A stretch of DNA of 64,000 nt from Nereocystis luetkeana (lineage: Eukaryota; Sar; Phaeophyceae; Laminariales; Laminariaceae): contig JARUPZ010000019.1 of the NCBI GenBank assembly GCA_031213475.1, positions 7,780,698 to 7,844,697 of the forward strand. Reading direction: 5' to 3'. Numbering within the stretch: position 1 is the stretch's first letter; every line of letters begins with the position of its first letter. Positions 1 to 64,000 of the stretch are shown here, piece by piece. Made by a program: the position numbers and the translations under genes. The notes beneath the pieces are model-generated. The model was given only the letters and a program-made list of their open reading frames with translations, was not told where the DNA came from and made no database searches.

Positions 1-459
1 GACAAAAAAAACGTGTTTCTGAGCGAGCCGGACTTGGCTTTGGGCGTGGACCCACGGGGTTGGACCGACGAGCGTGCCCCGTGGACGCTTATTTTTGACG
101 GGAGGGGACTAGACCGGACGCAAACCACAACCGGTGTCACACACCGCACCACACTGTTCTACCCGAGACATACGCCAAACCCACCAAAAGAATGGCGCGG
201 GTCCAAAAACGCCGCTCTGGACGAGGAGACCCAACGTACTAAAACGTGTTGAATATAAATTATTCGCGTGCGTGTGTCCTTCGCATTAGAGCGATATTTT
301 ATCTCGGTGCCGATTCTTCACCGTTGCGATTGATGCACCAGGCCTGTGGTCACAAACTGTGATGAGGACAGAATGCACCGCAAACTGCGATATAGAGATG
401 GTAACACCGCAAACTTGTGTGTGTGTTTTTCGCAAAACATTTCGTGGTTCTGCACACAC
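1..459 (-). other. glycyl-tRNA synthetase intron, partial
   Basis: Intron after exon 7. The next exon (motif 2) is not in this stretch in any frame. I see no other feature. Confidence 0.7.
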
Positions 460-3400
460 CTGAGCGGCCGCGAAGGGCATCTTCTGCGCGTTGTAGTCCA
501 GCAGCCGCCGGAAGTTTACGAAGAGGCCCTGGGCAGTCTCGGGGCGGAAGAAACCGACCTGGGTGCCCTCCGGGCCGATCGTCGTCTGGTGGAGTTTCCG
601 ACGGAGAGGACGACGACCAAAAAAGAGGAAGAAAGAAAAAGGGGGAGACAAACGAAAAACGAAAAACGGACGAACAAAAAAAAAAAGAAGTGGGACAAAA
701 AAAAATAAGAAAAGGACGAACGAAAAAAAAAAAAAACGAAAAAAACGAACGAACAAAAAAAAAAAAAAAAAAAACAGAATAAGCGCAAACATGACGTACG
801 TCTCGCAGGGTGGCCGAAGGCGCTATTTAATAGTAACAATCAGGCGAAAACGGGCAGCGCGAGCATCCCACGGCACGGACAAACAGGCGAGAACGGGCAG
901 CGCGAGCATCACACGGCACGGCACTGCACCACGCCTCAACCCCGCTCCGCCCCACTCCGCCCCACCCCACCAAAGGCGTACCAGGTATGACATACATACC
1001 TTGAACATGAGGTTGAACGGGAAGGGCTTGGTGAGGGGGTTCTGCAGGCGAGACTTGGCCCCGTACTTGTCGAGGACCTCTCCCAGCTCCTCCGGGCTGT
1101 AAGCATCCGCCTGACGCTGCACGCGCAGGTGCTCCTCGCGCTCCGCCTGAAGTGAAAGCCAAGCGGAGTGGCAACGATTAGGTTAGAGATGAGGCGGGGT
1201 GCGCGCCATAAAAAACAAAAAATGAGGGAAAAATTGAGAATAACCAGAGTCGACTGGCGGCCCACACACGTCAGATGGTGGTGGCGGTGGCAGTGGCGGA
1301 GGCGGTAGCGGGGTGGGGGGGGGGGGGGGGGGGGGGGGGCGTACTCATTTATTGCTTGCCTTAATCATTTGACCATTGACCACACATCCCTTTCGAGACG
1401 GAGCACCGCTCCTACTCCTACTATCAAATAGAGACACCTGTAATAGTTGGGGCGCTCATTACGTTCGTTTTCATGCAATCACAGTTTCTTTTTTGTTTAG
1501 CTAGTCGTATCCTTTTCCTATTTCGCCGCATGTGGCCACCACCTTTCTCCTACACAGGATATAGCGATCGTTTTCTCGCTACTATCTTGTGTACCAAACC
1601 CCTCCACGCCACACTCGTGACAGAAAATAAATGGAGGCAGTGTGCGTGCGCCCGAAACCGTGGCCTCGCGAGCTCCATGTGTTAAAAAAAAGCCAGGCCA
1701 CCTCAACCCAAAGATGCAACACTGCAAGGAGAAGGTCTTCCGAAAACAAAACAACAACAAAAGCAAGGCGTGGATCGTGCGCTCCTTTCGTCCCCCTCTA
1801 CAACCGCTTTAGTTTTGGCACAAAACACTTGGAATTAGTGTGGGATAAGTTTTGCCACAAACGAGTTCATGAACGGCGCGGGAGTCGTACGGTGTAGGGG
1901 CGGCCGCTCAATCGTCTACACTGAGGGCACGTACCATATATATACCACGAGGGGAAAACTAATATGCCGTGCAGAAGGGGTGTTCTAGAGAGGGGAGGGG
2001 GCGCGCGGGAGGGGTGCTTGCAGTTTCCGCCTTTTGCTCCTTTGCTCTCCGGGAGCTCAATAGTTTTTATGCTATGGCCCAGCCGCACAAAATGGTTTGA
2101 TAGCCCACACTAACTCCTCATCATGTATAAGATTCCGAGAACTTTCCCAGAGGCGGTCGGGATTCTTGAGGAACTAGCGTCCAGTGTTCAAAGTCAACTA
2201 TATATCAACCATGTTGTTGCGCCTGGGCCAAGGTCTACACCGGTACAGCCCTCGTCAAAGAGGGCCCGCGGGGCGTCGGCTCACCGTGGGCATGGCCGGG
2301 TTTTTTTCGAGGAGGCTGTCGATGATGTCCTCCAGCAGCTTGTCCGCCCTCAGCGACTCCCCCGTGACGGTGTCCTTGACCATGAGGTCGGTGAATTTCT
2401 CCACGTGCCCTAAAATAAAACACGAAGCGGACAACAACAACAACAACAACAACAACAACACACCAACACCCACCCCCGCCGGAAAACTTGTTTTTGAACG
2501 TACAGTAGTGGCCCCTCTTATAGTGCCGGTACGGTATATACACCAGCCAGCAATAGCGGCACTATCGTAGCGGCAACCGGCACTAACTCCTAAGCACACT
2601 GCCGCACTGGTGTATCCCATCTGATGCGCCACGCGATTCCATAGGCACTATTAGCGGGCAATCGGCACTACTCAATCGGCAAATAATACAAAGGAACCAC
2701 TACTCGTACTGTTGTGTGCCCATTTGTACAGGGGGGTACCTAACACTCTCGACCGAAACGTGAGGGGCGTTGGGGTACCAACATGAATGAACCAAGCGTG
2801 TACATATATTTCCGCACATAGGTACCTCGTGGCAAACCACCGACAGCAAGGCAGTGGGCAGAGCAAGAGCGCCCCAGCGGCGGAGAACAACGACACAAGA
2901 AACAAAAAGCACAAATCATGTACCACGTACTCGTGAAAAACATAGGGAAGCAAAAACGAAGGCAGGGGGGAAACGACAACACAAAGCACGCGGCAAAATC
3001 CGCACAGAATATTCTCCTGGGAAGTCTCCCTGAGAAAGAACCCAGTCGGACAACAATACAAGGCAAAGGCAAGGCAAGGCAAGGCAAGGCAGGGCAACGC
3101 CAAGCCAAGCGCCACGGCGTGACCGAACCTTCATCGCCCCCCGCCGGAAAAAAAACGCCTCCCACTCCCCCACTCACCAGAAGTCTGGAGCACAATCTCC
3201 GGCGTGAGGTTGGTGCACTCCATCTCAAGCATACCCTCGGCGAGCACGAAGTGCTGCCTCCAGAGGGCAACAATGTTGGACTTAAGGCCGCACCCCGGGG
3301 GGCCAAGGTCGAACAGGCCAGAAACGCCTCCGTGGATCTCGAACGACGGCACCACGAACATGCGGCGGATCACCACGTCGTCCATGGCTGCGCGAGCGTA

Positions 3401-6400
3401 CGTGTGCGGTTGGTGCGGCATGTGGCGGCGACGGCGGCGGCGGGGGGAGGGGGTTGAAGGGAGGACATAAGCGGTTGCGTCTCGGGTGTGTATAATATGT
3501 CGTGCGTCGTGGCGTGGTGTGCCCAGCTTTGGAAGCCTCATGGTATGGTATGGTATGGTATGGTATTGTGGCGTGTTGTGGTGTCGCTACTGCTATTCGC
3601 TGTTGCTGTAGCTCCGCTTTTGAGCTCCCCAGCGCCATACCGTGCGTTTTCACATTTTTCGTTGCTGCATTAGACCACTCTAGTATATCGAGTCCTGCAG
3701 TATGGTTTTCTGTTCGTTGTTATGGGCAAAGCTGGCGGCGCTGCCATCTCGGTTTGCTCTCGCCCGAAGACCTACAAGCCCTCCAGACGGCATACTCGGG
3801 CCCGCGGCTTTGCTAACTTTGCCTACGCCTACTGCTTGCTGTCTACCAGGTATGCAGTTCGCGGTTTTTTATGTACCTGGTAGTCTACTGGACGTGTCTG
3901 CACCAGGCCGAGCAGCTGCCACACCGCCGCAGTTGACCGCATTCACCATGTGCGAGCGCTTCATTCCTATTCTACCTACGAGGACATTGCTTGTTTGCAG
4001 ATGACACGAGCCTCTAGGTTACTAGACCCACCAACCGAAGCCATCACGCAAGAATTTGTGTCTACCCATGAAGACGGCGACTGTCACGAACGAGCGACGA
4101 AACATCCAAGACGAAACACAAAAACGAGTTCCATCTCTCATCGGATCAGCCCCACCCCGAATTCCCTGCGCCAATGGTTCCTTGTAGACGCGTTCAGCAG
4201 CAAACTAAGACACCTTTGCGTGTCGAAAGGGCAACGTATTCCATAATGGAACAAGGACAAAAACACCAATAACGCCACCATCACCACGAACCACGAGCAT
4301 CAACAACACCAAAAATACCATCGAGACGATCAAAAACCACCACCGTGGAGAACACCCACACCAACACCACCAACATCAACAAAAAAAACACTTACACCCA
4401 ACACCAACAAAACGAAATACTATGTAACACCACCAACAACAGAAACAAAAGCGACAAAAACGAACGCTACCTTTGCGGTCAAACGTGCTCTCAGATTCGG
4501 CCGCCTCCATCACGGCTGCCAGGTTCGCCTTCAAGCCCTGCAGCTTCCCCACCTCCACCTTAATGGCTTCCGCCGCCGCTCCTTCCTGTCCCCGCGCCAA
4601 CGCAAGCCGCCGTCCACGACACGACAGCACCCACCGCCCAGCAGCAGCAGCAACAGCAACAACAACGAAAATGACAACGCACGATATGGGAGGGTGGCAC
4701 ATGTGCAGCCATAGCAGTGCGTGCGGTCAATGGTGGCTTTGCCCCTGCGGCATCGCCTGAAGCGAACCGCAGAGCGCCATCCACGGGACGAAGCGTTTCG
4801 GGCAGATGCAGGGGGTCCTCCCAGCGCCGGCGGAACGACTGGCATTGTCCTTCTCAGAAGGCCTGTTGCGTTTGAACTAAAAAGTCATCCGCCTCTGCAC
4901 TTATCTCCCTCCATGTGGAGGCCTGCTGTGCTTTTTGATTACCAGGTATGTTGCAATGACTTCATCTTTCAAGCACTACACACACATTTTTGGGGACAGG
5001 CTACATGAAAATACTCGTGATATTAGTGTGTGGTAGTTTTTGCACTCCCAGAACAACGGACGCCGCTTAAAGTACGGCGAATAGCCTGTCAAAGGACAGC
5101 GCACTGTCAATAGCCGCGCTGCTGATACCCAGACTTTGTGTGACCACGGGCTGTAAATAGTAGATGGTACTATTAATAATAGGAGAATAAGCCAATGTGA
5201 GAATATACCATCAATCTCACCATAAATCATCATTGCCATCATCAACATCACCATCATCACCACCATCACCACCACCACCACCAACGCTACCACCATTTCC
5301 AACACGAACATCAATACCCCCAACAACAACACCACAGCACTACCTCCACCATCACCCACCACCATCACCCACCACCACCACCACCACCACCACCACCACC
5401 ACTACCTTCAAAGTATTTGTTTTCGTTGGGGTGGGACAGCGACGCACCTTCTTCATCTCCCTGACGAGCGACCCCTGTTTCGTCACCGCCGCCGCCAGCC
5501 CGTCGGCATCCAAGCCGCCACCGCCGGGTGTCCCCTCGGGAATCGCGACAGCCTTTCACGACCGGGAGAGCGGGGCGGGCGAGTACAATCATAAAACTTG
5601 TTAGCGCGTGGGAGCAGCCAATAGCAGCTACGACGGGTGAAACAGCTAGAAGGGGACGTACGTGCATGGTATGACACTACAGTACGGTATTATTCACGAT
5701 ACGACATGAAAATACGTGATGGGTGGTGGGTTGCTCGTACCTGGTGTTTGCGTGTACGTAAGGTATTTCAATTCCGAGAGAGCAAAGCGGTGCGCCACGT
5801 GATCTCGGCTCAACGTTCATCACACCCCTGCTGTAGTGTGGATGGACTCGTTTCGACGCAGAAGCTTCGCACAACGTCACCGTGACAAACAAAACCGCAC
5901 GCGCCGCGAACCCTCCCAGTATCGAACAACTGCAAACGAAAACACAGCAGTATTGGACAAGCTGGATTGGCCCTGGGGGTTGGTTCTGGGCCCCAGCTTC
6001 GACTATATAGTAGGTACATCATGTACCGCATCCGCCAACTCCATGTGTAATCATATTTCCCGGGGATGGCTTTGATCGACAACTTATTGGCCAACAGCCT
6101 GCGAAAGCGGAGAAGGCGGGTACGGAAATTCAGCCTGAAGCAGCAGCGTTTGGTTTGCCGATGCCACAAGGATCAGCCTGGGCTGGGTAGGGGGGTTGCG
6201 AGCAGCAACAAAAGGCAGATATCAAGATATAGGGTGAGTGGGCGTCAGGATGAGCGGGCGCCCTTCCGCTAGTCTTAGCGACGCTTGTGAGCTCGCACTT
6301 TCCGCGCCGAAGTGTGGCATCGCCGCAACACAGTAGTTCCCATGGTCGCAGAGCTGCTAAAGGGTGCTCACCCGGTTGCACTTCTCGTACATGCAATCGG

Positions 6401-8211
6401 GAAGAACCGATAGGTTGATACTCGTGAATAGTGGCGTTCAACACAGAGAGGGCATCGCCACGAGACGACTGCTGCTGACTGCTTGTATCGGTTATCGGTC
6501 CTTCTTGTGCGGCAACGCCTGCTTCGCCTAAATTTTACAACAACAGCATGCCCGTGTTGTATACCAGGTACTATTTATATATAGCATTGCGAGATATCCA
6601 TCATATACCAGCATCCTACTAAAAACGCCCGACACGAGGAATGTGTGACGAAGGGCATTCAGTGTGCTGATTCAGCCTCTCAGAAGCCGACTCATCCCCC
6701 CACCCCACCCCGCCTCCCCCACCCCCCCGTCTTGCTCCTCTTGCTCTTCCCACCCTTCTCCTCCTCGAGCGTCTTCCTTCCTCTACCCCACCCCACCTCC
6801 TCCTCCCGCTCCTCCTCCTCCCCCCTTTCTGCTGTTATTCGTGCCGTCTTTGTTGTTACCGGCGAGGCAAACCGTCCACTACTTCCGCCGGAAAACTCCC
6901 AACCCCCCCTCCCCGCGCACGCGCCTTGACGAGACCGTGGGCATGTCGGGCAACCGCAGGGCAATCCCATTCCCAACCCTCTTCGCAACGATGTAAAGAG
7001 GATGTCTGTCTTACTCCGATGTTGACCTTACCCTAGATGCTCTAACGGTGGTAGAAAACCCGCTTTGGCACTGCCTGCACTCATTTTGGGTAGACTGCTT
7101 TGAATTAGTGGAGGATACGTTTGAGAGTACTTTTTTCGGATTGTGGTGAAATGGTGCCCTTACCCTCTACTGGTATCAGGGAAATATGTCAGGAGACATG
7201 CAAGGCAAAAACGTGCGCTGTCAAGGGTGCAGGGCCGAGTGCTCCAGACTAAAAGCTCGTAGTTTGGTGTCAGTCAAGGCATGTCAAGGCAAAATTGCTC
7301 CATGTCAGGTGGTGACAGCAGTGCTGTCTCCTGGAATATCTCAACTACCAGGTACCTGGTATCAGGTATGCACGTGCTCCGACGGCGGTGGTGTTGCCCC
7401 TTTTGACTAGAGGTGCATCCACGCATATATATCCGAAAATGCCTGGTAAGTGCTCATGATTACAGCAGCAGCGTGGGATATTCGTTGCGGCATATTATAC
7501 CTGGTATATTCCTGACAAAGTTGCTACCGATGCTGTTCGTTGTTGGCTGGTGCAGCTACTACTGCTGTGTGTGTTCGTTTGTTGATGTATGTACGGGTTG
7601 AACTCTAAAAGAACTGCTACAATACGACTGCGTCTGCTGTACCTACGTACATGAAAGCGATATTCAGCACTGCTGCTGCCTATATGCTGGCATAACCTAT
7701 GGTATCATACGAGCAATTTTTATGGAGCAAGCTGTACTACAATAGTACACCGGTATGCTAAGATATGTGATGTACGAAGGTGCTCCGCGCACTTGACTGC
7801 TGTGCTCGTCGTGATGTAGTGACCCAATCGCAACCGCACATCGAGACACCAACCATAAGAAACACGCGAGAGCAGCGGATAAAACATTGACATATTCGAT
7901 TCGTGCAAGCAGTGGCTCTACGTAGTCATCACCAGCAAGGGGGGTACCAAGATGACAACCACCAGCCCTAGAGAAGTATATACCACGCTGGCATGGTGGC
8001 ATGCCTTGCAGCCAGCCAGCCAGCTCACCCTGTCAGTATCCTTGGAAGCCATGGCGGGAGGCTTTGACTGCTTCTGCTTGCCGGCGCCTGCTTTCTTGGC
8101 TGCGGGAGTGGTCGCTGCTCTCGTTGGCCACTGAACCGCAGAAGAAGTCCCAAGAGCGCCAAAAACACAGAATCTAGCTGTGCTCTGTAGTTCTACCGGC
8201 ACTGCACTCAT
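1..8211 (-). CDS. glycyl-tRNA synthetase, class II (3' partial, 7 exons visible)
   Basis: This gene attaches glycine to tRNA-Gly. Seven exons read 8211-8029, 5552-5448, 4585-4471, 3387-3178, 2409-2285, 1146-1000 and 585-460; all have AG acceptors and GT donors and their phases match at every junction (0,0,1,1,0,0). The joined protein is about 337 residues: a basic, low-complexity N-terminus, a WHEP-like helical hairpin (around residues 80-120, core [17 protein letters not shown]), then the catalytic core with [19 protein letters not shown] (motif 1 region), [42 protein letters not shown] and [14 protein letters not shown]. The last visible residues, KMPFAAAQ, sit just before motif 2, so the rest (motifs 2 and 3, anticodon-binding domain) lies off the left edge. 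The eukaryotic/archaeal-type family is certain from these motifs. The start is chosen at the first ATG after an in-frame stop. Two possible starts suggest dual targeting, which is inference. Confidence 0.93.
460..585 (-). CDS. glycyl-tRNA synthetase exon 7
   Basis: Forty-two codons with the hallmark [12 protein letters not shown] and KMPFAAAQ, donor GTGTGT. The coding continues beyond the left edge. Confidence 0.97.
600..780. repeat. A-rich polypurine tract (pyrimidine tract on the gene strand)
   Basis: About 180 bases of almost pure A and G with several long A runs. On the minus strand it is a long CT-rich tract directly before the acceptor of glycyl-tRNA synthetase exon 7, so it may double as an extended polypyrimidine tract. 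Confidence 0.85.
1000..1146 (-). CDS. glycyl-tRNA synthetase exon 6
   Basis: Forty-nine codons, [16 protein letters not shown] through FPFNLMFK, with an acceptor after CTTCAG and a GTATGT donor. Confidence 0.96.
1308..1339. repeat. poly-G run
   Basis: An almost uninterrupted G run of about 30 bases followed by sequence similar to that next to the G runs near 14860 and 17440, so it probably marks the edge of a dispersed repeat. Confidence 0.8.
2285..2409 (-). CDS. glycyl-tRNA synthetase exon 5
   Basis: Begins in phase 1 with [19 protein letters not shown] and ends NPAMPT at a GTGAGC donor. An (AAC)n run lies within the preceding intron. Confidence 0.96.
2430..2460. repeat. (AAC)n microsatellite
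   Basis: About ten AAC units inside an intron of the glycyl-tRNA synthetase gene. Confidence 0.9.
3178..3387 (-). CDS. glycyl-tRNA synthetase exon 4 (catalytic core, motif 1 region)
   Basis: Encodes [20 protein letters not shown], then [20 protein letters not shown] and [13 protein letters not shown]. This is the most strongly conserved block in the gene. The donor is GTGAGT. Confidence 0.97.
4471..4585 (-). CDS. glycyl-tRNA synthetase exon 3 (WHEP-like helix 2)
   Basis: Encodes [20 protein letters not shown] and the linker to FDRK, ending in phase 1 at a GTAGCG donor. Together with exon 2 it completes a helix-turn-helix hairpin. Confidence 0.88.
5171..5178. repeat. TATTAATA, candidate excision footprint
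   Basis: GATGGTAC-TATTAATA-ATAGGAG in a synthetase intron. Confidence 0.5.
5220..5402. repeat. CAT/CAC/ACC trinucleotide-rich tract
   Basis: Imperfect three-base repeat rich in CAT, CAC and ACC ending in a pure ACC run, lying in the intron just after exon 2 of the synthetase. All frames give His-, Thr- or Pro-rich shadows that are not genes. Confidence 0.9.
5448..5552 (-). CDS. glycyl-tRNA synthetase exon 2 (WHEP-like helix 1)
   Basis: Thirty-five codons, [13 protein letters not shown] then [20 protein letters not shown], resembling the first helix of WHEP domains in eukaryotic GlyRS. The acceptor follows a pyrimidine-rich stretch and the donor is GTGCGT. Confidence 0.85.
5553..8028 (-). 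other. glycyl-tRNA synthetase intron 1
   Basis: Between leader exon 1 and exon 2. It holds a CT-rich tract at 6690-6840 and several TACCAGGTA words (for example 6562 and 7346-7361). No coding exon with recognisable homology was found. Confidence 0.55.
8029..8211 (-). CDS. glycyl-tRNA synthetase exon 1 (N-terminal leader)
   Basis: The exon encodes 61 residues starting [14 protein letters not shown] and ending ASKDTDR before a GTGAGC donor. It is rich in Ala, Lys, Thr and Gln. A second Met (PPAMASK) is seven residues before the end and could begin a cytosolic form, leaving the first 53 residues as an organelle leader. An in-frame TGA lies upstream, so no earlier start exists without another exon. 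Assignment to this gene rests on phase 0 continuity and strand, not homology, so it is the weakest exon. Confidence 0.6.
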
Positions 8212-8689
8212 CAAGGTAGCTTTGTCAGGGAGTGCTACTCGTAGCAAGGCCAAAAGTAGCAACGAGAGTGGTGTTTCCTGTCAATTTCCATTTGGTCCAC
8301 GGAAACAGAGGAGTTGCAGAAATATTTCAGCGGCTTTACACAGCGGGGATTATCAACCCCGAACCCCGGGAAAAAAATAAAAAGGAGGATCCAACGCACG
8401 ACGCGGCCCGGGTATCCATGCACAGCGACAGGATGGTCATCCTTCTCAGCGTGAGGTACAGCCCGGAGAGTTCGATAAAAATATCTAGGCAACGACGTTC
8501 GTGGTTAATCCCCGCGCAGGTAGGGTACCCTTTGATTTTTCACGCTCAACGTCCGAAACAACGTGGCGGATCCAGCAGCGGTTTCACCACACACAAGTTG
8601 GGGCAAGGGAGGAGCAGTTCGCCCCCTGGCAGGGGCGCAGGGCGGAAAGGATAACCTCTACATTAAGGCGTCCGAACACCTTATCCGCA

Positions 8690-9520
8690 TGGGTGTGCGA
8701 GCTGACCTTTGCGTGGCATAGGTGATCGCAACACGGCAAAGCTCCGCGCTCCGGGAGATGCAGAGGAGAGGGGTTTTCCGGCGATATCATCGGCACGTGG
8801 ATCCAGGAACGGTTTTTTTCCTAAACAAGACGCCGCAGGGAGGGGGCAAACTGAAGGAGTGTTACCCCCTGCGGGGCCGGTGACAGAGCTGGCGACTTCT
8901 GCGTCAAGACACACAGCTATCGTACTCGTGCAAGTTGACCTCTGCGTGGCATGGGTGATTGCAACACGGCGAACCTCCGCGCTCCAGGAGGTGCGGAGAA
9001 TAGGGGTTTGCTGGCGACATCGGCACGTGGTTCCAGAAGAGATACTCCCAACAGGCGACAAAGCGCTGCAGGGAGGGAGGGGGACAAGCTGAAGGTTTTT
9101 AGCCCCATGTGGTGCCAGGGGCGGAACGGGCGACCTATGCATTAAGGTGCACGGCCTTTGCGTGCTACTGGCGACAGCAACGCGGTGAAGCTCTGCTCTT
9201 CGGGAGGTATGGAGGACCAGGGTTTGCTGGCGACATCTGCACGTGGATTCATCAGCAGCGTTTATTTCCCACCCTGGAGACGATAGCCACAAGGCGCTGC
9301 AGGGAGGGAGCAGACCGAAGGAGTTTTGTCCCCGATGGCGCCAAGGGCAGAACGGGCGCCCTCCTCAGTACAGTGAGACGGACAACCACACCCTACTCTT
9401 GCGATTGAGCCTTTGCGTGGCATGGCGATAGCAGCATGGCTAAGCCCCGCGCTCCAGGAGGTGCGGAGGGGAAGGGGTTCGCTGGCGACGTCGACACGCT
9501 CACTAGAGGCGCCGCGATTT
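8690..9520. repeat. tandem repeat, unit about 220-250 bp, four imperfect copies
   Basis: Copies start near 8699, 8933, 9150 and 9405, each with CCTTTGCGTGGCAT or a variant, then gcaacacggc, a GCGCTCCAGGAGGTGCGGAG-like segment, GGCGACATCGGCACGTGG and GCTGCAGGGAGGG. Copies differ by substitutions and small indels. Open frames through it are by-products. Confidence 0.8.
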
Positions 9521-9894
9521 TTTTTCGCACAACACCAGGCAAGCTAAAAAAACAACCAAATTGCACGATACCCTCAGATAGAGTACTTGTACAGTAGGGT
9601 CAGCCTAATAGGATACCAGGCATATTCAGCGCAACACTGATGGTAAGATCTACGCCAAAAAAAAGATGCGCCCACAGAGATTGTAGACGGCGGGGCGAAC
9701 ATCTGCGCAATTGTAGTAGGAAACCGGTGGAGTGCAGCACCCAGTGCGTTACACAGCAAAGCTACCATCGCAGATGGATGTGCCCGGTGAGGGGCGTTTA
9801 GGCCGGCTATTATGGGAACCGAATCCAGGGTCCTAGACAGGTTTTCCCTTCAATATGCGCAGAAACCCACGAGCAGTGCCGTCGGTACCAGGGC

Positions 9895-10245
9895 TATAAT
9901 TGGGCGGTGACATGTTGCGCTGGCGCACATATTTTGCCAGAATTGCGCGCAGTGCATCATCCGCCAGAGGCCATGTGCGGCTTGCCGCATACCAGTATTC
10001 GTTTTGGAGCTCCGCACCATTTTTCGCCGTAGGCGAAAACAAACCTGCGGGAATTGTGTCGGTTTGGCGGACAAAAAAATTAAAGGGGTATTTTTCTCCG
10101 TTTGGGGCTCCTTTTGCCATATGCTGTTGCACACGTTCATGCCAAATTTTCTTTGTGGCACAAAGGACTTGTCTTTTTTGTGTATTTCAGTTCAAAGTTT
10201 GCCGGTAAAGACGCACATTTCGAGTATATTAGCGTGTCAATGCCC
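9895..10245. repeat. dispersed repeat, copy 1 (partner at 60237)
   Basis: Shares tGCGCTGGCGCACAt, tttCGCCG(t/c)AGGC and GGTAAGACGCAC-type segments in the same order as 60237-60595. No coding content is recognised, so it is probably a non-autonomous element. Confidence 0.6.
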
Positions 10246-11569
10246 AAATTGTGGCGCCCAGCGACCCTCCGGGGGGGGGGGGGGGAGGGGGCTCGGCCCC
10301 CCCTGGCGGGGGCCGCACCTCGCCTTCGGCTCGTGGTTTGGGGGCCGCACCGCGTACTCCGGCCCGCGGTGCGCTTCACGTGCCACGCTCCGGCTGCCTG
10401 ATTATAACGGTAAACGTGGTCGGTGCTGTGGTCAGGGATTATTTCTGGACGGTGCCCACAGGGAAAAACGTGTTTTTCGCACACAGCGCCAACCATCGCA
10501 ACGAGTCCTCGCCTCACAGAGCACGGATCACGGCTAACCTTCTAAGGGCGTATGTTCCTTTGATCTGAGTGTCCTCGCTGCCAAGTGTTAGGGTCGTCCG
10601 TTTGTCTTTTCCTGGGGGTCTCGCTTGGGACGTGAGAGCACGACCCACTTTCTGGATCAAGTTTTTGTGATCGGAAGTGACCTCCTGTTCTACCCAGCAA
10701 AAACTTGAGGCTTAAATGGACCAGGCTTCACGCCCCAAGCGAGAACTCCAAACGCAGACCCCCTACGGCCCTCAAACTTGCCACCGACGACTCTCTGTTA
10801 GTGGATCATACACCCTCTAAAGTGCTGTATCGACACGTGCCCTGCGAGGCGAGCACTCGGTGGTGGCGGTTAGTGATGTGTCTAAAATCACGTGTGTGTG
10901 TGTTTTTTTGCTGCCTCAGACAGGCCTTGGCACACAAAAAAAAGAAGCCGGAGGCTTGTATGGGTTGCACCACCGCAAAGAGGAATACCTGTTTTGGACT
11001 CTAGATTCCAATTCCATAATAATCGGTATAGCCACCGAAGGTAGAATCAACCGGGTTTCCACATCGTGGACGGCAGTGAGACCACAGATGCTGCCACGCT
11101 GTCGTCTCACGGGCGGTCTGATACTCGGTATAAGATATTTGCCTCCTGCGCCAGTTGGTGCGTGCTGGCTATCTGGCCAGTGGGTAGCCCGCTTCTAAAT
11201 AACAAACAAGCCAGGGCACTTTTGGTTTCGAGGGACTCAAGGCCAGCACTTTCGTAGTGAACCTTATTTATACGAGAGATGCCGTTCTGAATACTAAATA
11301 TTGCGAACCGCACCTTGATTTTCGGAGAAAATATTCTGTGCACCATTTCAGCGGCTGTATCTCATGGGGAACTTGAGAGACGAGTTTCTGTTGTCGGGAG
11401 TACAGCCCATCCTTTCTGCGGGAGTTGTCGATAGCAGATGATACAGCAGTTCAGACAGGTCCTGGGTTCGATGCTTGTACAGATTGCGCCAAGGATCCAA
11501 ACATTTGTCCAAAACTGACTAGCATTCAAATACTGGTCAATAATTTGGCAACTATTTTGTCCCTTTTGT

Positions 11570-12240
11570 GAAAGAATTACCTTCTGAGCTATGCGCAGAG
11601 GTAAAAAATCGATCGATTACCCAGCACAGGGCATTTCTTGTACGACTGTCCCCCCGTTTGAACGGCGGGATTTTTAGGACGTACGTAACGGTACCGAATA
11701 CGGCCTCACGCTGACCTACCCGCTTCGTTTCAAAATCTAGGGAACCAGGCAGAGTTGTTTGCAGACGCACGCGCAGACGTTTCTATAAAAGTAACGTTTG
11801 AAGTGAGATTCGAACCCGTGTCCTCGACGGCGTCAAATTAATGTAAACGAGTTACCCAATGAGCTATAGGGACATAAGATCGATCGAGTGCCCAGCCCTG
11901 GGTAATCCTCGTATTATTTTTGGCAAAATCTTACGCCGTCGTACATAAAAACTTCGAACCCAGGCCCTGTACGAACTATTTGGAACCAGTTGCGATGGAG
12001 AACTCTCCCAGATTTGTTTCACAAAGGATATAAATCACCGAGCACTGCTCAGTCTGAGCAGCGCAGTGATTTATCCTGTTCGACCAGAGGGTTTCGAAAG
12101 CGCTGACTGAGTGGCTCATTGGTTTATCCTTTATACATGAACAGCGGAGAGGGTGGGCTACCCCTAACAACCGAAAGTCTTCTTCCAAGTTCCCCGCGAG
12201 ATATACAGTTAACTGTTGTTGAAATGGGATATTTACCATA
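11570..12240 (-). repeat. tRNA-like SINE fragments
   Basis: Two related stretches (about 11570-11660 and 11800-11925) share TGAGCTAT, ATCGATCGA and ACCCAG blocks. Read on the minus strand, the second has an A-box-like TAGCTCATTGGGT and a B-box-like GGGTTCGAATCTC. The acceptor stem does not pair, so it is a tRNA-derived repeat or relic rather than a working tRNA. Confidence 0.5.
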
Positions 12241-12383
12241 GCATTTGGTGTCGGATACTGTTCCTATAAGCATAGGCCTCAGACATACCCAGACCAGTGT
12301 TGGAAAGGTCGTCAGAGTACCAGTATCAGCCCTCGGGACTCATCCGTTGACTCCCGAGTGCCGGTCATGTTGAAGGACCCCGT

Positions 12384-12735
12384 CCCACGGGTGCCAGTAG
12401 GTGAAATCACTGGGCCCTCGTTTGCCCCACGGGTACAAGAAGCTGAAATGACTGAGTCTTCGCCAGCCCAAAGGGAACCGGGGATTGATTTGACTGAGTC
12501 TTCGCCAGCCCAAAGAGTACCAGTAGCTGAAATGACCGAGTCCTCGCCAGTGCCAAGGGTACCAGGAGCTGAAATGGCTGAATTCACGCCAGTCCTAAGA
12601 GTGCCAGCAGCTGAAATGACTGAATTCACGCCAGCCCTAAGGGTGCCAGCAGCTGAAATGACTGGGTCCTCGCCAATCCGCAGGGTACCAGTAGCTGAAA
12701 TCACTACAGTACACCCTCGCCAGACCCAAGGGCAC
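12384..12735 (+). repeat. 42-bp minisatellite with an open 14-residue repeat frame
   Basis: About eight to nine copies of a 42-bp unit typified by GTGCCAGCAGCTGAAATGAC. As 42 is a multiple of three, one frame stays open (12358-12750) and reads a 14-residue repeat like RVPAAEMTEFTPAL, with Pro, Glu, Ser and Thr enriched. No flanking exon or known domain supports translation. Confidence 0.85.
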
Positions 12736-12929
12736 CTGGAGCTGAAATGACTGGCACTTGGAGGACGAGTGCTCTGAGGACCTTTGTTGTGTTGGTCTTG
12801 GGTATGGACTCGTAGCCTGCATGTTTCCACCCAGAACTACAGTGGTAGCTTATGGCCGCGAATAAAGTCCACGGTGAGCAAAAAATTGGTTTCTATACGG
12901 GGACGCTGGTGGGGCTGTCATGGTGCTTT

Positions 12930-14310
12930 CATGTTCTTTTTCCATTGAAGTGTCATGGACCTCTCCATGAAAGCACCATGGAAGCACAGTGGAATTCGTG
13001 GGAGTGTCATGGAAGTCCATTAGGGTCCATGAAAGCACCATTGAAGCACCATTGGAAGCATCATAGAATGACCACAGCGATAACATCGGATCACCATGGA
13101 AGCACCATGCTTTTTAGGAAGTACCGTGGGAGCATCATAGGGTCCTATGGGATCACCATGGAAGTTCCACGGAAGAACCCTGATATCACCGTGGGACCAC
13201 CATGGGATCACCATGAAAGCACCCGGCGGTACCATTGAATCACAATGCGAGTACCATGGAGGCACCATGCTTCATTGGAAGCACCGTGGGATCACCATGG
13301 AAGCACCATGTAAGCACCATGAGAACACCATAAGATCACCATGGAAGCTCCATGGACGCACCATACGTATATGGAAGTACCAGGAGATGGTCATGAGATG
13401 ACCATGGGATCACCATGGAAGCACCATGGAAGGGACCGTGGAAGCACCATGGAAGGGACCGTGGAAGCACCATGGAAGGGACCGTGGAAGCACCATAAAA
13501 GCACCATGAGATCGCCGCAGAAGCGCCATGGAAGCACTATAAATTCAATATAGGGTTGTCATGGAAGCCTGGAGTTTCAACGTAATCATAAGGTGGTCAC
13601 CATGAAACCCCCATGAAGGAAGCGTAGGGTCACGATGGAAGCACCATAGAATCATCACGGAAGGGCCATGCTTCCGTGAGATCTCCATGGAACCACGACG
13701 AAGGCACCATGGTATTACCATGACAGTACCACAGAAGTGTCGTGGATGCGCATTGCTTTCATGGAAGCATGAGGCACCATGGACGCACCGTGCGATCGCC
13801 ATGAAGGCGCCATGGAATAAGTATATGATCCCCGTCGAATGACCGTGCTTCCATGGTATTACCATGAAACCACTATGGGATCACCATGGAAGCACCATGG
13901 GATCACAATCGAAGCGCCATGGATGCACATTTCTTCCATGGAAGCACCATGGGAGCACCATGGGATCACCATGGAAGCCCCATGAGATCACCATGAAGGA
14001 ACCATTGGATCGCCATGAAAACACCATGGAAGTACTGTACCATGGATGCACCACATGAGCAACAGGGGTCACCATGAAAGCACCATGGAAGTACCATGGA
14101 TGCACACTGCATCCATGAAAGCACCATGGGGTACGGTGGAAGCACAATGGTATCACCGTGGAATTACCATGGAAACACCCTGGAAGGGCGTGGGATCACC
14201 ATGGAAGTACACTTCCCTGGGATCACCATGGAGGCACCATGGGAGCACCATAGGATCCCCGTTAAAGCACAATGGAAGCACCACAGAAACACTATGGAAT
14301 CACCAGCATG
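12930..14310. repeat. minisatellite block built from CACCATGGAAGCACCATGG-like units
   Basis: About 1.4 kb of short degenerate units around 15 bp (ACCATGGAAGCACCATGGGA and variants). CCATGG is self-complementary, so both strands look similar and open frames with Met-His-Gly-Ser-rich repeats appear on both strands. Confidence 0.93.
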
Positions 14311-14459
14311 GTCCTTCCGTACTTGTTTCATAGTTTTTCCATGGTTGTTCTCTGGGGCTTCCATGGTGTCGACATGGTGTCGACATGGTGGTGTATGCGT
14401 TTCAGTGGGGCGCCTCAATGATGCTTCCGTGGTGCTTCCACAACGGCATGCACAATACC

Positions 14460-15400
14460 AGTGATAGCTGCTTCAATCAAGGTTGCACCAATCAAAAGTG
14501 ATTCAAGGGCAGAAGCTCAACAGGAACACCTGTGTCTAATACGGTGGACAAGGCATGGTGCAATTCACATCTGCGCGGGGTTGGCGGCGGAAGGCGGCTT
14601 GGCTATGCTGTTGGTGGATGCACTGGATATTTGTCTTGGCGCGAGCGAGGAGGAGCAGGAGCAGCAGCGTGCTTCTCCACCTTCCCAAAGGAAGGGCTTT
14701 CACGGCGGGCGCCAAGGATCTCAGGTGAGCCTGCCTGACTGTCGACGGTCCTGTGGCTGCCACTCGAGCCTTGCTATCGATGCGGTGGAGAGAGGGGGGG
14801 ATGCACTCATATCATTCATGGCCGTAGTCACATGATCATAAGCCTTCGAAGGAGGCGGGGGGGGGGGGACTCTTGTGTTGCCTGCCTTAGTCGTTTGGCC
14901 ACGCGTCCCTAAGGGGGGAGGGTGGGAGGGTACATTTAGACCAAAGCTTTCCTGGCTGACGGGGCTCCTTCCTCGACTGGGGGGCTACCCACAAGAACGG
15001 CAATCCCACAAAAAAAAATGTCCGACTTCGTAGATGCGTTGTTGTTTGCCGGGTGGGCGCAAGAAGCGCCCCCAACGAAACTCGATTCGGGGGGGAGGTT
15101 TAGAGCTTCTCATGCTCTTTTTTAGCAGAAAGCAAAACATCCAGACGCGTCCGACCAAAACGGCAAGGTGTCCGACTAAAACGGCACGGTGTCCTACTAA
15201 AACGGCAGCTAGCAAAATAGGCGAAACACTGAAAATCCCAGCGAGTATGCGTGACTCAAGTAAAACTCGTGCAGCTACATCTTGGTGTCAGCGCTTGAGT
15301 GCTTGAACACACGCGAGAACGAACGTGCGGGCGCACAGCGCGGTCCAGTTGTTTTTCCACGTGCAGGTACGTCTACGTTTAAGATTGTATAGTCCGCGTG
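14460..15400. other. no gene seen; G-run repeat edge at 14815-14910
   Basis: Short frames on both strands lack recognisable domains. Sequence at 14815-14910 (CATGGCCGTAGTCacatgatcat, then a G run) matches the repeat seen near 17400, 18480 and 18985. Confidence 0.5.
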
Positions 15401-15409
15401 CTACTACTA

Positions 15410-15515
15410 TTACGGGCGGCCATAGTAAATAGAACCAAATATTGTTAGTAAAGATAGCCAAAATATATGTTTTTTTATGTGTACCGTAGGTCCTATTTAA
15501 TATGGTCCCCCGTAA
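15410..15515. mobile_element. MITE family 1 copy (TA target duplication)
   Basis: 106 bp with terminal inverted repeats TTACGGGCGGCCATA and TATGGTCCCCCGTAA, flanked by TA at 15408-15409 and 15516-15517. It has no coding capacity. Confidence 0.9.
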
Positions 15516-15518
15516 TAA

Positions 15519-15526
15519 TATTAATA
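15519..15526. repeat. TATTAATA, candidate excision footprint
   Basis: Lies two bases beyond the right TA of the MITE copy at 15410, which suggests the spot was hit more than once. Confidence 0.55.
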
Positions 15527-16937
15527 GTTACAGAGCAAGCATATGACTTGCCAAACTGTGAATGTACAGACCGCCTATCGTACGGGTTTCACGTGTACAC
15601 AGCTTTATCGACCAACTAGCCTAACCTCGTAGACACAGGCACAACAGCAGGGCAAGAAGAGAGAAACAGCATCTCAGTGACACCTTTCAAACAAGCGTGC
15701 GTTCCGCGTTAATAAAAAAAGGGAGCAGAATTTTTTTTTTTCGTAATTTCCATCAGCCTGTGTGGTAAGCAGAACGTGCCTGGTGTGCCAGCCGCCACAT
15801 CCACTCTGCATGCTGCCACACGAGATACGTTTTTCGTGTCAGGGTTGATTGACCCCATCGACAAAGCCGTGACTGCTACAAAAACACGGGACAGGGTTCC
15901 ATTGGAATACGACCCCCGCAGCAAGAAAAGGGAAAGAGAGTCGCACACAGCGGTGTTCGCTCCTGACTCGGCGGAATTTCTCACGGCAGCTACACGGAAG
16001 AGGGGAATGGGAGTCCCGCAAGCAAGAGCGGTCACAGCGATGTGCACCCATGGACACTTGGAGCGCGAAAATCACACCCTCGCATGCCTCGTCATCACGC
16101 GCTGTTGTGGATGGAAAACGCGCGGGAGATTCTTGCTTCCGGATTCTCCGATCGCTCTCTGTAGGCCGCACGAGTTCCAAGACGACAGCTTCCTTCAGAA
16201 AAAAAATGTGAGTTTTTGGGGCATGATCGTTGTTAAATGTGTCAAGCGCTCATACCCTGCCGCGAGGCCGTACAGTAGTAGGCAAGACCGTCCGCCTCCG
16301 CTGACCTAGTCAGATTCCCGCGGTTCATTCTCTGTTGCACATTGGGTCTACGAGCCCTTTCAATTCCCAACGCTTCCCGACTTACCGCGAACTCTTGCTT
16401 GCTCACGTATAACGCCTTCTGTTTTCGGCATCTTATCGACGCTGTCCGCTGTCTGAACAAAACGCGTCATGTCTTCGGAATAATACAAAATACGATGAGG
16501 CGTGTCGAATCAAGGACTACACGCTACGACCACCGGTCACATAGTCTTGGGGTCAACCTCTATCTAGCCGGGACGATCGGCGTTTCCCGGGTGATGGCGG
16601 TGGGGGACCCGCGCACTCTAGCCGGCATCTCCATAAATCAGTCTCTTTCTCGACTCGGCGGCTCGGGACGAACAGGCAAACACAGGCTATTCTGGCTAAA
16701 AAAGCGACGGCATCTATCAATACTGCCGTCCATCCTCTACAGACGCACTCTAAAACGTTTTTCGACTCGGCAGTCATTGCCTTCTCGATGGACGCGTCGA
16801 GAAGTCGAAAGTAAACCCCCCGATCTCGTTCTCGGGGGGGGGGAATTTTCGCCGCGTCTGTCCGATATTCAACAGAGTAGAACACGCTCCAGCACACTGC
16901 CACCAGAGCGACCGACGGAAGGCTCCCCTCCTCGCCG

Positions 16938-17349
16938 TCACCCCACAGACACTTCAAACTTCATGCAACCTCCCTCCACGTCGAAGCGCCCCTTCACCGT
17001 CAGCGTTGCGCCACCTGCACCACCACCGCCAGCCTGCTCCCGGCCAACATCGACCACGATGGGCTTGGCCAGAAATCTGACCATCTGCTTCTCGTGACCG
17101 GCCTCGTGTATGCCGTCGATGCCTTCGCCATCTCCCGAGCACGCCGCCCCAATCGTGTCTCCCCCTACCTTTCGAGGCTCTACTCCGAACGTGGTCCGAG
17201 TTGACCCTTCGACCATCTCGTAGTCCACCCAGATGGCAACCGCGTGCAGGGTGCCCGAGGCGGTGGGGGGTACCGTCACCGTCGCCTCCACATCGGTTGG
17301 CAGGGCCGTGTAGTCCAGCCATAGTAGATTGTGCGTGTCCGTCAGCAGC
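16938..17349 (-). CDS. PRMT7-like last exon
   Basis: LLTDTHNLLWLDYTALP, SGTLHAVAIWVDYEMVEGS, KQMVRFLAKPIVVDVG, LTVKGRFDVEGGCMKFEVSV, then TGA at 16938-16940. An acidic, Gly-rich insert sits between the last two strands. Confidence 0.95.
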
Positions 17350-20300
17350 CTTGCCGTAGCGGCGGGCAAGCGGGCGGGCGGGGGGGCGTATTCGTTGTTA
17401 TGCGTGGCCGTAGTCGTATGACCATAGACCCTTTAAAGGGCGGGGGGGGGGGGGTGTACTCGATAGGAGAGATGTAGGGGGGGGGGGGGTCCTTAAGAAA
17501 ACCCTGAGGCAGTGAAAGAAGACTCTATTGCATAGAACAGAATTGTAGAATTCTACATCAGGTGCTCCGTGACTATTCTGGCAAGGAAACAATTACGGTG
17601 AGTAATGAATAAAGCAGGTGCCCAAACTCTCACCTGTGCCTGTAAGCCCTGAGCGGGTACGGGTATAGAAGCTCGTGCCATCTCGGGCCAACTCGCTTGT
17701 CGTAAGGGGCGTGGTCGAAGCCGAGCACAGACCCCACAGGTCCGTGGCTGAGAGCAAGATCAGGTACCTCGATGCCGGCGACGCAAATGGCCGCTCGCCT
17801 AGGCAAAACCCTGCACGAAAATAACGTCCACGTTGACAATCAAAGCCTGACCCGGGGAGGTGTCGGTGCCCACAAGCGAAGCGTGACATTTCTAAGGTGC
17901 CGCTTTTGGTGCCCAATCAAACCAGTGCCAGACACGACGGAGCGAAGCATACTCCGCGTGGGGCACTCAGTTTAAAAAAACTATCGAAGGTGTAGACGAG
18001 TTCGTTTTTTCCAGAGAAAGGCGGTCTATCTCGACAGTTTTGTGTTCCGCGCGACGCCCTGAAGGCCACCAATGGAAGCTAGAGCATGGTGCGGAACAAA
18101 CGTGGCGTCAACGCCATTCCAGCACGTACGTGTGATGTTGGGTTTCCACAAAGAATACAGGATGAAGGACTACAAAACAATGAGACAGATGCCCTCGTGG
18201 GTTTTCTGTGTTTCGACACACTGTGTACGGTAGATACTCTTAACTATCTTGGACACGCGACATGCGTGCTCGCGCCACCCAGCCATACCTGGCACCCGGC
18301 TTGAGCGCGGGGTCGAAAAGCCGACGAAGATACCAGAAGTTCATCGCCTGGTAGAGCACAAGGGATTGCATCTGTGGGGGACCAAGTTCAGAGAAGATCA
18401 CGCGGCACGCCGAGCATGTATGAGCAAGCACTTGGAGAAGGAGGGGCGGGGGGGGGGTGTACTCGATAAGCAGAGATGTACTCGATCTCATGCATGGCCG
18501 TAGTCGTATGACCATAGACCCTCGCATCCCTACAATGCCGGGACGGAGCATGTCGGGTTTTCACCGACCAGGCAGACATTGCTTGCACCAAGCGCGAAGC
18601 GCCGTGAGGTGTCTGGCGAGTCGCATGAAGGGTGAGCTGCATCCTACTAAGAACCGCTTGTGAGGCGGACTTGCATATGGATGACAGCTTCAATGAGTTG
18701 ATCTAATTTCCGGTGTAGGCATTTCCAGAGGCAGCAATGGGAGTACTATGTAACTGCCTCTTGGGTGCCTCACCTTGAACACTACGTGATACGATCATTC
18801 CCACTTGTGCGGAGTAAAGGTTGTTCACCTCGCACAAGCGATCAAACTCGACAAAAAAAAACGGTACCCTGGTTATCTAGCTCACGTAGAGAGCGACATG
18901 TTTTACAGTGTAGTTGCCAACCGACGCCAACACAACCTATATATAATAGGGGGGGGGCAGGGGGGGTGTACTCGATATCATGCATGGCCGTAGTCGTATG
19001 ACCATAGATCCTCGCATCCCTACCATGCCGGCACGAAGCACGTCGGGTTTTCACCGACCACGCAGACATTGCGTGCGCCAAGCGCGAAGCGCCGTGAGGT
19101 GCTCGGCAGTCGCATGAAGGGTGAGCTGCATCCTACTATTAATAATAACCGCTTGTGAGACGGACTTGCACACGAATGCCAGCTTCAATATATCAATTTA
19201 TTTTCCCGTGTGGCCACTTCCAGAGACAGCAATGGGGGTACGATGTAACTGCCTCATGGGTGCCTTACCATAAACACTACCAGTACGCGATGCAATCATT
19301 CCCCTTGTGCGGAGTAAAGGTTCTCCACCCCGCACAAATGATCTATAACTCGATCGCCAGCTATGACCGATCGGGGGGAGGGTAGCGATACGAGACACGA
19401 CGAGAGTGCTTCGCTCCAGGCTCGCCGATGTAAAATTTGAGGTCTGGTGAAAAACAAGTCAGCCGCGTCCGTTTTGTATAAAAAAACTCGCTTATCCTGG
19501 GGAGACAGTCTCGGAGTCTCACCCCTTGAAAATCAAAGGCGAACTTATTTTGTTCGGGGCGTCGCCACCGGACATCGTTTTTTGCGCTTACGCTTTTGCT
19601 GTCCTTTGGCGGCCGTAAAACGAGCCACGTTTGGTTCTTCCTCGGTTTGAAGAGAGGGTTAAAATCTCCGTTGCAAGGGACTTCCTGGTGGGCTACTTGA
19701 GTCACGTGACTAAGCAGCCCAGCAGAGTAGCGTTGTTTCTAACGAACTAAATACGTGCGCGGGTTCAATTTTCGATTCTCGCCGGGAACGCTTTTTTTCA
19801 CGCCGTGGTATATGGGTCCTTCTGACACGAAAGAGAAGTTGGCTGATACTGAGGCCTTGGAGGTTATACGCAATATATACGTACGTAGGTGGCGACGGGT
19901 TCACCTCAGGAATAGCCGAGATTGGAGGATTCGAGCCTCAAAGCACATATTTTGTTCATTAGAAGGAACTGCTACCTGTCGGGCTATGCTACAGTTACGT
20001 GACCCAAGTAGGTTCGCTGGTCATGTACATATGTATGACCAACAAAAGCTGTGCGCGGGTTATAATAAGTTATTGCTAGCAAAGCTTTTTCGTCGATGAA
20101 ATGAAGCTCTTGGAAATGAAGAATGGTGGTTTTTATGTGCTCTTGGAAACTAGAACGTGGCGAAGGGGAGTGCCTCGGAGATCAATGCTGATGAGATCAT
20201 GTGTAACCCAAAAGTGATATTTGGGCAAATGCCAAAATCAGTTATACCTGATCCGTTTGAGCCAAAATCAGGTATATACTAAAGCCAAGTGAAAACGCGC

Positions 20301-23300
20301 GCCACGAGCCGTGTGTTATGTTCATGAAAATCCATAAAAATCAATACTGCGCCTAAAGCATGAAGCGTGCCACATGCCACATGGCCTCCAAAATCTGAAT
20401 TGTTTTGTTTTCTTTAGGGTGTAATAAATATCACGGGCTCCACTTGAACCCACTGAGAGTCACTATTAATAGGCTTCGTTTGTTTCGCCACGGCGGGGCG
20501 CCGAGGGTATTTACTCTGGCGCGCCCCCCCCGTAGACAGCTTTAAATATTCTAGACCGTCCTCGCGGAACTGCCTGCTCGGCACGAAATTATCTTGCTGT
20601 ACCAAACCTGCCACCACCTCGACGCGGGGTGGTGCAGACAAAGACCATGGTGCTGTATAGACTGCTGTGACCATACCAGGTAGAAAACAACAGACTACAC
20701 ATCACGACAACTATTAAATACATGAAGCACGTCGCACACCCTTAAGAAGAAAAAGTGAAACCAGCGTACGCTTGTATGCATGCGTAAATACGTACTTTTA
20801 CGTACGGCGTACGAGTAGAGTTTATACGGTAGTACAGAAGAGTTTCAACCAAGGGAGGGCAGAGGCACACGGAGAGAAAAAACAGTGTACATATGGCCGC
20901 TCTGGCTGGTTCAAATTTGGCCAAAATCAGTTGAAAGCTAGTCAGAGTAGAAAAAAACAGGTGTACCTTGGCCTTATCGTGCCAAAATCAGTTACGATGC
21001 CAGCCTGGCCAACAGCAGGGCTCCTGGGGTGTGGTGTGTACTTGTTTTTAGCATGTAACTGATTTTGGCCGAAACGTGGCCAGGTATACCTGATTTTGGC
21101 AAAAACCCATCATATTTTGCTCAACAAAAAGGAACTCTTACCTGTTGGGCTGCTCAAGCCACGTGACTTGCATCTTGCGAGCATTGAGGAGACGCCATCG
21201 AGGGAAAAGCGAAAGTCGGTTCGTGCCCATTGTCGAAGAAAAAAAACCGCGACAAGCTCCTACTGGGGTAGTCGTTCACCCTAACCCTAAGTGACGTGTG
21301 ACACCGTAGGGGTCTTCTGACCGAAACGTGTTTAAACGCCCGTGGCATTCCACTGGTGGTACTATTCCGTTGTCTAAAGGCGGGGCTCTCGTTGCCATAT
21401 TCCGATTGTCAGGACAGCCACAGAACACTGCCAGCACGTTCTCGTCTAACTCACTGAAGGAAAATGGCCCCAATGCAAGACGTCCTACAGCACGGCGCGC
21501 AGTCCTTGTGTGAGTTCTGGGTCACTTACTGACGGCCAAACGGGGGCGGGACCAGGCAAACATTCCGGGCCCATGCGGGGATGAATTCCGGTCGACGTGA
21601 GCCCCAAGACGGGGGCGCTCCAGGAAAAGAAAACTGTTTTCCGCGGCAAGTGTTCGTACCCAAAGCAAAAAATGTCCCAGAAAAACCCACAAAAGGCAGG
21701 AGTCGCCCTCGTCCCACGCCACGCGATGCTCGTGAACTACGGTTTCAGCCGCCAGCTTTGAGCAAACGGAGGAGACTATGCGCTGTCAATTGGACGATTC
21801 CGTCCGCTGTTGTTAGTTTAAAAACAACGCTACCGCTACGTACGGCAAGGCTGCAAGGGCGTACCCGGTAGTAGAACGGCTCCCCGATTAATGCATCGCA
21901 CAGCAGGCGTTCCTGTTGACCCTCCTCCTCTCCCTCTCCCTCCCCCTCCGCCGAACCGCCTTCTCCCGCCGCCACCTCCTTGAGGAAGGGCCACTCGTAT
22001 TCCGACTGGAGCAAGAGGATGTTTTCCATGTCGTTGTTTCGGGCAACCTGCTGGGCGAACGAGGGTCACCAGCCAGGGCATGATCGAGCATGGACTAGAC
22101 GCTAAAGTCGAGCATCCTCGCTCTGCACGCTCTTCGTTCGGAAGGAACGAACTGTTGGCCTATTTTCAAGTCACGTGGCTTTTTCAAGTAACCAACAGGT
22201 ACAGTAGATCCTTCTCACGTACTGAAAACAAGCAATAGCTTTGGGGCTCGGTCACCCAGCCTCGGTGGTGTCCGGGGCACTCACCTCGCCACGTACTATT
22301 GCGGGGGAATCTACTGCGGTAATGAGAACCAAATACGGCGTGAAAACATGGGGGGATCCCAGTTTTTTTTAGCCCATCGTGGATTCCGACTCTTGCTTCA
22401 TATGCCCACCGGTAATAGTACTGATCCTGAAGGCCCACATCAGCCATTACGGGGGACCATATTAAATAGGACCAAATAGTGTAAGTAAAAATGGGGGATT
22501 ATATAGGTTTTTGTGTGTACCGTAGGTCCTATTTAATATGGTCCCCAGTAATAGTTCATTCTGATCAACTATTACGTGGCCACCGTGACGGGGCCTCCTT
22601 CTGTACGGACCGGAGTCTAACGCGGGAAATAATTCTACGTACACGGGCGAACCCCAAAGCGCCAACTTCGAGGTGCACATCAGTACGGTCGGGCAACCAT
22701 GGTAGAGCTCACCTGCTCAACCAATAAGTGAGACCACTCCGCCGGCTCATACGAAACGACTGCAGCCGCGCCCTCGCCGGCCGCCAGGAAAGCACAGGTA
22801 GCGCTGTCGCTCACGTCAAGGCACACGGTAGAGCCCAGGGAAGCGTCGCTCCGCACATCGTCAAGCAACCTGCTGATCGCTGCCCGAAAGGCTTCTCGCC
22901 TAAATACATGTATATATATCGTATATATACATATGTGTGTATGTCGTGAAGAGCCGCCGGAAAAGCATCGCGTCGTACGCAGCGGGTAAGACAGTGCGCA
23001 TACATCAGTCGGTTACTACAGGTGCAACAGGTACATGCGTCCAGCGGTAGGCAGAGCAGTGGGTGCAGAATGTACGTACGTATGTCTGCATCAACTGGCG
23101 TGCGTACGTACAGAGCCGCGGGCGCACTACAATTGGCACCGCAGGGCTACGGCCACGGGCAGCAGCTGTACGTACTTACGCACGGAGCCGTGGCCGTACC
23201 GCAATTGGCAGTATAGGGCTAGAGCCATGGGCAGATGCTGTACGTACATACCATGGGCAGATGCTGTACGTACGTACCATGGGCAGATGCTGTACGTACG

Positions 23301-26300
23301 TACGTACGTACGTACGGAGCCGTGGCCGTACCGCAATTGGCAGCATAGGGCTAGAGCCACGGGCGGAGCCGTGGCTGTATCGCCAATAGCTATTAAAAAG
23401 TGAAAACACTTGGGCAAACAGAACATTACAATACACAACACTCAGGGACTAATTGTCCCGGAAACAGCGCGGAAGCTGCAGCTTTGATTCTTCGTACGTA
23501 CGCACGTACGTACATGGCACATCGGCGTCGTCCTTCTTGAAAAACGTACGGAAGAATGCCTTGACGCGTTCCCGCGGCCAACAACAACAAAAAACACCAC
23601 AGTGTCACGTCACCTGAGCAATGCTTATCAGCTTTCAAACGGTCGCTTATCGAAGTCTGCACTGTCAACGCGCACGGCTGCTTAGCCGTCGCGAAACCAA
23701 GGCCGCGATCGCTGGGAGCCGAGGCTGCGCAAAATAAGCAAGTGCCGACTCAGGAGAAAAAAAGGACGGTGCCGACGACTGCTCGCCTTGGCTTGTCCGT
23801 CATCATGCTAATGCGCTCCGGGTTGCAGAGGACGTGCCATCCGCACCCGCAGGGTTCCGGGTCCCATTCTCTTTCCATTTTATACCCGGCTTCATATTTC
23901 CCTCTCTTGGCGATGCTGGTTGTTGCATCGTCGTCGCTTCCGCCAATACTTTCTCCGGGTGGGCCTGCTCTCGGGTGGCCCACCGACGGCCACGCACAAG
24001 GCCCGGGAGGGAAGCGGTACAACCACGATGTAAAGAAACGTATTCGGCGGGAGGGGGGACTCAGTTCACAAGGAACAACTATCACGGGCGACTATATTAA
24101 GTAGGACCTACGGTATACACAAAAACCTACATATTTCGCTTTTTTTACTAACAATATTTGGTCCTATTTACTATGGTCCCCCGTAATAGCCGGTCGGCGT
24201 GTTTGAGCAGGGGGGGAGGTGGCGGATAAAACAGTGAGTATCCCCTTGTAGGGGACTCCGCGATAGGGGAAAATGGTATATAAGAAGCCTCTTATTTATG
24301 CGTACCGTGTGTTTTCCATCTTAAGGGACAGCAGTCAATAAGGGGTGGTCGGCGAGGTCTTTAGAGTGGGGACTAAGTAGAGACCTCTCAGTCTCGACGC
24401 AGTACGCACTAATAGGGTACCTTAAAAGAGGGTACTTACTGCTGTATTTCCTATTTTGAAGTGTGGCATGCGCCAGCCTCGACATGCACCTGGATTATTA
24501 CTGCCCGATGCAGAGGTCCTGGTTTCCTCCTGCTGCACGTGATGATCGTGGCTGCTGGCCGGGTTCGCATCAACCCCCACGACCTCGAACATTATGTTGA
24601 GGTCCGAGTGGGTCACTTTTAGCCGAACCGTGTCTCCTGCGCACACCTTGACCCTACCCACCACCGGGTAATACGAGGGGCACCAATGGTCTTGCCAGTT
24701 CTCCGCTCCTGGCCTAACGAAACCAATGGGCGAACGAACGAACGGGACAGATAGATATGACGAAGACGAAGAAGGTGGGGGAGTAACTACTTACACTATT
24801 GTTAATATTGATAGTAGACCCTCACGCCGTCGAAGCACGAGTAGAAGACAAGGGACCCACAACTGTTGTTGATGTCAAGGCACGTTTTTGCTCACAACAC
24901 GCAAATTGCCTGTTGAGCTACTTAGTCAGCGCTGGCTAGGTACGTTGCACAACAGGTGAGGCGATCGATGTTTTCCCCCCGACCTCCTCCTACCCCCCTC
25001 CCCAGCCCAGCTTCCGTGCGTTTGGCATCGGTCGAGCTGATAGGTCATTCGCACCAGCGCCCTTTTTCGTGCTCGTACATGTAATACGTATGCAGGCTCC
25101 CGTTTTTTGTTGTTGTTGTTGTTGTAGGGTCGCTACATATCATACGACAACCTTTTCACTCTTGGGCTTGAAGCTCCAACCCTATCAGCAGCGCAAGGGC
25201 GAACCCCTCGCCAAGAGCTACCAAGCTGCAGTACAAAACGTCTTTGAAGCAATTGACTTATTTTGGCTGTTCAAAACGAAACAGCGTGTGCACGACAACG
25301 CGCTCCTGGCAGGGATCGAGCTCGCGCGCGTACGTTTTCCGCCCGTCGCTCGCTCATCATCAGCCCATGCACCCCGCGGACTGCGAGATGAACTGATGGA
25401 AGACCTCTACGTAGTACACGTCGCACAAGTCCCCCTTTCTGGCATGCGCCCGCGCTTACCTTGTGGAGTACGTGAGGCCGCCGTGCAAGGCTAAATCCCA
25501 CGTCATCATCACCGCGTCAACGACTCCGGCAGTCTCCGCCCGCACCGATACCCTGCGGCTTCGGCAGCCGTCCTCGGGAAAGGGTTCCGAGAAATTGAAG
25601 TCTAGCGCATGGAACGACTCGCTATCACGACAAAACACAAGGCCGTAGAGAGGGGGGGGCGCAGCAAGGGGAAGGGTGACAGTGACGACGCAGGCCAAGC
25701 GCACAATCCTTTCGCTGGGTTTTTACAACTGGCCGACAGGGTGAGGGACTCGGAAGAGCACGTATTGTTGGCCAACCGCGAGTCATCGACCGATTGAGTC
25801 AAGCTAGTCGACCGCGCTTGCAGCAAGCCTCCCCCACCTGCATCATCTGGATCATCCCGTCCGAAATACGCAAAATCTAGGGTGAGGGTGCCTCGAGGTG
25901 AGCACGCCAGGCGGTCTGCCTACGGTTTCAGAGCGGTCACGACAGGAAAAAAACTGTTGCCACGTGCAGATGTCGTAAAATGGCGAGCGAGTATATAGAA
26001 CAGGCGTTCCACCTTAAGTGGACGGCGTCTTCCACCTCGGCACCCTGGAGAGGAAGAGCCCTCCGCCCGCCCTTGCAACCGGCCGCGCGAGCATTGCGCG
26101 CCACAGGAACGCCCTTTGTGAACTCCGCTTCCGACAGGTCGTGACGAGCGCGCAGGGACGGACTGCTTAGGAGCACACCTTGAACCCCTGCGCCGGCAGG
26201 AACCATGACGGGCTTATCGACCTGCGTGAGGTGCAGTGGGAGATGCGGGGGTGCCACGGCGGAATTTTCGACGAAAAAAAAAGAAGACACAGATACGTTT

Positions 26301-28510
26301 TTACGCTGGCATGCAGGGGGGGGTGCTCTACGATCGACACTTGCTTATACCGGTGTAAATAGCATCAGTATCAAGGCTGAACGACCTGCTTGATTTTTTC
26401 AAATGTCCTTGTCGATCAGGCGTTTTAATAGACGGCTAAAGGCCGCGCGCGAAAGCGTACCAGGAGGTTGGCCAGAGCATGTCGGAAAGCCGGCAGGCAC
26501 CCTTCGCCAAGCAGCGCAGAGTCGTAAATCTGTTGCACGGCGCAGCAATCGGGCGGGGAGGGGGGGGGGGTGGGCTCGTTCGGGTTTCAGAACGCGAATG
26601 AAGAAAGGTCGTATATAAAGGAAAACACGCACCACCACCACCACCACCACCACGTGCTTAATTTGACGAGTTGCGAGCAACGAGCACTGCGCAGAGCGCA
26701 CCTGACACAACTAGTTACATCGGTCGGTCGGATGGCACCACTTCACGGGCACCATGCCGCATGGAGCACCACACGAAGAAAACGTTCAGCAGAAAACGCC
26801 AGTCGGTCTCACCTCGTTGACGCACATATCTGCGCGCCTGTGAAGGTCTCGGCCATCTCCCACTCCCAGATCAGTGCTTTTCTTGGCGACAACCTGAGGC
26901 GGTAGGCACGACGGAGCGAAAGGCTTGAACTTCAATACTGTACGTGGAAGCAAAAGGGCCAGCAAGAAAGAAAGAGGAGCCTAAAATACCCAACATTACT
27001 AGCGGTCCAATTTGTCGGATGCGAAAGTGGTTGGCGTTCGGGCGCATCGCCCGGGATGGTGTGCCTGGAAGTTTCACCTCCCCACTCCTCGTGAACCTTG
27101 TCCAAGCTGACCGGCGTATACTAGGCGGCCCGGAGAGGATGACATCTCTACGGGGCATCTCCCCAAACAGATCTTCAGGTGGTTTGTTTTTAGTTGCATC
27201 GCGTGACGGGTCTAAGGAGTACCTGTACGGCGCCACGAGCAAAACAAAATCACAAGAACTGTAACCACAGATTTTCGCCCCAAAATCTCTGGCAAATAAA
27301 GTAGATGGCGGGGGGGAAACCGACCTTGATTTTTCCCTCGCAGTTGAGCTCGGTGACTTCTCTAGCAACCTGCGCGAGCGGTTCGTACAGCTCGCACCCG
27401 ATCACTTCCGTTGCCCCGCCCCTGACGGCAAGCATCGACAGCAGCCCTGTTCCGCAGCCGATGTCTAGCACCACCGGAGGCCTCCCGTGCTCTTGAATGA
27501 AAGCCCGAACAGCCTGTAACATATATACAGAGAATACGCGCGGCCAAACTATCACCACACGCTAGCTTGCAAAGATGAGTAACAAGCACTCAATCGGTCA
27601 ACCTTGACAGCTGACGTATTTGTGAAAACATATGTTTCGTACATACCAGGGTAATGTTTTTGAAAACACGGACTTTCGTGGTATCATGTCAATCCAGTCC
27701 CGACACGGAGCATGCAAATGTGTTGCCATCACGGGTACGTATTCCCGCTTATCGGGAAAGGCGGTGAAGCATTGCGCTCCATACCAAGTATAGGTATGTA
27801 TTCACGGAATAAAACGCCCCCATGAACCATGGGCGGTGCCACTCCTCACCCAGAACTATCCTCGCTAACTACTACATAAAACCTATGACTCTTTGGCTCG
27901 TACTCTGAAGGAGCATGTGGGCTTTTTTATGCTGTGCGTATTTTACGAGTTGTATGTTCATGCTTTCGTAGAGAGCTGCCGTGCGTCACGAAACGGGTAA
28001 AACATAGCGTCATATGTCTACATCATTCGACTCTAACAATCTCGTATTGCGTCCTGGTTAGGAATCCACGTGCCCCCCTTCCACCCCCATCGCCTGGTGA
28101 TCCGTTTTTTTTGTCAGTACACGTATCACTTGAAATTTGGTACGGACAAACCGATCGCCAGTGCTGGAAATCCACGAGTAATCACTTTGCTTCTATGTGT
28201 GGCACGGAGAACCCAGCAACCAGTGCCCGAACTCGCACAACGCTCTGGTAGAGTGCGCGAGCCGCAAAGAGATCACGAACGTCCTGTCGGACAGCCATAG
28301 GAGAGCGGGGGGCGGATATTACATCCTTGGCCTGCATCACACCGAGACTTCAGTGCGGAATCGTCGTTGACTTGAGTAGAAAGCTACAAAGTGCTACCTC
28401 GAGACATGGACAGGTTGTCGCACGCACACATGCGTCCGAGCACTCTCCCGGCCGCTTACATTCGTGATGGCGGTCTCGTATTTGCGGTTGCGGTCGTCGT
28501 CGTGGAGCAT
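16938..28510 (-). CDS. PRMT7-like protein arginine N-methyltransferase, two-domain, 13 exons
   Basis: Transfers methyl groups from S-adenosylmethionine to arginine side chains. Exons in order: 28517-28460, 27513-27325, 26893-26813, 26529-26461, 26221-26013, 25621-25460, 24713-24440, about 23905-23787, 22899-22713, 22050-21865, 18371-18289, 17810-17634, 17349-16938. The joined protein is about 730 residues. The first domain has the SAM motif VVLDIGCGTGLLSMLA, acidic residue in VIGCELYEPL, the strand VVAKKSTDLGVGDGRDL, the double-Glu loop region VNEIYDSALLGEG and TWDLALHG. A degenerate second domain follows (VCLDVSDSATCAFLAAGEG, GEPFYYR, AMNFWYLRRLFDPALKPGAR, PVGSVLGFDHAPYD, GTLHAVAIWVDYE, KQMVRFLAKP). 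Two tandem domains are typical of PRMT7. All junctions are in phase if the exon 8/9 intron uses a GC donor. An extra upstream exon may exist: the exon containing the first Met also has an acceptor-like AG seven bases upstream of that Met, and PRMT7 proteins usually have about 35 more N-terminal residues. Confidence 0.92.
17400..17490. repeat. dispersed G-run repeat fragment
   Basis: CGTGGCCGTAGTCGTATGAC followed by two G runs and TGTACTCGATA. It is the same core as at 18485 and 18985, within a PRMT7-like intron. Confidence 0.7.
17634..17810 (-). CDS. PRMT7-like exon 12
   Basis: VLPRRAAICVAGIEVPDLAL, PVGSVLGFDHAPYDKR and WHELLYPYPLRAYRH. Phase 2 in and phase 2 out, donor GTGAGA. Confidence 0.94.
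18289..18371 (-). CDS. PRMT7-like exon 11
   Basis: MQSLVLYQAMNFWYLRRLFD then PALKPGA, ending phase 2 at a GTATGG donor. The NFWYLR block is diagnostic for PRMT7. Confidence 0.94.
18420..18860. repeat. dispersed repeat R1, copy A
   Basis: Contains GGGTGTACTCGAT, GGCCGTAGTCGTATGACCAT, GTCGGGTTTTCACCGACCA and GCGGAGTAAAGGTTGTTCAC. It is about 85% like 18945-19385 by eye, and a reverse-complement copy lies at 60650-60900. Confidence 0.85.
18945..19385. repeat. dispersed repeat R1, copy B
   Basis: Direct repeat of 18420-18860. It differs by the TATTAATA at 19137 where copy A has plain TA. Confidence 0.85.
19137..19144. repeat. TATTAATA footprint with empty partner
   Basis: CATCCTAC-TATTAATA-ATAACCGC here against CATCCTAC-TA-AGAACCGC in the related repeat at 18640-18657. 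The reverse copy near 60690 also lacks it. Confidence 0.8.
20225..21105. repeat. CCAAAATCAG / CTGATTTTGG inverted-repeat segments
   Basis: GCCAAAATCAGTTATACCTG and relatives occur near 20230, 20265, 20920 and 20980. The reverse forms TAACTGATTTTGGCC and ACCTGATTTTGGC occur near 21056 and 21086. Spacing suggests nested non-autonomous elements with termini TGGCCAAAATCAGGTATAC. Related ends are at 44590 and 49805. Confidence 0.6.
20464..20471. repeat. TATTAATA, candidate excision footprint
   Basis: Flanked GAGTCAC and GGCTTCG. No empty partner in the window. Confidence 0.5.
21865..22050 (-). CDS. PRMT7-like exon 10
   Basis: VARNNDMENILLLQSEYEW, a Gly/Glu-rich insert, then LLCDALIGEPFYYR. The acceptor may be three bases further (22047). 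Donor GTACGC. Confidence 0.9.
22447..22551. mobile_element. MITE family 1 copy
   Basis: 105 bp, termini TTACGGGGGACCATATT and AATATGGTCCCCAGTAA. The right flank is TA and the left is CA, so the left target base is mutated. It lies in the intron after PRMT7-like exon 9. Confidence 0.9.
22713..22899 (-). CDS. PRMT7-like exon 9, second domain motif I
   Basis: REAFRAAISRLLDDV, then TVCLDVSDSATCAFLAAGEG and SYEPAEWSHLLVEQ. The Gly-rich SAM loop is replaced by DVSDS, as expected for the inactive second domain. Donor GTGAGC. Confidence 0.9.
22905..23520. repeat. GTAC-rich microsatellite and 26-bp tandem repeat
   Basis: Pure CGTA runs at 23291-23320 and 23495-23512, three copies of CATGGGCAGATGCTGTACGT at 23226-23300, and a longer duplicated unit (CGTGGCCGTACCGCAATTGG) at about 23189 and 23322. 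The tracts are self-complementary and could form hairpins. Confidence 0.9.
23787..23905 (-). CDS. PRMT7-like exon 8 (boundaries approximate)
   Basis: Encodes CGCGWHVLCNPERISMMTDK, matching the segment that opens the second domain in PRMT7. The next exon requires phase 2; no GT gives it, but AAGCCAAG followed by GCGAGC does, so a GC-AG intron is proposed. The acceptor side is uncertain. Confidence 0.7.
24082..24186. mobile_element. MITE family 1 copy
   Basis: 105 bp, termini TCACGGGCGACTATATT and ACTATGGTCCCCCGTAA with TA on both sides (24080-24081 and 24187-24188). Intronic. Confidence 0.9.
24440..24713 (-). CDS. PRMT7-like exon 7
   Basis: Begins PGAENWQDHWCPSYYPVVG (the W-Q-x-H-W block of PRMT7) and continues VKVCAGDTVRLKVTHSDLN, followed by a poorly conserved, Ser/Asn-rich tail to KIGNTA. 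Donor GTAAGT. Confidence 0.92.
25460..25621 (-). CDS. PRMT7-like exon 6
   Basis: Encodes ESFHALDFNFSEPFP, SVRAETAGVVDAVMMTWDLA and LTYST. This is the start of the first beta-barrel with the THW-loop equivalent. Donor GTAAGC. Confidence 0.92.
26013..26221 (-). CDS. PRMT7-like exon 5
   Basis: Begins VDKPVMVPAGAGVQGVLLSS and ends VHL plus two bases. The donor GTGGAA is weak but gives exact phase-2 joining to the next exon. Confidence 0.85.
26461..26529 (-). CDS. PRMT7-like exon 4
   Basis: Twenty-three codons, IYDSALLGEGCLPAFRHA and then LANLL. It supplies the second Glu of the loop (GEG). The residue before LLGEG is Ala where PRMT7 relatives usually have Glu (DSE/DTE). Confidence 0.95.
26813..26893 (-). 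CDS. PRMT7-like exon 3
   Basis: Twenty-seven codons, VVAKKSTDLGVGDGRDLHRR then ADICVNE, ending with the first Glu of the double-Glu loop. Acceptor CCTCAG, donor GTGAGA. Confidence 0.95.
27325..27513 (-). CDS. PRMT7-like exon 2, SAM-binding motif I
   Basis: Sixty-three codons from AVRAFIQEHGRPP through VVLDIGCGTGLLSMLAVRGG to LNCEGKIK. Donor is GTCGGT, a weak but GT type. Confidence 0.96.
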
Positions 28511-28517
28511 TGAGGTC
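28460..28517 (-). CDS. PRMT7-like exon 1 (or 2)
   Basis: Encodes MLHDDDRNRKYETAITN from ATG at 28510, preceded by an AG and seven bases in frame (TS-Met). It matches the conserved block before the first SAM motif in PRMT7. Donor GTAAGC. Whether translation starts here or in an unseen upstream exon is open. Confidence 0.85.
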
Positions 28518-31389
28518 CTGGAATCGGGAGCGAAACGGCGAGGTAACGTTCCACAGACCGGACAGATCGCGATCTAGATTATCTACAGATAGATCATTTA
28601 GATCCTAAGGTGCCTTTAATGAAGATGTTGTGCAGGACCTCCACAATGATGTGCGTGATCTGCATGCACAGTACAGGCCCAACCCAGAAAACGCTGTGCT
28701 ACGGTAGATCATGCAGATTGAATGGTTTTCCACCCCGGTAACATGAGCTGCAGATGTGACACAGATCTGGAGCGTATCCGCCTCCTTACAGATCTAGCTC
28801 AAGATATGAGGAATCGGTGATCCGGCCGACGTGCGGGGTATTCGGCCGTATACGGTTGACCCCGTGGGGACCCAGATGTAGCGACCAAACCTACGCTAGG
28901 TGCGGTCCATTCAACGGTCTATCGGCAGTGGGATCGCGCAGCAGCACGGCACATACTGTCATGCTGCGCGCATGTAGGAAAGTCTACCTGCGTCGTAGCT
29001 CGGGGCACACCTCGTGCCTCAACAGCCCGGGGGTGTTTGTGTGCGTCAACGGTACTACTAATCGTCAAATTATTTCGACGCTTTCTCCCCTTGAAGCCCC
29101 AAGGAGGGTCAGCAGGCCAGCAGTGGCAGTGCGGCCAAAGCGGTTTGGCGTACCATTGCACTAATGGGCGAAAAAAAAGTCAGAACCGAACACTTGACAC
29201 TAGACGATGTGGCCTGCGCGCGTGATCTGGAGCACGACTGCGGAAAATTCAACACACTGTGATTGCAGGGGAATAAGCCTCCATGATCGTTTTTCGTCTC
29301 GCGGGCACCGAGCCGAGTTTACCCTGAGTACAGCGCCGTGGAAATATGTGTTGGGAGATAAATTAGCACATCGCGGTTAAGCTACCCGCTCGAAAAAATG
29401 CCCCCGTGTGCAAAAATGAGTGCGCATCAAGACCGTCCATCGCACTGCGTCACCAGCCAGCCCAACCCAGTCTAACCCACCCTCTCACATTTGGGACATA
29501 GAGATGGTGTCTTCGCCAGTCGCGTCGAAGGGTTGCAGTAGGAACCGGCGTCCAAGAAGGCACCAAGGAAACCGTGGCGCATAGCAGGGGGAGAGGTTAA
29601 ACCATTGCGGGCAGGGAGGGGGGACCGTGCTGACTCTCGAAACGCCAGCGCGGTGCTTTGCCGCATCGCGTGTGACGGTACCACACATGCCGCAAAATAT
29701 CCCTACGGTTGCCGATGGTGGTGTCCTATCATATGTGCCACAGTGCTGGTATGCTGGTACTGCTTTAATATGGCGAATAACTTAAAGAGAACAAGAACTG
29801 CACGCTGAATATATGTGCATACTCGTACTGCTTGACCTATGGCGGCCCCCAGTTACTGCTTGCCCAGATAATTGAAAAGTTACTCGCTTTTGGGCCGCGC
29901 GTCTCTGGATGAAACTCCCACCTCTTCTGCATTCAAGCGAACATGAAGGCCTGGTTTTCACTACGTTCTGCGCGGCAGAAAAACTGTCAATTGCTACACC
30001 CGGGTCGACCGAGCGGGTTAGTGGGAAACCCCTTTCGCCAAAATCGCGTAGCATCGTCGCACCACCAACGCCCACCCGAGTGCGAGTCCCTCTCGGCATC
30101 TTAGGGATAAGACTGGGGTCATCCATAGCACCCAAAAAACCGTGAGGTCGTTCATGACATCCGGGATATTTAACAAAAGACGGTGAACTGGTGCACCCTA
30201 AGCGCGCACCCACGACGGATGGCGAGGAGCGCTGCAGTTGTCGTCTAAATGGCGTTCGCTGGGCTTCTTAAATCACGTGTTTGCAATACACGCTGCTACT
30301 GGGCACTGTCGAGACAGTCGGTCTGGCCGCATTAAGGAAACAAGCATAGACGAGGTGAATTACAACTAACGATATTCATATACTGTAGTTTCCCGTGCGT
30401 GTTACGATAAGTGGTCGCCAAGCACGGCAAGACCTTGACGGACCCGAATCACTATAGCTTTTCCGTTTGCCCCCGAGCATGTCAGCTTTGAACGGCGCGA
30501 AAATCTCCGCTTCTAATGCGCGTCATGCTTCCGGTTTAGTGTCATCGCAATCAGCAAGGGGGCCTCGCATACTCCTTCACCAACAAACATTTGAACAAAA
30601 TTATCTACTACAATTGTGTTTGCTAAATTTCTAGCGCATGGTTTGTTAAAAAACAGCTCGTTGTGTGGGTCATGGAATATCGTACCACACGGTGTACCCG
30701 GTACCTGGTAGCTGATTTCGGATCGCTGCGTGTATGTGATTTGACAACGCCAGCTCGTCGCTGAGGACACCGTGCAAAACATTGAACCCTGCCATCTTTC
30801 GCGAATCGCTTCCTTGGAGACTCGGAACCATGCCGATGACCGATACAATGCAACGGTCCAGGTGTTAATCAATGCCAGCGAACAGTGCAGCTAGAATCTC
30901 ATTAAACTACAGCACGATTTTGGGTGCTAGATACCCGGTATGGAGTGCGTCGTGAACAAGGGGCAGCAGAATCGGAGGTGTAGTCTGAGTGGTCAGCAAT
31001 CAACGCGAGCTTCCTAGCCACATCTTAGACATCTGCATACAGGATCACACTGCTCAAACTGTTTGAGACCTGGCTTGAGCAGTCAACATCTCACCCGGTG
31101 TGGCTCGTCAACGAGGATACCTACGAAGAAGTGGCGTGCTGAACGTGGACCAAAGTCACAAGCAGATGTTGCTTGCGTCACGTGACCACCACCGGTGCGA
31201 TGCAGGGCACGTAGCATGAACCCTTCCCGGTGTGGATACCATAGCTTCCGTGCAGGCTACCGATCGCTAGGCGCATCACCCACAGTTGGCAGTTGGACCG
31301 TGATCGCCCTAGCCTGTGTTTTAGAAGCTATCCCCAGAGCCGCCCGATCATTTTCGAGGGTCAGATTGTCGTTCTGTGTGTGCATGTGA

Positions 31390-31490
31390 CGTCACAAAAG
31401 ACGGAACCCGCACCAACCCGCACGCGCTTTTCGAGCTCGTGGTCAACCATCTCAAATCCCTCGAGTGTGTGGAGGGTTCCACTCCTTGAG
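31390..31490 (-). pseudogene. possible decayed fragment resembling the last PRMT7-like exon
   Basis: Minus-strand frame reads SGTLHTLEGFEMVDHELEKR, partly like SGTLHAVAIWVDYEMVEGS of exon 13. Length is short and flanks do not match. Confidence 0.2.
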
Positions 31491-34400
31491 GTCACCTATC
31501 CACGGTGGGAGTGGGCAGCAGAAAAACAAATATTTGTACCGCGCCGTGTCAACTCTGGAAAGGCACGCCACTGCAGCTGCGTTGCCGCAATGGAGGCATT
31601 ACGATCGTCAATAAAGGATTACACGCGCCGGCGTTACGCAGTCACTCGAATACCTTTTTTGAGTGATCGTTGTGTTTTAGTAGATTTTCCTGGTGGGCGC
31701 TTATCTCTCGGTGGCCACTGCAGTGGGTTCCCCACCCCCCCCCTTCGAGGCACAATTACCTCTACTCGTATCAACAGTGCATCGGGCACGGATGGGAAAA
31801 CACCAGCAAGACCAATGTGGATGCATTGTTTGGTTACTGGCAACTAAAATCAAAGGCGAGGCATCCACCGCCACTAAATCATACCAGGTACGAGGTTACG
31901 ATTATCTCGAGGACCGCTCATCGCTTGCATGGCGTAACGCGTCCGCCGCGTGCAATCTAATTTACGTGCTTCGGTGTGCTTTATCGACTCTGTTTCGTGT
32001 GGAATCTTGCGGGCGGAGGTTATTGGTCTTGTTGCCGTGTTCCCCTTGAGGTAGGCCTCGAATGCAGCGGAAATGCTTGCTTTTTGGTACCTGGTATGTC
32101 CCCATGTGCGTGTCGGGTCGTTCTTGGATGCCTCCGATACCCTCAGAAATATTTCGGGGTGACCTGTTTCTGTTGTCAGTACGGTACTACACAGGTGTGC
32201 GGTTGGCACTGGCGTGAGGCGCGAGCTGCAAGCGAATCGTGGAGGGTGCAACGGCTGCGATGTGCTGTCAACACACAGGACGTTCCACGCGCATAACGAT
32301 CGAATGCCAGATTCGCAATTGCTGGCTGTGTGAATAGCACAACAAGGTACATTGAAGTCTAAGAAAAAAAAAGAAACGGCACACGCTTCGTCCGTCCTGT
32401 CACAGGACTGCGGTTGATGAAGTGGTCGTTCTGCTGCAGGCTACAAACGCTCGTGCTGGCTAAATACAAGCACTCGCGCAGGCTGCAAGCACTCGCGCGT
32501 GTGGGGTGCCGGCAGCTCATATAGTTTTCGGCAAGAGATCGTACAGGTACTCGTCAGCGTCTGGCAAGAATCGACTCCTCGCGGTCGTTTCGCTGTGCTC
32601 TCTGGTTCGTGCCACGACGAGGAGATAGAAACAAGAATGTGCGCTGCGCTACAGCAGTGGGATGCCAGCAAGTAAGTAACGACCCCGACTATGGAAGAAG
32701 GACGCAGACGTGACCCCGACTATGGAAGAAGGACACAGACGTGCAAAAATAAATGCCAGTCTTCCAGACGATCTAGTCTGGTCAAGGCTAAGATCACTAT
32801 CTAGGTGTGTAAACATCTGACACAGACAGCAGTGGTGTGGGACTCAAACCGTCGAAATAAACCTCTGGCGTTTGCACGCTACGTGCGAGTGCTCGACTGC
32901 GTGCGAGTGCTCGCACCGTAGGGCATCGATCGGGGGGAAGACAATGCCACCCGCCAGGCTCAATTGCCGTGTGAGAATGTGTTTCAAGCTTCAATCGACC
33001 CATGCGTTGCAGCCTTCGTACGATTTGAGTGGTCTTTATGCGAGATGCGAATTTTCGGATTGCGAAAAAAATGTTTTTGGTATTTCCCTATGTTTTCCTT
33101 GTTTTTGGACAACTGCGGGTGCCGTTTTCGGCTGCTGTGCAAGGTGCAGACCGTCGATCGCTACCAAACTGCCCGGCGACGGTCTCCACGCTTGTCCTTG
33201 AAGACCGCAGGCGGAAGTTCGGCGCGAGGTTGGTGTGTGCTAAACCTCGGCCTATGCCTCGCAGCAAACTCTGTACGCTCTATATCGGTAGGCCATATCG
33301 TCGAAATAAAAATGTGATCACACGTAGCGAATGGCCACTTCAACCGGTTTTATGCTTTCAAGCTGACAGACACGCAGTGCGGTGAGCCATTCGCCCTGTG
33401 CAAGCGCATCGCCAGGCAATGTCTAGAATTTGTGTTTTTTCATGTCATGGCAGTATTTTTGCATCGTCTGGATGAGCCCGGTTTGTGACGGTGGAGTCAG
33501 AACCGATAACACTGGAAGGGCCTGGGCGTCATCCAAATATTGTCGTGGTGCGTCAACATCTGGACGCGGGAACGAGTTTGTTGGGGCGAAAAGAGAAACG
33601 TGGTCGACGTCGCGGAACGTTTCCTCTCCCACAACCCATTACGCCGTAGACACAGAGTCATTTTTTTTTTTGGCTGAGATCGAGATGTTTTCATCACTAC
33701 TTGGCTCGTATACCCGTCGGCCTGAGACACGAGGTGTAAAGGTGGCCCAGTGCCAGCCTTCCGTGTGGGAAGCGAAGTCCGGAAGTCGTCAGAGTTGAGA
33801 GTCGCGGTATCTTCTTCCAGCTTCTCTCACTGTCGGCACACTTGATTGAGCGTTGGGAGTTATCGTGGCGAGAGGCATGCCAAGTAGCAGCAATAGCTAT
33901 CTACCCCTACCCTCGCAATGATTTCGACTGCACTGATCGCAACCGACTGGGTCGCGACAGTCCTGCCGAAGCACATGGTAAGCAGACGCGGGACGTAAAC
34001 GGCCACGAGCCGGTTCTCAATGCGCTGAGCTTGTGTTGCGCCGCTTCCTTCAGAATCGAAACTGTAGACAGTAGAAAACCTACGGCAGTCACGACCATGA
34101 CACCATGTTAGCGTTACGTGCTTTGCCCTATGCTAAAGCTACGTCCCTGCAGCACCATCAATGTATGTCTCACGTTTATCATACCGCTCCATGTATCTGA
34201 CGCGCTTAACCTGAGCCATATGCATCGTTGCTTTTCTCGGCGTGTTTTGCACCATGGGGCCGCCGTGTCGAGATCGCCTCGCCGTCGGACCTAACCAATA
34301 CCTCACTCATGTTCAGGTACATAAAATTATAAGGCATCGTAAAAGAAGAGCGCATCCCACGAGACGAACATCTCCAGCCTTTACGGGGACACCTCCCGGG

Positions 34401-35136
34401 AAAATCACATATGTCCCCGGGAGACTCATGCCTGTCATACCTACGTACCAAACGGCTACATATAACCATCTCGTACACCTCGTACATTCAACACTTCACC
34501 CTTCCACGACGTCGGTACCCTCGCATACTCATGTCATACAGCTCTGTGTTTCCACGTTGTAGGCCCCGCTTTAATGTCCTCTCACGCAACGCATCCTACG
34601 CCAGTTCGGGTCCTCTCATGACGCTTCGAGCGACGATTCGGGAGGCGCAGACGACATGTTGCAGCGAGTTTCAGTGGAACACCGGCTTCATCAACACTAA
34701 TACTGCTGTCGTGAGATCGTGCCAGACACCTCCGGGCGGTAGCAGAACTCGTCGAGCTCGATGCTGGAAGATATATGTGTTGAGCTTGAAACTTCGCAGC
34801 TATCAATCGGTATGCAGCATGCTGACGAGGTAGATAGCCGCCGAGAGTGTCCCTGGCTACGATTGCGTACCTAAGCTCTAGAAGTCAAGCGGAGCAATCG
34901 AACACGTTCTTGAGTCACAAACCGACGTCTGCAACCACGATTGCGGATATATACCTACAAGGGTCGTGTGGTGGTGCTACTAGGGGTGGGTAGACAACAT
35001 TCACTCCTTTCGACAGCTAGCTTAAAGCGATACATACCATGGCGCGGATTCCTTTGCCGATAATTCCTTGCGGTAATGCTGCTTATGGTGCTGCACGTAT
35101 AATACGCGGCAGCCGCAGCAGCAGCATTCAGGGAAA

Positions 35137-35214
35137 ACCGCAGTCCCGTTTGGGGGACAAACCACTCAATTTCTAAGTACTTTGCCCCCGAAACGGGACT
35201 GCGGTCCTAAAAGG
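35137..35214. mobile_element. foldback MITE family 2 copy
   Basis: Near-palindrome: ACCGCAGTCCCGTTTGGGGG ... CCCCCGAAACGGGACTGCGG, loop about 25 bases. Confidence 0.88.
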
Positions 35215-35629
35215 GGTGGTAAAAACGGCGGAAACGTTGTTACCCGTAACCAATCCGGGGTCGCCGTAGCTGGATTTCTTGGTGAAATGTTTCGACAACG
35301 AGGTCGTTGTTTGCTACATTGAACACATCAATTTGCACCGCCTTTAGAATACATGCCGCGAAACAAGCGGCCTCTGGCTGCGAGGTAGACGATGGCAAAG
35401 TCATCTACAGCAGTATGCGGCGTCTGGCTCATGCCGAGATATCCTATAAAATAGCGGATTTCCTTCTTGGAATATAGTATCAAACCTGTTTTCAGCCACC
35501 GGATTGTGTTTCTGCGAGCCCACCTATCTAGCCGGGTGTACAGTGATGCTGGACCCAGGTTCCCGCCAAGTCCAGGGATATAGACGTGGACGGGTGTGGG
35601 TGGCCACTTATGCGCGAGCCCCTTAACCC

Positions 35630-35708
35630 CTTTAGAACCGCAGTCCCGTTTTGGGGACAAACTAGTTGAAATTTGACTGGTTTGTCCCCAAAACGGCACT
35701 GCGGTCCA
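35630..35708. mobile_element. foldback MITE family 2 copy
   Basis: TTTAGAACCGCAGTCCCGTT ... AACGGCACTGCGGTCCA, with GGGGACAAAC / GTTTGTCCCC inner arms. Confidence 0.9.
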
Positions 35709-36671
35709 GTCTAAAGTGCCCCGTGGTATGATACAAACAGATGCCAGGTATCGCTGGATGGGTCTGGTCGAACCCTAACTTGCCCGCTGCATGATATTCC
35801 AGGTGCCGTGGACGACGCCATATACTACTGATGTAACGACAACCCCACGGGCAAACTGCTGGATACTCGTGTTCACATATACCAGGTACATTCTACCGGG
35901 GTATGCTATCAGAAAGGGCTTGCATGTTATCTGAAGGGGCTTGCAACTTGTGAAACTTGACACCAGGTACACAACAAATTTGTGCGCTGGTTCCGAGAGA
36001 ACAACCATGTGTGGCAGCCTTTTATCTGTCGACATTTCTCATCTATCCAGATGCTATAGCAAAGGCGTTTCCCGCCGAGTACCAGTGGCCAACGGGTACC
36101 GGCCAACTATGGGGGGGATACCTGGGTACACGCGGGTATTTAGACCCTGGGTACCCTCTGGTACCCGGCTACCCGATTGCTTACCCTGAAGAACGGGGGG
36201 TGGCAGCTTATCACCCCCTAAATCGCGCCCCCTGGGCAGCATTTCGTATTAGTTTGCGGGACGGTCGAGGCGTCGCGTCGACGCAGTTTTGGGAACTTTC
36301 GCTTTTGCCCTCCATCGAGGTAGACGCTTGCCTGCTACTGCTGCTGGACTTCTGGACAGCTGTAGCGCACCTCGAAGGTACGTAGTGGGAGCATGTGCTG
36401 TTGTGTGTGCGAATGATATATTTGAATGATGAGGGTTTCTTGGACATTTTTTACCAAATATTCGCGCAGGGGGCATGATGCACGGGATGATAAACTGGCA
36501 CCCTCGGCATATCCAGTGTGAAATATGGGGGACCCGGGTACCAGAGTACCCGGCGGGTATCAAGTGCTACCCGAAACCGTAAATGGTACCGGTACAATAT
36601 TGGGAGGCCGGGTGATACTCGAGAGTACCCGGATAAATAGCAAAAGGGTAACAACTCTGTACTAAGTGCAC

Positions 36672-36679
36672 TATTAATA
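36672..36679. repeat. TATTAATA, candidate excision footprint
   Basis: Flanked AAGTGCAC and GGCTGTTT. No empty partner. Confidence 0.5.
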
Positions 36680-38060
36680 GGCTGTTTCCTCCATGGGCGG
36701 TCGTCAACCTACATTATTCACCTGCTACTGCTGTGCGATAGCCTATTACTGGTACCAAGTCTTGCCTGGAATAATCAGTTCATCAATTGTTGTGTGTAGC
36801 AAACACCCTGTCGGTTCATCGATCTGCTGATCGTGCGTACCAGGTATTCGCTTTGATTCTCTCAAGTTATCGACTAATGTCTGTAGTCGCGGCTGGGCAG
36901 GTGATAAGCACACTCGCCGCTCGATGCGGGTGTGTCTGTAAGATACCAGATGATACCGGTCTGTCGAATGCCACGGCTACAACAGCTATGCCTGGTATAA
37001 GCACCACATCGTAGTACTGCTGTAGTTCACACAGCAGTAGCTGCGTGTTCAGTAACCACAGCAGGAGTATGTAGTCGTATGATACCTGGTACCTGGTAAT
37101 ACCTGGACAACAGCAGTATAAAATAAAACAAAATAAAAGTACCAGTACGAGTAGAAGAGCGGAATACAGCTGCAAGATGCTGATATTCCGCTGTCTACAG
37201 CGGTACTCCAGTAAATATGTTACCAGGTATGTTCGCATTGCGTACCTTCTGCAGCCACAGCGGCATCGACAGGCACCCAGGAGAGTCCTCCTGAGGAAGA
37301 GTCGACAACCGATTTCATTGTGACGGTTCCGACAGCTTCATTGTCGGCGTAGTGTGCTTTGCCGACGAGCGTCTCTTCAGCACTGCGGGAGAGTCAAGAT
37401 GCGAGACCAAACACAATGTACCAGGTAGACACGTAGAGGGGATCACTTCGTTCCCTTGGGTATACGGCAGGAATAAGCATGATGCGTTGTAAGCAATAGC
37501 AATAAAGACAGCAGTAGTCGCTGCTGAGAGGGTTCAAGGCATTTGATACATGGTGCGTTTGTATCCTACATTTCGGGACATTGCTGTCCCCGACTCCTTG
37601 GAGTACCGTACTTTATTGGCGCACGATTGCTCCTTCTGCTTGTGCTATACAGACATACCTGGCGGTGGCAGCAGACTCGCCCATGGTGATCATAGACACT
37701 TTCCTCTCGGTGATGACACCTCCAACCACACCGCCGCCTAGCTTGTCCATGCCTGCAAACATGATGCAACCGCGAGAGGTGAACTATCAACAGTCGGCGA
37801 CCACTAGCCTGTTGCTACAGCTCGGCTGCTCGGCAGAATCAGCGCGTCTCACTACCCACTACAGCAGTACAACCCACGAACGCAGTCAGCCTCAAGGCTG
37901 CCACACAGGCACACAGGACACCAGGCACCAGCTACCACCTACATCTGCAAATGCGGCGCGATTAAACTGCATATTTCACGGCGTTCTCCTATTGGCTGCG
38001 TATTTCCCCCACGGATCCCCCACGTACCAGGTACGTATACGTATAGTAGTGAGTAGTGAG

Positions 38061-38068
38061 TATTAATA
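38061..38068. repeat. TATTAATA, candidate excision footprint
   Basis: Lies in a GTAGTGAG-rich stretch about 290 bases before the transporter start codon. Confidence 0.5.
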
Positions 38069-38357
38069 GTGAGTGATAATAACAGGACAACAGGGGAATC
38101 ATTCCGCTCCACTCGGCCCGAAGCACTCACAGCAGGCAGCAAGGCGAGGGCTCCATCGACCGCCAACGCATCGTGTCTGCAACGCGAATCGAGCACGATC
38201 GACGCCAAGCCCTGAGCAGCGGCCTCCAACGACCAAGCACCCCAAGAACAGGAGGGGTTGGCAGTGTTGGCAGAGGATAAAGCTGCACAACTGGTAACCA
38301 TCCACGGCAGCGTACCATTTCGTAGCGGACACAGCAGTGAGGCTCTCTCTGGGCAGA

Positions 38358-38608
38358 ATGGGTATGTGGCCGTTTGCCGCACGCAGAAATGGAAATGGTG
38401 CTGCTGTGAGACAGGACATCGGGGTCAACGGCACCGGGATGGTGTTCATGGTCGTACTGGCTCTGCAGTTCGGGCTACAGCCTCTGCTGCAGACGGAGTG
38501 CGTGGACTACCAGCGGGTTGACCGAGTGTCTCTCGTGATCACAACCGAGGTCACCAAGATCTTCCTCTGTGCTTTCGTCATCCTGTCCTCTGGGCCGAAC
38601 ATTTACAG
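38358..38608 (+). CDS. nucleotide-sugar transporter exon 1
   Basis: Starts at the first ATG in frame ([17 protein letters not shown]), followed by the first two transmembrane segments ([18 protein letters not shown] and [20 protein letters not shown]). Donor GTGAGA at 38609. Confidence 0.9.
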
Positions 38609-41600
38609 GTGAGATGAGAGCCCTTTGAATACAACAGTAGATGAATAGCCATTGGAATCATCCAACTACGTGGCAAGCCATGTGCGTCAACTGCGTGCGC
38701 CTCAGCAGGATGCAAGGGCTTTCGTCTCTGAGAGGTGAGAGCACACTGGACTCGTACCGCATCAATCAGAATCATCAACCGGCCACCCTCTCTTTACGAG
38801 AGGATGGTATATTTGGAATAATATTTGGTCCGTGATACTCGTGCCGTCCCACAGCAGCAGTGCTTGTGTTCTTCGCACGTCTGCGAGACAGATAATACAT
38901 CATACCCCACACGTCCACACGTACTTGCTGGAGTTGCTGTACCAGGTACTAGGTACGGAAGCAGGACATACGCCAACCAGGCCGATTGCACCATTCCAAG
39001 GTTGTGTTCTGTAGGGCACAGACGTACAAAACCATACCCGGGGTCTTTACCCAGGTATTCTACAAAGAACTTCTGTAACTCTGTACGAGATTCATACCCG
39101 TACCCGGAACTTCTGTGAACTTCTACGAGTTGTGTACGGCGTTCATACCCGTACCCGAGACATCGGCAAGTTATGTACGCCCGTTCCGCAATAACCGGTG
39201 TACGAGCACAACCTCCCATATCCGCACCCGCCCTTTGTGTGGGATAGCCGGTCGCCCCGGTGGTTCAAGTGGTTAACCTCGAATTCCACATGTTTGAGTC
39301 CTGGGTTCGAGCCCCAGGTGGGTCGGACTTTGACTTTATTTGCAAAAATAAAAAAGGATTCAATTGTTGAGAGCGCCTTGCAGCGTGGGTAGGCACAATT
39401 CGATGCGAGTCGACGAGGGAAGAAAAGGCTGAAATCTTCTGGCGATAAAAATGAAGGCACGTACCGTAGCGGGAAGGGGGGAGAAGAGCCTGCTATGTGA
39501 CCCCGGGTCTGAGTTACGAGTTGGAAGGAGAGAGAGAAGAAGATGTGCGAAGATAATGAATGGGATGAGAAAAAAAAGCAAAAACAAAAAACAAACAAAA
39601 ACCCGGAAAAAAATGTACATACCTCGGTATATACCCGGTACCAGACACTCTGTAAATTACGGGTACAGGTACGGGTACAACGTTAATGTGTGTGTTCTTC
39701 ACATTAAACCGTTCTTTCGTCCTTTCTACCCGTCGACATCCAGCACAACCAGTGTCCGTGCCGATTCTTCAATCCTCGAGATCCAAGTTATGTGGTCACA
39801 AAACTACCCCACAAAATATAGTGGACATTGTCTTCCACATTTGTGACCACAGAACTTGTATCTCTTCTAGGATTGAAGAATCGGCACGGACACTGGTTGT
39901 GCTGGATGTCGACGGGTAGAAAGAACGGTTTAATGTGAAAAACACACACACACACACATTTGCTACAGGGGGGGGGGACGACACTTTTTCCTCTTCTTTT
40001 TTCTCTCTTCTTTACACCTGTGTTGCACTGCACTGCCCACAAAGCACAAAAAAAAAGTCCCGACAACGAAGACGCTGCACGTCTGCCGCCGTTTTTTTTC
40101 CTGAGGATATTTCGTTATTCTGCTCTAGCTCCGAACGTTTCCATCGAGCCAAAATATGGCAGACCGAATATGAGCTCCTTGGTGCACTCCCGTGAGTGCC
40201 AAAGCGACAGCACTTTTCGTGTCCCCCTTCGGGGCGGACCTCGTCGCTGAAGGTTGAAAATGTGGTTCCACGCGCTTGAATGTTCTGTTTGTTGTACTGC
40301 TGTAGTGGAGTATTTTTTTCTGCTGTGTGTGTTCACATTAGACCGTTCTTTCTACCCGTCGACATCCAGCACAACCAGTGTCCGTGCCGATTCTCCAATC
40401 CTAGAAGAGATACAAGTTCTGTGGTCACAAAGCTACGCCACAGAGATGCTACGTTGCCACGTGTGCAGTATGCACTGCAGTGGGCAATGCAAAGCCATGC
40501 CATCATACTAGATACGACAGGCACGACATACACAATCTATGAAATAGTGAAACGAAAAGAAACAATCAAAGAGAAAACAAAAAACAAAGTACGAGTAGAC
40601 AAATCGAAAGAGAAAAAAAAAAAAATGAAAGCAAAAACTAGGAGAAATAATCTGTCGTGCCCCCCCCCCGCAGGCGAGGTGGCCAACACTTGAAAAAAAA
40701 CGAGCTGGAAAAAAGAAAAAAAAAGCAAAAACACCACTGCTTGTAAACAGAGTAAGACAAAGAACCAAGGAAAAAAATAACAAAGGGGCAATAACAGGCA
40801 GACCAAAGCCCAAAGCACCTTCCAGGTGGCGGCAACAGTTTGTGGTACGAGTAGTATAGCCAGGTTCCCCCTGCTAATCCGCCTGGTACCTTGCTACCCA
40901 GACTGCCGTCTCCGCCCTGCGTTCGTCAACTATGCCCAGCCCCTTGGCGTCAGACAATACGAAACGAGCAGAGCAGCTTCGTCATCCAACCACGCCACAC
41001 GGCTCCTTCAGTACGGCTTATCAATCAGAAAAGGAAGAGAAAAACATGAAATGAAAACCACGGAGAGTCAGCGCACGAAAGAAAAAAAAACAAAACAAAA
41101 AGAGAAGCCAAGGGAAGACCACGTTCGAACCAGCTGCACCAGTTGGTAGCACTAGTAGTATGGTCATGTTCTACTTCCTAGTCGGCCTGGCGCCTTGCTA
41201 CCCTGTCTGCCATCTCCTTCCTACTTTCGTCTACCGCCGTTTCCCTTCTACCCCTCCTGTTCCCCCCCCTCTCCGCATTCCCTTGGTCGGGCTTTCTGCC
41301 ACTTCTCCTGTTGCCCCCTCCACCCCCGTTCCCTTGGACACCATCCACGGCGGATGCGCGGCGCTGCCTACTCATCTCAGCCTCAGCCTCGTGCCACCTC
41401 ATCATGAACCGTTCGGCTGCTTCAAGGATCCCCCGGTACCACTTCCCCGCCTTTTTGGCTGCAGTGGACCACAACGCGGTCTCAACTTCAAACACCAAGG
41501 GGGCAGCTTCCGTTGACCCTTCGGTGGCTCGGAACTCCGTAAGGTCTTCGACTATGTATCTGTGCCAAGTCTTACACTATCCGCCTGGTCTCGGGTTCTC

Positions 41601-44600
41601 CCCACCAGTTATCGTCCCGAACATTACCCGACTGGGTAATCGCTCCTTGCTTTGCCGTGCCACGCCCCCCGCAAAGAAGAGCCGCCGTTTACGAATGGTC
41701 GTTTCGATGCTCTCGCAACGTGTCATCTTGAGGGCCTTCGCGTACGAGAGGGTGGCATGGTCAGTACGAAGTCGGCGCTGGAAGCCAATGACTCGCAACA
41801 GGACTTGGTGGTGAGCCGTTCGAAGCTTGGCAAAGTGTTCCGCTCTGAGGGTCCACGTCACACACCCGTACAGCAGGGTCTCAATCACCTCGGCCTTCAG
41901 CATTCGGACTTTAAGGCTAAGGGGGGCGGTCGTCCTATCATACAACTCCGGGCCGAACCGTTTGAGGCATGCTCGCATGAGGCGGATCCGTCGGTCGATT
42001 TCGAGCGAGAGCGCAGCGTTTTCGTGGATAACGCCGCCTAGGTATAAAAACTGGGTCGTCTGCTTATACCTCTGGCCTGCCGCTTCGATGACGAGCGGTG
42101 GTGCGAGGGTTGTCTGGTCTAGTGTTTGTAGGACCATTGTCTCAGTCTTCTTTTCCGACACCGTGAGGCCTGCTGCTTCGAAGACAGTCACGATGACTGT
42201 CATCATTCTCGCGAGCCCTTCAGCCGACTTCGAGACAATTCCTGCATCATCGGCGTACAACATGCCCCATACAGACCTTCGCACGCACGCCAATGGCTCC
42301 TCCTTCCCTCTCCAGCTTCACTGAGTTGGACCAAATCCCTTACAATGGCTTCGTCTTGGCTGAAGCGTACTAGTACGACGTGTAACGCAGCAGCTAAGAA
42401 CACGTTGAACAGTAACGGTGATAGTACACAGCCTTGCCGCAGCCCCTGCGTGACATCAAACCATTCCGAGTGCTCGCCGTCATCAGTACGCACGCGAGCC
42501 CGCATGCCATCGTGGAAATTACGGATAATTCTCAGCATCTTAGTTGGTACGCCAAAGCGTGTGAGTACCTTCCATAGCAGCTCTCGGTCGACAGAGTCGT
42601 ACGCTTTCTGCAGATCGATGTGCGTACGAGTAGTATTTTTTTTCTACTATAGAACGAGCAGGAGGAACCCAGTGGTCGTAACGAGTACGTTCCTCCTCCT
42701 CGATCTACAGCAGAAAAAAACTTGGCTACAGCACTAGAAACCGGAAAATCAAGCGCCTCGAAACCACGTTTTCAAATTCCAGCGACGAGGCCCGCCCCGA
42801 ATGAGGACACGAAAAGTGCTGTCGCTCTGGCACACCGACAGGAGTGCACCAAGGAACTCATGTCCGGTCTGCCAAATTTTGGCTCGCAAGGAACGGTCGG
42901 GGTTGAGCAGAAAGACGAAAAGTCCTCGTGAAGAAAACGGCGGCAGACGTGCTTCCATTGTCCGTGTTGATGGGGCTTTTGGCAATATCAGCTTTTGTGG
43001 GCAGTGCAACGCAGGGGCTCAGTTTTTTTTTCCCCGTTTTGCTTTTGTTTTTTCTCTTCCATAGAATGTGTATGTCGTCGTATCCAGTACAATACGAACT
43101 TTTTCTTGTTTTTTTCAATCATCACTTTCACTTTCCAGCGTAGGAGGTTTTACCGTCAGCGGTCTTCTGGACAAGCCCGTGGTCCGGGGTCACAGGTGTC
43201 GTCCCTTTTCGCCCCCGGTGCGTGCGTTCATCTCTATCGCGCATAGGATTTAGCGTTCTCGCTGCTCGTCGATCTTCATCGAGTGTTGCTAACTCACGCT
43301 CTCGCGCTTTCTGCTAATCAAAATTTTATGCCAAGAAAAAATAAAAAAATCCTTGCGAGTATGTGTGCGCTCGATGAAACTCGAACCCACGAAATTGATC
43401 TTAGTAGGCACGCGGACCACCTCCCCAGCCACCAGGGAGGCCGGTTAACCCTTTTAGAACCGCAGCCCCGTTTCGGGGACAAAACAGTCAAATTCTAAGT
43501 AGTTTGTCCCCAAAACGGGACTGTGGTCTTAAAGGGGGTTAAGCCACCAGAGACGCCGGCTAATGGCATGGCACTGTCTACTCTGCTTGCTCATACTGGT
43601 ACATAACAATGTAGTTCATCTGTGTCGTAGTGTTCTGACCATAATACAGTGGACGACCGGTGAACGGCTGACCCTTCGGGTGATGTTTGGGACGGTGGCT
43701 GGTGGAGAGAACCCAGGACAAGGCCGACCAGAAATTAACTGGACCCAATGTCTAGCAGACGACCTCAGGGTTTTTCAAGCCACCGAGGGGCCCACGGAAA
43801 GCCTGCTTTTGCTTTTCGGAGTAAAGACGGTGTTACGGCCGAGGGCGGCTAAAAAGAGCGGCAAGTGGTACCGGGGGTCGTCGAAGCGGCAGACTGCTTC
43901 ATAGCGAGGTGGCACAGGACCGAGGCGCAGAGAAGCCGGCAGAGGACGCCAAGAGCGGCGACGAGGGGTCGGGGGGGGGGGGGGGGCAGCCGTCCTGATA
44001 CAGCTGTCAACGAATGCAGAAACGAAAGGATAGATCGGGTGGCTAGGTATCGGTTCGACTAGCCCTTGAATTCTACCGTAGCAGTCCCTGTTTGTTTCTT
44101 GTTGAGTTGTTCAATGGGGGGGGGGGCGACAGCGGCAGTACTGACACTTGACACTTGACACCGCTATTGACGAGAGTAGGGAGGAGACGGCAAAGGGTGT
44201 GGCTAGGTTCCCGAATCGATTTTCCTAGCAGAGGCGGGCACCCATGTTACTATCATCCCCGCCTGGAGGACGATTTTTTTTTTTCCCCCTCTTCTCTCGT
44301 CCTCCTTGCTTTTTGCGTTGTCTCTCCCATTGTTTCCTTTCCCCTCCCCGCCGTCCTCATGCCGGTATCAAGAATCTCCTTCGTGTCGCTTCTTCCGTGC
44401 AGGAGGACGTAAATGTCCATGAGCACGATTGGTTCCATTCTATTACGGGGGACCATAGTTAGCAGGACCTATGGTACACATAAAAACCTATATGTTTCAC
44501 CATTTTTACTAACAATGTTTGGTCCTGTTAACTATGGCCCCCCGTAATAGTATAATATGAATAATTTCAGGATTTAATTTTGTTTGAAAAGTGGCCAAAA

Positions 44601-47600
44601 TAAAGTATACCCGGTGCCTTTGTGGCCAAACTCGGGTACCTTTCTATTTCAGCGACCGCAACGGCCCCAGGACGCCATCTTATCTGCCAACGCAGGTGAC
44701 CAGTGACCACCCGATGCTCTCCCTCACTCTCCCCCCCCTCTCCCAGACAAAAGTCAGCACAGCCCTCTCTCCCCCCTTCTGCCGAAGCAAAAGCAACCTC
44801 AGCACAGCAAGAGTAGTGACGGACAATGACCGACGCTACCAACTTGGTGACGAAAAACGTGTAGTCCAGACACAGAGGTGGCGTTGCTACGCAACATCTC
44901 TCTTGTTTGGCCAAGCTGGAAACCTTATGTGAGGCAGGGTGCGTTCCACACTATTTTCAGTACAAAAAGTGTGTGTTTGTTATTTTCGTCCAACTCTCGA
45001 GCCTGAAATTCGTACAGGTAAGTGCTGTCGCGTATGCTGTTGTCATCAAGTCGTAGGTAGTAGGTAGTACCTGGTAGGTGGTAGGTAGTCAAGTATCATA
45101 TTGTAGTCATCAAAGTCGCGTACATACTGCTTTATCAATAGTCATCATCATGCATGTTTTTGGCACGCGCCCGGTTTTGTTCGGTGCTTTGAGCAGTATA
45201 CGTGGGTGGTTTAATAAACTACTTGTACGTTTACGAGAACAAAATGTCATACTCGTGTGCGTACCATGCGCGGGTAGGTACATTCTCATGACGACATGAT
45301 CCGGTCTTGAGATGACGCCTCGGAAACCGATACCAGGTATATATACCAGGTACAGCAGTATAATATATCGTAGAATTAATCTCCGTCACGGTTTAAATGT
45401 GAAGAACACACACACATCCTGTGTGTGTGTTCTTCACATTAAACCGTTCTTTCTACCCGTCGACATCCAGCACAACCAGTGTCCGTGCCGATTCTTCAAT
45501 CCTAGAAGAGATACAAGTTATGTTGTCACAAAGCTACGCCACAGAGATACTATTAATACGTTGCCACGTGTGCAGTATGCACTGCAGTGGGCGATGCAAA
45601 GCCATGTCATCATACTAGATACGACAGGCACGACATACGCAATCTATGAAATAGTGAAACGAAAAGAAACAATCAAAGAGAAAACAAAAACAAGGTAGAC
45701 AAATCGGAAGAGAAAAAGAAAAAAAAACAATGAAAGCAAAATCTAGGAGAAACAATCTGTCGTGCCCCCCCCCGTGGCAACACTTGAAAAAGAACGAGCT
45801 GGAAAAAAGAAAGAAACAAAAAAAAAAAAGAAAAAACACCACTCCTTGTAAACAGAGTAAGACAAAGAACCAAGGAAAAAAGTAACAAGGAAAAATAACA
45901 AAGGGGAAATAACAGGCAGACCAAAGCCCAAAGCACCTTCCAGGTGGCGGCAGCAGTTTGTGGTACGAGTAGTATAGCCAGGTTCTCCCTGCTAATCCGT
46001 CTGGTACCTTGCTACCCAGACTGCCGTCTCCGCCCTGCGTTCGTCAACTATGCCCAGCCCCTTGGCGTCAGACAATACGAAACGAGCAGAGCAGCTTCGT
46101 CATCCAACCACGCCACACGGCTCCTTCAGTACGGCTTATCAATCAGAAAAGGAAAAGAAAAACATAAAATGAAAATCACGGAGAGTCAGCGCACGAAAGA
46201 AAAACAAAACAAAACAAAAAGAGAAGCCAAGGGAAGACCACGTTCGAACCAGCTGCACCAGTTGGTAGCACTAGTAGTATGGTCATGTTCTACTTCCTAG
46301 TCGACTTGGTGCCTTGCTACCCTGTCTGCCATCTCCTTCCTACTTTCGTCTACCGCCGTTTCCCTTCTACCCCTCCTGTTCCCCCCCCTCTCCGCATTCA
46401 CTTGGTCGGGCTTTCTGCCACTTCTCCTGTTGCCCCCTCCCCCCCCGTTCCCTTGGGCACCATCCACGGCGGATGCGCGGCGCTGCCTACTCATCTCAGC
46501 CTCAGCCTCGTGCCACCTCATCATGAAGCGTTCGGCTGCCTCAAGGATCCCCCGGTACCACTTCCCCGCCTTTTTGGCTGCAGTGGACTACAACGCGGTC
46601 TCAACTCCAAACACCAAGGGGGCAGCTTCCGTTGACCCTTCGGTGGCTCGGAACTCCGTAAGGTCTTCGACTATGCATCTGTGCCAAGTCTTACACTGTC
46701 CGCCTGGTCTCGGGTTCTCCCCACCAGTTATCGTCCCGAACATTACCCGACTGGGTAATCGCTCCTTGCTTTGCCGTGCCACGCCCCCCGCAAAGAAGAG
46801 CCGCCGTTTACGAATGGTCGTTTCGATGCTCTCGCAACGTGTCATCTTGAGGGCCTTCGCGTACGAGAGGGTGGCATGGTCAGTACGAAGTCGGCGCTGG
46901 AAGCCAATGACTCGCAGCAGGACTTGGTGGTGAGCCGTTCGAAGCTTGGCAAAGTGTTCCGCTCTGAGGGTCCACGTCACACACCCGTACAGCAGGGTCT
47001 CAATCACCTCGGCCTTCAGCATTCGGACTTTAAGGCTAAGGGGGGCGGTCGTCCTATCATACAACTCCGGGCCGAACCGTTTGAGGCATGCTCGCATGAG
47101 GCGGATCCGTCGGTCGATTTCGAGCGAGAGCGCAGCGTTTTCGTGGATAACGCCGCCTAGGTATAATAACTGGGTCGTCTGCTTATACCTCTGACCTGCC
47201 GCTTCGATGACGAGCGGTGGTGCGAGGGTTGTCCGGTCTGGTGTTTGTAGGACCATTGTCTCTGTCTTCTTTTCCGACACCGTGAGGCCTGCTGCTTCGA
47301 AGACAGTCACGATGACTGTCATCATTCTCGCGAGCCCTTCAGCCGACTTCGAGATAATTCTTGCATCATCGGCGTACAACATGCCCCGTACAGACCTTCG
47401 CACGCACGCCAATGGCTCCTCCTTCCCTGTTCGAACTACTCCAGCTTCACTGAGTTGGGCCAAATCCCTTACAATGGCTTCGTCTTGGCTGAAGCGTACT
47501 AGTACATACCTGGTACTACACAAGAACAGCAGTATTTTCTTATCCTGAGTTGTGCAAAGGTCGTCAGAGTACCCACCACGTAACTTCTACAGAAGAATCG

Positions 47601-50600
47601 GCACGGACACTGGTTGTGCTGGATGTTGACGGGTAAAAATAACGGTTTAATGTGAAGAACACACACCAGTCATTTTTTTTTTTTTTTTTCTCAACCCATT
47701 CATTATCTTCGCACATCTTCTCTCTCTCCTTCCAACTCGTAACTCAGATCCGGGGTCACATAGCAGGCTCTTCTCCCCCCTTCCCGCTACGGTACGTGCC
47801 TTCATTTTTATCGCGAGAAGATTTCAGCCTTTTCTTCCCTCGTCGACTCGCATCGAATTGTGCCTACCCACGCTGCAAGGCGCTCTCAACAATTGAATCC
47901 TTTTTTATTTTTGCAAATAAAGTCAAAGTCCGACCCACCTGGGGCTCGAACCCAGGACTCAAATAAGTAGAATTCGAGGTTAACCACTTGAACCACCGGG
48001 GCGACCGGCTCTGGTACGTCCGTCAATGATCCGACAGTACCAGTCACTTTGAATGATGACCTACCTTGAAAGCTGCAAATGATTTGTGTACCTGGAGTAC
48101 CAGGTTTAAAGTAACGGAGCATCTGCCTGCCAGTACAGTACCCGGAAAAACACTAATTTCGAGTAGGTAGCTGGGGTATCTGCCGTTACCAGGACGAAAT
48201 GACTGGTACTGCTTGTGGGTGGCGTACTGGAACTTGGACGACCTTGGGAGTTGTGCGTATGCGATCCAACCCCGTTTTTATCGCAACTCTGCCGGACACC
48301 GGGTACCGGGTACGCTCGAAAATAGTTCACGATACGCAACATTATTTTCCCAATGTTTGACTCATACCTACGAACAAGTAGTTTGCCCCTCATCGTCGAA
48401 CATTTCAGTACCTGTTGCCCTGTTGCTGTTGTTGTGGTTGTTGCTGTGTTCGTCCTTTCTACCCAGTAAGTACACCCAGTATATATCCGCCCTGATTCCT
48501 TATCCTAGAGGGATACTCGTACTGATTCTGTGGTCACAGACTGTGAGACAGAGGAAGACCTAAAAATAAAAAATAATCGCAGATTCAAGTGTCAAGCAAG
48601 TAAAATGCCAGCGTACCGGGTACGAGAACACAAGACAAGAAAAATAAGAACAAAAAGACAATGATACCAAAAACAAAAATCTACCTGTTGCCCCACAGGC
48701 AGGAAATATACTTTTCTTTTTTTCATCCTCCGGCGGATTGGTAACAATGAAGCTTGACCCATTTAGAACCGCAGTCCTGTTTTGGTGATAAACTACTTGA
48801 AAATTGAGTGGTTTGTCCCCAAAACGGGACTGCGGTTCCACACTTCCACGTTTTCGTGTCGTGTGTCAGTTTAACATATGGCTCCCGTTGCAACATCAGC
48901 ACAGGCTGCTGTTGCTACTGGCGCTTGGGCACGTTGACCCCACCTGACCCCCGAGAGGGGCAGGTGCGGTGGAGATAGCCACACGGGAGAGTCATCTCTC
49001 CCGGGTAGTGTGGGGCTTGCGCGAGCTCACCCACTAACAAAAACCGAGGCTATGAGGCCTTCCCGCCGGACTTGGTCCAGTTACGATCCACCCTATCTAC
49101 CCGTTGGGGCGTTGGTCCTCAGAAAAGATACTTGGTACTTGGTACGAACTGTTTTCCCAGGCGTCATCTCATGACCGTATCGCGTGTCACCACGGTAATT
49201 TACTCAACCAACGTATGATACGAACGTGGAAGTACTGCTCTCTATTATCGTAAGTAAGAGTATTAATAGTTTACTCCAGATACTGTGTGCGAGTTTGACT
49301 GTTGAGGATTTCAGGCTCGAGGGTTGGACGAAAATAAGAAAAATACACTTCTTGTACTGAAAATAGTCTGGGACACACCCTGCCTCACATAGGATTTCTA
49401 GTCTGGCCACATAAGAGAGATGTTGCGTAGCAACGCCATCTCTTTGTGTCTGGACTACACGTTTTCGTCACGAAGTTGGTAGCGCCGGTCATTGCCAGTC
49501 ACTACTACTGTGCTGTGCTGAGGTTGTTTTTGGTTCCGGAGAAGGGGGGAGAGAGGGCTGTGTCGACTCTTTGTCTGGGAGAGGGGGAGGAGAGTGAGGG
49601 AGAGCAGCGCGTTGTGTGGGTGGTACAGCAGGAGAGAGAGCGAATGGGCCTATCAATAGTAATGGACTTCAAGCAGATGGTTCTTGCCTATCTTCGTAGG
49701 TGCCAGAGGCATGAGCCCTGAGGTGACGGTTGGTCGTTGTGGTCGAATAGGCTGGCCATTTTCGGGTAGAAGGTAGGAGGGTACAATAATCGGGTACCTG
49801 TTGGGGGTTAAGTGGCCAAAATCGAGTATACCCGGCACAAATGTGGCCAGCATCGGGTGGTCGCCCGCGTTGACCAATGGGATGGCGTCCTGGGGTCGTT
49901 GCGGTCACTGAAAGGAACCCGAGTTTGGCCTCAAAGACATCGGATACACCCGATTTTCGCCACTTGTCTTTTTGTTTTGTTCTCTTTATGTTCTTGCTTT
50001 CTGATCCTTCTTGTGTCGTTGTGTTCTCGTATCCGGCACGCTGGCATTTCACTTGCTTGACCCAAGAATTTCCGATTATTTTGGCTTTTGGTGTTATCCT
50101 CTTGTCTCACAATCTGTGACCACAATTAGTACCGTACAGCCGTATCTCTCTAGGATGAGGAATCAGGACGGACACTGGGTGTACCATGTACGAATGAAGC
50201 TGGGTAGAAAGGACGATTTCATGTGTGTGTGAGTGTGTTCTTCACATTAAACCGTTTTTTCTACCCGTCGACATCCAGCACAACCAGTGTCCGTGCCGAT
50301 TCTCCAATCCTAGAAGAGATACAAGTTCTGTGGTCACAACGCTACGCCACAGAGATACTACGTTGCCACGTGTGCAGTATGCACTGCAGTGGGCAATGCA
50401 AAGACAACAAACACCGATCTTGCAGCGTTAAATAATCGACACGGACAATGGTTGTGCTGGATGTCGACGGGTGGAAAGAACGGTTTAATGTCAATTACAC
50501 ACACACATATTGTGTGTAGAGCTCACGCGATTGAGCAGCTGTACGTGGCTTTTCTGTAAAAGTCTATTGCTGCTGTAGTATCGTACCCCTCGAAACTACA

Positions 50601-53600
50601 CGTTGCGAGAGCATCGAAATGACCGTCCGTAAACGGCGGCTCCTTTGTTGCGGAGATCGTGGCGCGGGAAAGCAAGGAGCGATTTCTCGGTCGGGTAGTA
50701 TCCGGGACGATGGCTGGTGGGGAGAAATCGAGACCTGACCTGGCGGACAGCAGTGTAAGAGTTGGCATATCGATGCAATGGTCGGAGATCCTGGGGAGTT
50801 CAGCGCCATCGAGGAATCAAGGAAACACTCCCCCTTGATGTTTGGAGTTCAGACCGCCCTGTGATACACTGCAGGACGAAAGGCAGGGAAGCGGTACCGG
50901 GGGGTCCTCGCAGCAGCCGAACGATTCGTGAAGGTGGCACGAGGATGAGGCACAGCGGAGCAAGCAGCACCGTCCGCTGTGGGTGGTATCCAAGGGAATG
51001 GGGGGGGGGGGGGGGGGGGGCTACAGGAGGAGTGGAAGGAAACACGACCGAAGGAATGGGCGCAGGGGGGGCAACAGGAGGAAACCGCGATGCACGAAAG
51101 TAGGAAGGACACGGCAGATAGGGTAGCGAGGCCACGGGCGATTTTCACAGCTGGGTTTATCGACAACGGGGATGGCGTTCTGAGTACGAGGAGGGATTCA
51201 GCAGTACATGCAACCTTCTCGACGAAATATTTCCAAAGCCACCATTTTCGTCGTGTGTGCCCCTTAAGGCATGTTTTCGAGGGAACCGGGTCTGAAATGT
51301 GTCCAAAGGGATGTGTTCTCTTATCACCCAGTGTGATAGTGTCATACGGCAGTAAGTGGAACACGTCTGAGCTACTCATACCTCCAACTGCCGCAGCTGG
51401 ATCGAACATGATTTTTCACTTGTTTTTCGCTCTTCTTTTTGCGCTTCGATCCTCCCTCGTATTTCCTTTTTGTTAGGACTTGTGAGTTGTTTGACTATTA
51501 ACAATAGTCGCCAGCTAGTTATTAGTTGGCTGGGTATTGTAGTTGGTTGCGTCGGTGCCAACTATCCAACCTTTTTCCGCAGTTGGGTTTCCTTGATTGT
51601 AGGAGTTTAGTACGGGGCACGTATTCCCGGCGTCTCCAAGTAGTACTACCACGCTGCGAGCACACAGAGAGAGGTCTTCTGCAACTCATGACGCACCGAC
51701 CCATCGCCATCGACTGTGCCGGTACCGATGGCAGGGCCAAAAGTGCCGGCAGCGCTCAAACTGGTCTGTCAACAGACCGAGTGAGTGTTGGAGCATCTGT
51801 CGAGCAAGGGGCCGTTCCGAGCGCTCCTCCGCGGCCGAGTGCGCGCGACAAGGCAGCGGTTCGCTACCGCGTAGAGAAAGAGCGCTGGCTTCCCAAGCCC
51901 CCCCCCCAATTCCAGCACTGGGTGTGGAAGTTCTTGAGTGTGTACATGAAGGAGGCACTATTAATAGTCAACATCGTTGTTTGCCGTATTTTGCGAGGCT
52001 AACGTGCTTAGATGCTCCTGTCGTAGAAGGGGCCCCCGTCTGTTTTCCATGTTGTATTTTTGTGTCGTTTTACTGGTGGTGTGCTACTTTCGTGCCGCAC
52101 GAATATGCTGTTTACCCTTCACAACAACGAAAGCGACCCTCAAGCCGTGAGGGCATGTCCATATTTATGGAGCGCGGATGCCTATAAAATCTGAAAAACT
52201 GAGACGGACTCAATATGCCTTACTCGCAGGGAGGGAGAAAACAGGAAAACGACTGCGATTTTTTTCAATAGACACACCACCCCCGCAGAGTTCGGAATGG
52301 GAAACCGTTGCAACCATTAGGGCTACATGATGAATTAAGGAAGACAAAAAAAAACGATCCTTTATTTTCATTTTTTTTTCCACGTGGTTCTAGTAACCTC
52401 CCACCGCCCATGCTGTAAAGAACCTTTCCTCCGCACGGGGGGGGGGCACGACAGATTGTTTCTTCTAGTTTTTTCTTCTTCTCTTTCGATTTGCCTTCTT
52501 TGTTTTCGTTTTCTCTTTGGTTGTTTCCTTTCGTTTCTCTATTTCATAGAATGTGTATGTCGTGTCTGTCGTATGTGTGTGTGTGTTTTCACATTAAACC
52601 GTTCTTTCTACCCGTCAACATCCAGCACAACCAGTGTCCGTGCCGATTCTCCAATCCTAGAAGAGATACACATGTACAAGTTCTGTGGTCACAAAGCTAC
52701 GCCACAGAGATGCTACGTTGCCACGTGTGCAGTATGCACTGCAGTGGGCAATGCAAAGCCATGTCACCATACTAGATACGACAGGCACGACATACGCAAT
52801 CTATGAAATAGTGAAACGAAAAGAAACAATCAAAGAGAAAACAAAAAACAAAGTACGAGTAGACAAATCGAAAGAGAAAAAAAAAAAAAAAAAAATGAAA
52901 GCAAAAACTAGAAGAAACAATCTGTCGTGCCCCCCCCCCGCAGGCGAGGTGGCCAACACTTGAAAAAGAACGAGCTGGAAAAAAAAATAATAATAGTAAT
53001 AATAACCAAAAACACCACTGCTTGTAAACAGAGTAAGACAAAGAACCAAGGAAAAATAACAAAGGGGAAAAAACAGGCAGACCACCAAAGCCCAATGCCG
53101 GTCCGGCTGGTGGCCTGCTCGCTTTAAGGACCGCGTGGGGTGGTGGGGATGCTTTTTATTCTTAACCCCGACGCCGAGGACTTCATCCCTCAGGCGGGAC
53201 GGGTACATCCCCACAGCAGAGAGCGCTACGTGGGCAGCCGGTGGAGTGGAGAGGCTGGCCACAGCGTGGGTATGCATGCACGACAGGAAGGATGGGATTG
53301 TCGGCGTGGGTTGGGACGGCTGCACCCAGCCAACGGAAACCAAGGCGCGTACCGGGCTACGAAACGGAGAGCCACTTTCGCCATAGAGGAGAAAAAGAAA
53401 AAAAAAAAAAAAAGAAGGCGGGGACGAGCCTCACGTCGGCTGGCAAAGAAAGCAGCACGCGAGGCCCGTACGAGACAGAAGGAGGCACTTGTGGCGGTAG
53501 CGACCTACAATGTGCGCACCCTGGCTGTAAAGGGGAAGAACGGGTACGGAAATGACGAGCGTGTACTGGCGAAGGGACGGCAACTCGGCTGTGACTTCAT

Positions 53601-56600
53601 TGGCCTGCAGGAAACTCGGAGGTCCGGCAGCACGACGTTCCGTGCGGCAGGGTATCGTGTTTTCTGTTCAGGACAGGAAACATCAGCCACCAGGCAAGGG
53701 CTGTACGGAGTAGGCCTAGCTGTCAAGGAATCGTTGTGCAGTAAGTCTGTGTATACTCGTCAGTTCGTTGACGAGCGGCTAATGTCTATGCGCTTTGAGC
53801 TGGCTGGCAAATGCGAGGCAGTCAATTTCGTCGTTGCGTATGCTCCAACTGATTGTACCAAGGACGCCGAACTGAAACGTACTTTCTGGCAGAAGCTGGA
53901 GTCCTTGGTGGAAAAATCCCGACGAAAGAGTGTCTGTTTGTACTGATGGATGCCAACGCGCGAACTGGACAGAGGGAGGAAAGGTGCGGGGATGATGAAA
54001 GCAGAGTGCTGGGAGCGTATGGACGTGATGTTCGTAACGATAATGGCAGACGGCTCCTGTCGTTCGCCACCAATTGCAAGTTAGCTCTCACCAACACGTT
54101 TTTCAGCACGCGCAAGGATGGGATATCGCATACTCACAACGGCACCGGCCCGAATGACCGTAAGCGGATTGACTACATCCTAACCCGTCAAGTCCATCGA
54201 CCTAGAGTACAAGATGCGAAAGTCGTCCCACAGCCTCCTGCCCCAGCTAAGGCTGACTCAGACCACAACATCTTGTATATCAAAGTCCGACTCGGTGGTC
54301 ATTTTGCGCCCAACAGACAAATACGTAGACCGACGAAACGCCGAGAGTTCGACAGGCAGCTTTTTATGTCCGATGGAAAGTGTCGTGAACGAGTAGTCTC
54401 CAGGGTCATCTCCACTCTCAACCAGCCTATCCAGCCCCGTAATACGTCTGGTATGGTTGAGTTTTTCACTACGGCTGTTATTGATGCGGTCGAAAAAGAG
54501 GTACCACCCCTGCACGTCGCCACCGCAGACATGGATGGTGTGAGTCTGCCGAAACCTTGGCCGCATTCATACCAGCATGGACAGCGAGGGAGGATGCACG
54601 ACAATTCTTGCGTGCCCACCCCCGGGACAGAACCGCGTGGAAGACCCTGAGATCTGCGTGTGCGAACCTGCAGAAGGTGATTGCCGCAGGACTGCATGCG
54701 TACTTCGAAGCGTACCTTGCCGAAACCGAACGACTCCTAGCGAACAACGACCAGAGAGGCTTTTACAAGCACCTTAAGGGTACGGTAGGATTGGAAGGGA
54801 CTAAAGCGAGGAGCGAACAGTTCATTAGGGACGAGGATGGCACGATCTTACGGGATAAGGTGCGAATTCGTGAACGATGGGCGGGGTTTTACCACAAACT
54901 CTTGAACACGATTTCGCTGAAACTCGATCCCACGATCATCGACCTCTTGCCACCGCGACCGCCTAAACTGTCGCTTAAAGATTAACCATCCATAGACGAG
55001 ATGACAGAAGCACTTAAGGGGATGTCGAATTGGAAAGCTGTCGGACCAGATGGTCTCCCGGTCGAACTCCTAAAAATCGACCACCCGGCATTCGCCCAGT
55101 GCTTTCACAACATCCTTGTCAATGTTTGGTTAACAGGAGAAGTCCCTCAGCAATGGAAAGATGCGATCATCAAGGTCCTTCACAAAAAGAAGGATCGAAC
55201 TGACTGCAACAACTATAGAGGGATTTCGCTTGTTGCCCACGCAGGCAAAGTGTTGTTGAAAATCGTCGCGTCCCGCCTCAGCAACTATTAATACTGCGAG
55301 ACCGAGGAGCTACTCACCGAGGAACAGTGCGGCTTCCGCCCCGCACGATCAACGATTGATATGTTGTTCGTCGTGCGCCGGCTGCAAGAGCTCGGACGAC
55401 AGAGGGAAATCCCCTTATACGTGTGCTTCATCGATCTGCAGAAAGCGTACGACTCTGTCGACCGAGAGCTGTTATGGAAGGTACTCACACGCTTTGGCGT
55501 ACCAACCAAGATGGTGAAAATTATCCGTAATTTCCACGATGGCATGCGGGCTCGCGTGCGTACTGATGACGGCGAGCTCTCGGAATGGTTTGATGTCACG
55601 CAGGGGCTGCGGCAAGGCTGTGTACCATCACCGTTACTGTTCAACGTGTTCTTCGCTGCTGCGTTACACGTCGTACTAGTACGCTTCAGCCAAGACGAAG
55701 CCATTGTAAGGGATTTGGTCCAACTCAGTGAAGCTGGAGTAGTTCGAACAGGGAAGGAGGAGCCATTGGCGTGCGTGCGAAGGTCTGTATGGGGCATGTT
55801 GTACGCCGATGATGCAGGAATTGTCTCGAAGTCGGCTGAAGGGCTCGCAAAAATGATGACAGTCATCCCGTGACTGTCTTCGAAGCAGCAGGCCTCACGG
55901 TGTCGGAAAAGAAGACAGAGACAATGGTCCTACAAACACCAGACCGGACAACCCTCGCACCACCGCTCGTCATCGAAGCGGCAGGTCAGAGGTATAAGCA
56001 GACGACCCAGTTCTTATACCTAGGCGGCGTTATCCACGAAAACGCTGCGCTCTCGCTCGAAATCGACCGACGGATCCGCCTCATGCGAGCATGCCTCAAA
56101 CGGTTCGGCCCGGAGTTGTATGATAGGACGACCGCCCCCCTTAGCCTTAAAGTCCGAATGCTGAAGGCCGAGGTGATTGAGACCCTGCTGTACGGGTGTG
56201 TGACGTGGACCCTCAGAGCGGAACACTTTGCCAAGCTTCGAACGGCTCACCACCAAGTCCTGCTGCGAGTCATTGGCTTCCAGCGCCGACTTCGTACTGA
56301 CCATGCCACCCTCTCGTACGCGAAGGCCCTCAAGATGACACGTTGCGAGAGCATCGAAACGACCATTCGTAAACGGCGACTCTTCTTTGCGGGGGGCGTG
56401 GCACGGCAAAGCAAGGAGCGGTTACCCAGTCGGGTAATGTTCGGGACGATAGCTGGTGGGGAGAACCCGAGACCAGGCGGACAGTGTAAGACTTGGCACA
56501 GATGCATAGTCGAAGACCTTAGGGAGTTCCGAGCCACCGAAGGGTCAACGGAAGCTGCCCCCTTGGTGTTTGGAGTTGAGACCGCGTTGTGGTCCACTGC

Positions 56601-59600
56601 AGCCAAAAAGGCGGGGAAGTGGTACCGGGGGATCCTTGAAGCAGCCGAACGGTTCATGATGAGGTGGCACGAGGCTGAGGCTGAGATGAGTAGGCAGCGC
56701 CGCGCATCCGCCGTGGATGGTGCCCAAGGGAACGGGGGGGGAGGGGGCAACAGGAGAAGTGGCAGAAAGCCCGACCAAGGGAATGCGGAGAGGGGGGGGA
56801 ACAGGAGGGGTAGAAGGGAAACGGCGGTAGACGAAAGTAGGAAGGAGATGGCAGACAGGGTAGCAAGGCACCAAGTCGACTAGGAAGTAGAACATGACCA
56901 TACTACTAGTGCTACCAACTGGTGCAGCTGGTTCGAACGTGGTCTTCCCTTGGCTTCTCTTTTTGTTTTGTTTTGTTTTTCTTTCTTGCGCTGACTCTCC
57001 GTGATTTTCATAAAAAAAAATTCTCTTCCTCTTCCTTTTCTGATTGATAAGCCGTACTGAAGGAGCCGTGTGGCGTGGTTGGATGACGAAGCTGCTCTGC
57101 TCGTTTCGTACTGTCTGACGCCAAGGGGCTGGGCATAGTTGACGAACGCAGGGCGGAGACGGCAGTCTGGGTAGCAAGGTACCAGGCGGATTAGCAGGGG
57201 GAACCTGGCTATACTACTCGTACCACAAACTGCTGCCGCCACCTGGAAGGTGCTTTGGGCTTTGGTCTGCCTGTTATTTCCCCTTTGTTATTTTTCCTTG
57301 GTTCTTTGTCTTACTCTGATTACAAGCAGTGGTGTTTTTTCTTATTTTATTTTATTTTCTCTCTTTTCTCCAGCTCGTTTTTTTTCAAGTGTTGGCCACC
57401 TCGCCTGCGGGGGGAGTCACGACAGATTGTTTCTCCTAGATTTTGCTTTCATTGTTTTTTTTTCTTTTTCTCTTTCGATTTGTCTACCTTGTTTTTGTTT
57501 CCTCTTTGATTGTTTCTTTTCGTTTCACTATTTCATAGATTGCGTATGTCGTGCCTGTCGTATCTAGTATGATGACCTGGCTTTGCATTGCCCACTGCAG
57601 TGCACACTGCACACGTGGCAACGTAGTGTGTCTTTGTGGCGTAGCTTTGTGACCACAGAACTTGTATCTCTTCTAGGATTGAAGAATCGGCACGGACACT
57701 GGTTGTGCTGGATGTCGACGGGTAGAAAGAACGGTTTAATGTGAAGAACACACACACACATACGCGGGAAAAAAACAAGTATAATTAGCACATGGTTGCT
57801 CGCGAAGAAGCGCCTGCCCACATATTGATCGACTTTGTATTGCCGAACTACTATTAATACTGAACCAGGTACCTGGTGTGTGTGTCTGTTCTTCACATTA
57901 AACCGTTCTTTCTACCCGTCGCGTCGATATCCAGCACAACCAGTGTCCGTGCCGATTCTTCAATCCTAGAAGAGATACAAGTTCTGTGGTCACAAGGCTA
58001 CGCCACAGAGATACTACGTTGCCACGTGTGCAGTGTGCACTGCAGTGGGCAATGCAAAGCCAGGTCATCATTCTAATACGACAGGCACGACATACGCAAT
58101 CTATGAAATAGTGAAACGAAAAGAAACAATCAAAGAGAAAACAAAAACAAGGTAGACAAATCTGAAGAGAAAAAGAAAAAAATGAAAGCAAAATCTAGGA
58201 GAAACAATCTGTCGTGCCCCCCCCCCGCAGGCGAGGTGGCCAACACTTGAAAAAGAACGAGCTGGAGAAAAGAGAGAAAAAAAATAAAATAAGAGAAAAC
58301 ACCACTGCTTGTAAACAGAGTAAGACAAAGAACCAAGGGAAAATAACGAAGGGGAAATAACAGGCAGACCAAAGCCCAAAGCACCTTCCAGGTGGCGGCA
58401 GCAGCTTGTGGTACGAGTAGTATAGCCAGGTTCTCCCTGCTAATCCGCCTGGTACCTTGCTACCCAGACTGCCGTCTCCGCCCTGCGTTCGTCAACTATG
58501 CCCAGCCCCTTGGCGTCAGACAATACGAAACGAGCAGAGCAGGTTCGTCTTCCAACCACGCCACACGGCTCCTTCAGTACGGCTTATCAATCAGAAAAGG
58601 AAGAGAAGAAAAAAATGAAAATATGTTGTAGCTATTGCGAAACAGAAACGGGTACGAAAAAAGAACGGTTTGACCTTTACAGGACTGCAGTCCCGTTTGG
58701 GGGACAGACTACTTGAAATTTGAACGGTTTGTCTCTTAAACGGGACTACAGTTCTAAAAGGGTTGATGCCCCTAACTCGGTAGGGACCCAACGCCAGCAT
58801 TGCTTCACATCCGCCTATTTATATATAGACAGACTCGCAAAAGCGCAGAAGCCGGAAAGTTTCGCCTACTTTGGGTCCGACCTCCGACACTCACCTACAG
58901 CATTAAGTTTCGCCTAACTGAAAATACGACCGATACGCACGTACCTAAGTTGTGTCGAGCATTAGGTATGACCTCCGATACTCACCTACCGGTACGTTAC
59001 GGGTACGTTAGTTTTTTTGTTTTTTTTTTCTCATCCCATTCATTATCTTCGCACATCTTCTTCTCTCTCTCCTTCCCACTCGTAACTCAGATCCGGGGTC
59101 ACATAGCAGGCTCTTCTCCCCCCTTCCCGCTATGGTACGTGCCTTCATTTTTATCGCGAGAAGATTTCAGCCTTTTCATCCCTCGTCGACTCGCATCGAA
59201 TTGTGCCTACCCACGCTGCAAGGCGCTCTCAACAATTGAATACGACCTCGAACCCGTACCCAATTATAGGTATACCTTACCTAACACCAGTCTTGGAGTA
59301 TGCTGCTGCTGCTGCGGTGGCATACCAGATACGTAAGCTGACCAGCGACACAAACAGCAGTGTTGCTGCGCTGCTGCTGCTGTGAGGGGAGGGGTAGGGG
59401 TACGCCAGCGGGGGGAGGTCTTCTTTGTGACTTCAAGTGAGGGGCGGAGTCGGTAAGACTGCGTAAATAACGAGACGATGATAAGCGTTACGAAACGATA
59501 ACCGGTCGCCCCGGTGGTTCAAGTGGTTAACCTCGAATTCTACTTGTGTTTGAGTCCTGGGTTCGAGCCCCAGGTGGGTCGGACATTTGACTTTATTTGC

Positions 59601-62493
59601 AAAAATAAAATCAAAAGGATACTCAATTGTTGAGAGCGCCTTGCAACGTGGGTAGGCACAATTCGTTGCGAGTCGACGAGGGAAGAAAAGGCTGAAATCT
59701 TCTCGCGATAAAAATGAAGGCACGTACCGTAGCGGGAAGGGGGGAGAAGAGCCTGCTATGTGACCCCGGATCTGAGTTACGAGTTGGAAGGAGAGAGAGA
59801 AGATGTGCGAAGATAATAAATGGGATGAGCAAAAATAAAAAATAAAAAAACGTAACCAAGTGAGTACCAGAAACGTATCGCGGAGATCTTTTCGCATCGT
59901 GATATTTGCAAGGGTATGTTCGGAAGGGTATATCAATACCCGGAGTATTTTTTGTGGGCGTACCGAATTTACTGAAATGTCGGGTACCAGTATTTGAGGT
60001 CGTACCGAACTTACCGAAGTGTCGGGGTGCCGGTATCGAGTTCGTGCCGAACCTCATTGGAGTGTTCGGTAGGGTATTGCGGGGGTACCGATCACTCCAA
60101 TAAATTTCAGTGGTAGTGTATTGCGGCCGTACCGAGCGCCCCGGCAGGGTTCGGTAGGGTGTTGACCGAAAAAAAAAAAAAACGGTGTACTTTGGTACGT
60201 ATGATACCCTACCATACATGCCCATGGCGTGAAATAGGTGATGAAATGCTGCGCTGGCGCACATTTTGTTCATGGATGTCGTTTTTTTTTACCACGAGCC
60301 ATAGAACTCGTGCGGCTTGTCGCCGCGCCACGAGTTTTGTGCGCCGCACCTTTTTCGCCGCAGGCCAAACCTAATGTGCGGCTTTTGGGTCTTTTTCGCG
60401 GCGATTACTTTCGTACCTGGTACCAGGTACGTGGTTTCGCCGCAATATGTCGGATTGCCACCTGGTTACATGCTTTGTGATCGTCATGTTGTCCTTGTTT
60501 CTGTACAAATAGCATAACATTCTAACCCAGCCGGCGCCAGGTCTGCAAGGGGGTAAAACGAGCGGGTAAGACGCACGTTCAGAGTGTATTGACAAATACC
60601 TGGTACCAGTTACCTGGAACCAGATATAAGTTAGTAAGCCCCCCCCCCATAAGCTGTCATCCACATGCAAGTCCGCCTCATAAGCGGTTCTTAGTAGGAT
60701 GCAGCTCACCCTTCATGCGACTCGCGGGACACCTCACGGCGCTTTGTGCTTGGTGCATGCAATGTCTGCCTGGTCGGTGAAAACCCGACATGCTCCGTCC
60801 CGGCATTGTAGGGATGCGAGGGTCTATGGTCATACGACTACGGCCATGCGTTAGATCGAGTACATCTCTCCTATCGAGTACACTCCCCCCCGGAGGGCGG
60901 CCCTCCGCAGTACATGTACCCTTGGAAGATTGCATAACGTATGATATGATACGATAGGATGTAACATGGTGTCAATTGCACCTCAGGTATTATAGATGCA
61001 TATGCTGCACTCGGAATATGATACCATACGAGATACTTGATACAGCATCTATTAATAGATACCTGGTACCTGGTAGGCACTCTTTACTCGTGGTCGGTAA
61101 AATAACACTCACGGCGCGTTTGGATTTACTCCTCGTTTACAGCGCGCACGGTCAAAATCTCCTAAACTCACAACACCACGTCGCGTGACCCTCGTGTGAC
61201 GGTCGTGAACAGGCCAATGCTCGCGTCGTGGACGCTGAAGAGGAGCCTGGCGACGGCGGCTTTCCCGGCCGCGGTGTACGCCCTGCAGAACTGTCTGTCC
61301 CAGGTGGCCTACGTCAACCTCGACTCCCTCACCTTCAACCTCCTCAATCAGACCAAGACTCTCTTCGCAGCGCTGTGCCTGTACCTCGTGATGGGAAAGA
61401 AGCAGTCGCCCCAGCAGCTCGTCGCCCTCTCCCTTCTGCTCGTGGCGGCCTTGACTCTGAACGCTAGCGGCGAGGGAGGCGGAAATAACGCCTCTTCCTC
61501 AAGCGAAGCAGCAGCCTCAGCAAATGATGGTGGCGCCGCGGCGGGTGGAAATCTTGAAGAGGTGGTAGTGGCGTCGGCGGATTACACGCGGTTTTGGCTC
61601 GGAGTAGTCCCCGTTGTGGGTGCGGCGCTGCTGTCTGGGCTGGCCGGGGCGTTGACCCAGCGCACTCTGCACAAGACCGGCCGTAGCGCGTCCCAGCTGT
61701 CCCTGGAGCTAGCTGTGTACGGCGTCGGAACGCTCCTGCTCACGTCGGGGTACTGGTTTGGCGGGCCGGACGGACTCGGAAAGGAGTGGCGGCGGGATTT
61801 CTTCCGGGGGTGGACACCGTGGACCTGGTTGCCGGTGCTCAGTCAGGCTGCCGGCGGTCTGCTGGTCGGTCAGGTATATGACGGTGCCTTCGTTGTTGTT
61901 GTTTTTTGGGTTTCGACATTTTGGCGGGGCAAGCACTGCAAAATGTATGCCATACAACTTCCAAGTGAGTTTCTTCCAAAAAACGTTTGACACGTGCAGT
62001 TTCTAGAAGGTCAATGCTCAGAGCTGCTCGATTCGACTGTCGGCTCGACCATCGGAGGATCGGGTGGGTGATCGAGCCAATGCGTTGCCACAAGCTTCTG
62101 TGATCAATCGTCTGCCACCCGCGCTTTCGTTGCTTTCAGCGCGGACCACTCTGTATACACCACACATATTTACTTAGCGCAAGACGATTGCCGTTTCAAA
62201 GCATTGCTTGAAGGATGTAGCTTCCGTGGGTCATTCATTGACCTTGCGGTCAGGGATACCCTAGAAGGTCAAGGGACCACTTACTACGAGTACGCAGGTA
62301 TAGGAACATTACTCGACCCTCAACGCCCTTCCCCCGCCCCCCCTCCCTGTCGTGATATGTTCCTATTGGTTCTCAATGCTTTGGATAGGTAACGAAGCAC
62401 GCAGGAAGCGTTAGCAAAGGTTTCGCGTTGATCGGAGGCATCTTCGTGACCGCTGCAGTGCAACGCTTTATGGAGAGATCAGCCCTCACATCG
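38358..62493 (+). CDS. nucleotide-sugar transporter, ROCK1/SLC35A-like (3' partial, 3 exons visible)
   Basis: Membrane antiporter of the Golgi or ER that brings UDP-sugars into the lumen (role by family). Exons are 38358-38608, 61213-61873 and 62389-62493. Exon 1 ends AG in phase 2 and exon 2 begins G, giving NIY-R-PMLASW. Exon 2 ends GGT CAG at GTATAT, and exon 3 starts GTA in phase 0. The joined protein is about 339 residues with hydrophobic segments throughout. Diagnostic blocks are [97 protein letters not shown] Ser/Ala/Gly-rich loop near residues 150-175 is variable. The final transmembrane segment(s) are not found before 64000. Substrate cannot be told from sequence alone. The first intron is about 22.6 kb. 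Confidence 0.92.
39248..39604 (+). mobile_element. tRNA-derived SINE, copy 1
   Basis: Head reads CGCCCCGGTGGTTCAAGTGG with an A-box-like TGGTTCAAGTGGTT and B box GGGTTCGAGCCCC near 39303. The body (AATTGTTGAGAGCGCCTTGC onward) is shared with the other copies, with an A-rich tail. Confidence 0.88.
39687..39800 (-). mobile_element. solo LINE 3' end
   Basis: TGTGTGTGTTCTTCACATTA then the conserved 3'UTR segment. Faces outward, paired with 39830-39957. Confidence 0.85.
39830..39957 (+). mobile_element. solo LINE 3' end, inverted partner
   Basis: Mirror of 39687-39800, ending GGTTTAATGTGAAAAACAC then an (AC)n tail. Confidence 0.85.
40020..40290 (+). repeat. inverted repeat arm, left of LINE copy A
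   Basis: Contains CACTGCCCACAAAGC, GACGCTGCACGTCTGCCGCC and CCTTGGTGCACTCCCGTGAG. It is the reverse complement of sequence at 42745-43010, about 80% identical by eye. Confidence 0.75.
40322..42622 (-). mobile_element. LINE copy A, 5'-truncated, RT broken
   Basis: Minus-strand copy of the element at 53096. It keeps the reverse-transcriptase C-terminal half with YADDAG, the C-terminal domain and the full 3'UTR. A 10-base deletion near 42305 (compare 47425) shifts the frame, and the 5' end breaks at 42622 within the codons for [10 protein letters not shown]. Confidence 0.92.
42745..43010 (-). repeat. inverted repeat arm, right of LINE copy A
   Basis: Partner of 40020-40290. It reads CGTGAAGAAAACGGCGGCAG and TTTTGTGGGCAGTGCAACGC on the plus strand. 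Confidence 0.75.
43020..43445 (-). mobile_element. divergent tRNA-derived SINE
   Basis: Minus-strand head GGTTAACCGGCCTCCCTGGT with B-box-like GGGTTCGAGTTTC. The body has GGTCACAGGTGTCG and GCGTGCGTTCATCTCTATCG, diverged from the other copies. Confidence 0.65.
43445..43543. mobile_element. foldback MITE family 2 copy
   Basis: Arms extend to TTAACCCTTTTAGAACCGCA and its complement GTCTTAAAGGGGGTTAA, the longest version in the window. Confidence 0.9.
43640..44062 (+). pseudogene. divergent LINE C-terminal fragment
   Basis: Frame reads [20 protein letters not shown] and [17 protein letters not shown], like the C-terminus of the main LINE but much diverged. It probably derives from a related older element. 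Confidence 0.8.
44443..44547. mobile_element. MITE family 1 copy, intact ends
   Basis: TA (44441-44442), then TTACGGGGGACCATAGTTAG ... CTATGGCCCCCCGTAA, then TA (44548-44549). It is the clearest copy: 105 bp with perfect TA duplication. Confidence 0.93.
44583..45017 (+). repeat. dispersed repeat R2, copy 1
   Basis: Begins TGGCCAAAATAAAGTATACC and ends at TCTCGAGCCTGAAATTCGTA. The reverse complement is at 49300-49830 with internal rearrangement. Confidence 0.7.
45419..47505 (-). mobile_element. LINE copy B, 5'-truncated, with longest open RT frame
   Basis: Minus-strand copy. The 311-codon frame 47523-46588 covers [16 protein letters not shown] and the C-terminal domain without a break, so it is younger or better kept than copy A. 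The 5' break is at 47505. Confidence 0.92.
45551..45558. repeat. TATTAATA footprint with empty partners
   Basis: Inside the 3'UTR of LINE copy B: CAGAGATAC-TATTAATA-CGTTGCC. Other copies read CAGAGATAC-TA-CGTTGCC (near 50351) and the same without it near 40445 and 58010. Confidence 0.9.
47580..47672 (+). mobile_element. solo LINE 3' end
   Basis: AGAATCGGCACGGACACTGG to GTTTAATGTGAAGAACACAC. Confidence 0.8.
47675..48012 (-). mobile_element. tRNA-derived SINE, copy 2
   Basis: Full-length minus-strand copy, with the tRNA-like head at 47935-48010 and the T-rich tail at its left end. Confidence 0.88.
48762..48840. mobile_element. foldback MITE family 2 copy
   Basis: TTTAGAACCGCAGTCCTGTT ... AACGGGACTGCGGTTCCA. 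Confidence 0.88.
49261..49268. repeat. TATTAATA, candidate excision footprint
   Basis: Flanked GTAAGAG and GTTTACT, just outside repeat R2 copy 2. Confidence 0.5.
49300..49980 (-). repeat. dispersed repeat R2, copy 2
   Basis: Reverse-complement partner of 44583-45017 up to about 49640. A second related unit, 49800-49975, has inverted ends GTGGCCAAAATCGAGTATAC and CGATTTTCGCCAC. Confidence 0.7.
50225..50410 (-). mobile_element. solo LINE 3' end
   Basis: Outward-facing end beginning with a TG run at 50222, paired with 50434-50512. Confidence 0.85.
50434..50512 (+). mobile_element. solo LINE 3' end, inverted partner
   Basis: GACACGGACAATGGTTGTGC to GTTTAATGTCAATTACACAC. Confidence 0.82.
50575..51130 (+). 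pseudogene. diverged LINE C-terminal fragment
   Basis: Matches the LINE at 56330-56870 (CGTTGCGAGAGCATCGAAAT, GGTACCGGGGGGTCCT) with many indels and an expanded G run at 51000. Confidence 0.85.
51180..52380. other. no gene seen
   Basis: Contains only short frames and one TATTAATA. Nothing recognisable on either strand. Confidence 0.5.
51959..51966. repeat. TATTAATA, candidate excision footprint
   Basis: Flanked GAGGCAC and GTCAACA. Confidence 0.5.
52425..52583 (+). mobile_element. LINE 3'UTR fragment, plus orientation
   Basis: Direct relative of 57405-57570. It ends at TATGTGTGTG where the inverted 3' end begins. Confidence 0.75.
52584..53095 (-). mobile_element. inverted LINE 3' end heading the full-length element
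   Basis: Reverse complement of 57250-57760. It stops at AAAGCCCA, exactly where the full-length plus-strand element begins. Confidence 0.9.
53149..56883 (+). pseudogene. LINE polyprotein ORF (endonuclease-RT), disrupted
   Basis: Coding relic of the element at 53096. Frame pieces are 53149-53946, 53853-54650, 54557-54985, 55001-55291, 55361-55873 and 55870-56883, each overlapping or adjoining the next in order. Confidence 0.92.
55286..55293. repeat. TATTAATA footprint creating a stop codon in the LINE RT
   Basis: AGCAAC-TATTAATA-CTGCGAG. Removing six bases restores a continuous reading frame (RLSNY to CETEEL) with no other change. The added bases supply TAA. Confidence 0.85.
57852..57859. 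repeat. TATTAATA, candidate excision footprint
   Basis: In the 120-bp spacer between two LINE 3' ends that face each other. Confidence 0.5.
57885..58615 (-). mobile_element. 5'-truncated LINE copy, 3'UTR only
   Basis: Reverse complement of 57020-57760. Its 3' tail faces the tail of the full-length copy. Confidence 0.9.
58675..58762. mobile_element. foldback MITE family 2 copy, diverged
   Basis: GACTGCAGTCCCGTTTGGGG ... CTTAAACGGGACTACAGTTC. Confidence 0.82.
59013..59241 (-). mobile_element. tRNA-derived SINE, copy 3, truncated
   Basis: Body only; it stops at CTCAACAATTGAAT before the tRNA-like head. Confidence 0.85.
59501..59848 (+). mobile_element. tRNA-derived SINE, copy 4
   Basis: Full copy with head CGCCCCGGTGGTTCAAGTGG, B box GGGTTCGAGCCCC near 59562, and an A-rich tail near 59830. 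Confidence 0.88.
60237..60595. repeat. dispersed repeat, copy 2 (partner at 9895)
   Basis: TGCGCTGGCGCACATTTTGT, CTTTTTCGCCGCAGGC and GGGTAAGACGCACGTTCAGA echo copy 1. It includes two overlapping TACCTGGTA words. Confidence 0.6.
60650..60900 (-). repeat. dispersed repeat R1, reverse copy
   Basis: Reverse complement of 18430-18680 with high similarity, for example GTTTTCACCGACCAGGCAGA read on the minus strand. Confidence 0.85.
61050..61057. repeat. TATTAATA, candidate excision footprint
   Basis: Three bases before two overlapping TACCTGGTA words and about 155 bases before the transporter exon 2 acceptor. Confidence 0.5.
61213..61873 (+). CDS. nucleotide-sugar transporter exon 2
   Basis: Acceptor GTGAACAG then G-CCA-ATG. 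It contains the family signature [13 protein letters not shown] and charged KKQSPQQ, and ends at GLLVGQ before GTATAT. This is the bulk of the carrier. Confidence 0.96.
62389..62493 (+). CDS. nucleotide-sugar transporter exon 3
   Basis: Thirty-five codons, [20 protein letters not shown] then [15 protein letters not shown]. It is preceded by TTGGATAG and followed by GTAAGA. The SVSKGFA block corresponds to the conserved VxKGFA of this family. Confidence 0.92.
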
Positions 62494-64000
62494 GTAAGAT
62501 GAACAAAAACCCGATGAGCTTCGTCTGACGCCCACCCCCCCCCAAAAAACGAACTAGTCTATTTTTGTTCATCTCGACAACCGGTGTGAAAAAGAAGGGA
62601 ACGTCCCGAATGTGTTTCACCTCTTCCACTTGGAACTACGGGACCTACCACAATGCCTCTAAAAGTCAGCATTTCCACTTCAATAAGCTTCGTCCCGTGT
62701 TAGTTCATGACCGATCACCCCTACAAATTCCACAGTCTTCAGCCTTTTGTCCAAGTGAAGCGCTGCTGCTGCTACTGTACGGAGAACGGCGTTATGGGAA
62801 ACAGTTTTTAAGGGAGACTTCTCGATGTCCGAAACGTGTGTTGCCCGTTGTACCCACCCATCTCCGATCAGCCCATCCGCAACCAGGGCTACTTATCGGG
62901 TGCCGTCCACTTCCGGTAAAGTGCCACGCCTGGTGGGTGGGTATTCCGCTAGCCGCAGCCATCTGCCCCCCCTCCCTCGGTGGGGTGCCATATCCGCTAG
63001 GACTACCCGTCCGTGCGGCAAGCTGCCACGCCATCCAGGGCTACTCGGCCCACTTTGTGTTTGTCTTTCTACCATCCTTACCCCGTCGTGAGGTCCCATG
63101 TCGCCATGGCTAGCCTGTCCTTCTCTGCCGTTTTGCCTGTAGGGCTAATTGTTCTCCCAAGCCTCCCACCATTGAAGTGTGCACCGTTGAGTCTTCTCCC
63201 TGCGCCAAGCGGCGTGGCTGTACCCGGCGGCCGTCAAGGTGTGATGCCCTCCGAAATGGTATGTATACTGCCAGTTCTAACTCGACAGTCTCCGCGAACT
63301 ATTATGCAGATGTCTCCACCAAGCCTCCCTTCCCGCTCTTCGGTTTCATATGACTTTCCTCAACTGTCCACCCCTCTCTGCGAGGATAGCGACGCGCGGG
63401 GCGCTGTTGCCCCCTTTCGTCGATTGCCCCACGCTAGGTGGTGTCCTGGTCTTGTCGATGTTGCGCCATGCCTGCTAGGAGTTCCGGTTCCCTCTGGAAA
63501 GTGCTGCTGCAGCCGCCAGGGGTACCGTTCCGCCCTTGTCGGGTTCTATGCCGGCCAAGGTTATCCGTACCCCGTCATAGGACGCCATGTTTGGGTGGAC
63601 GTTCCTTGCCTGCCGTGCTCACCAAACTAATGTGCGTAAGGTGCCACACTCGCCTGGACGACTATGAACCCGTCGTGGGGCGTCGTGGCTGTTTTAACAT
63701 ATTATCAGCATCTGCGGAAGCTCATTGGCTCAGGTTGCACCGCACTTATTTTGTGTGACGTATCTATCAAACATGTAGGAGCAAGTTCTTGCGTAGGTGA
63801 CTTTTCCTTGTCGGTGATTTGTCGCTTACTCTGAGGCTATTCGTACGAGTTGGTCGTCTCGATGGTCGAGAGGGGAGCACTTCACCTTCTCAAATGAGTA
63901 TTGTGGCAATTAGCTCGATCCTCTGTAGAAACGCCTTGTTTTTTTTTGTAGTATGAACACACAGCGCGTTTCTTGCCTGCTCCCTTCAAGACCGTGAAGA
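62494..64000 (+). other. likely transporter intron, last exon not found
   Basis: After exon 3 the plus-strand frames 62565-63113 and 63013-63630 are open but have no transporter-like segments. Parts of 62870-63110 look like a loose repeat (GCCACGCC / CAGGGCTACT). I see no coding exon. Confidence 0.45.

Follow-up and report, generated by a model that had tools for sequence, protein, structure and literature searches.

The window, i.e. the whole stretch of 64,000 nucleotides analysed here, is situated on contig 19 of the Nereocystis luetkeana assembly. It contains twelve exact copies of the eight-base palindrome TATTAATA, all of them at the coordinates reported by a first-pass annotation. Four copies of a MITE family described in the same annotation (15410, 22447, 24082 and 44443) also proved to be real, with a CA left flank at 22447 and one mutated end at 24082. 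The features are as follows, the palindromes being given without strand.

5171..5178: TATTAATA, putative excision footprint with AC directly before it; exact match, spanned by no paralog
15410..15515, minus strand: MITE copy of 106 bp with TA on either side
15519..15526: TATTAATA, 3 bp past the right end of a MITE copy; exact match, paralog test unclear
19137..19144: TATTAATA, 6-bp gain at TA compared to paralogs including 18597-18694 and 60651-60744; 9 empty paralogous matches
20464..20471: TATTAATA, putative footprint; exact match, spanned by no paralog
22447..22551, minus strand: MITE copy of 105 bp, CA replacing TA at the left flank
24082..24186, plus strand: MITE copy of 105 bp with one mutated end
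36672..36679: TATTAATA, putative footprint; exact match, spanned by no paralog
38061..38068: TATTAATA within a stretch rich in GTAGTGAG; exact match, spanned by no paralog
44443..44547, plus strand: MITE copy of 105 bp with TA on either side
45551..45558: TATTAATA, aligned to 4 of 5 in-window repeat copies with a clean gap of 6 bp at TA, the fifth being off by 4 bp; 5 empty matches and 1 unclear in the paralog test
49261..49268: TATTAATA, putative footprint; exact match, spanned by no paralog
51959..51966: TATTAATA in the context AC-TATTAATA-GT; exact match, spanned by no paralog
55286..55293: TATTAATA within a LINE reverse transcriptase, adding two codons including an in-frame TAA; judged by frame and homologue comparison
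57852..57859: TATTAATA, putative footprint; exact match, spanned by no paralog
61050..61057: TATTAATA, putative footprint; exact match, spanned by no paralog

The window further harbours a LINE-type element (53140-55873), whose endonuclease and reverse transcriptase domains are encoded in different frames, and an array of ~11-bp units similar to GGAAGCACCAT that extends over more than 1 kb (12942-14319). Reverse transcriptase homologues carrying the name Ectocarpus, together with a 90% match filed under a Luteolibacter MAG, point to a brown algal source. A tRNA-Val gene was called at 39253-39326 inside a dispersed repeat, of which an inverted copy exists at 47716-48010; this repeat is possibly a tRNA-derived SINE. 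Members of a second family of short palindromic repeats, with arms like ACCGCAGTCCCGTTT...AACGGGACTGCGGT, were found at 35122, 35622, 43444, 48753 and 58669.

Abundance of the palindrome

Dinucleotide shuffles of the window gave an expectation of 0.35 copies of TATTAATA and a maximum of 2 in 100 shuffles, compared to the twelve found. Markov models of orders 1 to 5 predicted 0.33, 0.14, 0.60, 1.76 and 4.05 copies, respectively, the high-order values partly including the word's own count. Under the order-2 model, the palindrome showed the highest excess of all 8-base palindromes in the window with 31.2, followed by 8.1 for the runner-up. A sample of 264 kb from the same genome, namely, the window and twenty 10-kb pieces at fixed coordinates on contigs 1-20, contained 62 copies against 1.5 expected. 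The count was extended to the complete assembly of 1987 contigs (465 Mb). Within 465,085,209 bases, 93,112 copies were present, i.e. approximately one per 5 kb, and TATTAATA is thus found beyond the window and the span indicated originally. The reversed control word occurred 10,689 times and was 8.7 times rarer. The proposed genome-wide enrichment was therefore borne out both in the sample and in the assembly.

An artefact of composition or simple repeats would be conceivable as TA-rich simple repeats are common and TATATATA, TAATAATA and TACTACTA were enriched in the 264-kb sample as well. It is already contradicted by the rarity of the reversed word and by the fact that 57 of the 62 sites survived simple-repeat masking, and we assign it next to no probability.

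Six-base gains at TA in repeats

The paralog test was carried out on the 264-kb sample with 58 TATTAATA sites outside satellites (4 were dropped). The overlapping loci L008 and L009 were left out of this test and were counted in the repeat-pair alignments, the MITE end pairing and the flank-context counts. Twelve of the 58 sites were spanned by a paralog. An empty relative, shorter by 6 bp, was observed for seven of them, five were unclear and none had filled relatives only; two of the seven had a filled relative too. Three of the seven are located in a single repeat array (L013), and at L015:7919, also one of the seven, the empty relatives show GA or AA instead of TA. In the window, both in-window paralogs of site 19137 have a plain TA and are shorter by exactly six bases. 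The first-pass annotation had postulated a 6-base gain at TA and not an ancestral TATTAATA, which was confirmed at 19137 and 45551 and is in agreement with the empty relatives at 7 of 12 spanned sites.

Fifteen control words were subjected to the paralog test. Twelve of them gave no empty relative at 20 spanned sites, although TA bounds only six of these twelve on both sides, with 5 spanned sites. The control words are thus a rather weak comparison. The remaining three had empty relatives at 1 of 3 (TAATATTA), 1 of 4 (TACCGGTA) and 3 of 16 (TATATATA) spanned sites. In repeat-pair alignments over 276 kb, TA-edged insertions peaked at lengths of 5, 6, 7 and 8 bp with 7 of 34, 10 of 26, 9 of 25 and 5 of 9 sites, respectively. 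Other lengths gave 2/69 (3 bp), 4/39 (4 bp), 1/7 (9 bp), 1/15 (10 bp) and 0/16 (11 bp). Among the TA-edged sites of 5-8 bp, four carried TATTAATA, six TACC(A/T)GGTA and five TAC(A/T)GTA.

At 55286, TATTAATA reads Y-stop-Y in the frame of the LINE reverse transcriptase. The two extra codons were present in none of the 20 homologues (out of 120) that matched the site pattern, while P0047 had one extra residue. Because a 6-bp scar is frame-preserving and capable of introducing two residues or a stop, it may change proteins. As a perfect and highly enriched palindrome, TATTAATA could also be read as a conserved motif of a promoter or binding site. The empty relatives and the derived 6-bp gain in repeats and in a LINE coding frame contradict such a function, which can practically be dismissed.

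The MITE family and its link to the palindrome

The MITE has a length of 105 bp and a perfect terminal inverted repeat (TIR) of 27 bp, TTACGGGGGACCATAGTTAATAGGACC (copy L013:7648-7752), and folds into a hairpin with a 27-bp stem. It starts with TTACGGGGG and ends with CCCCCGTAA, TT and AA being the terminal bases. Like other MITEs with a TA target, it is short and non-coding and has TIRs as well as a TA duplication, the latter in comparison with an empty L013 unit; the 6-bp gains from TA to TATTAATA suggest an excision that leaves TA plus few terminal bases. A search for MITE ends over 276 kb yielded 29 end pairs and 20 unpaired ends. Three right ends belong to two pairings each, so the 29 pairs with 58 flanks are a slight overcount, and some of the unpaired ends are due to chance. 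A second count, made on the 264-kb sample, yielded 29 elements with lengths of 95-120 bp; in 20 of these, TA was present at both flanks. The mean identity of 23 copies to their own majority sequence was 91% (range 83-97%).

The 14-base MITE end TATTACGGGGGACC was found in 35,384 exact copies genome-wide, and its reversed word in none. The 100 listed places included 27 close pairs in opposite orientation, and 17 of these were spaced 95 bp apart, as expected from an element of 105 bp. Given that 25 of the 58 ends in the 264-kb sample are exact, this number would correspond to roughly 40,000-50,000 elements, and scars would outnumber elements by approx. 2:1 genome-wide. The first-pass annotation had claimed more footprints than present copies. 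By this estimate, the excess would hold for the genome, at a ratio nearer to 2:1 than the 12:4 of the window. On C1 between 29550 and 840925, the first 100 listed TATTAATA were accompanied by just 11 of the listed exact MITE ends and, hence, scars and elements do not occur in a constant ratio throughout the genome.

The tandem repeat unit of L013 contains CAGC-TA-GCTGC. TA occupies this position in 13 plus-strand units and TATTAATA in three (8555, 8791 and 8853); another unit carries a full 105-bp MITE at 8401-8505 with TA on either side. An alternation between TA, full MITE and TATTAATA, as anticipated for an excision footprint, was thus found at one and the same repeat position (13, 1 and 3 units, respectively). 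Scars within scars, recognisable as nested TATTAATATTAATA, were located at L013:5772, L027:5208 and L033:3058.

The MITE and the palindrome have a common target context, T-A-C|TA. The bases T, A and C outside TA were counted in 41, 30 and 36 of the 58 MITE flanks and in 56, 76 and 68 of the 124 TATTAATA flanks, compared to background rates of 0.30, 0.30 and 0.21 for any TA. The enrichment had one-sided binomial p values between 4e-4 and 2e-16, with the 58 MITE flanks being slightly overcounted. Most of the other words checked (27 were tested) were without this context. It is not wholly private to the MITE and TATTAATA as TACAGTA (C 0.40) and TACGGTA (C 0.36) carry part of it; it was likewise partial for TATCAATA (C 0.39), which is one base off TATTAATA. 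TATTAAATA, its reverse complement TATTTAATA and TAGTTAATA showed C values of 0.62, 0.62 and 0.44 and resemble the MITE interior. None of the 62 TATTAATA sites was inside the bodies of the 29 elements, and two share their TA with a MITE (L016:5132 and L016:8471). The words TATTATA (3-nt) and TATTTA (one-ended) were considered as further scars of this MITE and are slightly enriched, but they were not attributed to the family because they are without its target context.

Judged by the sequence, TATTAATA is very probably the excision footprint of this abundant cut-and-paste family of 105-bp MITEs with TA duplication. The footprint reading put forward in the first-pass annotation is supported by the paralog gains, the alternation in L013 and the enrichment, and was right in substance. 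Ends, target context and shared position tie the footprint to this particular family in a strong but indirect way. Alternatively, the scars might stem from another TA-specific family with TT...AA ends, e.g. lost autonomous relatives, and not from the TTACGGGGG MITE. This would agree with the partial search that gave no autonomous TTACGGGGG element and with further footprint-like words in the genome that occur without visible elements. In a scan of the sample for TA-flanked inverted repeats, TTACGG was by far the commonest 6-mer start with 34 of 287 pairs, counts that include pairs formed between adjacent MITEs; the remaining TT starts were few or could be traced to the scars (TTAATA, 9 pairs) or to MITE sequence. 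As the T-A-C|TA context is common to TATTAATA and this MITE and the L013 position hosts both, an origin from another family is improbable.

The sequences show the duplicated TA, element ends of TT...AA, a gain of 6 bp at TA, a target context common to MITE and scar, and three states of a single repeat position; the cut geometry, the end-joining repair and a trans-acting transposase, either of the Tc1/mariner or of a pogo-like kind, are what we infer for the excision of the MITE. The element would insert at TA, preferably at T-A-C|TA, with duplication of the TA. At excision, the non-transferred strand of each end would be cut two bases inside the element, i.e. two bases inside each 5' end with TT overhangs on both flanks, and each flank would retain TA plus TT (AA on the opposite side). 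Joining of the untrimmed ends would result in TA-TT-AA-TA, which is 6 bp longer than the empty TA. Tc1-like excision proceeds by cuts two bases inside the 5' ends, and the Tc1 footprint has a 2-nt form. The single dominant scar form suggests a clean end-joining step.

The palindromic MITE could also be deleted during replication through its hairpin, free of any transposase and with two bases left per end. Its 27-bp stem would allow for this, and the instability of palindromes has long been recognised according to the cited part of a Stowaway study (PMC1925063). Slippage should, by our reasoning, favour the TA direct repeat, with restoration of TA, or varied ends, but one form dominates here, and the 3-nt and one-ended words are without the target context of the family. 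Hairpin-mediated deletion is hence judged to be slightly less probable still than an origin from another family.

Microsatellites may serve as landing sites for the MITE. In (TAG)n arrays, 667 of 865 TA-HNNH-TA interruptions were TTAA, while 144 words are possible; the counts are non-independent with several rows per array. A 6-bp gain preserves the 3-base register of (TAG)n and, thus, two substitutions could mimic it. Among the first 100 listed interruptions, 79 were TTAA and the eight remaining two-substitution words together accounted for 13. In (TACG)n arrays, the register rules out plain substitutions. The 100 interruptions listed for (TACG)n (112 in total, many places being counted on both strands) did not include TTAA, and CAG/CTG, CCAG/CTGG, CCAGG/CCTGG and TCA/TGA were listed instead. 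A G adjoining TA is disfavoured in MITE flanks (5 of 58). (TACG)n puts G beside TA and (TAG)n offers the favoured GTA on one side, so the lack of TTAA in (TACG)n fits the target preference of the MITE, albeit by reasoning post hoc.

Transposase search, parallel scar words and known systems

A profile search of the genome gave no matches for PF13358 and 28 for PF03184 (DDE_1). The pair of TTACGGGGG ends around a gene was absent at the six of the 28 DDE_1 loci that were examined (L034-L039, and L040-L045 in wider extracts); one of these extracts (L041) had a separate MITE beside the DDE_1 locus. A transposase gene with TTACGGGGG ends, which the first-pass annotation had suggested looking for, was therefore not recovered in this partial search. 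L032 on C1, with MITE ends 4.4 kb apart, was rejected as an autonomous element since the ends are separate and no long frame between them was recognised as a transposase. An element of 2,608 bp, which we call pogo-like, was found at L042:2554-5161 with a TA duplication, identical G-rich 20-base TIR ends (CAGTGGGGGGCCCTATATAG) and the domains DDE_1 and HTH_Tnp_Tc5. It shares the TA duplication with the MITE and has a run of G with CC and TA behind it, similar to TTACGGGGGACCATA of the MITE. It differs in its start CAG, which fits the scar TAC(A/T)GTA (+5) and not TATTAATA. Given the TTACGGGGGACCATA-like end, one may guess that a related transposase serves the MITE.

TACC(A/T)GGTA was strongly enriched with 87 copies in 264 kb after masking (e.g. 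L013:7236, L013:8828, L027:2013 and L024:5926). In paralogs it corresponds to a 7-bp gain at TA, and it also occurs within (TACG)n arrays. No element with ends of this type was seen in the own-genome sample. It is tentatively proposed that TAC(A/T)GTA (+5), TATTAATA (+6) and TACC(A/T)GGTA (+7) are parallel scar classes, each derived from a different TA-specific family, that TA-anchored transposon scars are a main source of 5-8 bp insertions in this genome and that families, including extinct ones, can be read from word statistics alone. If so, an unusual stagger of five bases and an as yet unseen element would follow for the +7 class. The same word statistics could reveal vanished transposon families in other genomes.

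Footprints of Tc1/mariner elements are in the range of 2-4 bp (PMC7913693, cited part). They are similar to the scars described here in the TA duplication and in TA plus terminal element bases being left. They differ in that one form dominates genome-wide in this alga, where the scars are known from sequence alone and the partial search found no transposase. For Stowaway, the cited passages describe variable footprints of 1-4 bp of the ends, a rice Mariner TIR consensus CTCCCTC and re-insertion at an old footprint (PMC1925063, PMC4423477). As far as described there, grass Stowaway MITEs are likewise short, palindromic and non-autonomous with TA duplications and footprints of terminal bases; in contrast, the family described here has TTACGGGGG ends and a single 6-bp form in tens of thousands of copies. 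PIF/Harbinger elements duplicate 3 bp, TAA/TTA, according to the part cited (PMC4423477), and this identity was rejected as the MITE duplicates the 2 bp TA in comparison with the empty L013 unit. An identity as piggyBac, with its TTAA target and seamless excision in the cited part (PMC7351741), was also rejected since the target here is TA and a 6-bp gain stays.

Among brown algae, Ectocarpus has almost 12,000 Mariner-Tc1 copies in 17 families, mostly non-autonomous MITEs, as stated in the cited part of a transposon survey (PMC12477816). The brown algal host and the non-autonomous majority are common to both cases by description. The words 'footprint' and 'excision' do not occur in the main text of that survey (PMC12477816). 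Among the literature matches listed, which are largely open literature, there was no report of MITE footprints in brown algae, of TATTAATA footprints or of genome-wide footprints. Published Tc1/mariner and Stowaway footprints are few and variable in the passages cited (PMC1925063, PMC4423477, PMC7913693, PMC3660474). Thus, this kind of scar is already known, and its number and uniformity as well as the prospect of reading an excision history from one assembly are new. TATTAATA appears to document excisions of a single element family in their tens of thousands. Subtracting the 10,689 copies of the reversed word from 93,112 leaves on the order of 80,000 identical footprints, seemingly from one family. 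A single assembly would permit measuring how often excision goes unrestored, where it takes place and how the break heals, and the scars could be used as markers in brown algae.

A match among viral contigs (L001) was rejected as a MITE and is apparently due to chance, being a single end without partner and without TATTAATA; a longer MITE word gave no matches in the viral contigs. Two contigs of bacterial MAGs carry the MITE. One of them (L030, 36% GC) has it at its extreme edge together with 2 TATTAATA. The other (L031, 53% GC), which also has 3 TATTAATA within its 8 kb, probably represents algal DNA contaminating a bacterial MAG.
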